Positions 1 to 64,000 of a stretch of DNA of 64,000 nt are shown piece by piece. Within the stretch, counting starts at the first letter, position 1, and every line of letters begins with the position of its first letter. The stretch comes from an uncultured Bacteroidales bacterium. GTDB taxonomy: Bacteria > Bacteroidota > Bacteroidia > Bacteroidales > Paludibacteraceae. The translations under genes were made by a program, and so were the position numbers. The DNA lies in NCBI GenBank assembly GCA_902765485.1, contig CACWZZ010000005.1, positions 84,428-148,427 on the forward strand, written 5' to 3'. The notes beneath the pieces are model-generated. The model saw only the letters and a program-made list of their open reading frames with translations. It ran no database searches and was not told the DNA's origin.

Positions 1-239
1 TTGTGGTCAATGCCGAATGGCCGGAGTGCGACGAGGCGTACCTCGTAGAGGACACACAAAAGTATCCTGTCCAGTTCAACGGCAAGGTGCGTTTCACGCT
101 TGAGTGCCCGAAGGACACCCCGAAAGACGAGGTTGAGAAACTCGTCCTCGCTCACGAAGACACCGCCAAATACCTCGCCGGCAACACGCCCAAGAAAGTC
201 ATCGTTGTGCCCGGCAGGATTGTCAACATTGTGATGTAA
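1..239 (+). CDS. leuS: Leucyl-tRNA synthetase, C-terminal fragment (cut by window edge)
   Basis: Only the last ~79 residues are present; the reading frame (codons from position 3) is open to the left edge, so the start lies outside. The segment carries the small C-terminal domain of bacterial LeuRS, with an early NAEWPECDEAYL stretch, a QFNGKVRFTLECP strand and the typical ending KKVIVVPGRIVNIV. LeuRS charges tRNA-Leu in the cytoplasm, and this end domain contacts the tRNA elbow. The stop at 237-239 is followed after 3 nt by a truncated Fic gene, so the region just downstream of leuS has been rearranged. Confidence 0.9.
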   Translation, partial: VVNAEWPECDEAYLVEDTQKYPVQFNGKVRFTLECPKDTPKDEVEKLVLAHEDTAKYLAGNTPKKVIVVPGRIVNIVM

Positions 240-242
240 AGA

Positions 243-722
243 ATGGCAAAGAACGCGCGACTTGGTGTCAATAACTCACCGCAATACTTGGAGCGTTTTT
301 TCCGCAACTTGCTGCTAGGCGAACAAATGCCGCTGCATAACAGAGATCTGCATATATCAAACAAGGACGTTCAAAACGCGGAGACCGAACAAGTACCGAA
401 CAAGCGCAGGACAAGTACAGGACAAGCACAGGACAAGTTTGGGACAAGCAATCCAATAAACGCAGAAAATCAGCTATATACGGAAGACGAGAACACCATT
501 CGTTTGGTTCAGACTATGGGGGTTGAGAAACTATCTATTAAGGAAATAATGGCGGCTATAGGGCTTAAAGGTAGAGATAATTTTTTGAATTTATACCTCA
601 ATCCCGCCATAGAGAACGGCTTTGTGCGTCTGCTTTATCCCGACAGTCCTCGCCACCCTCGCCAGAAATACCTGCTGACGGTGAAAGGAATGATGCTGTT
701 AAATCAGTTATCGAACAAATAA
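243..722 (+). pseudogene. Fic-family protein, C-terminal part only (truncated)
   Basis: The 159 residues match the C-terminal part of Bacteroidales Fic/DOC proteins. A helix reading YLERFFRNLLLGEQ and NRDLHIS, which normally directly follows the Fic active-site core, is followed by a low-complexity linker (residues 45-75). Then comes a winged-helix module (IKEIMAAIGLKGRDNFLN ... KYLLTVKG, about residues 98-150). The catalytic HPFxxGNGR-type loop and all sequence before it are missing; resemblance starts at about residue 6. Loss of the AMPylation core means this cannot act as a Fic enzyme. It begins 3 nt after leuS, so a deletion junction here is likely. A stand-alone DNA-binding role is possible but unproven. 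Confidence 0.7.
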
Positions 723-739
723 CCTCAAATATGAGATAA

Positions 740-823
740 CTAAATAACATTGCGCGTGACGGTCAAGTGCTTGTTCAAACCGACAATAACACTTATACCC
801 TCACCGGCGCAGAGGTAAAGTAA
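740..823 (+). pseudogene. Orphan C-terminal tail motif of a secreted protein
   Basis: A short open stretch encodes RDGQVLVQTDNNTYTLTG followed by AEVK and a stop. It has no start codon and no upstream domain. The same pattern (DGxLyI...xxYnaxGxxv-K/R, stop) ends three secreted proteins in this window, at 17738-19066, 42373-43410 and 44114-46258. It therefore looks like the surviving 3' end of a deleted exported protein. Confidence 0.5.
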
Positions 824-879
824 GGGTATAGCAAAGGTATAGTAACCCTATACAATTATGTGAATGAGTAAATCTGTGA

Positions 880-912
880 ATAGCGGGCAACCATTATTGG
901 CTGCCCGCTAAT
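880..912. terminator. Bidirectional hairpin terminator
   Basis: TAGCGGGCA and TGCCCGCTA form a perfect 9-bp stem with a 12-nt loop. On the - strand it lies just after the protease gene; the + strand side ends in ATCTTTTATA. Confidence 0.7.
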
Positions 913-931
913 CTTTTATAATCGTACATCT

Positions 932-2419
932 CTACTCTGCCAGATTGACGGCGTAGTAGCGGATACGGCCTTGCGGCGTGCAGCCGGTGATGAAGAGGAC
1001 GCGGTCGCGCTCGGAGGCGGAGTTGGCACGACGGACGATGTCATTCAGGTCTTCCTCCGTGCGGACGGAACGGTTGTTGACCTTGAGGATGATGAAGTCC
1101 GCAGGCACACCGGCACTCTTCAGTTTGCCCGCCTTGAGCGACTTGATCTGCAAGCCGTAGTTGATACCCAGGCGCTCTTTCTGCGCATCGGTCAGTTCGG
1201 AGAACGTGGCACCCAAGACAGACGCTTTGTCCTCCGCGGAGATGACACCCGTACCGCCTTCGCGGTTGGTGAGCGTCGCTTGAACGGTCAGCGTCTTGCC
1301 ATCGCGCAGGAGTGTGACGGAGACCACATCGCCCGGACGGTGACGGCCGATATGTTCCTGCAAGTCGGTGCCGGTCTTGACGGCAACACCATCAATGCGC
1401 GTAATCACATCGCCGCTCCGAATTCCGGCTTTCTCCGCCGCGCCATCCGGCACTACGCGCTCCACGTACGCACCTTGTAACGTGCTGAGTTTCTTCTCTT
1501 TCTGCAGTTCGGACGTGATCTCGCGCATCTGCACGCCGAGGATAGCACGCTGCACGATTCCGTACTGGCGGATGTCGCTCACCACCTTCTGCACGATACT
1601 CGTCGGCACCGCAAAACTGTAGCCCGAATAAGAACCTGTCTGCGAGGCGATGGCGGTGTTGATACCCACCAGTTCGCCGCGTGTGTTAACAAGCGCGCCG
1701 CCGGAGTTACCGGGGTTGACGGCCGCATCGGTCTGGATGAACGACTCAATCTTCATCTCCGCGTTGAGGATGTTGATGTTACGCGCCTTGGCGGACACGA
1801 TACCTGCTGTGACGGTCGAAGTGAGGTTGAACGGATTGCCGACGGCGAGCACCCATTCGCCGACGCGCAGGTCGTCCGAATTGCCCATGAGGATCACCGG
1901 CAGACCTGTCTCGTCAATCTTCAGCAGCGCGATGTCCGTGTTCGGGTCAGTGCCAACCAGCGTTGCCGTGTATTCGCGTTTGTCGTTGAGCACAACCTGA
2001 ATCTGGTCCGCGCGGTCGATGACGTGGTTGTTAGTGACGATGTAACCGTCTTCGGAGATGATCACACCCGAACCGGAAGCCTGTTGCGCCGGCATCTCAC
2101 GTTGCTGCCCCGGACGGCCGAAGAAGAACTCAAACAGGTCCATCTGCTGGGACGATACCTGGTTGCGGTACGTGGTCTTGACGTGTACAACGGCATTGAC
2201 AGACAGCTCAGCTGCCTGAGTGAAATCCGTCTCTCCTGCCTGTGGCAGAGAAGCAAAGCGGCTGTAAGCAGCAGGGATTCCGAGGGAATCATTTGAGGAT
2301 TTGAGAATTTGAAGATTTGAAGATTGTAGATTGCCGTATTTCAGCACGGCGAGTGTTGTTCCGGCACTGACTGCTGCGACGAGCAGCCCGATGCCCAAAA
2401 ATCTAAATATCTTTTTCAT
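932..2419 (-). CDS. degP: HtrA/DegP-family periplasmic serine protease
   Basis: 495-residue Do-type protease that degrades or refolds damaged envelope proteins. It has an N-terminal membrane anchor or signal (residues 5-26), a trypsin-like domain with H132 (NNHVID), D162 (NTDIALLK) and S239 (PGNSGG), and two PDZ domains (about 285-375 and 395-490). The start at 2419 was chosen over one 24 nt upstream because MKKIFRF begins a proper signal. Residues 30-44 (NLQSSNLQILKSSND) come from an 8-nt periodic repeat inserted between the anchor and the protease. A sigma-54-like promoter lies upstream. The gene is monocistronic and ends at a hairpin. Confidence 0.93.
   Translation of the reverse strand: MKKIFRFLGIGLLVAAVSAGTTLAVLKYGNLQSSNLQILKSSNDSLGIPAAYSRFASLPQAGETDFTQAAELSVNAVVHVKTTYRNQVSSQQMDLFEFFFGRPGQQREMPAQQASGSGVIISEDGYIVTNNHVIDRADQIQVVLNDKREYTATLVGTDPNTDIALLKIDETGLPVILMGNSDDLRVGEWVLAVGNPFNLTSTVTAGIVSAKARNINILNAEMKIESFIQTDAAVNPGNSGGALVNTRGELVGINTAIASQTGSYSGYSFAVPTSIVQKVVSDIRQYGIVQRAILGVQMREITSELQKEKKLSTLQGAYVERVVPDGAAEKAGIRSGDVITRIDGVAVKTGTDLQEHIGRHRPGDVVSVTLLRDGKTLTVQATLTNREGGTGVISAEDKASVLGATFSELTDAQKERLGINYGLQIKSLKAGKLKSAGVPADFIILKVNNRSVRTEEDLNDIVRRANSASERDRVLFITGCTPQGRIRYYAVNLAE
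2291..2330 (-). repeat. Octanucleotide-period repeat inside degP
   Basis: On the coding strand, degenerate copies of TCAAATCT follow one another about five times. They encode a Q-S/L-S-N-L type peptide just after the membrane anchor. The unit length (8) is not a multiple of 3, yet the stretch is open. Confidence 0.75.
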
Positions 2420-2451
2420 AGTTCCGAATAATTTTAGTTGCACATTCTTGA

Positions 2452-2469
2452 TTGCAAAATCTGTGCCAG
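2452..2469 (-). promoter_or_regulatory. Candidate sigma-54 promoter of degP
   Basis: On the - strand the sequence reads TGGCACAGATTTTGCA. It has GG and GC exactly 10 nt apart, as in the -24/-12 consensus, and sits ~33 nt before the protease start. No TAnnTTTG promoter is seen there. Confidence 0.4.
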
Positions 2470-2477
2470 AAATAGAC

Positions 2478-2489
2478 CGATTATTAAGA
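2478..2489 (+). repeat. Solo copy of the 12-mer CGATTATTAAGA
   Basis: Exact match to the direct repeats that bound the two 117-118 bp elements at 48734-48850 and 60243-60360. Here the word stands alone, possibly as an excision scar or unoccupied site. Confidence 0.5.
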
Positions 2490-2685
2490 TTCGGGCGTTA
2501 GACCAAAACCAGTCTTGGAGCAGCGCAAGGTCAGCGCGACGTCTGCTGATTAAAACGAGGTTGGAACGAGGTTGAAAAGTATATGATTACTAGTCGAGAA
2601 TGTCGGCGTTCATCCAAGCACGTACTGGTTTCCCCCGAAATTACATCCGCGAAATCCTGCAAATGGCAAAATAAAATGAATTTTA

Positions 2686-2718
2686 TTTGCACATTCGGAT
2701 TTTTTGTAGTAATTTTGC
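2686..2718 (+). promoter_or_regulatory. Bacteroidota promoter without an obvious gene
   Basis: TTTGC followed at normal spacing by TAATTTTGC. No + strand gene follows before the tRNA on the other strand. A short transcript ending near 2806, at the hairpin shared with the tRNA terminator, is conceivable. An 11-nt near-duplication (acgaggttg...) lies upstream at 2554-2576. Confidence 0.45.
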
Positions 2719-2781
2719 AAGCAAAATTGCAACGTGCTATTTGAAAGAATGAGAAAAGGGAATAAGGACGGGGCAGAAAAC

Positions 2782-2806
2782 AAAAAAGAGAGCCGAAACT
2801 CTCTTT
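2782..2806 (-). terminator. Rho-independent terminator of tRNA-Lys
   Basis: On the - strand AAAGAGAG and CTCTCTTT form an 8-bp stem with a 6-nt loop, followed by TTTT. It begins 4 nt past the tRNA 3' end. Confidence 0.8.
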
Positions 2807-2809
2807 CTG

Positions 2810-2882
2810 TGAACCAGCTGGGGCTCGAACCCAGGACCCCATCCTTAAAAGGGATGTGCTCTACCTGCTGAGCTACTGATTC
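2810..2882 (-). tRNA. tRNA-Lys (anticodon TTT)
   Basis: 73-nt cloverleaf on the - strand. The acceptor stem is GAATCAG/CTGGTTC with discriminator A. The D arm is AGCTCAGCAGGTAGAGC, the anticodon stem CATCC/GGATG with loop CTTTTAA (anticodon TTT), and the T arm CTGGG-TTCGAGC-CCCAG. CCA is not encoded. It has its own promoter (2940-2973) and terminator (2782-2806), so it is a single-gene transcript. Confidence 0.96.
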
Positions 2883-2939
2883 TTATCTCGGCTCAAGAGC
2901 CTCGAACGATTATTTCAACGCCTTTTCTCAAAAGCGGGT

Positions 2940-2973
2940 GCAAAGGTACTGCTTTTTTTTGACATGACCAAAT
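2940..2973 (-). promoter_or_regulatory. Promoter of tRNA-Lys
   Basis: On the - strand ATTTGG, an A-rich spacer ending AAAAAAAAGCAG, then TACCTTTGC. It is ~60 nt upstream of the tRNA 5' end. The spacer matches the one seen at many promoters in this window. Confidence 0.8.
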
Positions 2974-3029
2974 ATTTTTTGATTTTTTTTACAAAAAACG
3001 ACATTTTAAGGCATTTTTGCCAATAAAAT

Positions 3030-4415
3030 ATGGAAATTCAACTATTAAATAAGCGCAGAGAGACGTCAAACGTCCAAGTCGGCAACATTTTTATCGGGTC
3101 CGACTACCCTATTCGTATTCAGACGATGGCGAACACTTCGACCAACGATATTGACGGTTCCGTGGAGCAAGCGAGACGTTGTATTGAAGCCGGAGCAGAG
3201 TTGCTGCGATTCACCACGCAAGGCCTGCGCGAAGTGGAGTCTCTCAAAGAGATTCACGCGCAAGTGCTGACGGCTGTTCCGCTGGTGGCGGATGTACATT
3301 TTAATTCCGAAGTGGCAGACGCCGCAGCGGAGGTGGTAGAGGCTGTACGGGTTAATCCGGGCAATTACAGTAAGGATCCGACCAAATTGGAGGAGCGTTT
3401 TGTTCACCTGCTGCAGATATGCAAGGCGCACGGAACGGCTATCCGTATCGGGGTCAATCATGGTTCATTGAGCGAACGGATGATGGACCAGTACGGCGAC
3501 ACGCCGCGAGGAATGGTGGAGAGCGTCATGGAGTTCCTGCGGATTGCTATGCGCGAAGCATTCCATGAGATTGTCATTTCCGTCAAGGCATCCAACACAC
3601 GCGTCATGGTGGAGACCGTGCGGTTACTGGTGAAGCAGATGGACAAAGAAGGAATGGCTTTTCCGCTGCATCTGGGCGTGACGGAAGCCGGCGAAGGCGA
3701 AGACGGACGTATAAAATCGGCTGTGGGAATCGGTGCGCTGCTGGCTGACGGCATCGGTGACACGATTCGCGTGAGCCTCAGCGAAGCGCCGGAAAACGAG
3801 ATACCTGTAGCGCGCCAGTTAGTAGATTATTTCGCGGATGAAGAGTCGGTGCGCTACGATGGTTCGGTGCGAGCGGAAGTGCTGGATAATATCGGCGGTT
3901 ATGCCGAGGTGCGCTATTCGTCGATGGAGGAAGACTGGGAGCTCTTCTGCCTGCAAGCCGCAGCGGAATGCGGACGGTTGCTGTGGGATTACAACGCGCA
4001 GGAGCTGACGCTCGTCAATCCGCATTTCTCCGAGAGCCGACTCAATTTCCTGAGCAAGGACATCTTGCAAGCCGCGCGCGTGCGTATATATAAAACGGAG
4101 TATATCTCCTGCCCGGGCTGCGGGCGAACGATGTTTGACCTGCAAAAGACGGTTGCGGAAGTTAAAGAAGCTGTCAGCCATCAGCCATCAGCAGTCAGTC
4201 AAGGTCTGAAGATCGCTGTGATGGGCTGTATTGTGAACGGACCGGGTGAGATGGCGGACGCCGATTACGGTTATGTGGGCGCAGGTCGTGACCGTGTGAG
4301 TCTCTACCGCGGCAAAGAGTGTGTGCTGAAGAATATCCCGCAGGAAGAAGCGGTGGAGCAGTTGTTGAAGTTGATTGCATCTGACCGAGGCACATCTCTC
4401 TCCACCGACCGATGA
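3030..4415 (+). CDS. ispG: 4-hydroxy-3-methylbut-2-enyl diphosphate synthase (flavodoxin/ferredoxin)
   Basis: 461-residue IspG/GcpE. It makes HMBPP from MEcPP in the MEP isoprenoid pathway, using a 4Fe-4S cluster. The N-terminal TIM barrel (PIRIQTMANTST ... VADVHFN ... RVNPGN) and C-terminal cluster domain (CPGCGRT and GCIVNGPGEMADADYG) are clear. Bacteroidota enzymes, as I recall them, are ~600 residues with a large middle insert; here only ~100 residues lie between the halves. Residues 381-391 (VSHQPSAVSQ) are an in-frame heptanucleotide repeat placed between the two Cys motifs. The last ~11 residues (ending LSTDR) come from another repeat that runs over the stop codon. Confidence 0.95.
   Translation: MEIQLLNKRRETSNVQVGNIFIGSDYPIRIQTMANTSTNDIDGSVEQARRCIEAGAELLRFTTQGLREVESLKEIHAQVLTAVPLVADVHFNSEVADAAAEVVEAVRVNPGNYSKDPTKLEERFVHLLQICKAHGTAIRIGVNHGSLSERMMDQYGDTPRGMVESVMEFLRIAMREAFHEIVISVKASNTRVMVETVRLLVKQMDKEGMAFPLHLGVTEAGEGEDGRIKSAVGIGALLADGIGDTIRVSLSEAPENEIPVARQLVDYFADEESVRYDGSVRAEVLDNIGGYAEVRYSSMEEDWELFCLQAAAECGRLLWDYNAQELTLVNPHFSESRLNFLSKDILQAARVRIYKTEYISCPGCGRTMFDLQKTVAEVKEAVSHQPSAVSQGLKIAVMGCIVNGPGEMADADYGYVGAGRDRVSLYRGKECVLKNIPQEEAVEQLLKLIASDRGTSLSTDR
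4171..4200 (+). repeat. (CAGCCRT)n heptamer repeat inside ispG
   Basis: Consecutive units CAGCCAT, CAGCCAT, CAGCAGT, CAG in frame with ispG, encoding SHQPSAVSQ. It belongs to the same family as the inserts at 6706, 7617, 7849, 10537, 31690 and 50448. Confidence 0.85.
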
Positions 4416-4456
4416 CCGACCGATGACCGACTCACAACCGAGCCAAGACCGAGACA
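4382..4456 (+). repeat. ACCGA-rich periodic repeat across the ispG stop
   Basis: Runs of ACCGACCGATG and ACCGAG words with CACAACCGAG. A near copy lies at 57552-57590. The repeat supplies the final IspG residues and its stop codon. Confidence 0.75.
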
Positions 4457-4512
4457 AGAAAAATGGTATAGCACAGGAAGAAGTATACACTGCAAGGACA
4501 AGAGGTCAAGTA

Positions 4513-4550
4513 AAGTGACTAGGTGACGATGTACGATGTACAAAGTGAGC
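4513..4550 (+). repeat. AAGTGAC/GATGTAC word repeat
   Basis: Degenerate 8-9 nt words (aagtgac, taggtgac, gatgtac, gatgtac, aaagtgag) between ispG and pfp. Related to the words at 6541-6575 and, in reverse complement, at 44140-44172. Confidence 0.6.
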
Positions 4551-4583
4551 AGGCAGGCACAGATTGAATTGCCCGCCTGTTTG
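4550..4583 (+). terminator. Probable terminator after ispG
   Basis: CAGGCAGGC and GCCCGCCTG pair with one mismatch around a 12-nt loop and run into TTTGCATT. The following ~190 nt before the pfp promoter hold no gene I can see. Confidence 0.45.
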
Positions 4584-4775
4584 CATTATAGGCGAATCTA
4601 ATAATCGGGCACATTAGGCGGAGGGGGTTAGGTACTCCACTATTGTTCTGATTGTACTTTTCTTAGGACGTTGTCGGGACATGATCCCGTGATGGTCATG
4701 TTCTAATCTGTATATTCGTACGGAAAACGATTATTACCAAATAGTAGAAAAGTAGCAGAAAATCGCCCTTTCTCT

Positions 4776-4807
4776 TGCATATATCAAAAAAAAGCAGTAA
4801 ATTTGCA
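4776..4807 (+). promoter_or_regulatory. Promoter of pfp
   Basis: TTGCATATATCA, A-tract, GCAG, then TAAATTTGC. The leader to the pfp start is ~80 nt and contains a short ATCGTTAA duplication near 4853-4870. Confidence 0.85.
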
Positions 4808-4886
4808 GGCAAATTTGGTTTGAAGCACATGCAACACCCGAATTTATATATCATCGTTAAATCGTTAAAATAAAAATACTAATCTT

Positions 4887-6539
4887 ATGCAAAAAAGTCC
4901 ATTACAAATTGCGCGTCAGAGCTATCAGCCGAAAATGCCGGTAGCATTGCAGGGCGCGGTACGCCTGGTAGAAGGCGAGAAGACACAGTCCGTAGCAGAC
5001 CAAGAAGAGATCAAAAAACTCTTCCCGAACACGTACGGTATGCCGGTCATTACGTTTGAGCCAGCAGAAGGTCAACCTCAACATTCAGAGCCGTTCAATG
5101 TGGGTGTTATCCTCTCGGGCGGTCAAGCTCCCGGTGGTCACAACGTCATCAGCGGTCTGTACGACGGTCTGAAGGCTCTCAATCCGAACAACAAACTGTA
5201 TGGTTTCCTCGGTGGTCCTTCGGGTCTGATTGACGGCAAGTATCAAGAGTTGACAGGCGAAATCATCGACGAATACCGCAACACCGGCGGCTTCGACATC
5301 ATCGGTTCCGGTCGTACCAAACTGGAAGAGACTTGGCAGTTCGACAATGGTATCGAGATCTGCAAACAATTGGGAATCAAGGCAGTAGTGATCATCGGTG
5401 GTGATGATTCGAACACCAACGCTTGCGTTTTGGCAGAGTATTATCTGCAAAAGAAATGCGGTATTCAGGTGATCGGTTGCCCGAAGACCATTGACGGTGA
5501 CCTAAAGAACGAGATGATTGAGACTTCGTTCGGTTTCGACACCGCTTGTAAGGTTTATAGCGAGTTGATCGGTAACATTCAGCGCGACGCGAACAGCGCG
5601 AAGAAATACTGGCACTTCATCCGTCTGATGGGTCGTAGCGCCAGCCATATTGCGCTGGAGTGCGCTCTCCAGAGCCAGCCGAATATCTGCCTGATTTCCG
5701 AAGAGGTAGAGGCAAAAAACATGACCCTGAACGACATCGTAGAGGACATCGTGAAGGTGATCGTAGCCCGTGCCAATGCAGGTCTCAACTTCGGTACTAT
5801 CCTCATTCCGGAAGGACTGATTGAGTTCATCCCGGCGATGCGTGTGCTGATTCAGGAGCTGAACGACCTGTTGGCAAGCAACGAGGAGTTCGCTTCGCTG
5901 GAAGGCGACGACGCAAAGCGCGAGTACGTGAAATCCATGCTGACTCCGGCTTCGTGCGAGCTGTACCGCTCTCTGCCGAAAGGTATAGCACGTCAGCTGA
6001 CGCTCGACCGCGACCCGCACGGAAACGTGATGGTGAGCCAGATCGAGACCGAGAAACTGCTGATTGAGATGGTTCAGAAGCGTCTGGCAGTGCTCAAAGC
6101 CAACGGCGAGTACAAAGGTAAGTTCTCTGCGCTGAACCACTTCTTCGGTTACGAAGGTCGTTGCGCTATCCCGTCGAACTTCGATGCAGACTACTGCTAT
6201 TCGATCGGTGTGAACGCAACTCATCTGATCGCTGCCGGCAAGACGGGTTACATGTCGCTGGTTCGCAATCTGACCAAACCGGCTGCTGAGTGGATCGCCG
6301 GCGGTGTGCCTATCACGATGATGATGAACATGGAGAAGCGTAACGGTAAGATGAAACCGGTTATCCAGAAAGCTCTGGTGGACCTCAACGGCAAACCGTT
6401 CCAGTATCTGGTGGCTCACCGCGAGGACTGGGCAGATCCCGAGACCAGCTACATCTACCCGGGTCCGATCCAGTACTACGGTCCGACCGAGGTTTGCGAC
6501 CAGCCGACAAGAACATTGTTGCTGGAGAGAGGAAAATAA
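4887..6539 (+). CDS. pfp: Diphosphate--fructose-6-phosphate 1-phosphotransferase
   Basis: 550-residue PPi-dependent phosphofructokinase of the long plant/Bacteroidota type. It reversibly phosphorylates fructose-6-phosphate in glycolysis using PPi rather than ATP. The glycine-rich [14 protein letters not shown] loop (about residues 75-90), GGDDSN (~171-176, the second Asp marking PPi use), catalytic [10 protein letters not shown] (~200-209) and [11 protein letters not shown] substrate loop are present. C-terminal [19 protein letters not shown] and GYMSLVRNL are also typical. It has its own promoter. The start follows the promoter and a long leader. The next gene begins 44 nt after the stop, beyond a short repeat, so the two may be co-transcribed. 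Confidence 0.96.
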
Positions 6540-6540
6540 A

Positions 6541-6575
6541 TTTAAGTGACCAAGTGACCAAGTACCAAGTACAAA
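6541..6575 (+). repeat. AAGTGACC octamer repeat
   Basis: AAGTGACC, AAGTGACC, AAGTACC, AAGTAC in tandem directly after the pfp stop and before the next start. Its reverse complement reappears in the signal-peptide codons of the PL9-like gene at 44140. Confidence 0.8.
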
Positions 6576-6583
6576 GGAGTGTT

Positions 6584-7174
6584 TTGGGGCTACTCCTAAT
6601 GGTAATCAGCATGACCCTGTCCGCACAAGATTTTTCTGCGGACAGGGGCTTGTTTGAAGCCTATCAGCGCGAGGACATGAGCGTGTGGGAGGAGTATCTG
6701 GGAAACCGTCAGCCGTCAGCCGTCAGCCATCAGATGTTGATTTACGAGTACGGATATTGCGGATATATCGTGGCGGAGGCAAAGAAAGAGGGCAAGGAAG
6801 CATTGCTGCCGAAAGCCAAGCGGTACGTGCAACAATTCCGTAGCGACGTAGAAGCAGCGAAAGGATCCTTACCGGCAGGACATTACGAGATGTATATGTC
6901 AGCCGTCATGGTCTATGAAATGCGGCTTCATATTGCCATTCGCCCTATCAAAGCAATGTCGCTGGCGAAAGAGGCAACCAAATTAGCACCCAAAGATCCG
7001 CTGGTATTGGCGTATTACGGCACGTCGCTCTATTACGCTCCGGCTCCCTTTGGGAGTAAGAAAGAAGCGTTGCAGTATTTCAAGCAAGCCAAAGAGCTGT
7101 TCCAAGGTCCGCAATGGGAGTATTGCTGGGTGCGCAAGGCAACGGAGATGTATATTAGGGGAATGGAGAAGTGA
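6584..7174 (+). CDS. Exported hypothetical protein (TPR-like helices)
   Basis: About 196 residues if translation starts at TTG 6584, which follows AAAGGAG at 6572-6578; ATG 6599 is the alternative. The beginning (GLLLMVISMTLSAQ then DFSAD) looks like a signal peptide cut after Ala-Gln. The body is all helical with repeated K/A-rich segments (KAMSLAKEATKLAPKDPLVL ... ALQYFKQAKELF), resembling tetratricopeptide pairs. Residues RQPSAVSHQ at 6706-6733 are a heptamer-repeat insert. The stop overlaps the following thioesterase gene by 4 nt, so they are probably co-transcribed. I do not recognise a specific function. Confidence 0.7.
   Translation: MGLLLMVISMTLSAQDFSADRGLFEAYQREDMSVWEEYLGNRQPSAVSHQMLIYEYGYCGYIVAEAKKEGKEALLPKAKRYVQQFRSDVEAAKGSLPAGHYEMYMSAVMVYEMRLHIAIRPIKAMSLAKEATKLAPKDPLVLAYYGTSLYYAPAPFGSKKEALQYFKQAKELFQGPQWEYCWVRKATEMYIRGMEK
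6706..6733 (+). repeat. (CAGCCRT)n repeat in the exported protein gene
   Basis: CGT then CAGCCGT, CAGCCGT, CAGCCAT, CAG, read as RQPSAVSHQ. Confidence 0.85.
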
Positions 7175-8016
7175 GAATGAATTATACTCATAAATATTCG
7201 ATTACGGCGGCGGATATGGACACACGGTATCGGATGACGCCAAACGCTGCGCTGCTGTATTATCAGGATTGCTGGGCTCGGTTCATGGCGTGTTTGCACC
7301 TTGCCGCATTTGATATGGTGAAGGTGAACCGGATGTGGGTGATCACTGAGTTCAACGCTTTTTTCGAAGAAGAGACCGCGTTGTGGTCGGAGGAGATAGA
7401 GGTGGAAGTGTGGAACAGCGAGTTATCGGCTTTGCGGCTGTATGCGGAGTTCCGTTTCCGCCGTCCGGACGGGAAAGAGGTAGCGCACGGCTATGGCTGC
7501 TGGACGCTGCTGGACACCGAAGCACACCGTTTAGCACCGCTGACTCCTTTTGCGGAGCAGATTCCGGTGGTAGCCGAAATGACGACGGAGAGCCATAAGA
7601 AGATGCGGTTTGCTAAGCCGTCAGAAATCAGCCATCAGCCGTCAGAGGGCAGCCTTCAGATACCGGAGATCAAGCATCGAGTGAATCCGATCAATTTGGA
7701 TTTCAACGGTCATGTAAACAATCGGACCTATCTGTCGATTGCGATGCAGCAGGCAGACGAGGCTTTTCTGGATGCGCACGCCATCCGTCGGATTGCGATT
7801 CATTGGCTGCGGGAGACGTTCCTCGGCGACACGCTGACGTGCCAATATAAGCCGTCAGAAGTCAGCCATCAGCCGTCGAAGAGCAGCAATCAACAGGCAT
7901 TGGGAGTGCTTGCTAATCTGACGCGCGAAGACGGAGAGTTATCTGCGCAGATCTATACGGAGTGGGCGCCTCGCACGATAGCGACGGACATTGCTGCACA
8001 AGCTCCCAGAGATTGA
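7171..8016 (+). CDS. Acyl-ACP thioesterase
   Basis: 281-residue double-hotdog thioesterase of the FatA/plant-like family. It releases fatty acids from acyl carrier protein. The first hotdog starts with YSITAADMDTRYRMTPNAALLYYQD and includes WVITEFNAFF. The second carries NPINLDFNGHVNNRTYLSIAMQ, whose N-x-H pattern is the active-site signature. Two heptamer-repeat inserts lie in the protein. Residues ~149-161 (KPSEISHQPSEGS) join the two hotdogs, and residues ~227-243 (KPSEVSHQPSKSS) sit in the second domain just before LGVLANL. Both fall where loops would be expected. The start overlaps the preceding gene by 4 nt. Confidence 0.9.
   Translation: MRMNYTHKYSITAADMDTRYRMTPNAALLYYQDCWARFMACLHLAAFDMVKVNRMWVITEFNAFFEEETALWSEEIEVEVWNSELSALRLYAEFRFRRPDGKEVAHGYGCWTLLDTEAHRLAPLTPFAEQIPVVAEMTTESHKKMRFAKPSEISHQPSEGSLQIPEIKHRVNPINLDFNGHVNNRTYLSIAMQQADEAFLDAHAIRRIAIHWLRETFLGDTLTCQYKPSEVSHQPSKSSNQQALGVLANLTREDGELSAQIYTEWAPRTIATDIAAQAPRD
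7617..7652 (+). repeat. (CAGCCRT)n repeat, thioesterase insert 1
   Basis: CCGTCAGAAATCAGCCATCAG-type words in frame, linking the two hotdog domains. Confidence 0.8.
7849..7898 (+). repeat. (CAGCCRT)n repeat, thioesterase insert 2
   Basis: CCGTCAG AAGTCAG CCATCAG CCGTCGA followed by degenerate AGCAG words. Same orientation and same peptide pattern as insert 1. Confidence 0.8.
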
Positions 8017-8046
8017 TTTTCCGAGTGGCAGAAAGAAGACGTTTAT

Positions 8047-8088
8047 CTGCCAAAATGGCAGTTATTGGTTCGGGGGTATATTGTTTGT
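8047..8088 (+). promoter_or_regulatory. Palindrome and promoter-like sequence before clpB
   Basis: CTGCCA-AAA-TGGCAG is a perfect inverted repeat (8047-8061), followed by TTATTGG and TATATTGTTTG. The arrangement resembles palindromes I recall in front of Bacteroidota chaperone genes, which suggests stress control. Neither the operator nor its protein is established here. Confidence 0.5.
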
Positions 8089-8096
8089 AGTTAAGA

Positions 8097-8150
8097 GGAT
8101 GGCTAGTTGACTAGACGACTATATGACTAGCGGACTAGGGCACTAGGGAA
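8097..8150 (+). repeat. GACTAG word repeat in the clpB leader
   Basis: gctagttgactagacgacta... with five CTAG cores spaced 8-11 nt, lying in the expected 5' UTR of clpB. A similar array is at 25128-25195. Confidence 0.75.
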
Positions 8151-8181
8151 ACAGAAATTATTAACTAAACAATATACAACT

Positions 8182-10242
8182 ATGAACGGAAACAGTAACA
8201 ACAACGAGAACTTGAAGAAGTTCGCAATCAACCTCTGCGAGCGGGCTCGTGAAGGTAAACTGGATCCCGTGATCGGGCGGGACGAAGAGATACGGCGGGT
8301 ATTACAGATACTGAGCCGCAGAACGAAAAACAACCCTATTCTGATAGGCGAACCGGGCGTGGGTAAGACCGCTATCGCGGAAGGACTAGCGCAGCGTATC
8401 ATGCGCGGGGACGTGCCGGAGAACCTGAAGAAGAAAGAGATTTACAGCCTGGATATGGGTGCGCTCATCGCAGGCGCGAAATATCAAGGTGAGTTTGAGG
8501 AACGACTGAAAGGCGTGGTGAACGAAGTGGTCAATGCGGCAGGCGAGATCATCCTGTTCATCGATGAGATCCACACACTGGTCGGAGCCGGTAAGAGCAG
8601 CGGCGCAATGGACGCAGCGAACATCTTGAAACCGGCTTTGGCGCGAGGTGATCTGCGTGCCATCGGTGCTACGACGCTGGATGAATACCAGAAGTATTTT
8701 GAGACGGACAAAGCGCTGGAGAGACGATTCCAGAAAGTGATGGTGGACGAGCCGGACGAGGCTGCAACGATCTCTATTCTGCGAGGACTGAAAGAGCGGT
8801 ATGAGACCCACCACAAGGTGCGTATCAAAGACGACGCGATCATTGCGGCGGTAACGCTGAGCGCACGGTATATAACAGATCGTTTCCTGCCGGACAAAGC
8901 GATCGACCTGGTGGACGAAGCAGCTGCCAAACTGCGGCTGGAGGTCGATTCGAAGCCGGAAGAGATTGATTCGCTGGACAGACAGATCAAGCAGCTGGAG
9001 ATCGAGCGCGAGGCTGTGCGGAGAGATAAAGACGAAGCAAAGTTGTCTGCGATCGAGAAACAACTCCAAGAGTTGAAGAAACAAAGCGAGGAACTGAATG
9101 CGCGGTGGAACAAAGAGAAAGGTTATGTCGCTACTATCCAGAACGAGAAAGCGCGTATCGAGACGCTGAAACATGAAGCGGAAGTAGCCGAACGCGAAGG
9201 CGATTACGGCAAAGTGGCAGAGATCCGTTACAGCCAGATTCCTGCGGCGGAGGCGAACATCAAAACCGCACAGGAAGCACTGCACGCCATCAGCGACGAG
9301 ACGCTGATCAAGGAGGAAGTGGACGAAGACGATATTGCCGAAGTAGTAGCTCGTTGGACCGGTATCCCTGTTGCCAAGATGATGCAAAGCGAACGCGACA
9401 AGTTGCTCCATCTGGAGGAAGAATTGCACCGCCGCGTGATCGGACAGGACGAGGCGATAAAGGCTGTGAGCGACGCGATCCGCAGAAGCCGTGCAGGACT
9501 GCAAGATCCGAAACGACCGATCGGCAGTTTCATCTTCCTCGGTACAACGGGCGTCGGAAAGACCGAGTTAGCCAAAGCGCTGGCAGACTACCTCTTCGAC
9601 GACGAGAATATGATGACGCGTATCGATATGAGTGAGTATCAGGAGAAATTCTCCGCGACACGACTCATCGGAGCCCCTCCGGGATACGTGGGTTACGACG
9701 AAGGCGGTCAGTTGACGGAAGCCATCCGACGCAAACCATACTCCGTCGTGCTGTTCGACGAGATAGAGAAAGCGCATCCGGATGTGTTCAACGTACTGCT
9801 GCAAGTGCTGGACGATGGACGACTGACGGATAACAAAGGCCGGGTGGTCAACTTCAAGAACACGCTGATCATCATGACCTCCAACCTGACGGAAGAGCAG
9901 TTGCGGGCGAATGTCCGTCCTGAATTCATCAACCGTATCGACGAGATCATCCATTTCAGCGAGTTGAGCGAAGAGGATATCCGTGCGGTAGTTGGATTGC
10001 AAGTCAGCCGGATCCACGAGATGCTGGCGGCACAAGGTATCGACCTGCGCGTGACAGACGATGCGATACGCTATATAGCGAAAGAAGGTTACGATCCGCA
10101 GTTCGGTGCGCGTCCTGTGAAACGGGCATTGCAGCGGCTGGTTTTGAACGAGCTGAGCAAATCGATCATCGCCGGAAAAGTGGATCAAAAGAGACCCGTA
10201 ATCGTCGAACTGCAAGACGGCGAGTTACGATTTAGAAACTAA
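8182..10242 (+). CDS. clpB: ClpB-type AAA+ disaggregase lacking the N-terminal domain
   Basis: 686 residues against ~860 for usual ClpB. Residues 1-10 ([10 protein letters not shown]) lead straight into the linker [22 protein letters not shown], so the N-domain is absent. NBD1 has GEPGVGKT (56-63) and LFIDEI (~125-130). The M-domain coiled coil (~262-395) is intact. NBD2 has GTTGVGKT (454-461) and [13 protein letters not shown]. Between TSN and [11 protein letters not shown] only nine residues (LTEEQLRAN) remain where ClpB usually has ~35, a second shortening. It probably still threads aggregated proteins in the cytoplasm. The stop overlaps the next ATG (TAATG). Confidence 0.93.
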
Positions 10243-11222
10243 TGAATAAAAAAAGCGGCTTATTTATAGGTCTGACAGTACTATTAGCCGGGCTGTTTTG
10301 CCTGGACGTATGTAGCGGTAGCATGTGGTTATCGCCATGGGGGGATTTGAACCCGATGGAGCAGAATATACTACATGCTATTCGCTTGCCTAAAGCTATT
10401 ACGGCAGTTCTGGCAGGCGCTTCGCTATCGGTAGCGGGACTTATTATGCAGACGCTTTTCCGCAACCCTTTGGCGGGTCCATACACACTGGGTGTCTCGT
10501 CCGGCGCGAGCTTGGGAGTGGCATTGCTGACGATGCTGTCGGCGGTCAGTTATCAGCTGTCAGCCTTCAGTTTTCAGCCGTCCGCTTTCGGCATACCGAT
10601 TGCAGCATGTATCGGCGCAACGATGGTGTTGCTGCTGGTGCTCGGCGTGAGCCGGAGAGTAACCAGCAACGTCAGTCTGCTGATTGTCGGAATGATGTTC
10701 GGCTCGATAGCCGGTGCGTTGGTGAGTCTGCTGCAGAACTTCGCTAATCCGGACGCGCTGAAGTTATTCATCGTCTGGACTCTGGGTTCGCTCAGCAGCG
10801 TCGGATGGAACGACATGCAGCTGATGATCCCTATTCTACTCCTCGGCGCGGGCTTTGTGCTGCTGTCGCTGAAGCCGCTGAACGGATTGATGCTGGGCGA
10901 GGACTACGCGCGCGGAATCGGTATCAACGTATCGCGTACGCGACTTTTTATTGTATTAGCGACCGGTTTATTAGCAGGCGGAGTGACCGCTTTCTGCGGT
11001 CCGATTGCATTCATCGGTGTCGCCGTTCCTCATATCGCGCGAGGGATTTTCAGGACGACCAACCACCGCATAACGATTCCTGCGGCAGCCCTGATAGGCG
11101 GATGTCTGCTGCTGGTATGTGATGTGCTGTGTTCGCTGGCGATTTACCCGCTGCCTATCTCCACCGTGAGTGCTCTGTTTGGCGCGCCGGTGATTATTTG
11201 GATTATTTTAAAAAAGCATTGA
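10242..11222 (+). CDS. FecCD-family ABC transporter permease
   Basis: 326-residue inner-membrane permease of the BtuC/FecD/FhuB type, which imports iron-siderophores, heme or cobalamin. The family signature RLPKAITAVLAGASLSVAGLIMQ and NPLAGPYTLGVSSGASLG is present, as is GPIAFIGVAVPHIAR, the coupling-helix region. Residues 100-116 (SAVSYQLSAFSFQPSAF) are a heptamer-repeat insert in a loop between membrane helices. No ATPase or binding-protein gene is adjacent; it is flanked by clpB and panB. It must use partners encoded elsewhere or be non-functional. The substrate cannot be told from the sequence. Confidence 0.88.
   Translation: MNKKSGLFIGLTVLLAGLFCLDVCSGSMWLSPWGDLNPMEQNILHAIRLPKAITAVLAGASLSVAGLIMQTLFRNPLAGPYTLGVSSGASLGVALLTMLSAVSYQLSAFSFQPSAFGIPIAACIGATMVLLLVLGVSRRVTSNVSLLIVGMMFGSIAGALVSLLQNFANPDALKLFIVWTLGSLSSVGWNDMQLMIPILLLGAGFVLLSLKPLNGLMLGEDYARGIGINVSRTRLFIVLATGLLAGGVTAFCGPIAFIGVAVPHIARGIFRTTNHRITIPAAALIGGCLLLVCDVLCSLAIYPLPISTVSALFGAPVIIWIILKKH
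10537..10589 (+). repeat. (CAGCCRT)n repeat in the permease gene
   Basis: Degenerate CGGTCAGTTATCAGCTGTCAG... words spanning seven units in frame. This is the most diverged member seen, and Phe/Tyr codons replace several polar ones, fitting a membrane protein. Confidence 0.8.
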
Positions 11223-11225
11223 TAT

Positions 11226-12041
11226 ATGTCAGTACATGTACAGAACAGCCGAATGACGACGGCTAAATTGCGTCAAATGAAGCAGAACGGCGAGAAGATC
11301 GCGATGCTGACGAGTTACGATTTCACGTTAGCCTCTCTGGTGGACGAAGCGGGGATAGACGTGCTTCTGGTGGGAGACAGCGCAAGCAATGTGGTATGCG
11401 GCAATATGTACACGCTGCCGATCACCGTGGATGAGATGATTTTTCTGACGAAAGGTGTTGTCCGCGCGGCGCAACACGCGCTGGTGGTATGCGACATGCC
11501 GTTCGGCAGTTATCAGGTGAACGCCAACGAAGCGGTGCGCAATGCGATCAAGATTCTCAAGGAGAGCGGATGCGACGCCGTGAAATTAGAGGGCGGCGAA
11601 GAGATTATTGACGCTATCCGTCGCATGGTACAAGCCGGCGTGCCGGTAATGGGTCATCTGGGTCTGACTCCGCAGAGCGTGAACCAGTTCGGCGGTTATG
11701 GTCTGCGTGCCAAGGAGGAGAAAGAGGCAGAGAAATTGATCCACGACGCCAAAATGCTGGACGAAGCAGGTTGTTTCTCCATCGTATTGGAAAAAATCCC
11801 TGCTGCATTGGCAGAGAAAGTGACGAAAACTGTTTCCTGTCCGGTCATCGGTATCGGAGCCGGTAACGGAACAGACGGTCAAGTGCTGGTATTGCACGAC
11901 ATGTTAGGCCTGAACCAAGGCTTCAAGCCCAAGTTCCTGCGTCATTTCGCCAAACTGGCAGAAGACGTGAAAAGCGCCGTGGGAGAATATGTCAGCGCGG
12001 TGAAGGACAGCAGTTTCCCCTCGGCAGAGGAGAGTTACTAA
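11226..12041 (+). CDS. panB: 3-methyl-2-oxobutanoate hydroxymethyltransferase
   Basis: 271-residue PanB, the first step of pantothenate (CoA) synthesis, which adds a hydroxymethyl group from methylene-THF to alpha-ketoisovalerate. TSYDFTLASLVDEAGIDVLLVGDSAS holds metal-binding Asp residues. VKLEGGEE, MGHLGLTPQSVNQFGGYG and GIGAGNGTDGQVLVLHDMLGL are family signatures. The length is normal. It starts 3 nt after the permease stop and ends at a strong terminator. No panC/panD are nearby. Confidence 0.97.
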   Translation: MSVHVQNSRMTTAKLRQMKQNGEKIAMLTSYDFTLASLVDEAGIDVLLVGDSASNVVCGNMYTLPITVDEMIFLTKGVVRAAQHALVVCDMPFGSYQVNANEAVRNAIKILKESGCDAVKLEGGEEIIDAIRRMVQAGVPVMGHLGLTPQSVNQFGGYGLRAKEEKEAEKLIHDAKMLDEAGCFSIVLEKIPAALAEKVTKTVSCPVIGIGAGNGTDGQVLVLHDMLGLNQGFKPKFLRHFAKLAEDVKSAVGEYVSAVKDSSFPSAEESY

Positions 12042-12068
12042 AAAAAGAGGCGCGCGCCTCTTTTTTTA
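12040..12068. terminator. Strong bidirectional terminator
   Basis: AAAAAAGAGGCGC and GCGCCTCTTTTTT form a perfect stem with A and T tracts on both sides, between convergent panB and the 12083-12829 gene. Confidence 0.93.
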
Positions 12069-12082
12069 TGCAGCTCAATGTC

Positions 12083-12829
12083 TTACGGCATCATCTTTTC
12101 TATCTCCGCAGCAATCTCATCCTTGTACGTATTACCCGTCTCGGGATTGATGGGCAGGGTACCAAAATCGATAGTAACGAACGGATAAGTGCTATTCGAT
12201 GTAACCAGTTTCAGGTCCTTGCGTCCCATACGAACCTCCATGATCTCTTTGAACGGCAGGAGAATACCTTGGGCATAAAGAAGTCCTAATTCTCTATTGG
12301 CAAGCACACATCTGCCGACCAGAATATCATGCTGGAACCAAGTCTCATAGTCATCGCCGAGGTTCTCTTTGATGAACGCCAGAGCCTTCGGATTGAGATC
12401 TTTTGCCTCGCGTTTCCATTGCTCACGCTGCTGCTCACGCTGCGCAGCCGCCTCGCGGACATGTTCCTCATTCTCCATAACATAATCATCGATAGCAGAG
12501 ATATATGCATTTGCGCGCGAACGCAAACCGAATAACATCAGAAAATCCGCCAGAAGCACTACGCCGGGATAAGCCAGCGTGCCATAGTACTCGCCCAAGA
12601 TGAACGGAATCGGCAGATAACAAAGCGCCAGCAAAAGACTGACATAGAGCAGAATACGACACTTATTATGCGCATGACGGATGGCATGAATCGTCTGCTC
12701 ACGGGTCGCCTCACGAACAACCTTCACTTGCGCTCTCGCGTCGAACCAATTCCAAATCAGGAAAAACGACACCAGCATCAATCCGATGAGGATAAAGATC
12801 AAGGTGTAGAGTAAAAATTCCAGTCTCAT
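12083..12829 (-). CDS. Membrane protein of unknown function
   Basis: 248 residues. Three hydrophobic segments lie at about 5-27, 61-78 and 84-103, followed by a Q/R/E-rich helix (EAAAQREQQREQWKREAKDL) and a cytoplasmic-looking domain of ~110 residues (VGRCVLANRELGLLYAQGILLPFKEIMEVRMG). The C-terminal part could be a PH-like fold, but that is a guess from strand pattern only. It has its own promoter, divergent from galK, and shares a terminator with panB. I do not recognise the family. Confidence 0.75.
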   Translation of the reverse strand: MRLEFLLYTLIFILIGLMLVSFFLIWNWFDARAQVKVVREATREQTIHAIRHAHNKCRILLYVSLLLALCYLPIPFILGEYYGTLAYPGVVLLADFLMLFGLRSRANAYISAIDDYVMENEEHVREAAAQREQQREQWKREAKDLNPKALAFIKENLGDDYETWFQHDILVGRCVLANRELGLLYAQGILLPFKEIMEVRMGRKDLKLVTSNSTYPFVTIDFGTLPINPETGNTYKDEIAAEIEKMMP

Positions 12830-12876
12830 AGTGTTATTTTTTTAAGGTTAATTATGTCGTGTTTCTAATTTTCGCC

Positions 12877-12908
12877 GCAAAGTTAATACTTTTTTTGTAT
12901 ATATCAAA
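12877..12908 (-). promoter_or_regulatory. Promoter of the 12083-12829 gene
   Basis: - strand TTTTGATATA ... TATTAACTTTGC. It overlaps the oppositely oriented galK promoter. Confidence 0.7.
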
Positions 12909-12926
12909 ATTTTTTTGTAATTTTGC
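12894..12926 (+). promoter_or_regulatory. Promoter of galK
   Basis: TTTGTATATATCAAAATT spacer and TAATTTTGC. Its -33 side overlaps the divergent promoter, so the two may compete or share control. Confidence 0.8.
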
Positions 12927-12964
12927 GTCAAATTTTTTCAATAACACCTAATTTATATATCACA

Positions 12965-14146
12965 ATGACGACACAAGAAATGAAAAAAGCCTTCGAAGAG
13001 GCTTACGGCCGTAAGGCTGAGAAAATCTATTTTGCCCCCGGACGAGTAAACCTGATCGGTGAACATGTGGACTACCAAGGCGGTAGTGTTTTTCCCTGCG
13101 CATTGAGTTTCGGCGCATGGCTTCTGATTGCGCCTAATGCAGAGAAAGTACTGCGTTTCAAATCGCTGAACATGCCTCAGAGTTATGAGATTTCGATTGA
13201 TGCGATTGCTCCGCAGCCGGATCGCGCATGGTGTAATTATTCGCTGGGCTGTATCGACATCATCGCTCGTCGCCATCCGGAAGCAAAATTGCAGAGAGGA
13301 TATGACTTGCTCTATTTCGGCAACGTGCCTGCGGGAGCGGGCTTGAGCAGTAGCGCAGCCATGGAAGTTGTGACCGCACGTGCGTTCACAGAGGAGATGG
13401 GTGTAGTCATTGCGGATGAGAAGAAATACCGCACGGAGCTGGCTCTGATCGGTCAGGAGTGCGAACATGTATATGCCGGTGTGATGTGCGGCATCATGGA
13501 CCAGTTCGCTTCGGCGCAAGGCAAGAAAGACCATGCAATTTATCTGAACTGCGACACGCTGGAGTTCGAGCACGTGCCGGTCAAACTGGACGGCATCAAA
13601 GTGGTGATCACCAATACTCATAGCCCGCACCATCTGGACAGCGGCGCATACAACGACCGCGTAAATCAATGCAAGCTGGCGGTAGAGCAGATCAGCAAAG
13701 TGAAACCGATCAAGCATCTGGCGGAACTGACGGAAGAGGACTGGCGCGAAGTAGAGAGCGCTATCACCGATCCGATTGCGCATAAGCGTGCGCGCCACGT
13801 GGTAGGCGAAGTAGCCCGCACGGCAGCAGCCGTAGAGGCTTTGAAGAAAGGCGAGATCGCTTATTTCGGCGAACTGATGACTGCCAGCCATGTATCGCTG
13901 CGCGACGATTTTGAGGTAACAGGACCGGAGCTGGACGCACTGGCTGAAGCTGCATGGCAGGTAGAAGGTGTGCTCGGTAGCCGTATGACCGGTGGCGGTT
14001 TCGGCGGATGCACCGTAAGCCTTGTAAAGGACGAAGCCATCGAAGCATTCAAAGCGTTCGTGGGAGCCGAGTATGAGAAGAAGACCGGTCTGAAGGCTGA
14101 TTTCTATGTAGCTGAGATCGGAGACGGAGTGATGCGCCTGGAGTGA
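12965..14146 (+). CDS. galK: Galactokinase
   Basis: 393 residues. Phosphorylates alpha-D-galactose with ATP, first step of the Leloir pathway. GHMP-kinase motifs: GRVNLIGEHVDY (26-37), GAGLSSSAA (124-132) and SRMTGGGFGGC near the C-terminus. CGIMDQFASAQG holds the catalytic Asp. The start at 12965 was preferred over an in-frame ATG at 12923, because the latter lies inside the promoter. galM follows after 1 nt and a GH2 beta-galactosidase after that, so the three form a lactose/galactoside-use operon. Confidence 0.97.
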   Translation: MTTQEMKKAFEEAYGRKAEKIYFAPGRVNLIGEHVDYQGGSVFPCALSFGAWLLIAPNAEKVLRFKSLNMPQSYEISIDAIAPQPDRAWCNYSLGCIDIIARRHPEAKLQRGYDLLYFGNVPAGAGLSSSAAMEVVTARAFTEEMGVVIADEKKYRTELALIGQECEHVYAGVMCGIMDQFASAQGKKDHAIYLNCDTLEFEHVPVKLDGIKVVITNTHSPHHLDSGAYNDRVNQCKLAVEQISKVKPIKHLAELTEEDWREVESAITDPIAHKRARHVVGEVARTAAAVEALKKGEIAYFGELMTASHVSLRDDFEVTGPELDALAEAAWQVEGVLGSRMTGGGFGGCTVSLVKDEAIEAFKAFVGAEYEKKTGLKADFYVAEIGDGVMRLE

Positions 14147-14147
14147 T

Positions 14148-15143
14148 ATGAAACAGATCCAATTCTATACGATTAAGAGCAGCGGCGGTCTGAAGGCGGA
14201 GATCTCCAACCTCGGCGCGAAGATCACCAAACTGCTGGTAGCCAACCGCAAAGGGGAAGTCAAGGACATCGTTCTTGGCTTCCGCACTGCGGACGAATGG
14301 CGAGACAAAGAGACCTATTTCAATGCCATCTGCGGACGCGTGGCGAACCGTATCAAGGATGGCAAGTTCAGCCTCGACGGCAAGCAATACCAACTGCCGA
14401 TCAACAACGGCACAAACAGCCTGCATGGCGGCGTGGAGGGATTCAACGCCAAGATTTGGGAAGTAGTGGAGCAAAGCCTCTATGAGATCAAGTTGCACTA
14501 CCGCGCACAGGACGGCGAAGAAGGTTACCCCGGCAATCTCGACGTTTGGGTGACGTACACGGCGACCAAGGACAACCGGCTTGTCATTCATTACGAAGCG
14601 AAGACCGACGCTCCGACGATCGTAGCGATGACCAACCACGCCTATTTCAACCTCGCGGGAGAAGGCAGCGGAACCGTGCACGAGCATATTCTGCAAGTGA
14701 ACGCAGAGAGTTTCACGCCGTTTGACGAGACAGCTTGTCCGACAGGAGCGATACTCCCCGTGGCGGGCACACCGATGGATTTCCGCCAGCCGACACGTAT
14801 CGGAGACCGTATCGACGACCCGTTCTTCGTCCCCGGACGAGGAATTGACAATAACTGGTGTCTCTGCGCAGGCGATGCAGCGAAAGAGTTGCGCCACGCT
14901 GCAACGCTGGAAGCCGACGGACGGACGATGGAATGTTGGACTACGATGAAAGGGCTGCAGGTTTATACCGGCAACTGGGTGGAGCCAAACGAAGGTAAAA
15001 GCGGCAAGAAGTACGACGTGCAGCACGCCGTATGTCTGGAGGCGCAGAACTGGCCCGACAGCATCAATCATGCCGAGTTCCCGAATATTGTCCTCCGTCC
15101 GGGGGAGAAACTGGATGAGATAACAGAGTACAGATTCAAATAA
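14148..15143 (+). CDS. galM: Aldose 1-epimerase (mutarotase)
   Basis: 331 residues. Interconverts alpha and beta galactose before GalK. GRVANRIKDGKF and NNGTNSLHGG are family signatures. TNHAYFNLAGEG contains the catalytic His, and the second essential residue is the Glu in AVCLEAQNWPD. No signal peptide, so cytoplasmic. It begins 1 nt after the galK stop, giving tight translational coupling. Confidence 0.95.
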   Translation: MKQIQFYTIKSSGGLKAEISNLGAKITKLLVANRKGEVKDIVLGFRTADEWRDKETYFNAICGRVANRIKDGKFSLDGKQYQLPINNGTNSLHGGVEGFNAKIWEVVEQSLYEIKLHYRAQDGEEGYPGNLDVWVTYTATKDNRLVIHYEAKTDAPTIVAMTNHAYFNLAGEGSGTVHEHILQVNAESFTPFDETACPTGAILPVAGTPMDFRQPTRIGDRIDDPFFVPGRGIDNNWCLCAGDAAKELRHAATLEADGRTMECWTTMKGLQVYTGNWVEPNEGKSGKKYDVQHAVCLEAQNWPDSINHAEFPNIVLRPGEKLDEITEYRFK

Positions 15144-15182
15144 ACCCCACCCCCCACCCTCCCCGCAAGGGAGGGAGGGATT
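15144..15182 (+). repeat. C-rich / G-rich palindromic repeat
   Basis: ccccacc...ccctccccgcaaGGGAGGGAGGG forms a hairpin between galM and the GH2 gene. Related copies are at 26812-26850, inside rimO (30098-30157) and inside the HU-LysM gene near 32205-32245. Confidence 0.7.
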
Positions 15183-15188
15183 TTTATT

Positions 15189-17585
15189 ATGCTTAGTATT
15201 TTATTAGCTGTCAGCACACTGCTGACGAGTTGGCAGTTCCGGCAAGAGCCGTCGGAACAGATGCCGCATGTAGATACCCTTTGGCAGGAAGTGACTGTTC
15301 CTCACGACTGGGCAATCAGCGGACCTTTCGACCGCGCAAATGACCTGCAGGAAGTGATTGTAGTGCAGAACGGCGAGAAAGAGCCGACCTGGAAAACCGG
15401 ACGCAGCGGAGGTCTGCCATGGATGGGCAAAGGGCACTACCGCACGCGCGTGAAAATAAATAAGGAGAAGTTCTACACGCTCGTTTTTGACGGCGCGATG
15501 AGTCACGCTGATGTGTTTGTCAACGGAGAAGAGATGGTCTATTGGCCGTACGGATACAACACCTTCGATTGCTATATCCTGCCCCATCTGATCATCTCCG
15601 ACAGCGTGGATATCGATGTCTTCTTGGAGAACAAGCCTCAACAGAGTCGCTGGTATCCGGGAGCCGGATTGTATCGGAACGTGCATCTGGTGGAGAGCGA
15701 TCCGATCCATATACCGACTTTCGGCATCCTCATCCGCACGCCTAAAATCACAGAGGAGAAAGCGCGCGTGGAGATTGCCGTGGAGCTGCAAAACGGCGTG
15801 GAAGAGACCTCCTGTGAGCAAGCCGGCGTACGCATTCAGACCGATTTCTTTTACGACGGCCAGTATGTGGGGACCGCCGAAGGCGCAAACGGATCCTGCA
15901 ATATCCTCCGTCCGCATCTCTGGAGCCCGGAGACCCCGCATCTCTATGTAGCCAAGACCCAAGTGCTGCGAGGCGATGAGGTCTTGGACGAGAAAGAGAC
16001 GCGGTTTGGCATCCACATAATCAGTTACACCGCGGAGAAAGGTTTTCAGCTGAACGGCGAGACAAGAAAATTCAAGGGCGTATGCCTTCACCATGACCTC
16101 GGTCCGCTCGGAGCTGCCATTCATAAAGATGCGTTGCGTCACCAACTGACGATGCTCAAGAAGATGGGCTGCGACGCCATCCGCACCAGCCATAACATGC
16201 CGGCGCCGGAGTTAGTGGAACTATGCGACGAAATGGGAATGATGATGATGATCGAGCCTTTCGACGTGTGGAACCACGGCAAGACCGAGAATGACTACAG
16301 CGTAGAATTCAAGGACTGGTGGAAATGGGACATCACCAACATGGTCAAACACTACCGCAACAACGCGTCTGTCATGCTCTGGTCCTCCGGAAACGAAGTC
16401 TGGAACCAGGTGTTGCCCGACGGAATCGGCATTGTGACCGAGTTGCAGGAGCTCTTCCACCAGCTTGACCCCACCCGACCCGTGACGAACGGAATGGACC
16501 AAGCAATGCATGTGATCCACAACGGTTTCGGAGCAGCGGTTGAGTTACCGGGCTTCAATTATCGCACGAGCCGCTATGTAGAGGGATATGAGAACCTGCC
16601 GCAGAAGATGATTCTGGGTTCCGAGACGGCATCTACCGTTTCTTCCAGAGGCGTGTATAAACTGCCGGCAAAGATCCAACCCGACGCCAAGTATCCGGAT
16701 CAGCAATCCAGCGGATACGATGTAGAATACTGCGCATGGTCGGGTCTGCCCGAACAGGATTTCCAGCTCCAGGACGATTACCCTTGGACGCTCGGTCAGT
16801 TCGTCTGGACCGGATTCGACTACCTCGGTGAGCCTTCGCCGTACGATACCGACGCTTGGCCCAGCCACAGCTCCTATTTCGGCATCATCGACCTTGCTTC
16901 GCTGCCCAAAGACCGTTATTGGCTGTATAAGAGCCAGTGGAACAAAAAGGAAGAGACCTTCCATGTTCTGCCCCACTGGAACTGGCAGAGAGGCGACAGC
17001 GTGGCGGTATTCTGCTACACCACATATCCGGAGGTGGAGCTCTTCGTCGGCAGAAAGAGCTATGGCAAGCTGCGTTTTGCCACTGCGGAAGAAACCGAGC
17101 GGCTCGCCAAAGGCGAAACGATCGAAGGCGTGAGCCGTATGCCGGAGGTAGGTACATTTGACATCCCCGAATGGGGAAGTGCGCCGAGGCCGGAACTGCT
17201 GCCGAGATACAGGCTGATGTGGTTTAAGGTTCCGTATAAGAAAAAGATGGTAAAACTGGTGGCGTACGATGCAGAAGGAAAAGAAGTAGCGCGCCAGTTT
17301 ATCCGTAAAGCCGGCGCACCGCATCACTTGGAGGTTATATGGGCGAACGAGAACGAGCATCCGGAGGAGTTATGCTATATGACCATCCGCGTGGTGGACA
17401 AGAAAGGCAACCTCTGCCCGTTTGCGGACAATCTGATCAGCTATGAAGGCGATGGTTTTGTAGCCGCTGCCAACGGCGATGCGGCGTGTCTGGACAGTTT
17501 TGTCAAACCGCAGATGCACGCTTTTGCCGGTCAATGCACATTCATTGTGAAGAAAGGCAGCAAAGGTACCTTCAAAATGCAGTAA
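15189..17585 (+). CDS. Glycoside hydrolase family 2 (beta-galactosidase-like)
   Basis: 798 residues. The N-terminus (LSILLAVSTLLTSWQ) looks like a short signal peptide, so periplasmic or lipid-associated. GH2 layout: sugar-binding domain with VPHDWAISGPFD and GHYRTRV, an Ig-like domain, then a TIM barrel with KGVCLHHDLGPLG and IRTSHNMPAPE. The acid/base is E403 (SSGNEVWNQ) and the nucleophile E479 (LGSETAS). GQFVWTGFDYLGEP closes the barrel. A role releasing galactose for GalK/GalM follows from the operon, but GH2 also includes other specificities. Positioned 45 nt after galM. Confidence 0.92.
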   Translation: MLSILLAVSTLLTSWQFRQEPSEQMPHVDTLWQEVTVPHDWAISGPFDRANDLQEVIVVQNGEKEPTWKTGRSGGLPWMGKGHYRTRVKINKEKFYTLVFDGAMSHADVFVNGEEMVYWPYGYNTFDCYILPHLIISDSVDIDVFLENKPQQSRWYPGAGLYRNVHLVESDPIHIPTFGILIRTPKITEEKARVEIAVELQNGVEETSCEQAGVRIQTDFFYDGQYVGTAEGANGSCNILRPHLWSPETPHLYVAKTQVLRGDEVLDEKETRFGIHIISYTAEKGFQLNGETRKFKGVCLHHDLGPLGAAIHKDALRHQLTMLKKMGCDAIRTSHNMPAPELVELCDEMGMMMMIEPFDVWNHGKTENDYSVEFKDWWKWDITNMVKHYRNNASVMLWSSGNEVWNQVLPDGIGIVTELQELFHQLDPTRPVTNGMDQAMHVIHNGFGAAVELPGFNYRTSRYVEGYENLPQKMILGSETASTVSSRGVYKLPAKIQPDAKYPDQQSSGYDVEYCAWSGLPEQDFQLQDDYPWTLGQFVWTGFDYLGEPSPYDTDAWPSHSSYFGIIDLASLPKDRYWLYKSQWNKKEETFHVLPHWNWQRGDSVAVFCYTTYPEVELFVGRKSYGKLRFATAEETERLAKGETIEGVSRMPEVGTFDIPEWGSAPRPELLPRYRLMWFKVPYKKKMVKLVAYDAEGKEVARQFIRKAGAPHHLEVIWANENEHPEELCYMTIRVVDKKGNLCPFADNLISYEGDGFVAAANGDAACLDSFVKPQMHAFAGQCTFIVKKGSKGTFKMQ

Positions 17586-17666
17586 CCGCCCATCCGGTAT
17601 GCAGTCGCCTCCGCGACCAAGCCGCGACCACTTCGTTACCAGTACGCAGGGTCCGAGTACAATAAG

Positions 17667-17720
17667 AATAGCCCGAGCAGATGCCCGGGCTATTTTGTGT
17701 ATCAGCCATGCATGGCTGAT
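17667..17720. terminator. Terminator hairpin and adjacent perfect palindrome
   Basis: AATAGCCC/GGGCTATT with TTTTG (17667-17698) ends the galactose operon. Directly after it a 20-bp perfect palindrome (ATCAGCCATG and its complement, 17701-17720) may serve the convergent - strand operon. The palindrome arm contains the CAGCCAT word of the dispersed repeats. Confidence 0.75.
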
Positions 17721-17737
17721 AGGAAGGGATGTTCGGA

Positions 17738-19066
17738 TTAGCGAACCTGTACACCCTGTGCGTTGTACATCTTGTTGTCGCGAACGATGTAGAGTACACC
17801 GTCAACAACTACTTTGTGAGCCTTCTCGGTCAGAGTAACATTCTCGATACCCTCCTCCGGAGCGCAAGCAGCGAAGTACGTGTCAGCGAGGTCGATAGCA
17901 ATCTTACCATCCTCTGCGCCGTCAGCGAGGTCAGCAGCGTAGAAAGTAGTCTGGGCAAAGCCGATTACTTCGTTGTTCCAGTCGCCAGTGGTCTTATCCA
18001 AGAACTTGAACTCATCGATGTTCTTAGCGTGAATAGTAACTGCGCCGTTTACTACTTCTACCGGCTTAGCAATATCCCAACCGCAAGCCTCGAAACCGCC
18101 TACGATAGCCAGAACAGCCTCACCGCAAACAGGAGCGTTTGCTACGGTAATAGCGTAGTCAAACTCTTTCTCCTCGATTTCGATAGGTTTCTCGCAGTTG
18201 TTCCATGAATACTTAGTAGGATCGCCAAGGTCGAACTCAAGGTCGGTCTCTGCTCCAAGTACCAAGTTTGCGCCTCCGTTGTAAGCATTCCATGCATCCT
18301 CTTCAGCGTTATATTCTTTGAGCTCGTTGGTCCAGTTTTTACCCCACTCCTCAGCGGAACGGAATTTGAACTCAGAACCCTCAGCAGCTTTGAAGCTGAT
18401 CTCGAATACAGCACCCGGGAGGTTGGCCTGCTGACGTTCAGCGGTCTTCAGCTCGTTCATGGTCAGAGCCTCTTGTGCCCAACCGTTGAAACCACCGGAG
18501 ATAGCAGGAACTACATAGTCCTCGTCGTTGCAGTCCGGAGAAATGAAGGTAACGTTGTACACATGATAAACAGCGGTACAAGGATTATTCTTCCAGCTCT
18601 TTACATCAATTACAACGATACCCGGTTGGATATTCTTGATATCCACCTCAGTACCATTATTACCGGGGAGCAACTCCGCATTACCACGAATCAGTTCTGC
18701 ATCCGGGCCAAGTTGGTAATCCCAGTTGAACAGACCGCTGCCGTCCAATTGGATAGGCTTAGCCTGTACACCACCATGTTCTGCATCTGCGGGATCCGTT
18801 GCATCTTCCCAAGAAACGACATACCAGCCCTCGAAGCCATCTACAGCAACGAAGTCAAGCAGAGTAGCGTGATCGGCAGCATTGGGCCAACCTGCATAGG
18901 TACCATTGAGGACGATACCGTTGCAGGCACTCTCGTTGTAGATACACATCGTGTAGGTCTTGGTTGCATACGATGCCAAGTCAGCATCGGACGGAACTAC
19001 CTCACGACTTGCAAACGTAGCAACGCTAAACAGAGCGGCTGCTACAAAAGCGAATAACTTTTTCAT
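17738..19066 (-). CDS. Secreted SusE/SusF-like protein of the SusC/D locus
   Basis: 442 residues with a signal peptide (MKKLFAFVAAALFSVATFAS). No single recognised domain, but repeated segments of the kind GGFNGWAQ / VGGFEACGWDI / EFKFRSAEEWGKNW look like the starch-binding modules of SusE/SusF, which hold glycans at the cell surface. It lacks a lipobox Cys. The C-terminus (HKVVVDGVLYIVRDN ... YNAQGVQVR) is the tail motif shared with two other exported proteins here. It is the last gene of the susC-susD operon, with 79 nt between. Confidence 0.75.
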   Translation of the reverse strand: MKKLFAFVAAALFSVATFASREVVPSDADLASYATKTYTMCIYNESACNGIVLNGTYAGWPNAADHATLLDFVAVDGFEGWYVVSWEDATDPADAEHGGVQAKPIQLDGSGLFNWDYQLGPDAELIRGNAELLPGNNGTEVDIKNIQPGIVVIDVKSWKNNPCTAVYHVYNVTFISPDCNDEDYVVPAISGGFNGWAQEALTMNELKTAERQQANLPGAVFEISFKAAEGSEFKFRSAEEWGKNWTNELKEYNAEEDAWNAYNGGANLVLGAETDLEFDLGDPTKYSWNNCEKPIEIEEKEFDYAITVANAPVCGEAVLAIVGGFEACGWDIAKPVEVVNGAVTIHAKNIDEFKFLDKTTGDWNNEVIGFAQTTFYAADLADGAEDGKIAIDLADTYFAACAPEEGIENVTLTEKAHKVVVDGVLYIVRDNKMYNAQGVQVR

Positions 19067-19069
19067 AAT

Positions 19070-19132
19070 TCTGTTAATTTAATTAGTTAATAAAGTTAGT
19101 TAATAAAGTTAGTTAATATATTTGGTTAACAA
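19070..19132 (-). repeat. GTTAATAAAGTTA 14-nt tandem repeat
   Basis: About four copies of TTAGTTAATAAAG in the leader between the susD stop and the SusE-like start. Confidence 0.8.
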
Positions 19133-19145
19133 ACCATTTATTCTA

Positions 19146-20867
19146 TTAGTAACCTATTTCTTCGTTGAGACCTTTCAGGTTCTCATTAGCGGTAACATCT
19201 TTGGCAGGAATCGGATATACATTGTATTTCGCATCCTTGCCTGCTTTATGTCCTTCCCAAACCATCGTTGAGTTCGGACCTGCGAATTGTCCGAAACGGA
19301 TCAAGTCGGTACGGCGGCGTCCTTCGCACCAGAACTCTTTTGCCCACTCAACCAACAGCGCATCCTCATCCAAGGTAGTAAGCTCCGGTGCATTGGCACG
19401 GCGGCGCAAGCAGTTGACAGCCTCTACCGCGGGAGCCATTTCTCCTGTACGGAAGCAAGCCTCTGCGTAGGTCAAGTAAGCCTCTGCGAGACGGAACAAA
19501 GGAATATCGGTATCGGGCCACTGCGGTTCGCCTACAGGCGAAGCCCAGATCCACGGAGCTTCTACGATAGAGTCATTTCCTTGGGAATCCTTCAGAGTGG
19601 TGGTCTCGGAGGTCGAGTACACACCTGTGAATTTAAGAACCGACCAAGAAGCATAGAAATCGGCTGCTTCATTTCCGGTCAAAGACATCTTCTTTCCTGC
19701 GGTGGTCTTGGAAGCCATGATTGCACGGTCATCACCGAGAGCAACCGGCATCTGGTACTCATTCAGAGAGATAGAGGAAGCTTTGTTTTTGTCCACCCAG
19801 TAATATACGAATTCAGGCGAAGAGCGGAAACACGACCATGTATCCGTCGAGCCGAAAGGCACATAGTTCGCATCGCGAACGGCGCTGACGAGGAAGCGTG
19901 AACCGCCCCAGTTCTGGGAATGGATAGCATCCTGATAGATCATGAAGATCGCCTCATCCTGTGCTCCGTTGTTATCATTATCTCCCATAAAGAGCTGCTG
20001 GTAAGCCGAGTAGTACACATGATCAGCGGTACGCTCCTTAGCCAGATCAATCGCAGCCTTTGTGGATTTGTCATAGCCATGCAGTTTGTAGGAACTATCC
20101 ATCAGTTTCTTAGCATACTGCTTTGCATCCGCATAGCGTGCCTGACCATCGCGAGCGCCGAGTGCGGACTCATTATATACCTCAGCGTTGAGGTACAGAC
20201 GCATCAGCAGAAACCAAGCGCAAGCCTGATCAACACGGTATTTGTTGGTTCTCTGTCCCGCCTGAATAATATGCGGATCGGAAGCCAGTTCCAGACATTC
20301 CGTCTCCAGCCAAGCGAACAAGTCTTGACGCGTAGTCGGCATCGGTTTGTTCGGCGAAACGGTCAGCGAGAACGGCACGCGATAGAACATATCCAAGAGA
20401 TAATAGAAGTTGATCGCACGCAACATACGTACTTCTGCGCGTTGCGCCAATGTCTCGTCGTCCGTATATTCGGTAGTCTTATCCAAGAACGAATTGCAGA
20501 GGGTGATATCGAAGTTGAGGCGTGAATAGAGTCCATAAACCAAGTCGTTGCTGGAACTCCATGTCTGGGTACGAATATCCGCCAGACCTACATCATTCCA
20601 TATCCACCAACCTTCGTCCGTACAGAATTCATTCAGTTCCCAAAACATACGATAGAAGGAAGAAGTACCCTCATCAATGCCATCTACGTCTCCGTTGCCG
20701 TCCGGTCCTTTTTGTCCGGTAACACCAAAGGTAGCGTAGCATTTAGCGAACACAGCATCTTTATTAAATTTCGTGTCTGTGTTGGGGTCCAGCGGCGTTC
20801 TATCGAGCGAACACGCTGTCATTCCTATACCTAATAAGGCAGCAAAGAATATTTTAGTGTATTTCAT
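19146..20867 (-). CDS. SusD/RagB-family nutrient-binding lipoprotein
   Basis: 573 residues. Lipobox GMTAC at residues 15-19 followed by SLDRTPLDPNTD. Typical SusD features are an early helical TPR scaffold (LVYGLYSRLNFDITLCNSFLDK, AEVRMLRAINFYYLLDMFYRVPF) and a C-terminal RAN...ELT / EFWCEGRRRTDLIRFGQF block. It caps the SusC barrel and binds glycan at the outer membrane. Directly downstream of susC with a 44-nt gap. Confidence 0.95.
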   Translation of the reverse strand: MKYTKIFFAALLGIGMTACSLDRTPLDPNTDTKFNKDAVFAKCYATFGVTGQKGPDGNGDVDGIDEGTSSFYRMFWELNEFCTDEGWWIWNDVGLADIRTQTWSSSNDLVYGLYSRLNFDITLCNSFLDKTTEYTDDETLAQRAEVRMLRAINFYYLLDMFYRVPFSLTVSPNKPMPTTRQDLFAWLETECLELASDPHIIQAGQRTNKYRVDQACAWFLLMRLYLNAEVYNESALGARDGQARYADAKQYAKKLMDSSYKLHGYDKSTKAAIDLAKERTADHVYYSAYQQLFMGDNDNNGAQDEAIFMIYQDAIHSQNWGGSRFLVSAVRDANYVPFGSTDTWSCFRSSPEFVYYWVDKNKASSISLNEYQMPVALGDDRAIMASKTTAGKKMSLTGNEAADFYASWSVLKFTGVYSTSETTTLKDSQGNDSIVEAPWIWASPVGEPQWPDTDIPLFRLAEAYLTYAEACFRTGEMAPAVEAVNCLRRRANAPELTTLDEDALLVEWAKEFWCEGRRRTDLIRFGQFAGPNSTMVWEGHKAGKDAKYNVYPIPAKDVTANENLKGLNEEIGY

Positions 20868-20911
20868 AACGCTATTATATTTTTAAGTTTCTTATTTTAT
20901 TAATCCTCTTA

Positions 20912-23900
20912 TTAGAACTGGAGGCTGATACCCATAACGGTAGTCATGCTACGCGGATAGATGTTATTGTCAATACCTCCGCCGACCTCCGGGTCGAGTC
21001 CTTTGTATTTAGAGAAGACGCACGGGTTGGATACAGTAACGTACGCACGTCCCTGAACTTTCGTCTTGTTGAAACTATAACCGAGCGTGATATTGTCAAT
21101 ACGGAGGAAAGATGCTTTCTCTACAAAGAAGTCCGAAGCATACCAGTTGGAGTTCTTCACCAAAGCACCTTTGGAGTCCGTTCCCACTTCGTAAGCTTGG
21201 GTTGCATCGTTCCAAACGTACGTGCGGATATCATCGCTACGCATGTTGTCTCCATAATAGCAGCTGAAAGCAGAAGTCAGGACAGAGTGGTAACCGCCAT
21301 TCTGATTCTGGTAAACTTTATCTGCTTCTACCCATTGCAGGTTGCCAGCCAAGACATCATTGTACACATAGTTTCCGATATTCGAACGGAGCGTGATACC
21401 CAAGTCAAAGCCATAGAATTGGAACTTGGTCTGCAGACCCATTGTAACAGGAGCAGCAGGGTTGTGGTAGATGTACTTATCGTTATCGTTGATCTGGCCA
21501 TCCTTGTTGCGGTCCACGAAATAATGACGAGTTACACCTTGATCATCGGTCATCGTCTTGGTCTCATAAACGAGGAAGGAATAAGCGGCTTCACCTACTT
21601 TATGCGCCTGGATGGTATTACCGGTACCGGAGCTGATACCTCCGGTCGGAACGAAGTAGTCCGGATCGTCGGAGAGCAGCTGGGTGATCTTGTTCTGGTT
21701 CCAAGCTACGTTGTAGCCCAAGTCCCATTTGAAGTTCTTCGTATCCACGAGCACTGCATTGATAGCAAACTCCACACCTTGGTTGTAGAGGCTACCGATG
21801 TTACCGAGCATCTGGTTCTTGAAGTTCGAACCGGCAGAAACATTGACGGTACTCAAGAGGTCTTTGGTACGACGATGATAGTAGTCGATATTACCATTGA
21901 TACGGTTGTTGAGGAAGGCGAAGTCAATACCGATATTGCTGGTATATGTTTTCTCCCAAGTCAGGTCGGTGTTATAGACGCCCGGACGGCTGGTATAATA
22001 TACCGCGTTGCCGTTTGCATCTCTACCGGCGAAGAGAGGATTGTCCTCGCCACCATCCAGAACGGGGTAATACGCGTGGTCTTGCGACGTAGCATAAGTC
22101 GGCAGGTAGTAGTAGTCCACACCCAAGTTCTGCTGACCGGTGATACCATAACCGATACGGAGTTTGAGGTCATTGATGGCATTCACGTCTTTGAGGAAGG
22201 TCTCTTTGATCTTCCAACCGAGCGCTACAGAGGGGAAGAGTCCCCAGCGTGCGTTCTGTCCTTTCGAGTTATATTTAGCGAAACGCGAGGAAGCATCCGC
22301 ACGGAAGGTAGCGGTAACGAGGACTTGGTCCCAACCATTCCAGTTGATACGTCCATAGACAGACTGGAGGGCATTATCCGTGATATAGGTATTGGTATAT
22401 CTGTTATAGGGTTTTCCTGCCAATTCAGGATCCTTATTCGTGGTCTGGTAGAAACCGGAACCATCGCTCTGCGTTTTACGGTAGAAATACTGGTTCTCAT
22501 AACCGACCATGACATCGAAATGCTGTCTCTCCTCTTCCCAGTCGTGTCCGTATTGCGCATAAGCGGAGAACTGGAGGTTATACTTGCTCATATCGCTCCA
22601 GCCGTTCCAACCGAAATAGTGGTTGTCATAGCTGTATACCGGTAAAATAGTAGTCTGTTTACCGTAGGAGTAGTCTGCGCCGAAGTTCGCATGGATATGC
22701 AGATCTTCGAAGCCGTGAATCTTGTAGTCCGCCTCGATATTTCCGACGAACGAACCTGCGTGTGCACGGTCATTCTTGTGTGCCAAAGCAGCAGCCGGGT
22801 TGCCGGTAGTCTGTGAGTTTTTGGTATAGGGCCATGCGTCATCGTTGTATCCGGAAGGAGAAACGATACGCTGGTAGTATCCGTCGAACCAGTTATCGAG
22901 CACGTTCTGGGGTACGAGGACATCTCCGTTGGCGTTAACCGCTCCACCTCTAACAGGCATAGTAGGATCCATCGAGAGAGCCGCGCCTACTACGGAAGCA
23001 GGATAGCGGTTGTAGATGTACATACCTTTGGTATTGATATTGAAAGCGAGGTGATTGTCCAAGAAGGACGGGCTGAGGTTCAAGGAAGCTGTAACACGCT
23101 GCATCTGCGAAGTCTTGATAGCTCCGTTTTGGAGGGTATAGCCCACGGAAGCACGATACGGCATGTCCACGATATTGTTCTTCACGCCACCCATAATCGA
23201 GATATTATGGTCGGTAGAGATCGTAGTACGGTAGATTTGGTCTTGCCAATCGGTACTTGCTGTTCCTAAGGAATTGGTTTTCTCTTCGTTATGACCCAGA
23301 GCGGTAGCGTATCCGCGGAGTTGGTCCGCGGTCAGCACTTGGGTGCGATTAGTGAGTGTACCGATAGACATGTTACCGGCGTAGCTTACTTTGGGTTTGC
23401 TGCCTTTTGCACCTTTCTTGGTAGTAATAAGGATGACACCATTGGAAGCACGGCTACCATAGATAGCGGTAGCGGAAGCGTCCTTGAGGACGGTGAAGCT
23501 CTCGATATCGTTCGGGTTAACCATAGAAAGCGGGTTCGATACACCTTGGATACCATTCTCATCCATTGCGAGTCCATCGATGACGATCAACGGGCTGTTG
23601 GAAGCGTTCAGAGAAGCACCACCACGAATCGTGATTGCTCCGGCTCCACCCGGCGTACCATCCGCAGCGACTACGTTCACACCGGCAATCTTACCTTGGA
23701 GCATGTCTTGAGCGTTGGTCGTCAGACCTTTGTTCATATCATCGGGTTTGATCGCAGTAACAGAACCGGTGGCGTCACCTTTCTTCACTACACCATAACC
23801 AACGACTACGACTTCCTCCAGCAACTCGGAGTCTTCTCCCATCCGTACACTCATGTTCGGCGCAGCCTCGAGTTCCTGGGTTTTATAGCCCATATAGGAG

Positions 23901-24127
23901 ATAGAGAGTTTAGCTCCGGCTTTTACATTCAGTGTGAAGTTACCATCAAAGTCGGTGATGGTACCATTGGTAGTGCCGATCTCCAAGATAGAAGCACCAA
24001 TAATGGGTTCTCCGTTCGCAGCATCTGTAACTGTACCGCTGGCAGTTACTTGCGCAAAAGCTGACATTCCCAACACGAGGAAACACGAGATCAGCAGCGC
24101 GCGCAGATTGAATATATTGTTTTTCAT
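20912..24127 (-). CDS. SusC/RagA-family TonB-linked outer-membrane receptor
   Basis: 1071 residues. Signal peptide (to about residue 25), carboxypeptidase-D-like domain (about 27-105, VTDAANGEPIIGASIL ... TDFDGNFTLNV), the SusC motif LEEVVVVGYG (~108-117), plug domain (GKIAGVNVV ... IRGGASLNASNSPLIVIDG ... ASATAIYGSRASNGVILITTKKG) and a beta-barrel to the C-terminal SLQF. Imports oligosaccharides with SusD. The substrate is not determinable; the MFS sugar transporter upstream and the galactose operon opposite suggest a simple hexose-containing glycan. Confidence 0.96.
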   Translation of the reverse strand: MKNNIFNLRALLISCFLVLGMSAFAQVTASGTVTDAANGEPIIGASILEIGTTNGTITDFDGNFTLNVKAGAKLSISYMGYKTQELEAAPNMSVRMGEDSELLEEVVVVGYGVVKKGDATGSVTAIKPDDMNKGLTTNAQDMLQGKIAGVNVVAADGTPGGAGAITIRGGASLNASNSPLIVIDGLAMDENGIQGVSNPLSMVNPNDIESFTVLKDASATAIYGSRASNGVILITTKKGAKGSKPKVSYAGNMSIGTLTNRTQVLTADQLRGYATALGHNEEKTNSLGTASTDWQDQIYRTTISTDHNISIMGGVKNNIVDMPYRASVGYTLQNGAIKTSQMQRVTASLNLSPSFLDNHLAFNINTKGMYIYNRYPASVVGAALSMDPTMPVRGGAVNANGDVLVPQNVLDNWFDGYYQRIVSPSGYNDDAWPYTKNSQTTGNPAAALAHKNDRAHAGSFVGNIEADYKIHGFEDLHIHANFGADYSYGKQTTILPVYSYDNHYFGWNGWSDMSKYNLQFSAYAQYGHDWEEERQHFDVMVGYENQYFYRKTQSDGSGFYQTTNKDPELAGKPYNRYTNTYITDNALQSVYGRINWNGWDQVLVTATFRADASSRFAKYNSKGQNARWGLFPSVALGWKIKETFLKDVNAINDLKLRIGYGITGQQNLGVDYYYLPTYATSQDHAYYPVLDGGEDNPLFAGRDANGNAVYYTSRPGVYNTDLTWEKTYTSNIGIDFAFLNNRINGNIDYYHRRTKDLLSTVNVSAGSNFKNQMLGNIGSLYNQGVEFAINAVLVDTKNFKWDLGYNVAWNQNKITQLLSDDPDYFVPTGGISSGTGNTIQAHKVGEAAYSFLVYETKTMTDDQGVTRHYFVDRNKDGQINDNDKYIYHNPAAPVTMGLQTKFQFYGFDLGITLRSNIGNYVYNDVLAGNLQWVEADKVYQNQNGGYHSVLTSAFSCYYGDNMRSDDIRTYVWNDATQAYEVGTDSKGALVKNSNWYASDFFVEKASFLRIDNITLGYSFNKTKVQGRAYVTVSNPCVFSKYKGLDPEVGGGIDNNIYPRSMTTVMGISLQF

Positions 24128-24133
24128 ATAGTA

Positions 24134-25099
24134 TTATTTTTTCAGGTTATAATAAATCGCGTTGTTCAGCGTAAATGTACTATCCGTACAAGCGGACATT
24201 TGCAAAGTCTCATCTGCATCGGCGTTAAGTCTTTTGCAGATCACCTCAAAAGCGCCATCTTTGACGGTAGCGAGGCTCCAATGGTCAGCCGAATCTGCGA
24301 AGACGCGTGTAGCAGGTTTTTCTGCGATAGTGAATGTGATGATGGTATCATTCTTGGTAGGATCTTGCATTTGCGGCAAGATCAAGGTATCGGATGTAAC
24401 CTCATTCACCTGCTCACCATTCGCCCAGGCAAGCGTTTTTCTATGCGAAGAAGCATCGTCGTAGAAACGGATATACGAGATCTTCTGGGAAGCGATGCCA
24501 ACGGGGATTTGCTCCTCATGTTTGAAGCGTCCGGTAATGGTATCCACGATAATCTTTTTACCCTGACGATGTGTCTCATACCAAGTAGTATCCATGGTCC
24601 AATGGTCCTGCATCACATAGACGGGATCATAAGCCGCCCAATCGGAGTTAGCGATATTGGCAGAAACGGACGAAGCGATGTCAGCGAGTGCAGCCATCTC
24701 CGTCAGTTTCACAGATTCCGACAGCGTAAAGACATTATTCAGATACAGGACATTCAGCACATCGTCTCCAGCGACGAGACGCGCTTTTCTACCCAACTTA
24801 GAATCGGTAAATTCATCCCACACGAACGAATAAGTCTTCGCATCAAACGCAGAGGGGGCACCATCTCCGAAAGAGAAGGTTTTCTTCTCAACCGTATTGT
24901 CTGCATGATTAAAATGGAATTGAATGACATCCATATTGTAGCCATTCACATCCACATGACTGCAATACTCCAAGCCTTGGAAAGTCTCTTCCGAGATATT
25001 CTTCAGCTCGTTTTCGATGTCAATCTCATTCTTTTTACAGCCGGTAAAGGCTGCCATTATAGCCAACGCCATAATTAGAATTGTAGATTTGTTTTTCAT
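24134..25099 (-). CDS. Hypothetical lipoprotein of the SusC/D operon
   Basis: 321 residues. Signal and lipobox AAFTGC (Cys at about residue 21), then mainly beta-type sequence with many short strands (TVEKKTFSFGDGAP, SDTLILPQMQDPTKNDTIITFTIA). It ends 7 nt before susC starts, so it is translated from the same message. Its place before susC is unusual, since binding lipoproteins normally follow susD. No family recognised; a surface glycan-binding role is inferred from position only. Confidence 0.75.
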   Translation of the reverse strand: MKNKSTILIMALAIMAAFTGCKKNEIDIENELKNISEETFQGLEYCSHVDVNGYNMDVIQFHFNHADNTVEKKTFSFGDGAPSAFDAKTYSFVWDEFTDSKLGRKARLVAGDDVLNVLYLNNVFTLSESVKLTEMAALADIASSVSANIANSDWAAYDPVYVMQDHWTMDTTWYETHRQGKKIIVDTITGRFKHEEQIPVGIASQKISYIRFYDDASSHRKTLAWANGEQVNEVTSDTLILPQMQDPTKNDTIITFTIAEKPATRVFADSADHWSLATVKDGAFEVICKRLNADADETLQMSACTDSTFTLNNAIYYNLKK

Positions 25100-25127
25100 A
25101 ATAGATTATTTTGTTTGTTGTTATTTT

Positions 25128-25195
25128 AATAGTAGGGCTAGTCGGACTAGTAGAACTAGAAGAACTAGTTTAACTAGTAGAACTAGGGGGTTGGG
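25128..25195 (-). repeat. ACTAG/GAACTAG word repeat
   Basis: Six CTAG or CTAGT cores at 8-10 nt spacing between the MFS gene and the lipoprotein gene. Similar to 8097-8150. Confidence 0.75.
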
Positions 25196-25197
25196 TG

Positions 25198-26541
25198 TTA
25201 TTCCTTCTCTTTGATGAGGAAGACGGCAGCGGCTCCGAGGAGGAGTAGTACACCGGCAACGACCAGCATACCTGCTTGTACGTGCGCGCATACATATATA
25301 AGGAGTGATCTACCGCAGAGGGCTGCAATGATTTGCGGAATGCAGATCGTGCAGTTGAAAAGCCCGAGGTAGTATCCCATGTTACCGCCCTTGATAGCGT
25401 TGGTGACGATCGTGAAGGGCAGGGCGAGCATAGCAGCCCATGCAGCTCCGATGAGTGCGTAGCTCAGGAAGAGGACGTATTGGTTCGTGACGAACCAGAT
25501 AGAGATAAATCCGATTGCTCCGACAATAAGGGAGATCGCGTACGCACCTTTGTTGCCGGTATGTTTCTCCAAGAACGGAAGTACCATTGCCCAGAGGAGA
25601 GAGCCGATTGCCTGCACAGCAAAGACCACTCCGACCCAGTCGCCGGCGGACTGATATTCCAGCGCAGCGGTGGATGCTTCGTCCCAGCCGAAGCAGTTAA
25701 CAGCTATAGCGCCAATCGAATAGGTCCACATATACATGAAAGCAGCCCAGCAGAAGAACTGAACGAGTCCGACTGTCCAGAAAGCGGAGGGCGCTTCTTT
25801 CAAGAGTTGGATAAAGCCTTTTTCCTCTTTCTTTTCCTCTTTTTTGCTCAGATCAACCCCGTGGAACTCGGCGTACTCCTGCGGGTTGAGCTCCTTGACT
25901 GTAGCGAAGGTATAGAGGCAGCAGAGCACGAGAATCGCCGCTCCTATATAGAAGGACCATTTGACGGAATCGGGGATGACTCCTTCGGGAGCCGTGTTGG
26001 CAATACCGATCCACGTGAAGAAAATCGGGAAGAGGTATCCGGCAAGCGAGCCTGCATTGCAGAGCGCAGACTGGATGGCATAAGCCGTTCCCTTCTGCTC
26101 CTCGTTGACCATATCGCCAACCATCATCTTGAAGGGCTGCATAGCGATATTGATCGAAGTATCGAGGAACATGAGACTGAAGACGCCAAACCACATGGCG
26201 GCGTTCAGCCCAAGGAACGCCGATTGCGCGAAAGTGAAGTTACCTGCGTTCGGAAGCAAGAGCATTACCGCGACAGCTATGAGCGCGCCCACGAGCAGAT
26301 ACGGTTTGCGACGCCCGAGTCGCGTCCACGTGCGATCCGAATATTTGCCCACGAGGGGTTGCACGATCATACCCATGAGCGGGGGAAGGATCCAGAAGAA
26401 GCTCAAGGTATGCGGGTCAGCGCCCAGCGTAGCAAAAATACGGGAAATGTTTGCGCTCTGAAGAGCGTAAGCGATTTGTACTCCGAAAAAACCAAAGCTC
26501 AGATTGAAGAGCTGTGCAAAGGATAAATTCCGTTTCTGCAT
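25198..26541 (-). CDS. MFS sugar transporter (SLC45/GPH-like, maltose-type)
   Basis: About 447 residues with 12 predicted membrane helices. FGVQIAYALQSANISRIFATLGA and the loop GKYSDRTWTRLGRRKPYLLVGA fit sucrose/maltose proton symporters of the SLC45-like group found beside Bacteroidota starch loci. The start was set at 26541 (MQKRNLSFAQLFN), because the upstream in-frame region covers the promoter. First gene of the - strand locus; it would carry the disaccharide across the inner membrane after SusC/D import. Confidence 0.88.
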   Translation of the reverse strand: MQKRNLSFAQLFNLSFGFFGVQIAYALQSANISRIFATLGADPHTLSFFWILPPLMGMIVQPLVGKYSDRTWTRLGRRKPYLLVGALIAVAVMLLLPNAGNFTFAQSAFLGLNAAMWFGVFSLMFLDTSINIAMQPFKMMVGDMVNEEQKGTAYAIQSALCNAGSLAGYLFPIFFTWIGIANTAPEGVIPDSVKWSFYIGAAILVLCCLYTFATVKELNPQEYAEFHGVDLSKKEEKKEEKGFIQLLKEAPSAFWTVGLVQFFCWAAFMYMWTYSIGAIAVNCFGWDEASTAALEYQSAGDWVGVVFAVQAIGSLLWAMVLPFLEKHTGNKGAYAISLIVGAIGFISIWFVTNQYVLFLSYALIGAAWAAMLALPFTIVTNAIKGGNMGYYLGLFNCTICIPQIIAALCGRSLLIYVCAHVQAGMLVVAGVLLLLGAAAVFLIKEKE

Positions 26542-26563
26542 GGTATGTATGTTTAAAATCGGG

Positions 26564-26597
26564 CACAAAGATACTGCTTTTTTTTCGAACATGCAAG
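26564..26597 (-). promoter_or_regulatory. Promoter of the MFS-SusC/D locus
   Basis: - strand TTGCATGTTC, A8, GCAG, TATCTTTG, ~25 nt before the MFS start. No regulator gene (HTCS, ECF sigma or SusR) is adjacent. Confidence 0.8.
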
Positions 26598-26727
26598 AGT
26601 TGGGTGCATTTTTTTGCATTTTTTGAGTTTTTTGGGGGCGGAACGTATCGGAAGATTTCGGTTGAAGAAGGGGAAAATTCCATGTTTAGGGGGGCTGTAG
26701 AGCATAGTGAGATTGTACTGAGGTCCG

Positions 26728-26803
26728 CTTACTAACTAATGAATCACCTACTAATCACCTACTAATCACCTACTAATTACCTACTAATCACCTATAGATG
26801 ACA
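26728..26803 (+). repeat. TACTAATCACC 11-nt tandem repeat
   Basis: Five to six near-perfect copies of CACCTACTAAT in the non-coding region between the MFS promoter and recQ. Confidence 0.9.
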
Positions 26804-26811
26804 GCATACTA

Positions 26812-26850
26812 ACCCCACCTAACCTCCCCCTCAAGGGGAGGAAAGGGAGG
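26812..26850 (+). repeat. C-rich / G-rich palindromic repeat
   Basis: CCCCACCTAACCTCCCC, TCAA, then GGGGAGGAAAGGGAGG: the same plan as 15144-15182. Confidence 0.7.
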
Positions 26851-26859
26851 AAGGGGAAA

Positions 26860-26996
26860 TGCCGACTGGCAGTCGGCGCAATACAAAGAATCTAACGGCG
26901 GCAAAAATGCCACCGAAGGGAACAAAGAGGACGGCAGAGAGGACGGCGAAGCCGTGCCCGATTCAATCGGGCGCAATAGAAGAAAGTCAATAACGG
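26860..26996 (+). repeat. Two related hairpin units with GCGCAATA
   Basis: Unit 1: GCCGACTG/CAGTCGGC stem then GCGCAATA. Unit 2: GCCCGATT/AATCGGGC stem then GCGCAATA. Both are followed by AAGAA and AACGG words. Compensating stem differences suggest that structure matters. Confidence 0.6.
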
Positions 26997-27008
26997 ATTT
27001 TTTATAAG

Positions 27009-27085
27009 TCAAAAATTACCCAAAATTATCCAAAAATTATTTTATAAAATTATTTTATAAAATTATTTTATATTAATTAAATTAA
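27009..27085 (+). repeat. AT-only 13-14 nt tandem repeat
   Basis: Three copies of AAAATTATTTTAT after two diverged ones. No coding potential. Confidence 0.85.
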
Positions 27086-27114
27086 CAACAATTAGCACAA
27101 TTAGCGACAGAGAA

Positions 27115-27250
27115 GAAGAGGAAGGAAGGGAAAGGGGCGAAGAAACAAAAGGGGCGGAGAAACAAAAGGGGCGAAGGAACAAGAGGGGCGAAGGAAGGGA
27201 AAGGGGCGGAGAAACAAAAGGGGCGAAGAAACAAAAGGGGCAAGAAAATG
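27115..27250 (+). repeat. Purine-rich tandem repeat (GAAACAAAAGGGGCG)
   Basis: About eight 16-17 nt units of GGGGCGAAGAAACAAAA and variants, lying immediately upstream of the recQ promoter. There are no unique spacers, so it is not a CRISPR array. Confidence 0.9.
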
Positions 27251-27275
27251 AAAAATACTAAAAATTGCGCAAAAA

Positions 27276-27308
27276 TTTGCATATATCAAAAAATAATTGT
27301 ACTTTTGT
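27276..27308 (+). promoter_or_regulatory. Promoter of the recQ operon
   Basis: TTTGCATATATCA, A-rich spacer, TACTTTTG. The leader to recQ is ~200 nt and repeat-filled. Confidence 0.75.
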
Positions 27309-27329
27309 GGCGATTTTACGAAAAAGACA

Positions 27330-27490
27330 ACATTTAAAGATAAAATCACAGAGGAAATCACAGAGGAAACAAAGATAAAATCACAGAGGAAACAAAGATA
27401 AAATCACAGAGGAAACAAAAACATAAACACAGATAAAATAAACAGATATAATAAAGAATAAACACAGATAAAATAAAGACAAAAAAGAAA
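27330..27490 (+). repeat. Tandem repeat in the recQ 5' leader
   Basis: Three copies of a 23-nt unit (AAATCACAGAGGAAACAAAG AT core) flanked by shorter AATCACAGAGG and ACACAGATAAAATAAA units. The whole array is A-rich, almost free of T runs, and inside the predicted 5' UTR. Confidence 0.88.
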
Positions 27491-27509
27491 ATCAAGGATA
27501 AGATTTATC

Positions 27510-29693
27510 ATGAATGTAACACATGAAGATTTAGTAAAAGCGCTGCAGACTTATTTTGGGTTTGACACGTTCAAAGGCAATCAGGAAGCAATTATCCGTA
27601 ACATTATTGACGGGAAAGACACGTTTGTGCTGATGCCGACAGGTGGCGGCAAGAGTTTGTGCTTCCAGTTACCGTCGTTGATCATGGAGGGCGTGGCGAT
27701 CGTTATATCGCCGCTGATTGCGCTGATGAAGAACCAAGTGGACGCGATGCGGAACTATTCGGAGGAAGAAGGCGTAGCGCATTTTATCAACTCGAGTTTG
27801 AGTCGCGGCGAGATCAACGCTGTGAAAGAGGATGTATTGGCAGGTCGGACGAAGCTGCTGTATCTTGCGCCGGAGAGTTTGCAGAAGACAGAGAATGTGG
27901 ACTTTCTGAAGGGCGTGAAGATCAGTTTTTATGCGGTAGATGAGGCACATTGTATCTCGGAATGGGGACACGATTTCCGTCCGGAATACAGCCAGATCCG
28001 GAGCATGGTTCAACGTATCGGCAAAGCTCCGATTATTGCGTTGACGGCGACGGCAACTCCGAAGGTGCAGAAAGATATTCAGAAGAATTTGGGCATGCCG
28101 GACGCGACGGTTTTCAAGAGCAGTTTCAACCGTCCGAACCTGTATTACGAAGTACGTCCGAAAGACGGCGATATAGACAAAGAGATCGTACGTTACATCC
28201 GCGGAATGGAAGGCAAGAGCGGTATTGTGTATTGCTTGGCGCGGAAGGAAGTGGAGGATCTGGCGCAAGTGCTGCAAGTGAACGGTATTAGTGCGCGCGC
28301 TTACCACGCCGGAATGGATGCCGCGACACGAAGCGCGAACCAAGATGCGTTCCTGATGGAAGAAGTGCAGGTGATCGTTGCTACGATCGCTTTCGGAATG
28401 GGAATCGACAAGCCGGATGTGCGGTTTGTGATCCATTACGACATTCCGAAGAGTCTGGAGGGTTATTATCAGGAGACAGGTCGTGCGGGCCGCGACGGAG
28501 GCGAAGGCCAGTGTATCTGTTTCTACAGCCCGGACGACATCGAGCGTCTGCGCCGATTCCAGAAAGACAAGACTCCGAAAGAGATCGGCATCGGCAACCA
28601 GCTGCTGTTCGAGACGCAGAGTTATGCGGAGAGCACGATATGCCGCCGGAAGCTGCTGCTGCACTATTTCGGCGAGGAGTACACGGAAGACAACTGCGGC
28701 AACTGCGATAACTGCCGGAAGACATACAAGATGGTCGATGCGAGCGAGATTCTGCAGATCGCGCTGGAGACGATTCAGCAGGTTAACGAACACCACAAAG
28801 CGGAACATATCGTAGATATTTTGCACGGCAACCAGACGGCGGAAGTGATGAGTTACCACCACGACGAGCTGGAGAACTTCGGAGCTGCGAGCGACGAGGA
28901 AGAGAGCACGCTGTTTGCTATCTTACGGCAGGCATTGCTGCGCGGAATGATCACCAAAGATGTAGATAGTTACGGCGACCTGAAGCTGACCAAAGACGGA
29001 TTGAAATTTATTCGCAGAGCGGGCAAATTCGAAGTGCCGATTGAGATCCACGACGAGGAAGACGAGATCATGGAAGGCGCGGGAGCGACATGTGCTGCTG
29101 CGGACGAAGTGCTGTTCTCGATCCTCAAAGATATCCGCCGCAAAGTGGCGAAAAAGAGCGACGTGCCGCCGTTTGTGATTTTCCAAGATCCGAGTCTGGA
29201 AGCGATGGCAACGACTTATCCGATCACGATGGAAGAGTTGCTGACCATTCCGGGTGTGGGTGTGGCGAAAGCCAAACGGTACGGAGACGAGTTCCTGCGC
29301 GTGATTAAGGAATACGTGGACGAGAACGAGATCATCCGTCCGGAGGACTTGCGGATTCGTACGGTAGCGAAGAAATCGACACGCAAGAAACAGATTATTC
29401 AGGCGATCGACCGGCGTGTGGACCTGGACGACCTGGCAGAGAGTTGCGGTATGTCGATGGAAGAAATGATGGACGAATTGGAGGCGATCGTGTTCAGCGG
29501 AACAAAGATCAACATCGATTATTTCATCAAAGAAGTGGTTGACCCGGACGAGGAAGCCGATATCTACGAGTATTTCAAGAACGCGGAAAACGACAGTATC
29601 AAGGCGGCGATGGAAGAGCTGGGCGAGGATTACTACGACGAGATGCATGTGCGGCTCGTGCGGCTGAAGTTCCACTGCGATTTGGGGAATTGA
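27510..29693 (+). CDS. recQ: ATP-dependent DNA helicase RecQ
   Basis: 727 residues. 3'-5' helicase for recombination and fork repair. TGGGKS Walker A (~44-49), DEAH box (~144-147, AVDEAHCISEWGHDFRPEY), TATATPKV, motif VI ETGRAGRDG. The RQC zinc site is C-R-R-K...CGNCDNC, followed by a winged helix and a C-terminal HRDC domain (FVIFQDPSLEAMATTYP ... IPGVGVAKAKRYG). A further ~100-residue C-terminal part, usual in Bacteroidales RecQ, ends in DLGN. Heads a long + strand series, preceded by a repeat-filled leader. Confidence 0.96.
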   Translation: MNVTHEDLVKALQTYFGFDTFKGNQEAIIRNIIDGKDTFVLMPTGGGKSLCFQLPSLIMEGVAIVISPLIALMKNQVDAMRNYSEEEGVAHFINSSLSRGEINAVKEDVLAGRTKLLYLAPESLQKTENVDFLKGVKISFYAVDEAHCISEWGHDFRPEYSQIRSMVQRIGKAPIIALTATATPKVQKDIQKNLGMPDATVFKSSFNRPNLYYEVRPKDGDIDKEIVRYIRGMEGKSGIVYCLARKEVEDLAQVLQVNGISARAYHAGMDAATRSANQDAFLMEEVQVIVATIAFGMGIDKPDVRFVIHYDIPKSLEGYYQETGRAGRDGGEGQCICFYSPDDIERLRRFQKDKTPKEIGIGNQLLFETQSYAESTICRRKLLLHYFGEEYTEDNCGNCDNCRKTYKMVDASEILQIALETIQQVNEHHKAEHIVDILHGNQTAEVMSYHHDELENFGAASDEEESTLFAILRQALLRGMITKDVDSYGDLKLTKDGLKFIRRAGKFEVPIEIHDEEDEIMEGAGATCAAADEVLFSILKDIRRKVAKKSDVPPFVIFQDPSLEAMATTYPITMEELLTIPGVGVAKAKRYGDEFLRVIKEYVDENEIIRPEDLRIRTVAKKSTRKKQIIQAIDRRVDLDDLAESCGMSMEEMMDELEAIVFSGTKINIDYFIKEVVDPDEEADIYEYFKNAENDSIKAAMEELGEDYYDEMHVRLVRLKFHCDLGN

Positions 29694-29747
29694 AAGTTGA
29701 AAGTTGAAAGTTGAAAGAAGTCGTCTAGTAGAAAGTTAAAAGTTCAA
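29693..29747 (+). repeat. AAGTTGA heptamer repeat
   Basis: Three exact GAAAGTT units, then diverged AAAGTTAAAAGTTCAAAGT words up to the rimO GTG start. Sense-strand units contain TGA in one of each three phases, and here the run is intergenic. Confidence 0.88.
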
Positions 29748-29748
29748 A

Positions 29749-31134
29749 GTGGTTAAAGGAGAGATAGATTTTATCACGCTGGGATGCTCGAAGAACCTGG
29801 TGGATGCTGAGCGTGTGATGCGGCAGTTGGAGGCGGCAGGCTGGCGGTGTGTGCATGACGCAGAGGATCCGAAAGGAGAGATTTGCGTGATCAACACCTG
29901 CGGCTTCATCGGCGACGCCAAAGAGGAGAGTATCAATATGATACTCCGGATGGGAGAGCGGAAGAAGCAAGGGAAACTGCGGAAGCTGATCGTAATGGGC
30001 TGTCTGAGCGAACGGTACCGCGCGGAACTGGAGAAAGAGTTGCCGGAAGTGGATGCGTATTACGGGAAGTTCGATTTTGAAAAGATGGTGGAAGGAGTAG
30101 GAACCCCCACCCCTACCCCCTCCCAAAAGGGAGGGGAAGCCGGATGCCATCCGGCAAAATTGAAGAATCTTTATGAGCGGAAGTTGACGACGCCGAAACA
30201 TTACGCTTATCTGAAGATCAGCGAAGGTTGCAACCGGTTCTGTTCGTATTGCGCGATACCGCTAATCACAGGCAGGCATACCAGCCGCCCGAAAGAGGAG
30301 ATATTGGACGAGGTGCGATGGCTGGTGAGCCAAGGCGTGAAAGAGCTGAACGTGATTGCACAGGATCTGAGCAGCTATGGGCTGGATTTGAAGGATGAAA
30401 ATGAAAGGACGAAGGAGGAAGGAAGAGGCAAGCATCTGTTGCCGGAGTTGATTGACGAGATAGCACAAGTGCCGGGCGTGGAATGGATTCGGCTGCATTA
30501 CGCTTATCCGACGGATTTTCCGGAAGGGCTGCTGGATGTGATGGCGAAACATGCAAATGTGTGCAAGTATCTGGACATCGCTTTGCAGCATTGTACGGAC
30601 CACATGTTGGGGTTGATGCGGCGGCATATAACACGCGCAGAACAGGATGCGCTGATTAAGAAAATACGCGAGAAAGTGCCGGGGATCTGTATTCGCACGA
30701 CGCTGTTAGTGGGTCATCCGGGTGAGACAGAGGAAGATTTTGAGGAGCTGAAGAAATGGGTGAAAGAGATGCGATTTGAGCGGATGGGTTGTTTTGCGTA
30801 CTCGGACGAGGAAGGGACTTATGCGAACAAGCATTACAAGGACGATATTCCGCAGGAGGTGAAAGATGCGCGTGCGGCAGAGCTGATGGCTATTCAGCAG
30901 GAGATCAGCGGCGAGTTGATGCAACGGTTTGTGGGGAGGACAGAGAAGGTGATTATTGACCGCGAGGAAGGCGATTATTTCATCGGGAGGACGCAATATG
31001 ACAGCCCGGAAGTGGATTGCGAAGTGCTGATTGACAAGTTGAAAGTTGAAAGTTTAAAGTTGAAAGAGGGGGAGTTTTATGAGGTGGAGATCACCAAAGC
31101 AGAAGAATTTGATTTGTACGGAAAAATATGCTAA
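29749..31134 (+). CDS. rimO: Ribosomal protein uS12 methylthiotransferase
   Basis: 461 residues; starts at GTG 29749 (VVKGEIDFITLGCSKN). Radical-SAM enzyme adding a methylthio group to Asp of ribosomal protein S12. The N-terminal MTTase domain has C13 (LGCSKN), NTCGFIGDAKEES and GCLSERY. The radical-SAM cluster is C161/C165/C168 (CNRFCSYC), and there is a TRAM domain at the end. Three repeat-derived insertions occur: residues ~117-136 (TPTPTPSQKGGEAGCHPA) from a palindromic repeat, a charged stretch DENERTKEEGRGK near 215, and KLKVESLKLK just before the TRAM end. The usual length is ~430. Confidence 0.95.
   Translation: MVKGEIDFITLGCSKNLVDAERVMRQLEAAGWRCVHDAEDPKGEICVINTCGFIGDAKEESINMILRMGERKKQGKLRKLIVMGCLSERYRAELEKELPEVDAYYGKFDFEKMVEGVGTPTPTPSQKGGEAGCHPAKLKNLYERKLTTPKHYAYLKISEGCNRFCSYCAIPLITGRHTSRPKEEILDEVRWLVSQGVKELNVIAQDLSSYGLDLKDENERTKEEGRGKHLLPELIDEIAQVPGVEWIRLHYAYPTDFPEGLLDVMAKHANVCKYLDIALQHCTDHMLGLMRRHITRAEQDALIKKIREKVPGICIRTTLLVGHPGETEEDFEELKKWVKEMRFERMGCFAYSDEEGTYANKHYKDDIPQEVKDARAAELMAIQQEISGELMQRFVGRTEKVIIDREEGDYFIGRTQYDSPEVDCEVLIDKLKVESLKLKEGEFYEVEITKAEEFDLYGKIC
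30098..30157 (+). repeat. Palindromic C/G-rich repeat in frame inside rimO
   Basis: CCCCCACCCCTACCCCCTCCC, AAAA, GGGAGGGG, followed by a second hairpin GCCGGATG/CATCCGGC. It replaces the short loop between MTTase and radical-SAM domains. Confidence 0.75.
31036..31070 (+). repeat. AAGTTGA heptamer repeat in frame inside rimO
   Basis: TTGAAAGTTGAAAGTTTAAAG: one unit carries T for G (GTTTAAA), which removes the in-frame TGA that a pure run would create. Confidence 0.75.
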
Positions 31135-31406
31135 CGAAAGAATTAATCGGAATGATCGCAGAAGATGCGGGTTTGAGCAAGAAAGATACAGAGTATCTTC
31201 TGAGCACGATGAATGCCATCATCCGTGAGAACCTGATGGCCGAAAAGGCGATTCAGTTACAGGGTTTAGGCGTCTTTGAGATCAAAGAACGTCAGGCTCG
31301 CGTAGTTGTTCACCCCCGCACGGGCGAACGAACCGAAGTGCCCAGCAAGAACCAATTGGTTTTCAGGCCGGTAGCCAACATAAAAGACGAACTTAAAAAA
31401 GTGTAA
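31128..31406 (+). CDS. HU-family DNA-binding protein
   Basis: 92 residues. Histone-like HU/IHF fold: helical start (LTKELIGMIAEDAGLSKKDTEYLLSTMNAIIRENL), IQLQGLGVFEIKERQARVVVHPRTGE arm region and FRPVANIKDELKKV end. The intercalating-Pro position is close to PRTGE. Start overlaps the rimO stop by 7 nt. Followed after 3 nt by a second HU-domain gene, so the pair may heterodimerise. Confidence 0.9.
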   Translation: MLTKELIGMIAEDAGLSKKDTEYLLSTMNAIIRENLMAEKAIQLQGLGVFEIKERQARVVVHPRTGERTEVPSKNQLVFRPVANIKDELKKV

Positions 31407-31409
31407 TCT

Positions 31410-32612
31410 ATGGCAGAGAAACTAAGTTGGAGCGAGTTACGACGCGCTTTGGCGGTACGCGCCGGCGTGAGCGAGAAGACAGCCGGAGCGTTTCTGAACG
31501 GTTTAGTGAACCAGTTGATCAATGGATTGAAGAGCGATAAGCAAGTGAAGATCAACGGTTTGGGTACGTTCAAGTTGCAAACCGTTGCGCCTCGTAAGAG
31601 TGTGAATGTGAGCACCGGAGAGGAGATCATGATCGAGGGCTACAACAAGATTGTTTTTTCGCCGGAGGCAGGTCTGAAGGAGTTGGTTGAAAGTCGTCAG
31701 CCATCGGATGTCAGCCTTCAGCCGTTAGTCTTTAGCGACCAGCCGAATGAGGGTGATTTTCCGATTGATCCGATAAAGAAATTAGGCGAGCAAGCGGACG
31801 AGATCGTGGGTCTGCTGGCAGAGATAGACAGCATCGAAGAGCCGAAGGAGGAACCGAAAGAGGTTGTAGAGGAGCCGAAGGAGGTTGAGACGCCGGAAGA
31901 GGAACCGAAGGTGGTTGTACCTGAGGAAGAACCGAAAGTGGTAATACCGGAAGTGCCGGAAATACCAAAAGAACCGAAAGTGGTAATACCGGAGGAAGAG
32001 CCGGAGATTATTGTGCAGAGACCGAAGAAGCCTGAGAAAAAGAAATATCATTTCTTCCGGGATGTGCTGATCAGCGTGCTTATTCTGTTGTTGCTGCTGG
32101 CAGGCGGGTATTTCTTCCTTCGCAACCAGTTGAGCGGTATTCTGGAGTCGCTGTTGAAGCCGGAACAGGAACAGACAGAGCAAGTGGAGAGTCCCCAAAT
32201 AGAAAACCCCACCCCGACCTTAGCAGAAGGGGAGGGAGAAGAGGAGAGCCCTTCGCAGCTGGATTTGATTCCTGAAGGCGACATTCCGCAAGCACAGATT
32301 CTGGATGAGTTTAATGCCATTTCGGCAGGAGAAGAGTTGGAGGAGCCTTACTCCGACTTGATCACGACGGAGCCGATGCACGAAGGCAGCCGTTTGACAT
32401 GGATGGCAAAACGGTTCTACGGCGACAAGCGTTTTTGGCCGTACCTGTATGACGCCAACCGAGACAGGATAAGTAACCCGAGCAATATCGAAGTAGGTAC
32501 GCCGATCCGTGTGCCGCGGTTGACGCAAGCACAGTTGGACACGACCAACCGTGCATCGATGGAGGCATTGGACAAGTTGCGGATTGAGGCAGAAGCAGCG
32601 TGCAAAAAGTGA
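31410..32612 (+). CDS. HU domain - transmembrane - LysM fusion protein
   Basis: 400 residues. HU-like domain (1-90, INGLGTFKLQTVAPRKSVNVSTGEEIMIEGYNKIVF), a repeat-derived insert (RQPSDVSLQPLVFSDQP, ~95-112), an acidic P/E/V repeat linker (~140-205), one membrane helix (~217-236) and a C-terminal LysM-like domain (~315-375, HEGSRLTWMAKRFYGDKRFWPYLYDANRD ... GTPIRVPRL). The plan implies DNA binding in the cytoplasm and peptidoglycan contact outside. A second C/G-rich repeat encodes PTPTLAEGEGEEE near residue 270. Overlaps uvrA by 13 nt. Confidence 0.88.
   Translation: MAEKLSWSELRRALAVRAGVSEKTAGAFLNGLVNQLINGLKSDKQVKINGLGTFKLQTVAPRKSVNVSTGEEIMIEGYNKIVFSPEAGLKELVESRQPSDVSLQPLVFSDQPNEGDFPIDPIKKLGEQADEIVGLLAEIDSIEEPKEEPKEVVEEPKEVETPEEEPKVVVPEEEPKVVIPEVPEIPKEPKVVIPEEEPEIIVQRPKKPEKKKYHFFRDVLISVLILLLLLAGGYFFLRNQLSGILESLLKPEQEQTEQVESPQIENPTPTLAEGEGEEESPSQLDLIPEGDIPQAQILDEFNAISAGEELEEPYSDLITTEPMHEGSRLTWMAKRFYGDKRFWPYLYDANRDRISNPSNIEVGTPIRVPRLTQAQLDTTNRASMEALDKLRIEAEAACKK
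31690..31743 (+). repeat. (CAGCCRT)n repeat in the HU-LysM gene
   Basis: CGTCAGCCATCGGATGTCAGCC-type words over ~54 nt in frame, placed just after the HU domain. Confidence 0.8.
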
Positions 32613-35362
32613 GAGAAGATTTTATTCGCATAGAAGGAGCCGACACCCATAATCTGAAGCACGTGACGGTAGATATACCGCGCAATAAGCTGGTTGTGGT
32701 GACAGGTGTGAGCGGCAGCGGCAAGAGTTCGCTGGCGTTCGATACGTTGTATGCGGAAGGGCAACGGCGGTACGTGGAGAGTCTGAGCGCTTATGCCCGT
32801 CAGTTCATGGGACGAATGCAGAAACCGGAGGTGGAGAAGATAGAAGGTATTCCTCCGGCGATCGCTATTCAGCAGAAAGTGACAAGCCGCAATCCCCGTT
32901 CGACGGTTGGAACCGTGACGGAGATATATGATTATTTGAAATTGTTGTACGCGCGCGTGGGCAAGACGTACTCGCCCGTGAGCGGAGAAGAGGTGCGCAA
33001 GAACACGATCCGCGACGTGGTACAATACATGGAGGAGCAGAAAGAGGGCACACGGCTATACCTGCTGAGTCCGATCGTGCTGCCAGAGGGTCGCAGTCTG
33101 CAGGAGCAGTTGGCACTATGGCAGAGCCAGGGGTTCAGCCGAATGATGATAGACGGCGATGCCGTTCGTCTGGACGAGCACACGTGGAAAAAAACGGAAG
33201 GGCATGAGGCTTTTCTGCTGGTTGACCGTATCGTGGTGGACCATGAGCCGGCGACAAGTAACCGTTTTGCGGACAGCGTGCAGACCGCTTTCTTCGAAGG
33301 TCAGGGCGAATGCCAAGTGGAAGTACTAACGGACCAAGGACGCAGGACGAAAGTGTTCTCGGAGCGGTTTGAGGCGGATGGGATTCAGTTCATCGAACCC
33401 AGCGAGCACTTGTTCGATTTCAACAACCCTGTGGGCGCTTGCCCCGAGTGCAAGGGCGTCGGAATGGTGATGGGTATTGATGCAGACTTGGTGGTGCCCG
33501 ACAAATCGAAGTCGATCTACGAGCAGGCTATCGCTTGCTGGCAGAGCGAGCAGATGAAACCATGGCTGGATGCGCTGATTTACAACGCGGCGAAATTCGA
33601 TTTCCCCATTCACACGCCTTTCTATGCATTGAGTCCGGAGCAGAAACAGCTGCTATGGAGCGGCAACGAGTATTTCCGCGGGTTGCATGAGTTCTTCAAG
33701 GAACTGGAGGAAAAGCAATACAACCGCATCCAATACAAGGTGATGTTAGCCCGGTACAAGGGTAAGACCACATGTCCCGTTTGCAAGGGTTTTCATCTGC
33801 GCCAAGAAGCAGAGTACGTGCAGGTGAACGGCAAGAGTATTCAGCAACTTTGCGCGATGCCGATTTCGGAACTGGACGAATGGTTTGCCCATATAGAGTT
33901 GAATGAGACCGAGCAAAAGACCGCAGAGATGCTGCTGGTGGAGATCAAGAGCCGGTTGCAGTTTATGAAAGATGTGGGGCTCAGTTACCTGACGCTGAAC
34001 CGGCAGAGCAACACCCTCTCCGGCGGCGAGAGCCAGCGCATCAACCTGGCTAAGTCATTAGGAAGCAGTCTGGTGGGTTCGCTGTACGTGCTGGATGAGC
34101 CGTCGATCGGTTTGCACCCGCGCGACACGGAGCGGTTGATCCATGTGCTGAAGGAATTGCGCGACCTGGGTAACACGATCGTGGTGGTGGAGCACGACGA
34201 AGATATCATTGCGGCAGCGGATCATATCATCGAGATCGGTCCCGCGGCAGGCAGACACGGCGGCGAAGTGGTCTATGAAGGCAAGCCGCGGCCGGAGCTG
34301 TTCCACTATGAGATCCCTGCGCAGAGACGGCATTGGAACAATTATATCGAGATTGAAGGGGCGTGCGAGAACAACCTGAAGAACCTGACGGTGCGTTTTC
34401 CGCTGCATGTGATGACGGTTGTGACGGGCGTGAGCGGTAGCGGTAAGTCGAGCCTAGTGAGCAAAGTGCTCTACCCTGCCCTGAAGAAACATTACGGTGG
34501 TGTTTTCGCGGAGCATACCGGCGATTTCGGACACCTACGAGGCAGTCTGCAGTTGATGCAAGATATTGAGCTTGTCGATCAGAATCCGTTGAGTCGTTCG
34601 AGCCGCAGCAACCCGGTGACGTACCTGAAAGCGTACGACGAAATCCGGCGACTTTTTGCAGAGCAACCGCTGTCCAAACAGCTGGGTCTCACACCGGCTC
34701 ATTTCTCGTTTAACACACCCGGAGGACGTTGCGAAACCTGCCAAGGCGAAGGAACGATCACGATCGAGATGCAGTTCATGGCGGACCTCGTACTGGAATG
34801 CGAACAATGCCACGGCAAACGGTTCAAACAAGATATTCTGGACGTCCATTACCGCGGCAAATCGATCTACGACATTCTGTGTATGACGGTTAACCAGGCG
34901 GTGGAGTTCTTCAGCGAAGACCCCGATTGCGCAAAGATCGTAAAGCGGCTGAAGCCGTTGCAGGACGTGGGAATCGGGTATGTGCAGTTGGGACAAAGCA
35001 GCAGCACGCTGTCCGGCGGCGAGAGCCAGCGAGTGAAATTAGCTTCCTTCCTCGCGCAAGAAGAGAACCAACCGACGATTTTTGTGTTCGACGAGCCTAC
35101 AACCGGACTGCATCACCGCGATATAGAAGTGCTCCTAAAGGCACTTAACCGATTGATTAGCAAGGGACATACCGTCATTATTATTGAGCACAATCCGGCT
35201 GTGATCTTGGCGGCAGATCATGTGATTGACTTGGGTCCCGAAGGTGGCAAAGAGGGCGGACAGATCGTTTGCGAAGGAACGCCGGAGACGGTCGCTGCAT
35301 GCAAAGAGAGTTACACGGGCAAGTATATCGCCCAAATCATACAAAACACGAAACAACTATGA
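32600..35362 (+). CDS. uvrA: Excinuclease ABC subunit UvrA
   Basis: 920 residues from GTG 32600. DNA-damage recognition ATPase of nucleotide excision repair. First ABC half GVSGSGKSS (36-44) with CPECKGVG and CPVCKGFH zinc-type pairs and NTLSGGESQRINLA. Second half GVSGSGKSS (~610-618), CETCQGEG...CEQCHGKRF zinc finger and STLSGGESQRVKLA. Both signature motifs and Walker B DEPS/DEPT are intact. Bacteroidota often carry two UvrA paralogs and I cannot tell which this is. Overlaps the genes on both sides. Confidence 0.92.
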   Translation: MQKVREDFIRIEGADTHNLKHVTVDIPRNKLVVVTGVSGSGKSSLAFDTLYAEGQRRYVESLSAYARQFMGRMQKPEVEKIEGIPPAIAIQQKVTSRNPRSTVGTVTEIYDYLKLLYARVGKTYSPVSGEEVRKNTIRDVVQYMEEQKEGTRLYLLSPIVLPEGRSLQEQLALWQSQGFSRMMIDGDAVRLDEHTWKKTEGHEAFLLVDRIVVDHEPATSNRFADSVQTAFFEGQGECQVEVLTDQGRRTKVFSERFEADGIQFIEPSEHLFDFNNPVGACPECKGVGMVMGIDADLVVPDKSKSIYEQAIACWQSEQMKPWLDALIYNAAKFDFPIHTPFYALSPEQKQLLWSGNEYFRGLHEFFKELEEKQYNRIQYKVMLARYKGKTTCPVCKGFHLRQEAEYVQVNGKSIQQLCAMPISELDEWFAHIELNETEQKTAEMLLVEIKSRLQFMKDVGLSYLTLNRQSNTLSGGESQRINLAKSLGSSLVGSLYVLDEPSIGLHPRDTERLIHVLKELRDLGNTIVVVEHDEDIIAAADHIIEIGPAAGRHGGEVVYEGKPRPELFHYEIPAQRRHWNNYIEIEGACENNLKNLTVRFPLHVMTVVTGVSGSGKSSLVSKVLYPALKKHYGGVFAEHTGDFGHLRGSLQLMQDIELVDQNPLSRSSRSNPVTYLKAYDEIRRLFAEQPLSKQLGLTPAHFSFNTPGGRCETCQGEGTITIEMQFMADLVLECEQCHGKRFKQDILDVHYRGKSIYDILCMTVNQAVEFFSEDPDCAKIVKRLKPLQDVGIGYVQLGQSSSTLSGGESQRVKLASFLAQEENQPTIFVFDEPTTGLHHRDIEVLLKALNRLISKGHTVIIIEHNPAVILAADHVIDLGPEGGKEGGQIVCEGTPETVAACKESYTGKYIAQIIQNTKQL

Positions 35363-37269
35363 AACTGAATACGAGCAATTATCTGCCTCGATGGGGCGTA
35401 CTGCTGATGGACTTGCTGCTATGCAGCATCGCCTTCTGGCTGAGCGTCTGGGTCGGCAGCGGCTTCTTCCACTATCTGGATCTGAGCCAGCAACCGGTGA
35501 ATATCGGCATCCAATATCTGGTTGTAATGGGTGTGCAAATCCTGGCGTTCGGCGCTTTTCACACGTTTTCCGGTATTCTGCGGTATTCCACTTTTGTGGA
35601 CACGATCAAAGTGCTGCTCTCCAATGTTTGCACGGGTTTGCTGCTTTTTGTGATTAATATCGCGATGGACCATAGCCTCGGCTGGCATCCTCTGCTGAAC
35701 ACCGTGCTGGCGATCTATGTACCGACCTCGTTTGTGCTCCTGTTTTCTTTGCGCGTGGGCGTGAAGACTTTGAGCGAGAGTTTTGAACGCAGTCAAGGCA
35801 GTCCGATGGTCATGATCTACGGCACGCAGACTGCCGGATTAGCGATCGCCAAGATGTTGCGGGCTGTGGGAAACAACCCCTATCGTCCGGTGGGTTTCAT
35901 CGCCGACCCAGAAGCACGAACAGGCTATGATCTGGCTGGACTGCGGGTGCATGAATTGAACGAGAAATTATTCACGTGGATGGAGAAACACAATGTGCGG
36001 TATGTGATCATTTCGCCGATGAAAATGAAAGAGATCAACCCCGCCAAAGACTTGCAGATCTTCATTGACCATAATATCCATATCCTGACCACGCCGTATT
36101 TCACCCAGTGGGAGAACCTCGACAATATCGATATGCAGCGTATCGGACGCATCGACGCCATCCGCATTGAGGACCTGCTGGAGCGTCCGCAGATAGCCAT
36201 CAACACAGAAAACGTGCGGCAGATCTTGCAGAAACGCGTGGTGTTGGTCAGCGGAGCTGCCGGCAGTATCGGAAGCGAGTTAGTGCGCCAGATTCAGCCT
36301 TACGAGCCGCAAGCAACTATCCTGCTGGACATCGCCGAGTCGCCGCTGCACGACCTGATGCTGGAGCTGCAGAAGCAATATCCGAACTCCCGTTTTATCC
36401 CTGTGATCGCCGATGTGCGCAACAAAGAGCGCGTCGCGCAGATCTTCAGCGAGATGCGGCCGGACATCGTCTATCATGCCGCGGCGTACAAACATGTGCC
36501 GCTGATGGAGAGTTTTCCGAACGAAGCGATCCAGGCTAACGTGTTAGGAACCAAGAACATGGCGGATATGGCGGTCAAATATGGTACAGAGCGGTTCGTC
36601 ATGATCTCTACCGACAAAGCGGTCAACCCCACCAATATCATGGGCGCCAGCAAACGAATCGCAGAGATCTATGTGCAATCGCTCTTCCGCAAACTGCACG
36701 AAAAAGACCCGAACTGCACAAAATTCATCACCACGCGGTTTGGCAACGTATTGGGCAGCAACGGCTCGGTCATCCCTTATTTCCGCAAACAGATCGCTGC
36801 CGGCGGACCTGTGACAGTCACCCACCCGGACATCATCCGCTATTTCATGACCATTCCGGAGGCGTGCTGTCTGGTGATGGAAGCCGGCACATTAGGCGAA
36901 GGAGGCGAGATCTTCATCTTCGATATGGGCGAACCGGTGAAGATCTTGGACCTGGCGCGCAACATGATCCGACTCGCCGGATACACGCCGGAAAAAGATA
37001 TTCCGATTGTCTTCACGGGACTTCGTCCGGGCGAAAAACTATACGAAGAACTGCTGAACCAAAAAGAAACAACGATTCCCACCGCCAACGAAAAAATCAT
37101 GGTTGCCAGAGTGCGCGAGTTTGATTTTGATTCAGTTAACGACCAGGTAAATCAGTTGATCCAAACCAGCAGGATGACCAAACCGTTTACCACCGTCAAG
37201 CTAATGAAACAACTGGTTCCTGAATTTATCAGCAACAACTCCATTTACGAACAATTAGACCCGCAATGA
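35359..37269 (+). CDS. CapD/WbpM-type nucleotide-sugar 4,6-dehydratase (membrane)
   Basis: 636 residues; start 35359 (MKLNTSNYLPRW) overlaps the uvrA stop as ATGA. Four N-terminal membrane helices (~10-130) and a first Rossmann-like region (MIYGTQTAGLAIAKMLRAVGNNPYRPVGFI). The catalytic SDR domain has GAAGSIGSELVRQ (~299-311) and STDKAVNPTNIMGASKRIAE. The family dehydrates UDP-GlcNAc to the 4-keto-6-deoxy sugar for capsule, O-antigen or glycoprotein glycans. Paired with the phosphosugar transferase directly after it. Confidence 0.93.
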   Translation: MKLNTSNYLPRWGVLLMDLLLCSIAFWLSVWVGSGFFHYLDLSQQPVNIGIQYLVVMGVQILAFGAFHTFSGILRYSTFVDTIKVLLSNVCTGLLLFVINIAMDHSLGWHPLLNTVLAIYVPTSFVLLFSLRVGVKTLSESFERSQGSPMVMIYGTQTAGLAIAKMLRAVGNNPYRPVGFIADPEARTGYDLAGLRVHELNEKLFTWMEKHNVRYVIISPMKMKEINPAKDLQIFIDHNIHILTTPYFTQWENLDNIDMQRIGRIDAIRIEDLLERPQIAINTENVRQILQKRVVLVSGAAGSIGSELVRQIQPYEPQATILLDIAESPLHDLMLELQKQYPNSRFIPVIADVRNKERVAQIFSEMRPDIVYHAAAYKHVPLMESFPNEAIQANVLGTKNMADMAVKYGTERFVMISTDKAVNPTNIMGASKRIAEIYVQSLFRKLHEKDPNCTKFITTRFGNVLGSNGSVIPYFRKQIAAGGPVTVTHPDIIRYFMTIPEACCLVMEAGTLGEGGEIFIFDMGEPVKILDLARNMIRLAGYTPEKDIPIVFTGLRPGEKLYEELLNQKETTIPTANEKIMVARVREFDFDSVNDQVNQLIQTSRMTKPFTTVKLMKQLVPEFISNNSIYEQLDPQ

Positions 37270-38357
37270 TACAACAAATACAGACATTCTTTTTAACACA
37301 CAGTTACCTGATCGGCTTGGTCAGTTTTGCTTTTGGACTTTTGGCGCTGCCTATTGTAATCCGTATTGCCAAAGCCAAAGGTCTGGTAGTGAGACCCAAT
37401 AAACGAATGAGCCACACCGGCGAAGTGCCTAACATCGGCGGCTTGGGCATCTACTTCAGCGTCATGTTATCCTATCTGCTTTTTGATTATGGACAAGTGG
37501 CGAACAACCAGTTCTTCCTGATCGGCGTGGCGCTGATCATGGTAGTCGGCTTTATCGACGATATTCTGGTGTTGACGCCGCTCGCCAAACTATTGGGTGA
37601 GACCGTTGCTGGACTCGCGCTCATCGGTTTTGGCGACCTGAGGCTGACCCATCTGCATGGTATCTTCGGCATCGGAGAAATAGGTATTGTGCCCAGTTAT
37701 CTGCTGTCGCTTTTTGTGCTCATCGGCATCATCAATGCGATCAACCTGATTGACGGCGTGGACGGTTTGGCAAGCGGTTTGGGTATGTTGTACTGCCTTT
37801 TCTTCGCCGTTTATTTCTACCTCGTCGGCTCCACCAGCTGGTCTATTCTGGCGATTTGTATGATCGGCGCGCTGGCGGTGTTCTTCATCTATAATGTGTT
37901 TGGCAACCGCGGAAAAATCTTCATGGGCGATTCCGGCAGTCTGCTTTTGGGCTATCTGATTACGGCGTTTGTGTTCCGTTTTTGCGAACAGAACGCGTAC
38001 CATGTTGTGCCGGAAGTGTATCACATGGACGCAGCTCCGGCGGTAGCTATTTGCGTGCTGACGGTTCCTATTTTCGACACCATCCGCGTCAGCCTGACGC
38101 GTATCAAACACCATTGTTCGCCCTTCAAACCGGACAAGAACCATATCCACCACCTGCTGCTGCGCACGGGTTTGAACCATTTCCAAACGACCTGCGTGCT
38201 GCTCTCCGTGAGTGTCCTGTTCATCGGCTTGGCGATCTTGGGCAGAAACTGGAATATTTGGCTGTTGCTGCTGGCGGATTTCGCTTTGGCAACCGCCCTG
38301 ACGCTCGTCTTATGGCGCATTCTGAATAAGAAACTATACGGCAATGTTGACGATTGA
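37266..38357 (+). CDS. WecA/MraY-family undecaprenyl-phosphate GlcNAc-1-P transferase
   Basis: 363 residues, about 10-11 membrane helices. Starts surface polysaccharide by moving GlcNAc-1-P (or a related sugar) to undecaprenyl phosphate. Motifs: NKRMSHTGEVPNIGGLG, GFIDDIL, NLIDGVDGLASG, MGDSGSLLLGY and the His-rich loop KNHIHHLLL. ATGA overlap with the preceding dehydratase and 14-nt overlap with the ABC-F gene. Confidence 0.93.
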   Translation: MIQQIQTFFLTHSYLIGLVSFAFGLLALPIVIRIAKAKGLVVRPNKRMSHTGEVPNIGGLGIYFSVMLSYLLFDYGQVANNQFFLIGVALIMVVGFIDDILVLTPLAKLLGETVAGLALIGFGDLRLTHLHGIFGIGEIGIVPSYLLSLFVLIGIINAINLIDGVDGLASGLGMLYCLFFAVYFYLVGSTSWSILAICMIGALAVFFIYNVFGNRGKIFMGDSGSLLLGYLITAFVFRFCEQNAYHVVPEVYHMDAAPAVAICVLTVPIFDTIRVSLTRIKHHCSPFKPDKNHIHHLLLRTGLNHFQTTCVLLSVSVLFIGLAILGRNWNIWLLLLADFALATALTLVLWRILNKKLYGNVDD

Positions 38358-40158
38358 TCACATATCGATGGAGTTCTCGTCCCGACCTGTGCTGGACGAC
38401 ATCTCGTTCCTTGTCAACCGCAAGGAGCGCATCGCGCTGGTTGGCAAGAACGGAGCGGGCAAAACAACCTTGTTGCGCCTGATTGCCGGCGAATACCAAC
38501 CCACCTCCGGGCGTGTTGCCAAAGAGAACGATATGACCATCGGATACCTGCCGCAGGTGATGCTTTTCCAGGACGACCGGACGCTCCGCGAAGAAGTAAT
38601 GACCGTCGCGCACGAGGACGAAGCGCGGTTTGTCGCCGAAATGGACCGGACTATCATCGGCTTGGGATTCGAACGCAAGGATTTTGACCGTCCGTGCAGC
38701 GAGTTCTCCGGCGGTTGGAGAATGCGTATCGAGTTGGCGAAGATCCTCTTGCGGCATCCCGACCTGTTGCTGCTCGACGAGCCGACCAACCATCTCGACA
38801 TCGAGTCCATCCAGTGGCTCGAAGACTTCCTCAAATCCAGTCCGTCTGCCGTCCTCATGGTCAGCCACGACCGCGCGTTCATCGATAATGTGTGCGGACG
38901 AACGATTGAGATCACGCTCGGGCGCATCTACGACTACAACGTCAACTACAGCCGCTTTGTGGAGCTGCGCAAAGAGCGGCATGAGCAACAAGTGCGTGCC
39001 TACGAGAACCAGCAAAAAATGATCCAGGAGACCGAGGACTTCATCGAGCGATTCCGATATAAAGCGACCAAAGCGGTTCAAGTCCAGAGCCGCATCAAAC
39101 AGTTGGAGAAACTGGAGCGGTTGGAAGTGGATTTGGAGGACACCAGCCGACTCAACCTGCGTTTCCCGCCTGCTCCCAGAAGCGGCGATTTTCCAATTAT
39201 CGCAGAAGATCTGCGCAAGGATTTCGGTTCCCACAATGTCTTCCATGACGTCACCTTCACCATCCGCAGAGGCGAAAAAGTAGCGTTCGTCGGCAAGAAT
39301 GGCGAAGGAAAAACAACCCTCGTCAAATGTATTATGGGCCAGTTGGACTACATGGGCACGCTGAAAATCGGACACAATGTCAAGATCGGCTATTTCGCCC
39401 AGAACCAAGCTGCCCTCTTGGACGAAAACCTCACGGTCTTTGAGACCATTGACTATGTGGCGGTGGGCGATATACGAACCAAGATTCGCGACATCCTCGG
39501 CGCGTTCATGTTCGGCGGCGAAGCCAGCGAAAAGAAAGTAAAAGTGCTCTCCGGAGGCGAACGAAGCCGACTCGCCATGATCCGCCTTCTGCTGGAGCCG
39601 TGTAACCTGCTCATCCTCGATGAGCCTACCAACCATCTGGACATGCAGTCCAAAGATGTGCTCAAAGCCGCGCTGCAGGACTTCAACGGAACCATGATAT
39701 GCGTCAGCCACGACCGTGATTTCCTCAACGGACTTGTCTCCAAAGTGTATGAATTTGGCGGCGGCAGAGTCAAAGAACACCTCGGCGGAATATACGATTT
39801 CCTGCGCGCCAAAAAGATTGACTCGCTCCAAGAATTGGAACGCAAAAATAATGACCCAGCATCGGGTCAATCCCGACGGTCAGCCGACGGTCAGCCGACG
39901 GTCGAAGCCAACGCTGGTATGACGCAAGGCGCACTTTCGTACGCCGCGCAGAAAGCCGCGGCAGCGGAAAAACGCAAGAAAGAGAAGCAGATCGCAGAGA
40001 CCGAAGCGGCAATCGCGGAGCTGGAGCAACAGCAAGCGGAGATCGAGCAACTGCTGACGATACCGGAGAACCAGACCCAGGAACTGTTCCAACGGTACGA
40101 ATCGGTCAAACATCAGATCGAGCAGAAGATGTACGAATGGGAGATTTTAAGCGAATAA
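38344..40158 (+). CDS. ABC-F family ATPase (ribosome-associated type)
   Basis: 604 residues, two ABC domains and no membrane part. GKNGAGKTT (~34-42) and GKNGEGKTT, signatures EFSGGWRMR and LSGGERSRL, Walker B LLLLDEPTNHLD and LLILDEPTNHLD. The interdomain linker is rich in basic and aromatic residues (RFVELRKERHEQQVRAYENQQKM). ABC-F proteins act on stalled ribosomes; the length and C-terminal coiled coil fit the Uup/YdiF group. Residues ~509-521 (GQSRRSADGQPTVE) are a repeat insert just ahead of the coiled coil. Confidence 0.9.
   Translation: MLTIDHISMEFSSRPVLDDISFLVNRKERIALVGKNGAGKTTLLRLIAGEYQPTSGRVAKENDMTIGYLPQVMLFQDDRTLREEVMTVAHEDEARFVAEMDRTIIGLGFERKDFDRPCSEFSGGWRMRIELAKILLRHPDLLLLDEPTNHLDIESIQWLEDFLKSSPSAVLMVSHDRAFIDNVCGRTIEITLGRIYDYNVNYSRFVELRKERHEQQVRAYENQQKMIQETEDFIERFRYKATKAVQVQSRIKQLEKLERLEVDLEDTSRLNLRFPPAPRSGDFPIIAEDLRKDFGSHNVFHDVTFTIRRGEKVAFVGKNGEGKTTLVKCIMGQLDYMGTLKIGHNVKIGYFAQNQAALLDENLTVFETIDYVAVGDIRTKIRDILGAFMFGGEASEKKVKVLSGGERSRLAMIRLLLEPCNLLILDEPTNHLDMQSKDVLKAALQDFNGTMICVSHDRDFLNGLVSKVYEFGGGRVKEHLGGIYDFLRAKKIDSLQELERKNNDPASGQSRRSADGQPTVEANAGMTQGALSYAAQKAAAAEKRKKEKQIAETEAAIAELEQQQAEIEQLLTIPENQTQELFQRYESVKHQIEQKMYEWEILSE
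39868..39905 (+). repeat. CCGACGGTCAG repeat in frame inside the ABC-F gene
   Basis: Three copies of CGACGGTCAGC, an 11-nt unit related to the CAGCCGT family, encoding GQSRRSADGQPTV. Confidence 0.8.
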
Positions 40159-40164
40159 ACAATA

Positions 40165-41307
40165 ATGAACGAAATCATCGATTACATCATCCGGTGGCTC
40201 TGCTACGGAGATGAAGAAGCAGCCAAACGCGTCGCGTACACCGCAGACGAGAGTGCGCTGGACACACACGACCTCATCATTGTGCCGAACGGCTTGTTGG
40301 GCAAAGAGCTTGTTGTGCCGGAACTCAAAAAACCGGTGGTGGAGATGCCGCGAAAAGACAAAACCATCATTCGCACCGACATCGTCTATGCAACGTTCTT
40401 CTTCTCCTCGCGCGCAGAAGAGTTGATCAACACGCAGCGGGATGAACACGGACGTTTTGCCGCGCGCTTCTCTGTGCTCAATGACAAGAGCCGCTTGCTC
40501 ATTCCGCGGCTGGACGAATATGCACGGCTGGTCCTCAAGCAACTCAACCTGCCGCTGCCGGAACCGGGATTCGGACATATATACCTCACCCACGACATAG
40601 ACGCGATTGAGCAATACCGCCATTTGCGCGGAGCAATAGGAGGTATCTTGCGCGGCGAAGGAAAACAAGTGTGGGAATCGCTCAAAGAGATACACAATGA
40701 CCCGCTTTACACCTTCCCGTGGCTGCTGGAACAGGACGCGCGCGTGCCGCATGCCGATCCGATCTATTTCGTCAAGCATACCCAAGGAAAAGGCTTCGAC
40801 TACCCGCAATATCCGCTCTGGGGACGCGATTACAGGAGACTCAAGAAACTGCTCCGCCACAGCAATGTCTATATGGGTATTCACGGCAGCTACTATGGCT
40901 CTATTCCGCCGATCAAATATAGTAAAATGTACCGCGCGCACTACTTGCGCGAAGACATCGACCAGATGCAGAGGCTGGCGGACGCAGGATACACGGATGA
41001 TTTCACGATGGGCTTTGCCGACCAAGCCGGTTTCCGGCTCCAGACTTCGCGCGCCATCCGATGGATCAATCCCAAGACCATGCAACTGACGCCGCTCACC
41101 CTCCATCCGCTGATTATCATGGACACCACCCTCAGCAATGAGAACTATATGCATCTGGACGAAGAGGAAGCGTATTTCCTCTGCGAAAGGCTGATTGACA
41201 AAGTGCGAATGCACCACGGAGACCTCTGTCTGCTCTGGCATAACAGCAGCCTCACGCCGGACAAATACCATAAATCGCTGTATGAAAAAGTTATTGGTTG
41301 TATCTGA
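40165..41307 (+). CDS. Polysaccharide deacetylase-like protein
   Basis: 380 residues. Contains YLTHDIDAI (the TxDxD-type metal motif of NodB-like deacetylases), MGIHGSYYGS and DFTMGFADQAGFRLQTSRAIRWINP, and ends MHHGDLCLLWHNSSL. The ~150-residue N-terminal part (DLIIVPNGLLGKELVVPELKKP) is that of a Bacteroidota family often found with glycosyltransferases. Probable role is trimming or modifying a surface glycan. Its 3' end overlaps the next gene by 26 nt. Confidence 0.78.
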   Translation: MNEIIDYIIRWLCYGDEEAAKRVAYTADESALDTHDLIIVPNGLLGKELVVPELKKPVVEMPRKDKTIIRTDIVYATFFFSSRAEELINTQRDEHGRFAARFSVLNDKSRLLIPRLDEYARLVLKQLNLPLPEPGFGHIYLTHDIDAIEQYRHLRGAIGGILRGEGKQVWESLKEIHNDPLYTFPWLLEQDARVPHADPIYFVKHTQGKGFDYPQYPLWGRDYRRLKKLLRHSNVYMGIHGSYYGSIPPIKYSKMYRAHYLREDIDQMQRLADAGYTDDFTMGFADQAGFRLQTSRAIRWINPKTMQLTPLTLHPLIIMDTTLSNENYMHLDEEEAYFLCERLIDKVRMHHGDLCLLWHNSSLTPDKYHKSLYEKVIGCI

Positions 41308-42376
41308 TCCTCCTGCCGCTCCGGGCTACCTGCCGCGACTGCGCTATCTGTGCGACTACCTCGTGCGGAAAGGATATGATGTGACTCTGCTGACCGAGGA
41401 ATACCAACCGCTGACCTTCGACCATTCCTACCCCATTGAGACCATTCGGATGTACAGCGGCGGCACGCTCGATTGGCTGCTCAAATCCGTCTGGACGCTC
41501 CTTACCAATTGGCACGATCGCGCCTTTGCGCAAAGAGCCATACACCAATTAACAATCACCAACAACCAATATAACGCAGTTATTTGTACCTCTTTCTCCG
41601 ACTTCCCTTTGGGAGCCGCGCAGCGGATTGCCAAAGCCTTGCATGTGCCGCTCCTATGCGACATTCGCGATCTGGACGAACAAGTCGATAACTCGCGCTA
41701 CCAATACAAACATCAATCGCGATGGCTGATGCCTTTCCGGCGTCTCTACCGCGCAATCCATATCCGCCGCAGGAACGCCGTTCTGCGCGCGGCGGACGCA
41801 ATCACAACCGTCTCACCGTGGCATGTTGCCTTCCTGAAGCAATTCAATCCCAACGTCCATCTGGTCTATAACGGCTTCGACGAAGCGCAGTTCTACCCGC
41901 AGGACATAAAGAACAAGGAGTTCCAAGTGACCTATATCGGCAGCTTGTTTGAATGGCAGAAAGAAGCATTGGCAAAAGTGCAACAAGTAGTGCCGGTAAC
42001 CATCCACACGCCGCAAAGCGACCCGGTCTCCCATAACAAGTTGGGCGATGCCATCCGCGAAAGCAGTATTATGATCGTGCTTACGAACACCAACACACAT
42101 GGTATGCTGACTACCAAGTTCTACGAAGCGCTGGGGTGCGAGAAACCCATCCTGTGCGTGCCTTCCGACCAAGGCGAGTTAGCCAAACTGATCCAATACA
42201 CCAACGCAGGCATTGCGACCGACGATATAGAAGAAATCAAGGCGTTTATCGCAGAGAAAAAGCACGAATGGGAGACCAACGGTTTCACCCGCCAGCAGAC
42301 GCGCCACCGCGAGGAGTTCTCGCGCGAAGCGCAATGCCGCCAATTTGAAGAAATAATACAACACTATCTATCATGA
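41282..42376 (+). CDS. Glycosyltransferase (GT4-like)
   Basis: 364 residues starting at ATG 41282 (MKKLLVVSDPPAAPGYLPRLRYL). Rossmann-like N-domain with a loop for the acceptor, CDIRDLDEQ, ADAITTVSPWHVAFLKQFNP and LVYNGFDE, and a C-domain with TKFYEALGCEKPILCVPSDQGELAKLI, the E-x7-E donor-binding region. Probably works on the same glycan as its neighbours. Residues near 84-96 (HQLTITNNQYN) come from an AATTAACAATCACCAA word repeat. Overlaps both neighbours. Confidence 0.85.
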   Translation: MKKLLVVSDPPAAPGYLPRLRYLCDYLVRKGYDVTLLTEEYQPLTFDHSYPIETIRMYSGGTLDWLLKSVWTLLTNWHDRAFAQRAIHQLTITNNQYNAVICTSFSDFPLGAAQRIAKALHVPLLCDIRDLDEQVDNSRYQYKHQSRWLMPFRRLYRAIHIRRRNAVLRAADAITTVSPWHVAFLKQFNPNVHLVYNGFDEAQFYPQDIKNKEFQVTYIGSLFEWQKEALAKVQQVVPVTIHTPQSDPVSHNKLGDAIRESSIMIVLTNTNTHGMLTTKFYEALGCEKPILCVPSDQGELAKLIQYTNAGIATDDIEEIKAFIAEKKHEWETNGFTRQQTRHREEFSREAQCRQFEEIIQHYLS

Positions 42377-43410
42377 AAAAAACACTATTACTTGTAGTAC
42401 TCAGTACGTTGACCCTCGGGCTTTTCGCTTGGAACAGCCCGGTTACTATCCCGGACGTCGGCAATGCCCGTCTGCGCATCGTGGGACAGAATGCAGCGAA
42501 CTATGTATCGAACTTGGAGTCCTCCAATTCGTCCTGCGACACACAGGAAGAGTTTGAAGCCAAGACCAATAAGATTGCCAATGCGTTTATCGCGTTGCAG
42601 GCAGACATCGTAGCCATCTGCGAAGTGGAGCGGAACGATGAGATTCTCGGCTATATAGTAGATGCCATGAACACCATTTACGGCGAAAATGTCTATGCCT
42701 ATATCACGGACGGGCTGTACGCACATGCTTCCGCCGGAAACTACCAGAGTCTCAAATCCGGCTATATATACCGCTCGGACAAAGTGACGCCGCAAGGCAG
42801 CAACACATCCCCTTACCGCTCCGGCGAATACTGCGCACGGCTGCGCATACAAACCTTCAAAGAGAATAGCACGAATGAGAAATTCGTCCTTTCCGTCAAC
42901 CATTTCAAGGCGAAAGACAGTTCCGACGATGCCGGAGAAAGCACCCGTTTGCAGAATGTGTCCAACCTGATCTATGCGTTGGGAAACATCACCTCTGACC
43001 CGGATATCCTGATCATGGGCGATCTCAATTCGTATATGGGCGAAGCACCCATTGAAGCGCTGGAAGAAGAAGGATTCGAAGAACAACTGGTGCGCTTTGA
43101 CGCAAACGCTTATTCCTATATCTACCGAGGTCAGAAAGGCATCTTGGACCACGCGATGGCGAACAGCACGATGGCAGAGCAGGTCACAGGCGCACGCGTG
43201 TACCATATTAATACTGCCGGAGGGTACAACTACAAATACTCCGACCATGATGCCGTGTTAGTGGGACTCAATTTAGGCAAACAGCAGCGGGGAGAGAACC
43301 TCGACGACGTCTCAACGACCTCTCGCGCGCACAAGGTTCTTTACAACGGACAGTTATACATAGAGATTGACGGCGTCCGCTTCACCATCACCGGCACAAA
43401 GATCCAATGA
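42373..43410 (+). CDS. Secreted endonuclease/exonuclease/phosphatase-family protein
   Basis: 345 residues with signal peptide (MKKTLLLVVLSTLTLGLFA). EEP fold: RIVGQNAANYV, ADIVAICEVERND (metal Glu), FVLSVNHFKAKDSSDD, DILIMGDLNSYMG (catalytic Asp/Asn) and YSDHDAVLVGLNL (Asp-His). Looks like an extracellular DNase or phosphodiesterase. The C-terminus HKVLYNGQLYIEIDG...TGTKIQ is the shared tail motif, probably for export or anchoring. ATGA overlaps on both sides. Confidence 0.85.
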   Translation: MKKTLLLVVLSTLTLGLFAWNSPVTIPDVGNARLRIVGQNAANYVSNLESSNSSCDTQEEFEAKTNKIANAFIALQADIVAICEVERNDEILGYIVDAMNTIYGENVYAYITDGLYAHASAGNYQSLKSGYIYRSDKVTPQGSNTSPYRSGEYCARLRIQTFKENSTNEKFVLSVNHFKAKDSSDDAGESTRLQNVSNLIYALGNITSDPDILIMGDLNSYMGEAPIEALEEEGFEEQLVRFDANAYSYIYRGQKGILDHAMANSTMAEQVTGARVYHINTAGGYNYKYSDHDAVLVGLNLGKQQRGENLDDVSTTSRAHKVLYNGQLYIEIDGVRFTITGTKIQ

Positions 43411-44117
43411 TCAGCATCATCGTTCCCATATACAATGCCGCGCACTATCTGAACGCTTGCATGGATAGTTTGCTTGCGCAGACCGAGAAAGAGCTGCAAA
43501 TCATTCTTGTGGATGACGGCAGCACGGATGAGTCTTTGTCGCTTGCGAAAACCTATAAGGATCGCGATCCGCGCGTGGAGTGCTATTCGCAGCCGCACGC
43601 AGGGCAATCGGCAGCAAGGAACGAAGGATTGCGGCATGCCAAAGGCGAGTATATCGCGTTTGTGGACGCAGACGACAGCCTTGCACCCGAATGGTGCGAA
43701 ACGCATCTGAAAGAAACGGCTGGCAGCGATTATGTACAGAGCGGCTATCAGCGCATTCTTAATGGCATCGCCGGAAAGACGCAGTTACCTAAACATCGCT
43801 ATCAGTTCACTTCGCCATGTATGCGGCTCTACCGCCGCGAAGCGATCCAAAACCTGCGGTTTGAAGAAGGAATGATATACGAGGATGTCCTTTGGTCGGT
43901 AGATCTATGGCTCAGCGGCGCTGCCTGCCGCATGATTGATTACTGCGGCTATCATTATACCGCGAATCCGCATAGCACTACTTCGCAGCGGCATCCCGAA
44001 GCCGAGAAACACGTCTTTGACGAACTCAACAAACGCCTTCCGGGGGCTTCGCTCAAAGGAAAAATGATTATTTTATACACCATAATACGTCTAAAACTAC
44101 ACTTTATAAAACAATGA
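43407..44117 (+). CDS. Glycosyltransferase family 2
   Basis: 236 residues. SIIVPIYNAAHYLNACMDSLLAQ and ILVDDGSTDESL (nucleotide binding), YIAFVDADDSLAP (DxD), then a short C-terminal part. GT-A fold, inverting transfer to a lipid-linked or surface glycan. Short compared with ~300 for many GT2 enzymes but the core is complete. Confidence 0.92.
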   Translation: MISIIVPIYNAAHYLNACMDSLLAQTEKELQIILVDDGSTDESLSLAKTYKDRDPRVECYSQPHAGQSAARNEGLRHAKGEYIAFVDADDSLAPEWCETHLKETAGSDYVQSGYQRILNGIAGKTQLPKHRYQFTSPCMRLYRREAIQNLRFEEGMIYEDVLWSVDLWLSGAACRMIDYCGYHYTANPHSTTSQRHPEAEKHVFDELNKRLPGASLKGKMIILYTIIRLKLHFIKQ

Positions 44118-46258
44118 AAAAAATCTTCTTCACTTTAGTCCTTGGTACTTGGTCACTTTGTACCTTTGCTGCCACGTACTACGCTTCGCCGAATGGAAAC
44201 GGTAGCGGCACATTTGACAACCCTGCATCTTTCAAAGCGGGACTATTAAAACTATCCCAACCCGGTGACACGTTATATCTTTTCAGCGGACAGTATGACC
44301 TGATGACCACAGATGTGAATAACCTCAACGGTTCCACCACCAAGCATATTGTCATCTCCGGCTACGAAGGAATTAATCCCAGTGGCACTTATCCTGCTAT
44401 TCTCGATTTTCGTCAAACAGCCTACGGAGACCGCGGACTGCAGATCAAAAGCACGTGTTCCTACCTTCATATCAAAAATCTCACGCTCCGATATTCAGGC
44501 AAGAACAACCTACTTAACAATGGTAGTTATTGCTTGTTTGAAAACCTTGACATCTACGGTTCTGCCGATACGGGATGCCAGATGAAGAACGGAGGGAATA
44601 ACACAATTAAGAATGTGGACAGCCATCATAATTTTGACTACAAGACCATGTCCGGCTCTACAGCCAACTTCGGCGGCAACGCAGACGGTTTCGCGGACAA
44701 GCAGTTCACGGGAGCAGGAAACCACTATATCGGTTGCCGCGCATGGGGCAACAGCGACGACGGATGGGATTTCTTCCAGCGCGTCAGTTCATCCAACACC
44801 ATCATTGAGAACTGTGTCTGCTACCAGAACGGACCTGCGTTCTACGACATGAGCCAAAACCCGCGCGCCACAGGCGTGGACAAAGCGTGGTTCGATTCCA
44901 AAGTAGGTACGCAGATGATTGACCGCTACGGACAGACGATTACCATCACCCTTGAGCAATTTCCTTGCCAGGGCAACGGAAACGGCTTCAAAATGGGGGG
45001 ACAATACACGGATCACAAGATCCTCATTCACCACTCCCTCGCCGTAGCGAACCGGGAGCGCGGTTTTGACCAGAATAACAACAACGGCACGATGTGGGTG
45101 TACAACAACTCCGCTTATGCCAACGGCTATAATTTCGGTTTCACCACCGCCTATGGCACCAACTATATGCGCAATAACATCAGCCTCAGCGGCAAGAACG
45201 CCGACCAGCCGAAGTCGCAGAACAATGCCGCGAACGACCATAACACATGGAACAGCGGTTTCGCTTGCTCTGCCTCGGATTTCCAGTCGCTGGACACGAC
45301 CCAGATTTTGGCTCCCCGCGCAGCGGACGGTTCGCTGCCGTCCAACGCACTCTTGCGTCTTGTGCAGGGTTCTTCACTCATTGATGCCGGAGCGGATGTC
45401 AATCTCGGCTACAATGGTCTCGCGCCGGATTTAGGCTGCTTCGAGACCGACGGAGAGCGGCATGATCCGATTCCCGAAGACACGATTCCGGCTGTACAAC
45501 CCGAAGGAACACACGCCGTTGCTTTTGTGACCATCCTCGGCGCACAAGAGGACAAAGCCTTGCTCCATTACCTGCGTCAGAACGACAGCCTCTGGATCGT
45601 TGAGACCGACGCTACAGACGCTACCATCGACTACAGCGGCTACGACGTGATCGTCCTCGGCGGCAAACCCAACAGCAGCGCTCCCGGCTTTACGCCGCTG
45701 AAGGGTTACGACAAGCCGATGGTGTTGCTCAAACCATTCTTGCTCAAATCCGGCGTCTGGGGATGGGGAACAGCCGTTAACACCTCCGACCTTTCTGTCT
45801 CGGTGACGAACACAGACCACCCGCTTTTCGAAGGACTCACCATCACCGAAGGCGAACTGCAACTCTTCAGCCAATGCAACACAAATGCCGTCACCGCCAT
45901 CTCTGCTTGGACCGCAACAGAAGGCGTTGAGACCCTCGCTTCGCCTGTTTCCAACAACGAAGCCTCCTCTATCGCCATTCTGCCTGCCGAAACCGATTGC
46001 AACGGCACTACCCTGCCCCAACGGATGATCATGATCGGCGTGTCGGAATACTCCACCGCTTATCTCACCGCCGACGGAATGCGCCTCATCGAGAACGCTA
46101 TCTGCCTCCAACTCGGCATTGCCAACAATCACCCTGCCGGCTTGGAAACAATCGTAAATCGTAAATCGTCTAATCGTAAATTTATATATGATGGTCAACT
46201 CTTTATTCAAGCGGGCGACGCTGTGTATGATTGCGCTGGTCGCCGCATTAGCCGTTAG
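44114..46258 (+). CDS. Secreted right-handed beta-helix polysaccharide lyase (PL9-like)
   Basis: 714 residues. Signal peptide MKKIFFTLVLGTWSLCTFAA; its second half is encoded by a word repeat. The beta-helix of pectate-lyase family 9 type starts at TYYASPNGNGSGTFDNPASF. It has the Asp cluster and Lys of FGGNADGFADKQF and GCRAWGNSDDGWDFFQ that bind Ca and the uronide. Then come a domain of ~220 residues with no recognised family and the C-terminal tail KFIYDGQLFIQAGDAVYDCAGRRISR. It would be secreted beside the glycan genes. The last 71 nt also encode the signal peptide of the next gene. Confidence 0.82.
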   Translation: MKKIFFTLVLGTWSLCTFAATYYASPNGNGSGTFDNPASFKAGLLKLSQPGDTLYLFSGQYDLMTTDVNNLNGSTTKHIVISGYEGINPSGTYPAILDFRQTAYGDRGLQIKSTCSYLHIKNLTLRYSGKNNLLNNGSYCLFENLDIYGSADTGCQMKNGGNNTIKNVDSHHNFDYKTMSGSTANFGGNADGFADKQFTGAGNHYIGCRAWGNSDDGWDFFQRVSSSNTIIENCVCYQNGPAFYDMSQNPRATGVDKAWFDSKVGTQMIDRYGQTITITLEQFPCQGNGNGFKMGGQYTDHKILIHHSLAVANRERGFDQNNNNGTMWVYNNSAYANGYNFGFTTAYGTNYMRNNISLSGKNADQPKSQNNAANDHNTWNSGFACSASDFQSLDTTQILAPRAADGSLPSNALLRLVQGSSLIDAGADVNLGYNGLAPDLGCFETDGERHDPIPEDTIPAVQPEGTHAVAFVTILGAQEDKALLHYLRQNDSLWIVETDATDATIDYSGYDVIVLGGKPNSSAPGFTPLKGYDKPMVLLKPFLLKSGVWGWGTAVNTSDLSVSVTNTDHPLFEGLTITEGELQLFSQCNTNAVTAISAWTATEGVETLASPVSNNEASSIAILPAETDCNGTTLPQRMIMIGVSEYSTAYLTADGMRLIENAICLQLGIANNHPAGLETIVNRKSSNRKFIYDGQLFIQAGDAVYDCAGRRISR
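44140..44172 (+). repeat. CCTTGGTACTTGGTCACTTT words in signal-peptide codons
   Basis: Reverse complement of the AAGTGACCAAGTACC repeat at 6541-6575, here read as LGTWSLCTF within the hydrophobic core of the signal peptide. Confidence 0.75.
46150..46188 (+). repeat. AATCGTAA octamer repeat at the lyase 3' end
   Basis: AATCGTAA, ATCGTAA, ATCGTCT, AATCGTAA in frame, read as NRKSSNRKF between the last domain and the tail motif. It ends at the start codon of the next gene. Confidence 0.75.
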
Positions 46259-47903
46259 TGCGCAGGACGCACAGTATCAGGACGTCCATTACACCGTGGA
46301 CGAGTCGCTTCTGACCGCCGAAGTGGGTCTTAACCCGCGTGCAGCAGGAGAGATCTTCATTCCCGAAACGATTGTGGTCGGGCAAAACACCTATACCGTC
46401 ATTGCGGTCGGGGACAAAGCCTTCAAGGGCTGCAAGAACCTCACGGCGGTCGTTCTGCCTAAAACGATCCAACGCGTCTATCGCTCTGCTTTTGACGGAA
46501 CAGGTATTATGCTCAATAAGGAGAACTGGTCGGACGGCTGTCTATGGATCGACTCGATCCTCATCGCAACGGATAAGACCATCAAACCGCGTTTTGTCGT
46601 TCCCGAAGGGACACGGCTCATCGCCGCAGGTGCTTTCCAAGGCAACAAAACGATCACCCGCGTCGAACTGCCGTCCTGTATCTCGCGCATTGACCATGAG
46701 ACCTTCCGCGACTGCAAGAACCTGCAGAAAGTGGTCATTCCTCCCACCATCACCTCTATCGGCGAAGAAGCCTTCACCGGTTCCGGTCTCTATGCCAACG
46801 AGAATAAATGGAAGAAAGGAGCGTTTATCATTGACGACTGCCTGATTGCCACCAACAATGACCTGCCCGCCAAATATATCTTCAAGAACAAGATTCCTAT
46901 TCGCCTCATCGCCGAGCGGGCATTTGCGAACAAGAAGAACCTCCGTTCGGTCACGATTCCGGCTACCGTAACGGCCATCCCGACCGCTTGTTTCTACGGC
47001 TGCGAGAACCTGACGGATGTCATCATTCCTTCCTCTGTCCGCACGGTCGGCAACTTCGCTTTTTATAACTGCACGCTGCTGAAGAACGCCCTTCTGCCGC
47101 GCGAGTTAGAAACCCTTGGAGCGGGTGCTTTCTATGGTTGCGTCAACCTGCGCGAACAAGTGCTGAGCGACAAACTGGAGATCTTGGGGCGCGCTACGTT
47201 CTTCACCTGCCGCAACATCAAAGCCATCACTCTTCCTGCCCACTTGCGCCGCATTGATGCCGGCTGTTTCGCAGGCTGTGCTGCGCTCGAAGCAATCGAA
47301 CTGCCGCGGACGCTGCTCTTCCTTGGAGACCAAGCGTTTGCAGGCTGCTCTACCCTGCGCAAAATTGTCATCCCTGACGGCATCAATTCGCTTCCCAAAC
47401 AGCTTTTCCAAGGCTGTACGCGGCTCTATCGCGTGGATCTGCCGGATGGGCTGTACGCCATCGGAGACGAAGCCTTGGACGGATGTCTCGCTTTGGAGAA
47501 GATCAATATTCCTGTCTCTACTTTCCGCATCGGCGTGCGCGCATTCCATAACTGCCAGCAGCTGCGCTCAATCGCACTCGTGGATCATATCCACATGATC
47601 GAAGAAGGAGCGTTCCTGGAGTGCAAGATGCTGGAGGAGATCGCCCTGCCGGAAGGGCTGGTTCGTCTCCAGCAAGGTGCTTTCTCGCAATGCATCAACC
47701 TGCAGAAAGTGACGCTCAACACCCGCATCAAACGCATTGACGACGGCGCTTTCTACGGTTGCCGCAGCCTGCGCGAAGTGCAATGGAACGACAGCCTGCA
47801 ATATATCGGTTCCGAAGCCTTCCTCGATTGCCGTTACCTCCGCGCACCGATCTTCGCGCCCTCTGTCGAAATAGGCAAAAATGCCTTCAAAGGCACTCGT
47901 TAA
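46188..47903 (+). CDS. Secreted BspA-type leucine-rich-repeat protein
   Basis: 571 residues. Signal peptide MMVNSLFKRATLCMIALVAALAVSAQ (basic n-region KR, cleavage after Ala-Gln), then about 20 BspA/LRR_5 repeats of ~23 residues (pattern I-G-x-x-A-F-x-x-C-x-x-L-x-x-V-x-L-P). Such proteins mediate adhesion in oral and gut Bacteroidota. No C-terminal tail motif is present. The start lies inside the preceding gene (71-nt overlap in another frame). A later ATG at 46227 would leave out the basic residues. Confidence 0.85.
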   Translation: MMVNSLFKRATLCMIALVAALAVSAQDAQYQDVHYTVDESLLTAEVGLNPRAAGEIFIPETIVVGQNTYTVIAVGDKAFKGCKNLTAVVLPKTIQRVYRSAFDGTGIMLNKENWSDGCLWIDSILIATDKTIKPRFVVPEGTRLIAAGAFQGNKTITRVELPSCISRIDHETFRDCKNLQKVVIPPTITSIGEEAFTGSGLYANENKWKKGAFIIDDCLIATNNDLPAKYIFKNKIPIRLIAERAFANKKNLRSVTIPATVTAIPTACFYGCENLTDVIIPSSVRTVGNFAFYNCTLLKNALLPRELETLGAGAFYGCVNLREQVLSDKLEILGRATFFTCRNIKAITLPAHLRRIDAGCFAGCAALEAIELPRTLLFLGDQAFAGCSTLRKIVIPDGINSLPKQLFQGCTRLYRVDLPDGLYAIGDEALDGCLALEKINIPVSTFRIGVRAFHNCQQLRSIALVDHIHMIEEGAFLECKMLEEIALPEGLVRLQQGAFSQCINLQKVTLNTRIKRIDDGAFYGCRSLREVQWNDSLQYIGSEAFLDCRYLRAPIFAPSVEIGKNAFKGTR

Positions 47904-47915
47904 GTCTCCTGCAGA

Positions 47916-48725
47916 ATGCAACCGATTGAGTTTGTGGACATATTGTCAACGGACTTGCAACTCGCGCACACGGGCTACCTAACGCACGCGCTGTGTATGC
48001 GGGGAACAGCGACGCTCTTATTTAACGGAGCAGCGCATCCTTTGCAGCCCGGCGATTGCATCATTATGCAACGCAGCGAGAGTGCGCAGATAGCCGATGC
48101 AAGTCCTGATTTTCAGACCATTACGATCTACGTCACGCCGGAGTTTATCCAGATGGCGCTGCCGCTCAGTAACTACGGTACGCGCGGACACATGATGCTC
48201 TTCAACGATCCGGTCATGCACCTCAATCCGCGGCAGCAGGAGCGCTGCAAAGAGAATATGGAGTACGTGCGCACACGTTGCGCCGAGGTCGCGCACCGGT
48301 TCTACTTGGATCTGACGCTCAATGCCGTGCAGGGCATGATCATTGATTTCTTTGATTTCCACGCGGAGATCTACGATGAGAAGAACGACCTCAGCCATCC
48401 GAACGCGCACCTCATGAACCGTTTCATTGAGATGCTGGAGCGCGGCGACTACCGCACGCACCGCGACATCGCCTATTATGCCGACAAACTCTGCGTCACA
48501 CCCAAATACCTCTCCGAGACCTGCAAATCCATCAGCGGCTGCGGAGCGGCTTATTGGATCAACCGCTATACCTCTGTCGAAATCTCCCGCCTTCTGCGCG
48601 ACCGCTCCTTGACCCTCGCCGACATAGCAGACCATTTCGATTTCTCCTCCACAGCGTACCTCAGCCGTTACATCCGCCAGAACCTCGGCGTCTCCGCCTC
48701 CGAGATCAGAGGCGGAGAGAAATAA
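47916..48725 (+). CDS. AraC-family transcriptional regulator
   Basis: 269 residues. N-terminal cupin-like ligand domain (GTATLLFNGAAHPLQPGDCIIM), C-terminal double helix-turn-helix (about 170-265: HRDIAYYADKLCVTPKYLSETCKSISG and SLTLADIADHFDFSSTAYLSRYIRQNLGVSASEIR). Likely controls nearby or distant metabolic genes; the ligand is unknown. Last gene of the + strand series, followed by the 117-bp element and a terminator. Confidence 0.9.
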   Translation: MQPIEFVDILSTDLQLAHTGYLTHALCMRGTATLLFNGAAHPLQPGDCIIMQRSESAQIADASPDFQTITIYVTPEFIQMALPLSNYGTRGHMMLFNDPVMHLNPRQQERCKENMEYVRTRCAEVAHRFYLDLTLNAVQGMIIDFFDFHAEIYDEKNDLSHPNAHLMNRFIEMLERGDYRTHRDIAYYADKLCVTPKYLSETCKSISGCGAAYWINRYTSVEISRLLRDRSLTLADIADHFDFSSTAYLSRYIRQNLGVSASEIRGGEK

Positions 48726-48733
48726 AGAATGTA

Positions 48734-48850
48734 CGATTATTAAGATTTTAGTACGGTATTCGTCGGTATCCTGTCGGTCTATCGTGCCGTATGTGAGTCG
48801 TAGGTGTCTCGTAAGTGGCAGGTAAGCGCAAAAAGTGACGATTATTAAGA
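48734..48850 (+). mobile_element. 117-bp repeat element, copy 1
   Basis: Bounded by direct repeats CGATTATTAAGA (48734-48745 and 48839-48850). Interior has degenerate CGTCGGTATCCTGTCGGTCT words. Matches the reverse complement of 60243-60360 over the whole length with scattered differences. No ORF. Lies between araC-like and a terminator. Confidence 0.75.
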
Positions 48851-48852
48851 AT

Positions 48853-48886
48853 AAAAAATCAAGCAGCTTTCCTGCCGCTTGATTTC
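48853..48886. terminator. Terminator between convergent genes
   Basis: AATCAAGCAGC and GCCGCTTGATT pair with one mismatch around a 6-nt loop; A tract before, T tract after. Confidence 0.85.
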
Positions 48887-48903
48887 GTATAGTGTTTGAC
48901 GTA

Positions 48904-49821
48904 TTATTTATATGCTTTCACTACTTTGCTAAATACCCTATGGACTACAATAGTTTTTTCACGCAGCCACTTTATCGCGAGTTTGAACTCTTGCTCATCT
49001 TCCATATCAAATCCTTTATCTATCAAAATCACCTTATCCCTATTTTCAGGGCGAGGATTCCATTGCATCGCAAAGCCTAATTCTTTTTCTATTTCCTCTT
49101 TTCTTTCTTCAAGAAATGGTAGCATTGTATCGGCTATAGAACTATTGATGTATATACGACATCCAATAGTATTAGTGTTCGTATTGTATGTATCGGATAT
49201 ATGAATATTAGATTTTCCGATGGTTATGTCATACCAATATTGCGGTCGTGGCGTTTGGAGATTACGGAAATCATTTTGTATTGCATCTCGAAATGCTTGC
49301 CAGAACTTGTATTGTAAGTTTTCTGTTTTCGTGAGGTTTCCCTTACTATGAGCCATTTTAACGACATTATTCGGTGATGCAACGACATTGAAAACGACAG
49401 ATGCTTTGTCGGTATCCACCTTTAATAGACTAAGTTCTATCGCATAGAAAGACAATCCACTATTGGTATTTTCATTTAGCCATTCAAATGCTTGTCTATG
49501 TTCTTCTGTAAATTTGGTTGCTATCCACACTATTGTTTTCGCACCTAAAACCGAAGTGTAAGTTAAGCATTTACCAAGGTGGTCATGATTTGTTTTTTCT
49601 AATTGATTCTCAATTACAACAATATCGTTTGTTTCAACCTCTTTAGCAACAATATCTGCGAAAAAAGGACCAACAGGAACTTCTGTACTGGTAAGTTCAA
49701 GATTCATGTTGATAGCATCGCCTAATTGTTGTAAGTTCTCTGCAAGCCACGGAGTAAAATCGTATTGTTCGTTATTCCATTGCTTACGAGGACTGATTTT
49801 TTCTAACTTTACTAATTTCAT
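48904..49821 (-). CDS. DUF4268 protein with a restriction-nuclease-like N-terminal domain
   Basis: 305 residues, clearly more AT-rich than neighbours. The N-terminal half has FFADIVAKEVETNDIVVIENQLEK: D56 and E71-N-Q73 fit a PD-(D/E)XK-type site with Gln in the last position. HLGKCLTYTSVLGAKTIVWIATKFTEEHR continues the fold. The C-terminal half (KFWQAFRDAIQNDF ... PQYWYDITIGKSNIHI ... RIYINSSIADTMLPFLEERKEEIEKELG) is a DUF4268 region. Such orphan proteins are often linked to phage defence or restriction; that role is inferred. Flanked by a broken toxin cassette, so an acquired island is likely. Confidence 0.78.
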   Translation of the reverse strand: MKLVKLEKISPRKQWNNEQYDFTPWLAENLQQLGDAINMNLELTSTEVPVGPFFADIVAKEVETNDIVVIENQLEKTNHDHLGKCLTYTSVLGAKTIVWIATKFTEEHRQAFEWLNENTNSGLSFYAIELSLLKVDTDKASVVFNVVASPNNVVKMAHSKGNLTKTENLQYKFWQAFRDAIQNDFRNLQTPRPQYWYDITIGKSNIHISDTYNTNTNTIGCRIYINSSIADTMLPFLEERKEEIEKELGFAMQWNPRPENRDKVILIDKGFDMEDEQEFKLAIKWLREKTIVVHRVFSKVVKAYK

Positions 49822-49899
49822 ATGATATTTTAATCTATCGTCTGTTTGCCTTTATGTCCTTTTCTCCGGTTTTACGTCTCGGAGAGGGACGAGGTTTGG

Positions 49900-50052
49900 C
49901 TACAATGCTACGGTGAACGGATCTACATACTGAACTTGCCCGTTCTCACAGAAGATAAGCGGTTGGTTGTCACGGCGGTGTTGCTCCACTAATCTACGAT
50001 GGGTTAATTGCAAACCCTCATTGACTTTTGATTCTAATTCACTTTCACTCAT
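49900..50052 (-). CDS. Small protein, probable partner (antitoxin) of a zeta-type toxin
   Basis: 50 residues: MSESELESKVNEGLQLTHRR ... QPLIFCENGQVQYVDPFTVAL. N-terminal amphipathic helix and a short beta end. Its ATG overlaps the stop of the zeta remnant (ATGA), the coupling expected of a toxin-partner operon. The 3' flank (CCCTCTCCGAG...CTCCGG) resembles that after the intact zeta gene at 58440. I infer the antitoxin role from position only. Confidence 0.6.
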   Translation of the reverse strand: MSESELESKVNEGLQLTHRRLVEQHRRDNQPLIFCENGQVQYVDPFTVAL

Positions 50053-50138
50053 ATTTTGTGTATTAATTCGTTCCACATTTCTTGTATTTTGCCGGCGCCG
50101 TTCGGACCTGCAATAATATACAGATTAGGGTGTTGCAT
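50049..50138 (-). pseudogene. Zeta-toxin-like kinase remnant
   Basis: 29 codons: MQHPNLYIIAGPNGAGK is a normal zeta/AAA kinase start with Walker A. It runs straight into IQEMWNELIHKI and a stop, so ~170 residues holding the catalytic and substrate parts are deleted in frame. Promoter and downstream gene remain. Confidence 0.7.
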
Positions 50139-50160
50139 CGCTTTCAAACGATTTTGCGCT

Positions 50161-50192
50161 GCAAAATTACACAAAAAAAATGACATGTGCAA
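50161..50192 (-). promoter_or_regulatory. Promoter of the broken zeta cassette
   Basis: - strand TTGCACATGTCA, T-rich spacer, TAATTTTGC, 23 nt before the remnant start. Confidence 0.75.
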
Positions 50193-50245
50193 GTGTTTTT
50201 ACTGCTTTTTCGGCGAAATGTGTATCATTTGCCGTAAATTGTGTA

Positions 50246-50277
50246 ACGGATATATAAGAAAAAAGCAGTAATTTTGC
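50246..50277 (+). promoter_or_regulatory. Promoter of the alcohol dehydrogenase operon
   Basis: GGATATATAAG, A6, GCAG, TAATTTTGC; the -33 side is weaker than usual. ~43 nt leader. Confidence 0.7.
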
Positions 50278-50319
50278 ACCGCAAAATGAAATTGCGCAAT
50301 TAACAAAAACACAAATAAT

Positions 50320-51513
50320 ATGCAAAACTTTGATTATCAGACACCGACACGACTTATTTTCGGCGAAGGCGTAGTAGAGAAACTGCCGAAAGTGATGAGC
50401 GCATTCGGCAAGAAAATCCTCCTCACTTACGGCGGAGGAAGTATAAAAAAGATTTCAGCCTTCAGAAATCAGCCCTCAGCCGGAAGTTTGTATGACTACG
50501 TGCATGAGGCACTCAAGGACTTTGAGATCGTCGAACTGAGCGGTATTCAGCCGAACCCGAAATATGATCCTTCGGTTTTGGAAGGCGTGCGGCTTTGCAA
50601 AGAGCACAAGGTGGATGTCATCCTCTCTGTTGGCGGCGGTTCGGTACTCGATTGCTCCAAAGCGATTGCAGCCGGTGCTTGCTATGACGGCGATCCGTGG
50701 GACCTCATCTCCTACAAAGTGAAAGCCCAGGCAGCCCTGCCGATAGTGGATATTATCACGCTGGCTGCTACCGGTAGCGAATACGACTGCGGCGGTGTTA
50801 TCTCCCGCACGGAGACCAACGACAAGATCGGTTATTTGGACCGCCACTTGTTCCCTGCCGTTTCGTTCCTCGACCCGACCTATACGTTCTCGGTAAGCAA
50901 GAAACAGACTGCTGCGGGTATTGCAGACGCGATGAACCACACCATCGAGCAGTATTTTGCGGAAGACACCACGCTTCTCAACGACGGTTTCTGCGAGTCC
51001 ATGCTCCGCTCGCTCATGGAGAACGGACGCAAGTGCATCGCTAACCCGGAGAACTACAAAGCCCGCGCGGAGATGATGCTGGCTTGCACGTACGGCTGCA
51101 ACGGTATTCTGGCACTCGGCAACAGCGAGTCCGGCTGGCCCTGCCACGGCATTGAACATGCCCTCTCTGCCTATTACGACATCACCCACGGCGAGGGATT
51201 AGCCATCATCACGCCGCGGTGGATGAAGCACATCCTCAACGAGCACACCCTGCCGCGTTTCGTCAAATACGGCATCAATGTCTTTGACATCGACCCCTCG
51301 CTGACCCAATGGGAGATTGCCAACCAAGCCATCGAAGCGACGTACGCGTTCTTTGAGTCCATCAACATCCCTATGCACCTGCGCGAAGTAGGTATTGACG
51401 ATAGCCGTTTGGACGAGATGGCGCATCATATCGCCGTCAACGAAGGGCTGGAGAACGCTTATGCACCCCTCACGGAGCAGGATATTAAACAAATCTTAGT
51501 TGACAGTCTCTAA
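50320..51513 (+). CDS. Iron-containing alcohol dehydrogenase (YqhD/BDH type)
   Basis: 397 residues. NAD(P)H-dependent reduction of aldehydes to alcohols. [16 protein letters not shown] and [15 protein letters not shown] form the nucleotide site. Metal ligands lie in [11 protein letters not shown] and [20 protein letters not shown]. Residues ~44-56 ([12 protein letters not shown]) are a heptamer-repeat insert placed just after the first glycine loop, where homologs have a few residues. First of three genes with an acetyltransferase and a flavodoxin. Confidence 0.94.
50448..50485 (+). repeat. (CAGCCRT)n repeat in the alcohol dehydrogenase gene
   Basis: TTTCAGCCTTCAGAAATCAG-type words, five units in frame, same orientation as the others. 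Confidence 0.8.
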
Positions 51514-51514
51514 T

Positions 51515-52054
51515 ATGGAAGCATTTCGTGTAGATCCGCGGGTGACGACACCCGAAGCGCAGGCGGCGTATATAGAGCAGGGCCGCAAACTCTTTGCGTT
51601 CAACCAGACCGTTCCCTTCACGCCGGAAAATCTTGCGGCAACGAAAGCCCTTTTCGGCGAAAACCTCGGCGAAGGAAGTATTGTGCAACCGCCTTTGAAG
51701 GGCGTGTGCTTCGACATGGTGCATATTGGCAAAAACGTCATGATCATGCCGGACTGTCTGATGATGTCGCGTGGCAGCATCACTATCGAGGACGGCGCGA
51801 TGATTGCAGCAAACGTGCAACTCATCAGCAATAACCACGACCTCTACGAGCGGCAGATCCTCCTCTGCAAACCTGTGCGCATTTGTAAGAACGCGTGGGT
51901 GGGAGCCGGAGCAACCATCCTGCCGGGCGTGACGGTCGGAGAGAATGCCGTAGTGGCTGCTGCAGCAGTGGTTACCAAAGATGTCCCTGCGAACACCATC
52001 GTCGCCGGCAACCCTGCCAAAATCATCAAAACCATTCCTCCGAAGGAAAACTAA
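51515..52054 (+). CDS. Sugar/maltose O-acetyltransferase (hexapeptide repeat)
   Basis: 179 residues from ATG 51515. Left-handed beta-helix acetyltransferase: [33 protein letters not shown] (catalytic His) and [46 protein letters not shown]. Transfers acetyl from CoA to a sugar or similar hydroxyl group. A paralog lies at 61821-62375. Begins 1 nt after the dehydrogenase stop. Confidence 0.92.
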
Positions 52055-52061
52055 TAATGAA

Positions 52062-52691
52062 ATGAAAAAGATCTTTTTAACTATCCTCGCGGGCGTGTTT
52101 GCCCTGACGAGTTGCAATGCGCAAAACAAAAATGAACAAATGAAAAAATGTCTTGTAGTCTTTTTCTCCCATGCAGGAGACAACTACTCGGTAGGAAACA
52201 TCCAAGTGGGCAACACCAAGATTGTTGCCGATTACATCAGCGAACTCACGGGCGCTGACCGGTTTGAGATCGTCACCCATAAGTACGACGGCATGGCGTA
52301 CAAACCGCTTTGCGACCTCGCGCAAGAGGAGCAGTATGCCGATGCTCGTCCGGCATTCGAACCGCTCATAACGAGTTCAAACGGCGAAGCCGTCAAACCT
52401 GCAAACATCAAAGATTTCTTTGCCGGTTACGACGTCATCTTCATCGGCGGTCCCGTCTGGTGGGGCACTTGGCCGCAAGTGATGTTCACGTTCTTCGACA
52501 CGTACGACCTCAACGGAAAAAACCTCTATCCTTTTACAACGCACGAAGGCAGCGGACTGGGCAACTGCGTGAGTGACTTACGCAAGGCCTACCCCAATGC
52601 GGACGTGAAGAAAGGCTTCAGCCTCTATGGCCACGAAGTACGCTCCAACAAAGCGAAAGTAGAGAACTGGATCAAGGGTCTGGAGCTCTAA
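52062..52691 (+). CDS. Flavodoxin-like lipoprotein
   Basis: 209 residues from ATG 52062. Lipobox ALTSC (Cys at about residue 17), then a flavodoxin domain: CLVVFFSHAGDNYSVG (FMN phosphate loop), DVIFIGGPVWWGTWP and THEGSGLGNCVSDL. It belongs to the NADPH-quinone-reductase-like flavodoxin family that in Bacteroidota often carries a signal. Probably a periplasmic or membrane-bound FMN reductase working with the dehydrogenase. Starts 7 nt after the acetyltransferase. Confidence 0.88.
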   Translation: MKKIFLTILAGVFALTSCNAQNKNEQMKKCLVVFFSHAGDNYSVGNIQVGNTKIVADYISELTGADRFEIVTHKYDGMAYKPLCDLAQEEQYADARPAFEPLITSSNGEAVKPANIKDFFAGYDVIFIGGPVWWGTWPQVMFTFFDTYDLNGKNLYPFTTHEGSGLGNCVSDLRKAYPNADVKKGFSLYGHEVRSNKAKVENWIKGLEL

Positions 52692-52715
52692 AAGAATAAA
52701 AAAATCCTGCAACAC

Positions 52716-52747
52716 TTGCGTATGTGGGATTTTTTTTGTACCTTTGC
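52716..52747 (+). promoter_or_regulatory. Promoter of the 52781 gene
   Basis: TTGCGTATGTGGG, T8 spacer, TACCTTTGC. Confidence 0.8.
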
Positions 52748-52780
52748 ACCGTGTTTCAAATTATTCGCAAATATGCCCCG

Positions 52781-53098
52781 ATGTTGCTCGTCGTTATGAT
52801 GAGCCTGTTTGCTGTGGCTTTGGCGGTAGATGAATACAACGACAGCCGACGCATCGCGGAGGATCTGCGCATTGAGACATGTATGGAGCTGGAGACGGAG
52901 GACTATGAATGGGATGAGTCGGATCTGAGCAACCAGCCGGCGTTCAATCTCACACCAACCACCCCTGATATAGTTGGGGAGTCTCCCTTTGTCGGGATTC
53001 GGGAGAGAGGTTTTATCTCCGACAAACAGCGGCTCGGCTTGGTGCGCCGTTATACCCCGCGAAAAGCCCTTGTGTGCTATAACTATGCCCTGACATAA
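52781..53098 (+). CDS. Small exported protein of unknown function
   Basis: 105 residues from ATG 52781 (MLLVVMMSLFAVALA...); an in-frame GTG at 52751 would give a better charged n-region (MFQIIRKYAP) but lies at the expected transcription start. The hydrophobic N-terminus is followed by an acidic segment (EDLRIETCMELETEDYEWDESD) and a basic end (GLVRRYTPRKALVCYNYALT). Own promoter and terminator, so a single-gene unit. Family not recognised. Confidence 0.6.
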   Translation: MLLVVMMSLFAVALAVDEYNDSRRIAEDLRIETCMELETEDYEWDESDLSNQPAFNLTPTTPDIVGESPFVGIRERGFISDKQRLGLVRRYTPRKALVCYNYALT

Positions 53099-53100
53099 AC

Positions 53101-53138
53101 TATACGGTATGAACTCATATGGGTTTGTACCGTTTTTT
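53101..53138 (+). terminator. Terminator after the small exported gene
   Basis: ACGGTA and TACCGT with an inner ACTCATATGGGT-type stem, then T6. Confidence 0.7.
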
Positions 53139-53139
53139 A

Positions 53140-53207
53140 TTAGTAGAAAGTCAAAAGTAGAAAGACAAATGTGAAAATATATAAATGACTAAATTGTAAA
53201 TGAACAA
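53140..53207 (+). repeat. AAATG/GTAAATGAACAAATG word repeat before the Na/Pi gene
   Basis: AGTAGAAAGTCAAAAGTAGAAAG followed by AAATGACTAAATTGTAAATG words. The last word supplies the start codon at 53208. Confidence 0.65.
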
Positions 53208-54884
53208 ATGGATTTTATTTCTATTTTAACAGCCATCTTAACCCTCCTTGCGGGTATCGGAGTGTTCCTCGTTGCCTGCACAATGATGAGTAGCAACTTG
53301 GAGTCGGCGGCCTCACGTCGGCTCAAACAACTCTTCTCGCACACAGGCAACAACAAACTGATCGGTGTGGGCATCGGTACGCTCGGCACGGCAGCTATCC
53401 AGTCCAGCGGAGCCGTGACGGTCATGGTCATCGGTTTTGTGAACGTGGGCATCATGTCGCTCACGCAAGCCGCCACCATCATCTACGGCGCGAACATCGG
53501 AACCACCGTCACCGCCCAATTGGTGGCACTCGGTCTCTCCGGCTCCAACAGCCTCTCCACCACCGTCCTCTTCGCCGCTTTCGCAGGTATCGGTGCCTTC
53601 ATGATGCTTTTTGCCAAGAGCGATGCGTGGAAGAAAACAGGCGGTATCCTCACCGGCTTCGGAATGCTCTTTGTCGGACTCAGTATGATGGCGAATGCCA
53701 TGGACGAGTTCGCGGCGCTCGATTCCGTCAAACTCTTCCTCGCCTCTATCCGTAACCCGCTGCTATTAGTGCTCTTAGGAACCATCATCACCGCCATCAT
53801 CCAGTCCTCGTCCGTCATGACGTCCATTGCCATCACCATGGTCGTCACAGGGCTTATCGCGTTGGACCAGGGCATCTACCTGACGATGGGAAGTAACATC
53901 GGTTCGTGCGTGGTAGCCATCATCGCAGGTATGACCAGCGGCGTAGCCGCCAAACGGACAGCAATGATCCACCTGCTTTTCAATGTCTTGGGTGTCGTCC
54001 TCTTCCTCTGCGTCGCCTTGGCACTCAGTCTCGTCACCGCCGGCGCCTGGTCCTTCGGTTCGATCTTTGAGCACCTCTTCCCTGCCGCTCCACAGTTGCA
54101 GTTGGCGATGTTCCACACGGTCTTCAATGTCACTACAATGCTGGTAGCCCTGCCGCTCACCAACGCGCTCGTCAACCTCGCTTGCCGTATTATCAAAGAC
54201 CAGCCGACCAAAGACACCAACGAGCCGCACCTCTATTTCCTCGATCCGCAGATGTTGCGCACGCCGGTGGTCGCTATCCGTCAGCTCAAAGCCGAGGTAG
54301 AGAACATGGCGAAGATGGCAATCGAGAACTACCAACGGTCCATCCATGATGTCACTACGCTGGATAACTCTGAGCGCGAACTCTTCGACCGGACGGAGAA
54401 CCAACTCAACTACCTCAACCGCGAGTTAGTCCATTATGCCTTGCTGCTCTCCAACAACCAACTCAGTCAGTTTGACCACCAATACCTCGTCTCCACCATC
54501 CGCACAGTCAGCGACCTGGAGCGCATCGGCGACTACGCCAAAAACATCATTGAGTACGCCGACAGTCTCCGCCAGCAGGAGGTGCGTTTCTCCGACTACG
54601 CGCTCAAAGAGATCGACCAGATGAACACCCTCATCAGCCAACTCTACGACGCCACCATGCAGGCGTACCATAAGATGGACATGACCGCCCTCGGGCTCGC
54701 CAACCAGATAGAGGACGAGGTGGACCAGCTGACCGACGAGATGGAGCGCAATCATATCCAGCGACTCGCCTTGGGCATCTGCAAACCCCAAGCCGGTACG
54801 GAATATATATCCCTTGCCCAAAACTCCGAACGTGTTGCCGACCACCTCATCAACGTGGCGAAAACCATTCGTGATTTACAATAA
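53208..54884 (+). CDS. Na+/phosphate cotransporter with PhoU-like C-terminus
   Basis: 558 residues. N-terminal NptA/PiT-II-type membrane domain with two QSS repeats (GTAAIQSSGAVTVMVIG and AIIQSSSVMTSIAI) and GANIGTTVTAQ / GSNIGSCVVAII. C-terminal PhoU-like helical domain (about 345-558, VSTIRTVSDLERIGDYAKNIIEYA). Imports phosphate with sodium at the inner membrane. Short repeats lie on both flanks. Possibly co-transcribed with the PepSY-like lipoprotein after it. Confidence 0.93.
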   Translation: MDFISILTAILTLLAGIGVFLVACTMMSSNLESAASRRLKQLFSHTGNNKLIGVGIGTLGTAAIQSSGAVTVMVIGFVNVGIMSLTQAATIIYGANIGTTVTAQLVALGLSGSNSLSTTVLFAAFAGIGAFMMLFAKSDAWKKTGGILTGFGMLFVGLSMMANAMDEFAALDSVKLFLASIRNPLLLVLLGTIITAIIQSSSVMTSIAITMVVTGLIALDQGIYLTMGSNIGSCVVAIIAGMTSGVAAKRTAMIHLLFNVLGVVLFLCVALALSLVTAGAWSFGSIFEHLFPAAPQLQLAMFHTVFNVTTMLVALPLTNALVNLACRIIKDQPTKDTNEPHLYFLDPQMLRTPVVAIRQLKAEVENMAKMAIENYQRSIHDVTTLDNSERELFDRTENQLNYLNRELVHYALLLSNNQLSQFDHQYLVSTIRTVSDLERIGDYAKNIIEYADSLRQQEVRFSDYALKEIDQMNTLISQLYDATMQAYHKMDMTALGLANQIEDEVDQLTDEMERNHIQRLALGICKPQAGTEYISLAQNSERVADHLINVAKTIRDLQ

Positions 54885-54921
54885 CTTTTTAACAGTTTAA
54901 CAATTTAACATTTTTACAATT
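54885..54921 (+). repeat. TTTAACAA octamer repeat
   Basis: TTTTTAACAGTTTAACAATTTAACATTTTTACAATT between the Na/Pi gene and the next start. Confidence 0.7.
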
Positions 54922-55356
54922 ATGAAAAAGACCCTTTTATCTGCACTCCTTGTGCTGACAACATGTTTCACGGCTTGTTCCGGTGAAAAAGTGATTGCCT
55001 ATCTTGAAATGCCGCTTCAGGCGCAACGACTGATTGAGACCCATTTCGCCAAAGCCGATGTGTCCGTAGTAATGATGGACCGCGAACTGCTGAGTACGGA
55101 CTACGAGGTGCGTTTGAACGACGGCACCAAAGTGGAGTTCGACAAAGACGGCGAACTGACCAAAATTGACTGTGGCACCAAGGCTGTTCCCGAAGCCCTC
55201 ATCCCCGAAGCCGTGCGTTCGTATGTAGCAACCAACTTCCCCAACACTTTCATCACCGAATGGGGCAGAGACGACCGCCGCTGGAAAGCCGAACTGAACA
55301 ACGGTCTGGATCTGGAATTCAACAAGAAATACGAGTTCGTCCGCATGGACGATTAA
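54922..55356 (+). CDS. PepSY-like lipoprotein
   Basis: 144 residues. Lipobox TACFTAC-type (Cys at about residue 19), then two PepSY-like units, each ending in a strand-turn-strand (DYEVRLNDGTKVEFDKDGELTKID and RWKAELNNGLDLEFNKKYEFVRMDD). Matches the putative beta-lactamase-inhibitor-like/PepSY-like family common in Bacteroidota. Function unknown. Confidence 0.85.
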   Translation: MKKTLLSALLVLTTCFTACSGEKVIAYLEMPLQAQRLIETHFAKADVSVVMMDRELLSTDYEVRLNDGTKVEFDKDGELTKIDCGTKAVPEALIPEAVRSYVATNFPNTFITEWGRDDRRWKAELNNGLDLEFNKKYEFVRMDD

Positions 55357-55424
55357 AAGGAAGCGCTGGGAAGCGCTATATAAATATCTAAGTGAGTAGA
55401 TGAGTTCCCTCTGTGGGAACGGAG

Positions 55425-55461
55425 CAAAGGTGCGACTGTGAAGCCGGCCTTTGTTTTTTTT
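55425..55461 (+). terminator. Possible terminator with T8 tract
   Basis: CAAAGG ... CCTTTG followed by TTTTTTTT; the 17-nt loop makes it weaker. A small GTTCCC/GGGAAC hairpin lies just before it (55404-55420). Confidence 0.5.
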
Positions 55462-55470
55462 GTCTAAAAC

Positions 55471-55502
55471 TTGCATATCTCAAAAAAAAGCAGTACCTTT
55501 GC
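55471..55502 (+). promoter_or_regulatory. Promoter of the 55518 gene
   Basis: TTGCATATCTCA, A8, GCAG, TACCTTTGC; the best match to the consensus seen in this window. Leader only ~10 nt. Confidence 0.85.
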
Positions 55503-55517
55503 ACCCGCTTTTGATAA

Positions 55518-55883
55518 ATGAAACGGCGTGTATCGATCATAGTATTCTTGCTGACCGCATTGATAGCGGTTATCGGCGGCAGTGTCAACTCCCGTCCGCA
55601 GAACAGAGTGGAGAGCCATGCTGCTATTCCTGCTCCGCAGCAGATCAGTTATCTGATTTCCGCTTCGGATTGCGCTATCCCTGTGCAGATTGCGAAGATC
55701 CAACTGACGGTCATTCATCTCTCTGCACGCCAGCAACTCAAACGCCTCTCACAGTCCGTTTTCGGGCTGCCGGCTAATATAGCCACTTCTTATTCTACCG
55801 CGCGAATTATCTATCGCTCGCGCACACTTCTCCGAAGCCTGGAGACCTACGACATCAGCTTCCCCTTCTCCGCTTTTTGGTAA
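55518..55883 (+). CDS. Small exported protein of unknown function
   Basis: 121 residues. Signal peptide or anchor MKRRVSIIVFLLTALIAVIGGS, then a region with no recognised family (QQISYLISASDCAIPVQIAKIQLTVIHLSARQQLKRLSQ ...) and an aromatic end (SFPFSAFW). A strong promoter sits directly upstream. It precedes the cation antiporter by ~90 nt. Confidence 0.6.
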   Translation: MKRRVSIIVFLLTALIAVIGGSVNSRPQNRVESHAAIPAPQQISYLISASDCAIPVQIAKIQLTVIHLSARQQLKRLSQSVFGLPANIATSYSTARIIYRSRTLLRSLETYDISFPFSAFW

Positions 55884-55974
55884 TTTACAACGGTTGTTCA
55901 AACCCTTTGTATCGGTCTTTTGTCTTGCACAAGAGACCTGATAAATCATTCATTGTAAATAACCAAATTGAAAA

Positions 55975-56922
55975 ATGACAGCCTTAATTATAATCTTTGG
56001 ATTTGTATTCCTTTTGCTGGGCGCAGAAGGGCTGGTGGACGGCGCATCCGGTTTGGCGAAACGCTTCGGAATCAGCAATCTGGTCATCGGCATGACCGTC
56101 GTGGCTTTCGGTACATCCATGCCGGAGTTTGTGGTCAATATGCTCTCCGTGGCGGAAGGACAGACAGACCTCGCGCTGACCAATATTGTGGGTAGCAATA
56201 TCATCAATATCTTCGTCATCCTGGGTCTGACGGCTCTGGTCTATCCGATCGCCTCTGCCCGCTCCGCAAGGGTCTTTGACATTCCGATGAACATCCTTGC
56301 CGGCATCGTGGTACTGGTGGCTGTGCTTGTCACCCTGCCTTTTGAGTCTGTGCCGGGCATGTCCCGCGTCAGCGGAGTCGTCCTGCTGCTGATCTTTGGC
56401 ATCTTCATGTACCATAGTGTCAAAACGGCGAAGGTGGAACCGGACAGCACAGCAGATTTCAAACCTATGCCGCTTGCCAAAGCCTTGATTTACATCGTCT
56501 TGGGACTTGCAGGTTTGATTATAGGCGGCGAGATGATCGTCCGCGGTTCTGTCCGTGTGGCTACCGAATTAGGCGTGCCGGACGCTATCATCGGGCTGAC
56601 CATCGTAGCACTCGGTACTTCATTGCCCGAACTGGCTACTTCGGTCGTGGCGGCAACCAAACACAACTGCGACCTGGCATTGGGAAATATCGTAGGCAGC
56701 GTGTCGTTTAATGTGTTCTTCATTTTGGGCACGTCCGCGCTGATCCGACCGCTTCCCGCCTACGAAGGAATTATTTTGGACGGCATCATGGCTACCTTGG
56801 GAGCTGTGTTGGTATGGCTGGGAGTTATCTCCAACCGCCAACACCAACTTAAACGCTGGCATGAAGCCCTGTTATTAACCGTCTATGCGGCATACCTGAC
56901 GTATAGACTCATCAATGTATAA
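55975..56922 (+). CDS. Calcium/sodium antiporter (CaCA family, YrbG-like)
   Basis: 315 residues, about 10 membrane helices arranged as two inverted halves. Each half carries the alpha-repeat: GMTVVAFGTSMPEFVVN and GLTIVALGTSLPELATS, with GNIVGSN / GNIVGSVSFN after them. Exchanges Na+ or H+ for Ca2+ at the inner membrane. Starts ~90 nt after the small exported gene. Confidence 0.95.
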   Translation: MTALIIIFGFVFLLLGAEGLVDGASGLAKRFGISNLVIGMTVVAFGTSMPEFVVNMLSVAEGQTDLALTNIVGSNIINIFVILGLTALVYPIASARSARVFDIPMNILAGIVVLVAVLVTLPFESVPGMSRVSGVVLLLIFGIFMYHSVKTAKVEPDSTADFKPMPLAKALIYIVLGLAGLIIGGEMIVRGSVRVATELGVPDAIIGLTIVALGTSLPELATSVVAATKHNCDLALGNIVGSVSFNVFFILGTSALIRPLPAYEGIILDGIMATLGAVLVWLGVISNRQHQLKRWHEALLLTVYAAYLTYRLINV

Positions 56923-56924
56923 TA

Positions 56925-56996
56925 ATTAAATAATTGATAAAATGGAAAATGAACAAATAAATGATAAAATGGTAAATGACCCAATGGTAAATGGTC
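56925..56996 (+). repeat. AAATGGTAAATGA word repeat across a start codon
   Basis: AATAATTAAATAATTGATAAAATGG and ATGATAAAATGGTAAATGACCC words. The 3' half lies inside the next gene and encodes its first ~18 residues. Confidence 0.75.
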
Positions 56997-57346
56997 TTGT
57001 TGCTCGCAAGAGCTCGTTCTTCGGGCTCTTTCACCACTTGGTATATACGCCGACCAACAGCCGGATTTCGGACTACTGCCGCTATTACAGCCAAATCGTA
57101 CGTGACGAAATGAGAGACCTGTTCTCGCTGGAGGACAGTAAGTTTGAACAGCGTTTGGCAAAACTTCCGGCGTACGAAGAAGCCGTCAACGGAAACGTGC
57201 TGGTCGAGGGACAAATCTCCGCCGACAAACAGTTCGTTTCTCTGCGTCTGTACTTCTACGAGCAGATCGACTACCAGCCGGTAAGCAAGACCTATTTCCT
57301 CCAAGGCGCAGCGGCGCAACAAGCCGTCCGGGTCTTCAAACTATAA
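56942..57346 (+). CDS. Hypothetical cytoplasmic protein with a repeat-derived N-terminus
   Basis: 134 residues. The first 18 (MENEQINDKMVNDPMVNG) come from the AAATG word repeat. The core starts at KSSFFGLFHHLVYTPTNSRISDYCRYYSQIV, with mixed helix and strand and an end VSKTYFLQGAAAQQAVRVFKL. No signal peptide. The core may normally begin near residue 19. Family not recognised. Confidence 0.6.
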   Translation: MENEQINDKMVNDPMVNGLVARKSSFFGLFHHLVYTPTNSRISDYCRYYSQIVRDEMRDLFSLEDSKFEQRLAKLPAYEEAVNGNVLVEGQISADKQFVSLRLYFYEQIDYQPVSKTYFLQGAAAQQAVRVFKL

Positions 57347-57368
57347 ACCCGAACTTCACTTCTGCCAA

Positions 57369-57403
57369 GGCGGCTCACAGCAATGTGAGCTGCTTTTTTT
57401 TTT
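57369..57403 (+). terminator. Terminator hairpin with T10
   Basis: GCGGCTCACA and TGTGAGCTGC pair (one G-T) around a 4-nt loop, followed by T10. Confidence 0.9.
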
Positions 57404-57518
57404 GCAGAACGCTTTCGACCTCGGCAAACGCCTTGTTCCTATCATCGAGCAGATGCGCGCGTGGGGAAATGATTTCCGTCCCACCTTACAGCAGATTCTC
57501 CAAAAGAAGGAGGAGTAG
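57402..57518 (+). pseudogene. Chimeric fragment: oxidoreductase tail joined to HxlR tail
   Basis: No start codon. LQNAFDLGKRL is the same tail as in the remnants at 60923-61074 and 62388-62498. It continues into VPIIEQMRAWGNDFRPTLQQ and ILQKKEE, which resembles the C-terminal helix of HxlR regulators (LGxSLxPIIxxMxxWG). A recombination at the similar words LGKRLV / LGRSLVP is a simple explanation. Confidence 0.55.
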
Positions 57519-57551
57519 ATTTTCTGAATACTGCGCAACCACTCTTGACCG

Positions 57552-57590
57552 AGCGATGACCGACTCACAACCGAGACAAGACCGACACAA
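57552..57590 (+). repeat. ACCGAG/CACAACCGAGAC repeat
   Basis: GACCGAGCGATGACCGACTC ACAACCGAGACAAGACCG: near copy of 4410-4456. Confidence 0.75.
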
Positions 57591-57627
57591 AAAATCGCCC
57601 TGCCGAAGCGATTTTCGCCCCAAAATC

Positions 57628-57659
57628 TTGCATATGTCAGAAAAAAGCAGTACCTTTGC
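57628..57659 (+). promoter_or_regulatory. Promoter of the zeta toxin pair
   Basis: TTGCATATGTCA, G, A6, GCAG, TACCTTTGC, ~30 nt before the first start. Confidence 0.85.
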
Positions 57660-57688
57660 AGCCGAAAGTTGCAAAGAGCATTTAAATT

Positions 57689-57844
57689 ATGAATGATTAC
57701 CGCTTCATAAACATCAATCAGGAACCGACCGAAGAACAATTAGCTCAATTGATGCGCGAGGTCGCAGAGGAAGCCAAAGAGCGTTGGGAGAAAACCCGCG
57801 CTGCCTATTTCGCAGAAATCAAGCAAATGGCGCAAGCTCTATGA
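57689..57844 (+). CDS. Small helical protein, probable antitoxin of the zeta-type toxin
   Basis: 51 residues: MNDYRFININQEPTEEQLAQ then LMREVAEEAKERWEKTRAAY and FAEIKQMAQAL. One long charged helix after a short strand. Stop overlaps the toxin start as ATGA, and the pair has its own promoter. Its role as antitoxin is inferred from this layout; epsilon-like antitoxins are also helical but larger. Confidence 0.7.
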   Translation: MNDYRFININQEPTEEQLAQLMREVAEEAKERWEKTRAAYFAEIKQMAQAL

Positions 57845-58440
57845 GGAAACCTGTCCTAATTGTTATAGCAGGTCCGAATGGTTCGGGCAAAACATCCACT
57901 ACTCGCTTGGTAGTCAAGCATGAGTGGGCGGAGAAGTGTGTGTATATCAATCCGGATGAGATTGCGCAAAGCAAGTTCGGCGACTGGAATGATGCAGATG
58001 CTGTGCGTCAGGCGGTGGAGTATTGCGAAGAGTGGCGCGAACGATTACTAAAAGAGCATAAGGATTTTATATTTGAGACGGTGTTATCCTCGGAGGGAAA
58101 AGTGGACTTTCTAAAACGAGCCAAAGAGGAAGGCTATTTTATCCGAATGTTCTTTATCTGCACACAAAATCCGACCATCAACGCTGCCCGTATCGCTAAG
58201 CGCGTCATGGAAGGTGGACACGATGTACCGATACAGAAAATCATCTCCCGGTATCAGAAAGCGGTTGTCAATGCAGTGCGAGTCATGCAGTTCGCAGACA
58301 GGGTGTATTTTTACGATAACTCGATTGACGACCAGAATGCCCAACTGCTATTCCGTACAACGGATGGTAAGTTCGCAAAACAATATGTTGATTCACTTCC
58401 TGAATGGACGGAAACTATAACAGATAATTTGAAACAATAA
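57841..58440 (+). CDS. Zeta-toxin-family kinase
   Basis: 199 residues from ATG 57841. P-loop GPNGSGKT (11-18), INPDEIAQ (substrate-side Asp-Glu), FETVLSSEGKVDFLKRAKEEGYFIRMFFICT, RIAKRVMEGGHDVP (Arg pair that binds phosphate) and a final FYDNS strand. Zeta toxins phosphorylate UDP-GlcNAc and block wall synthesis; chromosomal relatives may have other targets. All core motifs are intact, unlike the copy at 50049-50138. Confidence 0.88.
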   Translation: MRKPVLIVIAGPNGSGKTSTTRLVVKHEWAEKCVYINPDEIAQSKFGDWNDADAVRQAVEYCEEWRERLLKEHKDFIFETVLSSEGKVDFLKRAKEEGYFIRMFFICTQNPTINAARIAKRVMEGGHDVPIQKIISRYQKAVVNAVRVMQFADRVYFYDNSIDDQNAQLLFRTTDGKFAKQYVDSLPEWTETITDNLKQ

Positions 58441-58580
58441 AATACCCGTCCCTCTCCGAGCGGAGCTTTCGAGTACTCCGGAAAAGGGAAAAAACAAACA
58501 TAGTAACAAACAAAAATCCGCCTATGGCATAAAACAACAGACAAACAACATACATAAATAAAAGCGTTTGCTTTATTTGA

Positions 58581-58701
58581 GGATTCGTTCATTTCTCGAC
58601 AATTTGAATATTACTTCCGAAAATATTGCGAAACGCTCACGTTTCCACGTGGGCTTTCTGCATATATTGGAGTAATATGGGAGTCGAGACCCGAACGAAC
58701 C
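58581..58701 (+). ncRNA. Long imperfect hairpin, candidate structured RNA
   Basis: Arms pair in order: GGATTCGTTC/GAACGAACC, TCTCGAC/GTCGAGA, ATATTACT/AGTAATAT, TCC..ATAT/ATAT..GGA, GAAA/TTTC and GCTCACGT/ACGTGGGC around a TTCC loop. Small internal bulges interrupt the stem. No ORF. It lies in a ~330-nt gap between the toxin gene and two lipoproteins. Just upstream a smaller AAATAAAAGC/GCTTTATTT hairpin (58554-58578) may end the toxin message. Confidence 0.5.
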
Positions 58702-58767
58702 AATAAGCAGTTGGCTCACTTTTTTGTATGTACAATGCTAATTATTAACTATAAGATTCTGTTTATT

Positions 58768-59148
58768 ATGAAACAAAAAATTCAAATTCTAATTGTGGTC
58801 GCATCCGCTATCATGTGTATCAGCTGTTCGCACAAGTATTTACCCATCGTAAAAACGAATGGATATTACGCACCAGTTCCAACGGCAAAATATGTTGAAG
58901 TGGTGCCATCATCCGCTAAATACATTGGCACAATTAAAGCTGTGCCTCGGGATTATTCATTCGAGACGAAAAGTGACTACGAGATAGCCATCAGAAATCT
59001 ACAAGAAGCCGCTGCAAAAGCCGGAGCCAACTATATTTATGTGACATACGTGAGTGCTCCAAGTAAAGACTACTACTATCGCTTTTTCAATGCTGTGACT
59101 CAAAGTTTTGGCGAAGGATTAGTCATAGAAGCAGAATTGTACAGATGA
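58768..59148 (+). CDS. Small lipoprotein of unknown function
   Basis: 126 residues from ATG 58768. Lipobox MCISC (Cys at about residue 20), then SSAKYIGTIKAVPRDYSF and NLQEAAAKAGANYIYVTYVS. This pattern (surface loop, alpha helix, AxxxGANyv strand) is seen in small heavy-metal or YjfO-like lipoproteins, but I cannot name the family. AT-rich. Precedes a second lipoprotein by 34 nt. Confidence 0.7.
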   Translation: MKQKIQILIVVASAIMCISCSHKYLPIVKTNGYYAPVPTAKYVEVVPSSAKYIGTIKAVPRDYSFETKSDYEIAIRNLQEAAAKAGANYIYVTYVSAPSKDYYYRFFNAVTQSFGEGLVIEAELYR

Positions 59149-59182
59149 CATTTTATTAGTATTAATAATTAATTTTTTGATT

Positions 59183-59911
59183 ATGAAAAAGGTATTCTAT
59201 TTTATGCTGGTAGTTGTTCTTGCCAGCAGTTGTGCGACAGGTTATTATGCGCCTCACAACATTAACCAATTTGGCACCCAAACACAAGTTATTCTTAGTG
59301 AGGCGAATTTCCGTATTGTCCGACATTTGGAAGTGGTCATTGACATCAACAACTCGAATCTAAAACGCGCAGATGTAGAAAAGAGCGCATATGCAGAATT
59401 GGTTCGCCGAGCAAATCTAACTGGTAGTCAGGCACTTATTAATGTTTTTATTGAAGAAGTAAGACGAGAGAAAAATTCTTGGGGATTTGTTATAATAAAA
59501 CAACACGTAGCTGCCCGAGGAACAATCATTGAGTTTCTCGACAAAAATGGAAATCCCATACAATCGGAGGCTTATCAAGGTTCAGCGCCAGTTGCTTCCA
59601 CAACCTCTACTAACATTGATAGCAAATCAGCAAGTACATCTTATCAAGGTTCTGCTCCGCGTAGTAATCAAACAGATGTACAAGAGCAACAACAGCAGGC
59701 AAGTAAATCAGAGACGAGTGTAACTGAAGCTGATAAATACTATATTGCTTGGCTAATTAAAACTGGGCATTTAAAACAAGGTCGTAATAAAGAACTTAAA
59801 CAAAGATTTGATTTTGAGGAATTGAAAATGCTATCAGATAAGTATTCCGAAAATGAATTACACAGAATGTCAAAAGGACATGATAGAAAATTAGCACGTT
59901 TTGCGCTATAA
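59183..59911 (+). CDS. DUF6567-like lipoprotein
   Basis: 242 residues from ATG 59183. Lipobox ASSCAT (Cys at about 16), then GYYAPHNINQFGTQTQVILSEANFRIVRHLEVVIDINN, KRADVEKSAYAELVRRANLTGSQALINVFIEEVRRE. This matches a conserved Bacteroidota lipoprotein that I recall as DUF6567; the number is from memory. A Ser/Thr/Gln-rich repeat (two YQGSAP copies, about 133-175) leads to a short helical end (IKTGHLKQGRNKELKQRFDFEEL). Function unknown. Confidence 0.72.
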   Translation: MKKVFYFMLVVVLASSCATGYYAPHNINQFGTQTQVILSEANFRIVRHLEVVIDINNSNLKRADVEKSAYAELVRRANLTGSQALINVFIEEVRREKNSWGFVIIKQHVAARGTIIEFLDKNGNPIQSEAYQGSAPVASTTSTNIDSKSASTSYQGSAPRSNQTDVQEQQQQASKSETSVTEADKYYIAWLIKTGHLKQGRNKELKQRFDFEELKMLSDKYSENELHRMSKGHDRKLARFAL

Positions 59912-60013
59912 TGCTATGATCCATTATTAAACATCAAAGATGTCGTCGCTTTTTGATGGATTTTAACAACTCGCATTTTTTACATTGTTGTGAACACATG
60001 TGGAGCGACTAAT

Positions 60014-60054
60014 ACAACAACATACTCTCATTTTGGAGTGTGTTGTTGGTTTCT
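60014..60054 (+). terminator. Terminator after the lipoprotein pair
   Basis: CAACAACATACTC and GGAGTGTGTTGTTG form a 13-bp stem with one mismatch, then GTTTCT. Confidence 0.8.
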
Positions 60055-60242
60055 ATCAGCATTAGCGGTCTAATAACAAAGTGGTCTGATCTCTAACAGC
60101 GTATAGATATTTCTTATTGCTCGTTCTCAACGGCATCCTTAGCGGCGAGGATACGTGAGGCTGATTTTCAACCACGGTTCAAATGGCAGACCTTGCGCGG
60201 ATGTTGCGCAGAGGTTAGAGTGATGGTGGCGTAGCGTACAAA
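60055..60242. other. Unassigned non-coding stretch
   Basis: No convincing ORF on either strand. A 23-codon open piece on - (VRYATITLTSAQHPRKVCHL) ends at a stop without a recognisable family. The region may be decayed sequence linked to element copy 2. Confidence 0.4.
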
Positions 60243-60360
60243 TCTTAATAATCGTCACTTTTCACGCGTACCTGCCACGTACGAGAGGCATACGAAACAC
60301 CTACCCGACGATAGACCAACAGGATACCGACGAGATACCGTACTAAAATCTTAATAATCG
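60243..60360 (-). mobile_element. 118-bp repeat element, copy 2 (inverted)
   Basis: Bounded by TCTTAATAATCG (60243-60254 and 60349-60360), the complement of CGATTATTAAGA. Reverse complement aligns end to end with 48734-48850: both begin GATTTTAGTACGGTAT and finish AAAAGTGACGATTATTAAGA. Differences are scattered in the middle. Confidence 0.75.
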
Positions 60361-60370
60361 GCAATTATAA

Positions 60371-60402
60371 CAATCACGGGCGGCTCAATGAGTCGCCCGT
60401 GG
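60371..60402. terminator. Hairpin terminator
   Basis: CACGGGCG.CT and AGTCGCCCGTG pair around CAATG. Serves the - strand fragment at 60408-60569 and possibly + strand readthrough. Confidence 0.7.
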
Positions 60403-60407
60403 TGTGT

Positions 60408-60569
60408 TTAGTTACCGATAAAATCCCTATAGTTATTGGGATGGATGACCGAAAAAGTATGATCCGGATAGTTCTTGGCAAAGGTGTCCGTCAGACGCAC
60501 TTTCCGCACCGGATTCCATTTGAATTCATACGCACGAAGACAACTTTCTTCTGATATAACCAAAAAATA
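60408..60569 (-). pseudogene. C-terminal fragment of a DUF4143 AAA+ ATPase
   Basis: About 53 open codons without a start: EESCLRAYEFKWNP, KVRLTDTFAKNYPDHTFSVI and HPNNYRDFIGN, then a stop. This is the typical end of AAA_14/DUF4143 ATPases (xxAyExKWNPxxK ... fxxxYPxAxxxVIxxxNxxxFi). Everything upstream is lost to an AT-rich stretch. Confidence 0.6.
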
Positions 60570-60715
60570 TTATATGTTTTTTTTTATTATAATCAAAAAT
60601 TCTTATATTTTATACGTCTATATGAAGTAAAATGTGCCCTAATGATTCCACTACATGGATTAAGCGTGAACATAGAACAAAATGCTGTACTGCGAAAATT
60701 ATCAGTATGCACAAA

Positions 60716-60748
60716 TTTGCTCATGTCCGAAAAAAGCAGTAATTTTGT
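60716..60748 (+). promoter_or_regulatory. Promoter of leader A
   Basis: TTTGCTCATGTCC, G, A6, GCAG, TAATTTTG; transcription would begin just before leader A (60762). Confidence 0.8.
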
Positions 60749-60761
60749 CGCCACGTAGAGA

Positions 60762-60920
60762 AATGTTTTTTAGGTTTATCGCTTTTGAGGGCTTTTCCCC
60801 TAAGGAAGTGAATTGGGTTGGTTAAAACTATCTATGAGTTTACTCATAAGGAGTTTAGACTACCTAAGGCACGATAGCTTTGCTTAAAGCCCTCAAAAGG
60901 GTTTATCTATGTTTTTGTTT
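60762..60920 (+). ncRNA. Structured 5' leader A (candidate cis-regulatory RNA)
   Basis: TTTTGAGGGCTTT (60783-60795) pairs perfectly with AAAGCCCTCAAAA (60886-60898). Inside are a TATGAG-TTTA-CTCATA hairpin and the conserved AAGGAAGTGAATTGGGTTGG block. It opens with ATGTTTTTTAGGTTTATCGC, which could encode MFFRFIAFEGFSPKEVNWVG, and closes with TATGTTTTTGTTT. Aligns with leader B. Located between a promoter and the oxidoreductase remnant. Confidence 0.6.
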
Positions 60921-60922
60921 AA

Positions 60923-61074
60923 ATGAGAAAAATGGTAAATGATATGAAAGCTCTTTTTATCAATGGTTCGCCGAGGAAGACAAACGCCGCTACCGCGACG
61001 AGCATCTCCCCACGGGCCTGCAAAACGCTTTCGACCTCGGCAAACGCCTTGTGGAAGAAGCCCAAGCGCAATAA
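60923..61074 (+). pseudogene. NAD(P)H/FMN-dependent oxidoreductase remnant
   Basis: The start MKALFINGSPRKTNA (ATG 60944; an earlier ATG at 60923 lies in a word repeat) is the FMN-binding N-terminus of flavodoxin-type oxidoreductases. After ~15 residues the frame changes to RYRDEHLPTGLQNAFDLGKR then LVEEAQAQ and stop, the normal C-terminus. The middle ~130-150 residues are deleted. Confidence 0.65.
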
Positions 61075-61089
61075 GACCTATAACGCTAA

Positions 61090-61119
61090 ATCAGGGGAAC
61101 TCTCGCGAGCTCCCCTGAC
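61090..61119 (+). terminator. Terminator after the oxidoreductase remnant
   Basis: TCAGGGGA...CTCGCGAG...TCCCCTGA, followed by CTTCTTT. Confidence 0.75.
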
Positions 61120-61227
61120 TTCTTTAAAAGCTTTATTTACTGTTTATTTCGCTGCGTAAAGCGCATTCGCCAGAGCGGCTGCACAAAAATATGCAAATAT
61201 TTTTATTTTAATTTTTTCTCAAAGAAA

Positions 61228-61260
61228 TTTGGTTACTTTGGGAAATTTTTGTAACTTTGC
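61228..61260 (+). promoter_or_regulatory. Promoter of leader B / HxlR regulator
   Basis: TTTGGTTACTTTGGG spacer, TAACTTTGC, ending 17 nt before leader B. Confidence 0.75.
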
Positions 61261-61277
61261 ACCCGCTTTCGGCAAAT

Positions 61278-61440
61278 ATGTTTTTTATGTTTATTGCCTC
61301 GGCGTTTGTAACTCCGCAAGGAGTGTAGATTGGATTGATTAAGCGTACTGGAAGTTCGCTTGCAAGGACGATTAAGCAAGCAAAACCACATCAGCCCGGC
61401 AGGGCTTACAAACGGCAGAGGGGTTTTGTAGGTTTTGTTT
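61278..61440 (+). ncRNA. Structured 5' leader B (candidate cis-regulatory RNA)
   Basis: GCCTCGGCGTTTGTAA (61296-61311) pairs with TTACAAACGGCAGAGG (61406-61421), nearly perfect. Shares with leader A the opening ATGTTTTTTATGTTTAT, the AAGGAGTGTAGATTGGATTG block, a hairpin at the same place (GAAG-TTCG-CTT) and the closing GTAGGTTTTGTTT. The opening ATG would encode MFFMFIASAFVTPQGV. Followed by the HxlR gene. Confidence 0.6.
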
Positions 61441-61464
61441 CATAGTAAATAAGGAAATAGAAAA

Positions 61465-61812
61465 ATGAGAAAATTGCAAAAGGAGGTGGATCCTCAATAC
61501 ATGAACTGTCCGATCCGGAATGTGATTGATAAGTTCGGCGACAAATGGTCGCTCTTGGTGTTGTACCAGTTGCACGACAAAGGCACGTTGCGGTTCAACG
61601 AACTGCACCGCGAGATGGCGGACTGCTCCCAGAAGATGCTCTCGCAGACACTCAAACGTCTGGAGCAGATCGGACTCATCAGCCGGCAGGTTTATCCCGA
61701 AGTACCGCCTCGCGTGGAGTACAGTCTCACCGACCGCGGTCAGTCCCTTATGCCGCACGTCTCCGCCCTCATCGGCTGGGCTCTGGAGCATTTCGACGAA
61801 ATAGCAAAATAA
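61465..61812 (+). CDS. HxlR-family transcriptional regulator
   Basis: 115 residues. Winged helix typical of HxlR: NCPIRNVIDKFGDKWSLLVLYQL (Cys near the N-terminus often senses aldehydes, quinones or redox stress), RFNELHREMADCSQKMLSQTL recognition region, RVEYSLTDRGQSLMPHV wing. HxlR regulators usually control adjacent NADPH/FMN oxidoreductases, and here those neighbours are remnants. The leader before it may add control at RNA level. 8 nt before the acetyltransferase. Confidence 0.93.
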   Translation: MRKLQKEVDPQYMNCPIRNVIDKFGDKWSLLVLYQLHDKGTLRFNELHREMADCSQKMLSQTLKRLEQIGLISRQVYPEVPPRVEYSLTDRGQSLMPHVSALIGWALEHFDEIAK

Positions 61813-61820
61813 TACCTACT

Positions 61821-62375
61821 ATGACAGAACGAGAGAAAATGTTAGCCGGAGAGGTCTATGATGCCTGCGATGCGGAGTTATTAACTGACCTCAACCGTGT
61901 GAAAGTCCTGTGCCGGCAGTACAACAACCTGTTGCCGACGGATTTTGCCGCACGGACTAAAATGCTATGCGAAATGTTGGGACAAGCGGACGAAGACACG
62001 TTCATCAACCAGCCTTTCTATTGCGACTACGGCAAGCACATCCGCCTTGGCAAACGGTTCTTCGCCAACTTTGGTTTGACGGTCTTGGACGAAGCCTTTG
62101 TGACCATCGGAGACGACTGTTTTCTGGGACCCCATGTGAATATATACACCGCCTGCCATAGCACCGACCCAGCCGAGCGCAAGACGCGCCATCAGGAGTG
62201 GGCAAAGCCGGTTACTATCGGAAACAGCGTCTGGATCGGCGGAAACGTAACCATTCTGCCGGGTGTCACCATCGGCGATAACTGCACGATAGGAGCCGGT
62301 TCGGTCGTCACGCACGACATACCCGCCAACTCCATCGCAGCAGGCAACCCGGCACGAGTAATAAAAAGCATCTAA
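61821..62375 (+). CDS. Sugar O-acetyltransferase (maltose/galactoside type)
   Basis: 184 residues from ATG 61821 (MTEREKMLAGEVYDACDAEL, the Maa N-terminal helix). NQPFYCDYGKHIRLGKRFFANFGLTVLD, NIYTACHSTDPAERK (catalytic His) and hexapeptide turns ending IAAGNPARVIKSI. Classic Maa/LacA. Probably transcribed with the HxlR gene. Confidence 0.95.
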   Translation: MTEREKMLAGEVYDACDAELLTDLNRVKVLCRQYNNLLPTDFAARTKMLCEMLGQADEDTFINQPFYCDYGKHIRLGKRFFANFGLTVLDEAFVTIGDDCFLGPHVNIYTACHSTDPAERKTRHQEWAKPVTIGNSVWIGGNVTILPGVTIGDNCTIGAGSVVTHDIPANSIAAGNPARVIKSI

Positions 62376-62387
62376 TAGTCTGACTAA

Positions 62388-62498
62388 GAAAATCCAGTGC
62401 GCAGCTATCTACACGATGAACGCGCCAACCGTTTCCCGCAGGATCTGCAAAAAGCCTACGACCTCGGCAAACGCCTTGTTGAAAAAGCCAAGATATAG
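62388..62498 (+). pseudogene. Oxidoreductase C-terminal fragment
   Basis: Open without a start: RSYLHDERANRFPQDLQKAY then DLGKRLVEKAKI and stop. Same family tail as 57402 and 60923 (LQxAxDLGKRLV), so a third decayed relative. Confidence 0.6.
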
Positions 62499-62599
62499 TA
62501 TCTTTCCGTCTCTCTGTATCAAATTCCGCAAAAATGTAGTAATAGCAAGCTTTTAATGCTTGTTTATACGACTAAAATGAGAAATATGAGCGTAGAAGA

Positions 62600-62713
62600 A
62601 TGGATTATGCAATTTTCCCACAAGTTGTAGGAAAAAGTATTTCTGTAGATTCCAAAAGCCATGAAATAGGCTTTGCTCCGGAATACCTATACGAAATAGG
62701 TACACCGGCATAG
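62600..62713 (+). CDS. Very small ORF of unknown status
   Basis: 37 residues: MDYAIFPQVVGKSISVDSKS then HEIGFAPEYLYEIGTPA. The composition looks protein-like but there is no promoter directly upstream and no recognised family; it may be a gene fragment. The rest of 62499-62765 shows nothing else. Confidence 0.3.
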   Translation: MDYAIFPQVVGKSISVDSKSHEIGFAPEYLYEIGTPA

Positions 62714-62765
62714 TAGTAACCTAAGGTTCGCTGGCATCGATAGCGTAAAAAAAGCGGCAAATACT

Positions 62766-62797
62766 AAAATCTGCATTCAGTGTGCAGATTTTTTTGT
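62766..62797 (+). terminator. Terminator hairpin
   Basis: AAAATCTGCA and TGCAGATTTT around TTCAGTG, then T4. Confidence 0.9.
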
Positions 62798-62837
62798 TTA
62801 TTGTCTTTCTACTTTTGTCTAAAAATCTTTGATTATA

Positions 62838-62870
62838 TTTGCTTATTCCAGAAAAAAGTTGTACCTTTGC
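62838..62870 (+). promoter_or_regulatory. Promoter of the restriction-modification gene
   Basis: TTTGCTTATTCCAG, A6, GTTG, TACCTTTGC, ~45 nt before the start codon. Confidence 0.8.
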
Positions 62871-62914
62871 ACGCAAAATTTGAACAAATGCGCAAATGAT
62901 AAAATGTATTAGCT

Positions 62915-64000
62915 ATGTTTTTTCAGAATAGTGTCATCAAGAAATACCTCGCTGCACAGGATGCAGAGCTGATTGCAAAAGCGTGGGAAACCTACAAAGC
63001 CTATTTCCTCAACCCAGCCGTGCAGGAAAATATCCGTGCCTCCAAGGAGGAGCAGTTCCAAGAGGGTTTTCTCCGCGAACTATTTGTGAAAGTCTTCGGC
63101 TACACGCTCAACCCGACACCGGATTACAACCTCATCACCGAGCAGAAGAACGAGACCGACGCCAAGAAGGCGGACGGCGCTATTCTACGGGACGGAAAAG
63201 TCATCGGAGTGATCGAGCTCAAAGACCATAAGACCACCGACCTCAGCCATGTGGAGCGGCAGGCGTTCGGCTATAAGAGCCAGCACAAGGACACGAGATA
63301 TGTGGTCATCTCCAATTTCGAGAAACTGCGCTTCTATATCGACAACGCCGTCGAGCATATCGAGTGGAACCTGTTCACTTTGACCGAAGAGCAGTTCCGA
63401 TTACTCTATTTCTGCTTGGCGTGGACGAATATACAAGCCGACAAACCCCTCCAAGCCAAGCAAGATAGTGTGAGCAACGAGGACGAGGTCACCCAGAAAC
63501 TCTACAAAGACTACTCTGCCTTCAAACGCGAGATATTCGCGGACATATTAGCCCATAACACCGACGAAAACACGCCAAAGGAACATATCCTCCTGCTCTT
63601 CAAAAAGACTCAGAAACTGCTGGATCGTCTGCTGTTTATCTTCTTTGCCGAAGACAGCGGTTTGTTGCCGCCGAACTCCATGATAGAGATTCTCAACCAG
63701 TGGGAACAACTCAAAGAAATGGATGAGTACGTGCCGCTCTATAACCGTATCAAGAAGTATTTCGGCTACATGAACACAGGCTGGCAGGGTAAGAAATACG
63801 AGATCTTCGCCTATAACGGAGGTCTGTTCAAACCCGATGAGGTGCTCGACGGACTGACCATCAGCGATGAGCTCCTAGCGCGTTTCACCCGTAAACTTGC
63901 GGACTACGACTACTCAACCGATGTCGATGTCAACATCCTCGGACATATCTTCGAAAACTCCCTCAACGAGATAGAAGAAGTAACCGCGCAGATCAATAAC
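62915..64000 (+). CDS. Type IIG-like restriction-modification protein, N-terminal part (cut by window edge)
   Basis: 362 residues are visible and the frame is open at the right edge. The N-terminal nuclease module has D87 (KADGAILRDG) and E101-L-K103 (VIGVIELKDHK), the PD-(D/E)XK triad, followed by VERQAFGYKSQHKDTRYVVISNFEKLRFYID. Then comes the helical region FKKTQKLLDRLLFIFFAEDSGLLPP and YNGGLFKPDEVLDG ... VNILGHIFENSLNEIE that precedes the methyltransferase domain in Eco57I-like enzymes. The methylase motifs would lie beyond the window. Likely a self-contained defence enzyme. Confidence 0.85.
   Translation, partial: MFFQNSVIKKYLAAQDAELIAKAWETYKAYFLNPAVQENIRASKEEQFQEGFLRELFVKVFGYTLNPTPDYNLITEQKNETDAKKADGAILRDGKVIGVIELKDHKTTDLSHVERQAFGYKSQHKDTRYVVISNFEKLRFYIDNAVEHIEWNLFTLTEEQFRLLYFCLAWTNIQADKPLQAKQDSVSNEDEVTQKLYKDYSAFKREIFADILAHNTDENTPKEHILLLFKKTQKLLDRLLFIFFAEDSGLLPPNSMIEILNQWEQLKEMDEYVPLYNRIKKYFGYMNTGWQGKKYEIFAYNGGLFKPDEVLDGLTISDELLARFTRKLADYDYSTDVDVNILGHIFENSLNEIEEVTAQINN

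Follow-up and report, generated by a model that had tools for sequence, protein, structure and literature searches.

Tandem arrays of a heptanucleotide consisting of TCAG and a variable triplet (TCAGNNN) lie within conserved genes of this genome, from a bacterium allied to rumen Bacteroidales, nearly always on the sense strand and in all three reading frames. The best overall explanation, in which we place about even confidence, is that heptanucleotide patches of ~30 nt (4.3 periods) arise by template switching among existing arrays and are then filtered for open frames. The window, by which we mean the whole 64,000-nt stretch analysed, had been described in a sequence-only reading as bearing runs of (CAGCCRT)n at seven places. 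An array is present at all seven, but literal (CAGCCRT)n with n of at least 2 occurs at only four (4175 x2, 6710 x3, 7629 x2, 7863 x2), while those at 10537, 31690 and 50448 are the looser TCAGNNN. CAGCCRT is simply the form that TCAGNNN most often takes, and TCAGNNN is itself one of several heptamer families.

A genome-wide count, proposed with that reading, places the arrays above chance: TCAGNNNTCAGNNNTCAG has 480 matches in the genome versus 2 for the reversed control, and CAGCCRTCAGCCRT has 83 versus 0. Sense chains of at least three cores in called genes number 67, against a mean of 2.9 after synonymous-codon shuffling (maximum 7 in 30 shuffles). We found 140 period-7 segments in 859 kb, the other lags yielding 8 (lag 6), 30 (lag 8), 33 (lag 9), 1 (lag 10) and 54 (lag 11); more distant Bacteroidota loci contain 7 period-7 segments in 502 kb. 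The tandem 7-nt period thus recurs at many loci, and it is the commonest short period inside genes. In the TCAGNNN arrays the cores are nearly perfect while the triplets are diverse, with CCG and CCA dominant and GNN nearly absent, and the arrays tend toward an AGCNN start. Several unrelated heptamer families coexist in this one genome and behave like TCAGNNN, and related species each have their own heptamer vocabulary. An assembly artefact seems unlikely because independent MAGs, compared as assemblies and not as reads, carry arrays at homologous sites.

Of the 94 arrays in a 41% sample of the genome, 78 fall within genes, 76 of them in the sense orientation and 2 in antisense; the other 16 lie outside genes, four "edge" arrays being entered as noncoding. 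Genes were called with a home-made caller, and nine array-bearing genes that it missed were restored by eye from open frames. As the antisense pair is within chance, the earlier statement that the repeat always reads in the sense direction is borne out, as is its independence of frame, with codon phases of 20/22/25 among 67 arrays. The in-gene sense share of the sampled arrays, ~81%, is the same as the coding share (0.81). Rates are confined to stretches C1, C2, C3, C5, C6 and C7 (659 kb, including the window, itself picked for its arrays) because a second sampling of the same genome partly targeted known arrays; this set contains 38 sense arrays in coding sequence (CDS), 7 noncoding and 1 antisense. 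Conserved array-bearing genes, recognized by reading translations, include RibD, MutY, DAHP synthase, a PorX-like regulator, and RluD, and the encoded peptides are polar and loop-like.

A Pfam scan of six proteins from the window (E ≤ 0.001) recovers GcpE/IspG, acyl-ACP thioesterase, FecCD, Bac_DNA_binding (HU) and Fe-ADH, in agreement with the gene identities first proposed except that LysM is not listed for the HU protein; the scan assigns no family at this threshold to the exported protein encoded at 6494-7174. All of the window arrays described here are on the forward strand. In ispG, a 30-nt array with four cores (4169..4198) lies between two conserved stretches of the C-terminal domain, which we take to be the Fe-S domain; the array is absent and the loop 15 nt shorter in 23 of the 28 sequences compared. 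The exported protein also has four cores (6704..6733), where the sister species has an unrelated, non-TCAG loop that is 15 nt longer. The thioesterase gene contains two arrays, one of six units (7616..7659) shared with the sister but missing from all 28 further homologs in the comparison, although a second gene copy may be the ancestor of those homologs, and one (7850..7892) of seven heptamers versus four in the sister, a 21-bp difference. The FecCD permease loop (10541..10592) has five clean cores along with decayed ones, and other species have other families here; an AlphaFold model of this protein was set aside (mean pLDDT 39.4). A decaying array occupies 31692..31729 in the HU-domain protein (31410-32612), while the Fe-dependent alcohol dehydrogenase array (50450..50479; four cores, triplets CCT, AAA, CCC) has no counterpart in the sister stretches examined. 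Another family is represented by (TTGAAAG)4 at 29690..29717, nearly all of it noncoding and beginning at the end of gene 27510-29693, and by a four-unit TTGAAAG array at 31039..31066 in gene 29749-31134. The latter is in the stop-prone orientation, and the sole unit whose TGA would be in frame reads TTTAAAG (codon TTA).

Comparison with the sister and other species indicates that the arrays, originally described as inserted, are insertions at some sites and replacements at others. The IspG patches swap 15 nt for 30 nt with no visible seed to grow from, and in three species the same loop is replaced by three different heptamers, each adding 15 nt. The sister loop at C1:181923 is likewise non-TCAG and of similar or equal length. 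Loops of unrelated DNA of roughly equal length, which had been named as grounds for refuting the sequence-only reading, are found at the exported protein, C1:181923 and C5:10349, but not at the thioesterase or C5:10066; therefore both replacement and in-register length change occur. In 4 of the 24 arrays compared, the sister has a shorter version, and the length difference is a multiple of 7 each time (+42, +28, +21, +21), although the +42 and +21 differences are unpolarised and could instead be deletions in the sister. Gaps relative to the sister of 7, 6 and 8 nt number 16, 6 and 7 in noncoding DNA and 10, 27 and 6 in CDS. Different heptamer families occupy the FecCD loop in different species, requiring 14 parsimony changes over 30 tips of a single-gene tree with weak deep nodes and labels assigned by eye; the labels track this tree weakly, 42 of 1000 shuffles needing as few changes. 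Eleven arrays kept since the sister split are diverging about as fast as flanking DNA, with hand-counted substitutions of 8/176 in cores, 8/99 in triplets and 235/3038 in flanks. This small sample of 11 arrays thus offers no hint of selection guarding TCAG once an array has formed. Some triplets are swapped whole between the sisters (CCG/AAG, CTG/CCA).

Across all families, heptamer arrays peak at a length of 29-34 nt both inside genes (67 of 122 in CDS) and outside them (38 of 97), and 44 of the 76 CDS TCAG arrays have four units. When units are shuffled within CDS arrays, only identity at a lag of 21 bp, which keeps frame, exceeds expectation (28 vs 20.4, reached in 16 of 400 shuffles; 19 vs 12.0, 6 of 400, for arrays of six or more units), with no excess at 7 bp (42/291 vs 43.7). 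Phase-variable SSRs, by comparison, switch frame within a population through changes in copy number. Outside genes, adjacent units are less alike than expected (9/80 vs 15.1). Separate loci share more long words than expected, with 69 versus 34.6 three-unit words (maximum 65) and 11 versus 1.7 four-unit words (maximum 8 of 200 shuffles), under a shuffle that keeps no unit-to-unit preferences; two-unit words show no excess (595 vs 567). The longest shared word is one of five units, none of six is shared, and array flanks show no conservation beyond a partial unit.

Under the template-switching explanation, a stalled or broken replication strand would anneal by microhomology to a heptamer array elsewhere and copy a few units, so that mixed units from a pool particular to the species would spread, in many cases at the expense of local sequence. 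Growth within genes would be retained in three-unit (21-bp) steps, because 7 is coprime with 3. The reverse orientation would be purged by selection because TGA enters every frame, or would persist with the offending unit mutated, and long patches would be lost from genes, leaving survivors in loops. The heptamer preference may reside in the polymerase, an idea that published work on heptamer repeats has put forward before, and we claim no dedicated enzyme. Against this explanation, the shared-word comparison points to no donor locus, with no word above five units in common and no excess of two-unit words, the four-unit mode is not accounted for by template switching as such, and the less-alike neighbours outside genes are predicted by no simple copying model. 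More tentatively, and with considerably less confidence, we suggest that a general DNA-patching activity, templated by the repeat vocabulary of the cell, writes ~30 nt in increments of 7 nt at sites of stalling or breakage; in this genus it would be an endogenous generator of new loops in housekeeping proteins, and the four-unit preference, elsewhere tied to G-quadruplexes, would be a property of the generator.

The chief alternative is local replication slippage, in which heptamer seeds present by chance lengthen where they stand and their units are later varied by point mutation. We regard it as possible but clearly less probable than template switching. The 7n differences from the sister and the 21-bp higher-order repeats inside genes at C2:29256 and C4:46176 are as it predicts, and polymerase slippage has already been proposed for heptamers in the literature. 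Shuffling units across all arrays, moreover, raises lags 1 to 3 (51 vs 37, maximum 54; 46 vs 28, maximum 43; 34 vs 19, maximum 29), which leaves room for local copying. However, slippage products should have neighbouring units alike, and by within-array shuffles those in CDS and noncoding arrays are no more alike than chance; the IspG patches lack a seed, and diverse triplets sit beside near-perfect cores, although cores in retained arrays change about as fast as triplets. Simple loss of mismatch repair or of a Y-family polymerase was rejected as a cause because two MutS-family matches and one Y-family polymerase match are present, in enzyme searches that covered the RT, MutS and Y-polymerase families.

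The sequence-only reading had invoked an active repeat-generating or repeat-moving process, and only the generating part finds support: a moving element is disfavored by the lack of a conserved flank or shared six-unit word and by the different motifs at one loop across species. A mobile coding element that inserts a defined sequence in frame, like Rickettsia palindromic elements or PARCELs, is accordingly unlikely, since the arrays have neither fixed sequence nor constant ends and use three frames equally, even though the preferred size of ~30 nt, the AGCNN start and the many genes hit in the sense direction only would suit it. Less probable still is a selected DNA-level function of TCAGNNN as a binding site or structure; pairs of arrays that converge at the ends of genes could be hairpin terminators, but in the small sample of established arrays conservation is not clearly higher in cores than in triplets, and vocabularies change between species. 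We give very little credence to selection for a QPSAVSH-like peptide as a functional linker or tag, despite the polar, loop-like peptides and the 11 retained arrays: synonymous-codon shuffling preserves the protein yet abolishes the DNA signal, three frames are used, and where another family occupies the same loop the peptide it encodes is unrelated. Equally improbable is a telomerase-like reverse transcriptase that patches DNA ends with heptamers. Patches replacing local DNA do resemble interstitial telomere repeats of repair origin, and DRT10, which works on an RNA template, is reported to make tandem-repeat cDNA; but one genome contains several unrelated heptamer families, and the sole RVT_1 match in this 82.8%-complete assembly adjoins phage genes and, from its motifs, is presumably a DGR-like RT.

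Genes are expected to lose repeats whose period is not divisible by three, yet period-7 arrays sit in conserved genes in every frame, filtered by orientation. They are a natural record of foreign-looking DNA indels entering protein loops, and they separate mutation (7-nt patches in all frames) from selection (a stop-free strand, 21-bp growth and a length limit). As species of one genus differ in vocabulary, the process is datable and its template testable.

We regard the arrays as a variant of known heptanucleotide repeats, the new aspects being that they are intragenic, frame-agnostic and multi-family; a literature search with the literal repeat strings gave, judged by title among the matches listed, none on bacterial repeats. 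Like Rickettsia palindromic elements and PARCELs, which are longer, sequence-defined repeats in frame in many genes, they are in-frame repeats in many genes, but they are ~30 nt long, have no fixed sequence and form several families. The heterogeneous GGGAATC / GGGGA(T/C)T heptamers of Xanthomonas and Nostoc, as described in PMC4692102, are similar in having constant and variable positions (theirs conserved at 1-4 and 6), hundreds of copies per genome, a clear four-unit preference, convergent pairs, and prominent repeats at different genes in two close species. Those of Xanthomonas are 89-93% intergenic, whereas ~81% of the sampled TCAG arrays are in genes in the sense direction. The four-unit bias is said there to coincide with the need of a G-quadruplex in Xanthomonas, each unit having a G-tract; TCAGNNN has none, so the four-unit size here is not due to G4, and the arrays call that account of the preference into question. 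According to PMC4679880, TAACTGA direct repeats occur in Beggiatoaceae, Cyanobacteria and some Bacteroidetes, with two sets in Paludibacter, and the logic of a stop in one orientation had already been stated for them. The reverse complement of TAACTGA, TCAGTTA, is a TCAGNNN unit; their unit is nearly fixed, however, while the triplet here is variable and TTA accounts for only 4/337. They are mostly intergenic near start codons, with rare ORF insertions mostly at protein ends, in contrast to 76 of 94 arrays in CDS here, internal and in many conserved genes. Finally, among the long prokaryotic SSRs of 5-11 nt surveyed by Mrazek and colleagues (as cited in PMC4692102 and PMC4679880), heptamers are the commonest and slippage is proposed, but those in genes favour unit lengths that are multiples of three, whereas 7 is the most frequent short period within genes in the present sample.

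At every one of the seven places in window genes (ispG, the thioesterase and FecCD among them) where the sequence-only reading had reported (CAGCCRT)n runs, a 7-periodic array is present. The literal CAGCCRT heptamer, however, forms runs of at least two at four of the seven; what stays constant over all sites is TCAG, with a variable triplet after it. The triplets in 337 units include CCG (81), CCA (58), CTA (22), CCT (20), AAG (20), CTG (18) and CAG (15), among others, while GNN is nearly missing. Across the full assembly of 2.12 Mb in 41 contigs (82.8% complete), TCAGNNNTCAGNNNTCAG has 286 + 194 matches versus 1 + 1 for the reversed pattern, and CAGCCRTCAGCCRT has 83 versus 0 for its reversed control, with overlapping matches within one array each counted. 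When synonymous codons were shuffled within 576 called genes, keeping the proteins, sense chains of at least three cores averaged 2.9 (maximum 7 in 30 shuffles) as opposed to 67 observed; antisense chains numbered 2, with 1.2 expected. These heptamer arrays are real and very unlikely to be an artefact, and they are an instance of a known repeat class with unusual features.

We read 859 kb of this genome, including the window, using a home-made gene caller with nine missed genes corrected by eye. The sample contains 94 arrays, with 76 sense in genes, two antisense in genes, and 16 noncoding or at gene edges; the proportion lying sense in genes matches the coding fraction, 0.81. Over the 659 kb that were not selected for arrays (window still included), 38 are sense in genes, one is antisense and seven are noncoding, and therefore genes are not depleted of arrays; per strand, the coding strand is somewhat denser in arrays than noncoding DNA (binomial p 0.016). 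The first core falls in the three codon phases 20, 22 and 25 times (67 CDS arrays). A Pfam scan was limited to six window proteins; the following names come from reading translations, without family search. Arrays occur in RluD, MutY, a DAHP synthase and an ABC ATPase, in RibD (two arrays), in a CPBP-type protease (12 and 14 units) and in a PorX-like regulator, where one lies within the receiver domain. We also observed hairpin-capable convergent pairs of arrays between genes (C1:51583-51639, C11:54317-54370 and C11:55015-55068, on two stretches of this genome), the first without an array counterpart in the sister species G163.

In-gene arrays begin AGCNN-TCAG, the first three positions of this partial unit being A in 78%, G in 91% and C in 76%, with just a weak A bias 5' of it. 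The modal size is four units (44 of 76 CDS arrays); among the 16 noncoding arrays, five have three units, five have four, and the remainder have up to 18. Pooling all heptamer families from this genome, the sister and other species, with sister-shared arrays counted twice, 29–34 nt lengths account for 67/122 arrays in genes and 38/97 noncoding arrays. Because this peak occurs both inside and outside genes, the ~30-nt size is seemingly not made by a reading-frame filter. Such a filter seems mainly to take out longer arrays, as those above 34 nt number 18/122 in genes versus 37/97 in noncoding DNA.

Unit order within in-gene arrays shows identity above within-array shuffles at the 21-bp lag alone (28 vs 20.4, reached by 16/400 shuffles; for arrays of at least six units, 19 vs 12.0, reached by 6/400), and there is no excess at the 7-bp lag (42 vs 43.7). 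Noncoding arrays fall below the shuffles at the 7-bp lag (9 vs 15.1) and mildly exceed them at the 28-bp lag (9 vs 5.5, reached by 27/400). Measured against shuffles across all arrays, lags 1, 2 and 3 each stand above expectation (51 vs 37, 46 vs 28 and 34 vs 19), because make-up varies from array to array. Two-unit words common to loci show no excess (595 vs 567); three-unit words do (69 vs 34.6, maximum 65 in 200 shuffles), as do four-unit words (11 vs 1.7, maximum 8 in 200), and a five-unit word is shared once and a six-unit word never. We infer that units are copied from elsewhere in the genome. In the mechanism we propose, patches would be built from a pool of units rather than from the adjacent unit, and in-frame duplication would follow patch assembly.

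The sister species (94–97% residue identity in two proteins, ~89–91% base identity) provided counterparts, in the stretches fetched, for 24 of the 94 arrays. Ten are retained, nine of them with equal length and one next to a flank of different length. Another four show clean 7n differences (genic +42, +21 and +21; gene-edge +28), and in ten the sister has other DNA in place of the TCAG array, once the heptamer GGACAAA (C9:79004). A hand count over 11 retained arrays, leaving out five other compared arrays that the sister lacks, gave differences at 8/176 core and 8/99 triplet sites; with those five included, totals are 42/256 for cores, 27/144 for triplets and 235/3038 for flanks. No core protection is demonstrated by these figures, because the sample picks perfect cores in our genome, which roughly halves expected core divergence.

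The same loop can carry different heptamers in different species. Around the FecCD loop the protein is near-invariant (16 aligned). Among the best 30 of 167 matching genomes, loops labelled by eye are TCAG-type in seven (the label of one, L145, being weak), TCAGTTT in three, TTTCAAC in six, a period-8 array in two, CCACTTT in one and none in 11. Lag-7 identity of at least 13/16 occurs in 11/30 loops versus 0/1821 windows elsewhere in the gene; it is 12 for the window's own loop and likewise for one labelled none. On a tree built without the loop, labels need 14 changes and presence/absence seven; shuffled labels need 16.8 on average, with 42/1000 shuffles needing 14 or fewer. Relatives fetched via IspG are mainly Bacteroidales, Bacteroidia or Paludibacteraceae MAGs, many of ruminant origin. 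Among 28 sequences (the nearer 27 of 60 loci and our own), the loop stays short in 23 and contains other insertions in two; three species have a heptamer patch (motifs by eye: TCAGNNN in ours, ACCAATC in L040, GACYAAS in L038), each swapping ~15 nt for 30, a net +15. In this IspG loop the relative L052 has a direct duplication of ~27 nt in place of a heptamer array. Thioesterase arrays are confined to our species and its sister among 30 homologs; the genome has a second copy at 73% identity, from which the 28 other homologs may descend.

Period-7 segments number 140 in the 859 kb, 64 of them in called genes, with eight, 30 and one at periods 6, 8 and 10; periods 9 (33) and 11 (54) are also raised, mainly in noncoding DNA. 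More distant Bacteroidota loci contain seven period-7 segments in 502 kb. Three TCAG/CTGA are lacking from 89 of the 140, of which 28 are in called genes, and non-TCAG families include CTCAATT, CTTTCAA, CTTTCACC, CTCAAAT and GACCAAG. In the two genes inspected for stop-prone arrays (window 29749-31134 and C10:47945-49126), a TTGAAAG/GGTGAAA array is broken where TGA would be in frame, reading TTTAAAG with codon TTA; a stop-prone orientation can thus survive in genes. Period-11 arrays, TAATCACCCAC-like and others, lie at window 389-450, 4404-4431, 26742-26794 and 39873-39903; at 25130-25186 there is a period-9 array of CTAGNNNNN, which represents a second family with a degenerate core, present in some genes elsewhere as well. 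A second in-gene element of the CCCCACCCC...CCCTCCCC...GGGGAGGG type varies between sisters (C5:35990 and 36046; window 32205 and 30081; a DAHP synthase-like gene, C1:217731). Separately, a reverse transcriptase (C1:121861-123303) adjoining phage-like tail genes has an IGxxxSQ motif, which we take to be DGR-like; it is perhaps a prophage diversity-generating retroelement.

Four-core TCAGNNN arrays occur in 132 of 178 genus genomes (0 to 303 matches per genome over the 178) and, for a phylum-wide sample, in 151 of 395 Bacteroidota; both sets include our own. Some genus genomes instead have the reversed pattern in abundance. The top count among the 395, 627 matches, belongs to a genome with 69% GC in the stretch read, where two of three arrays in 60 kb lie beyond called genes. 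Stretches of other species have their own vocabularies, such as AGTCRAA in G166 and CTCAAC(G/C) in G181.

Two earlier studies report heptamers to be the commonest long SSRs, with polymerase slippage put forward (PMC4692102, PMC4679880), and an orientation logic is already in print for TAACTGA repeats, TAACTGA being the reverse complement of TCAGTTA (PMC4679880). Among the matches listed from the open-licence literature, we saw none that reports in-frame heptamer arrays spread over conserved genes. The Xanthomonas GGGANTN repeats resemble the TCAGNNN arrays in their mixed units, four-unit preference and convergent pairs but are 89–93% intergenic, and their four-unit bias is tied to G-quadruplexes (PMC4692102). 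The arrays described here are of fairly high interest because the signals of mutation (7 nt, ~30-nt patches, all frames) and of selection (strand, 21 bp, length) are separable, and also because arrays that lack G-tracts show the four-unit size.
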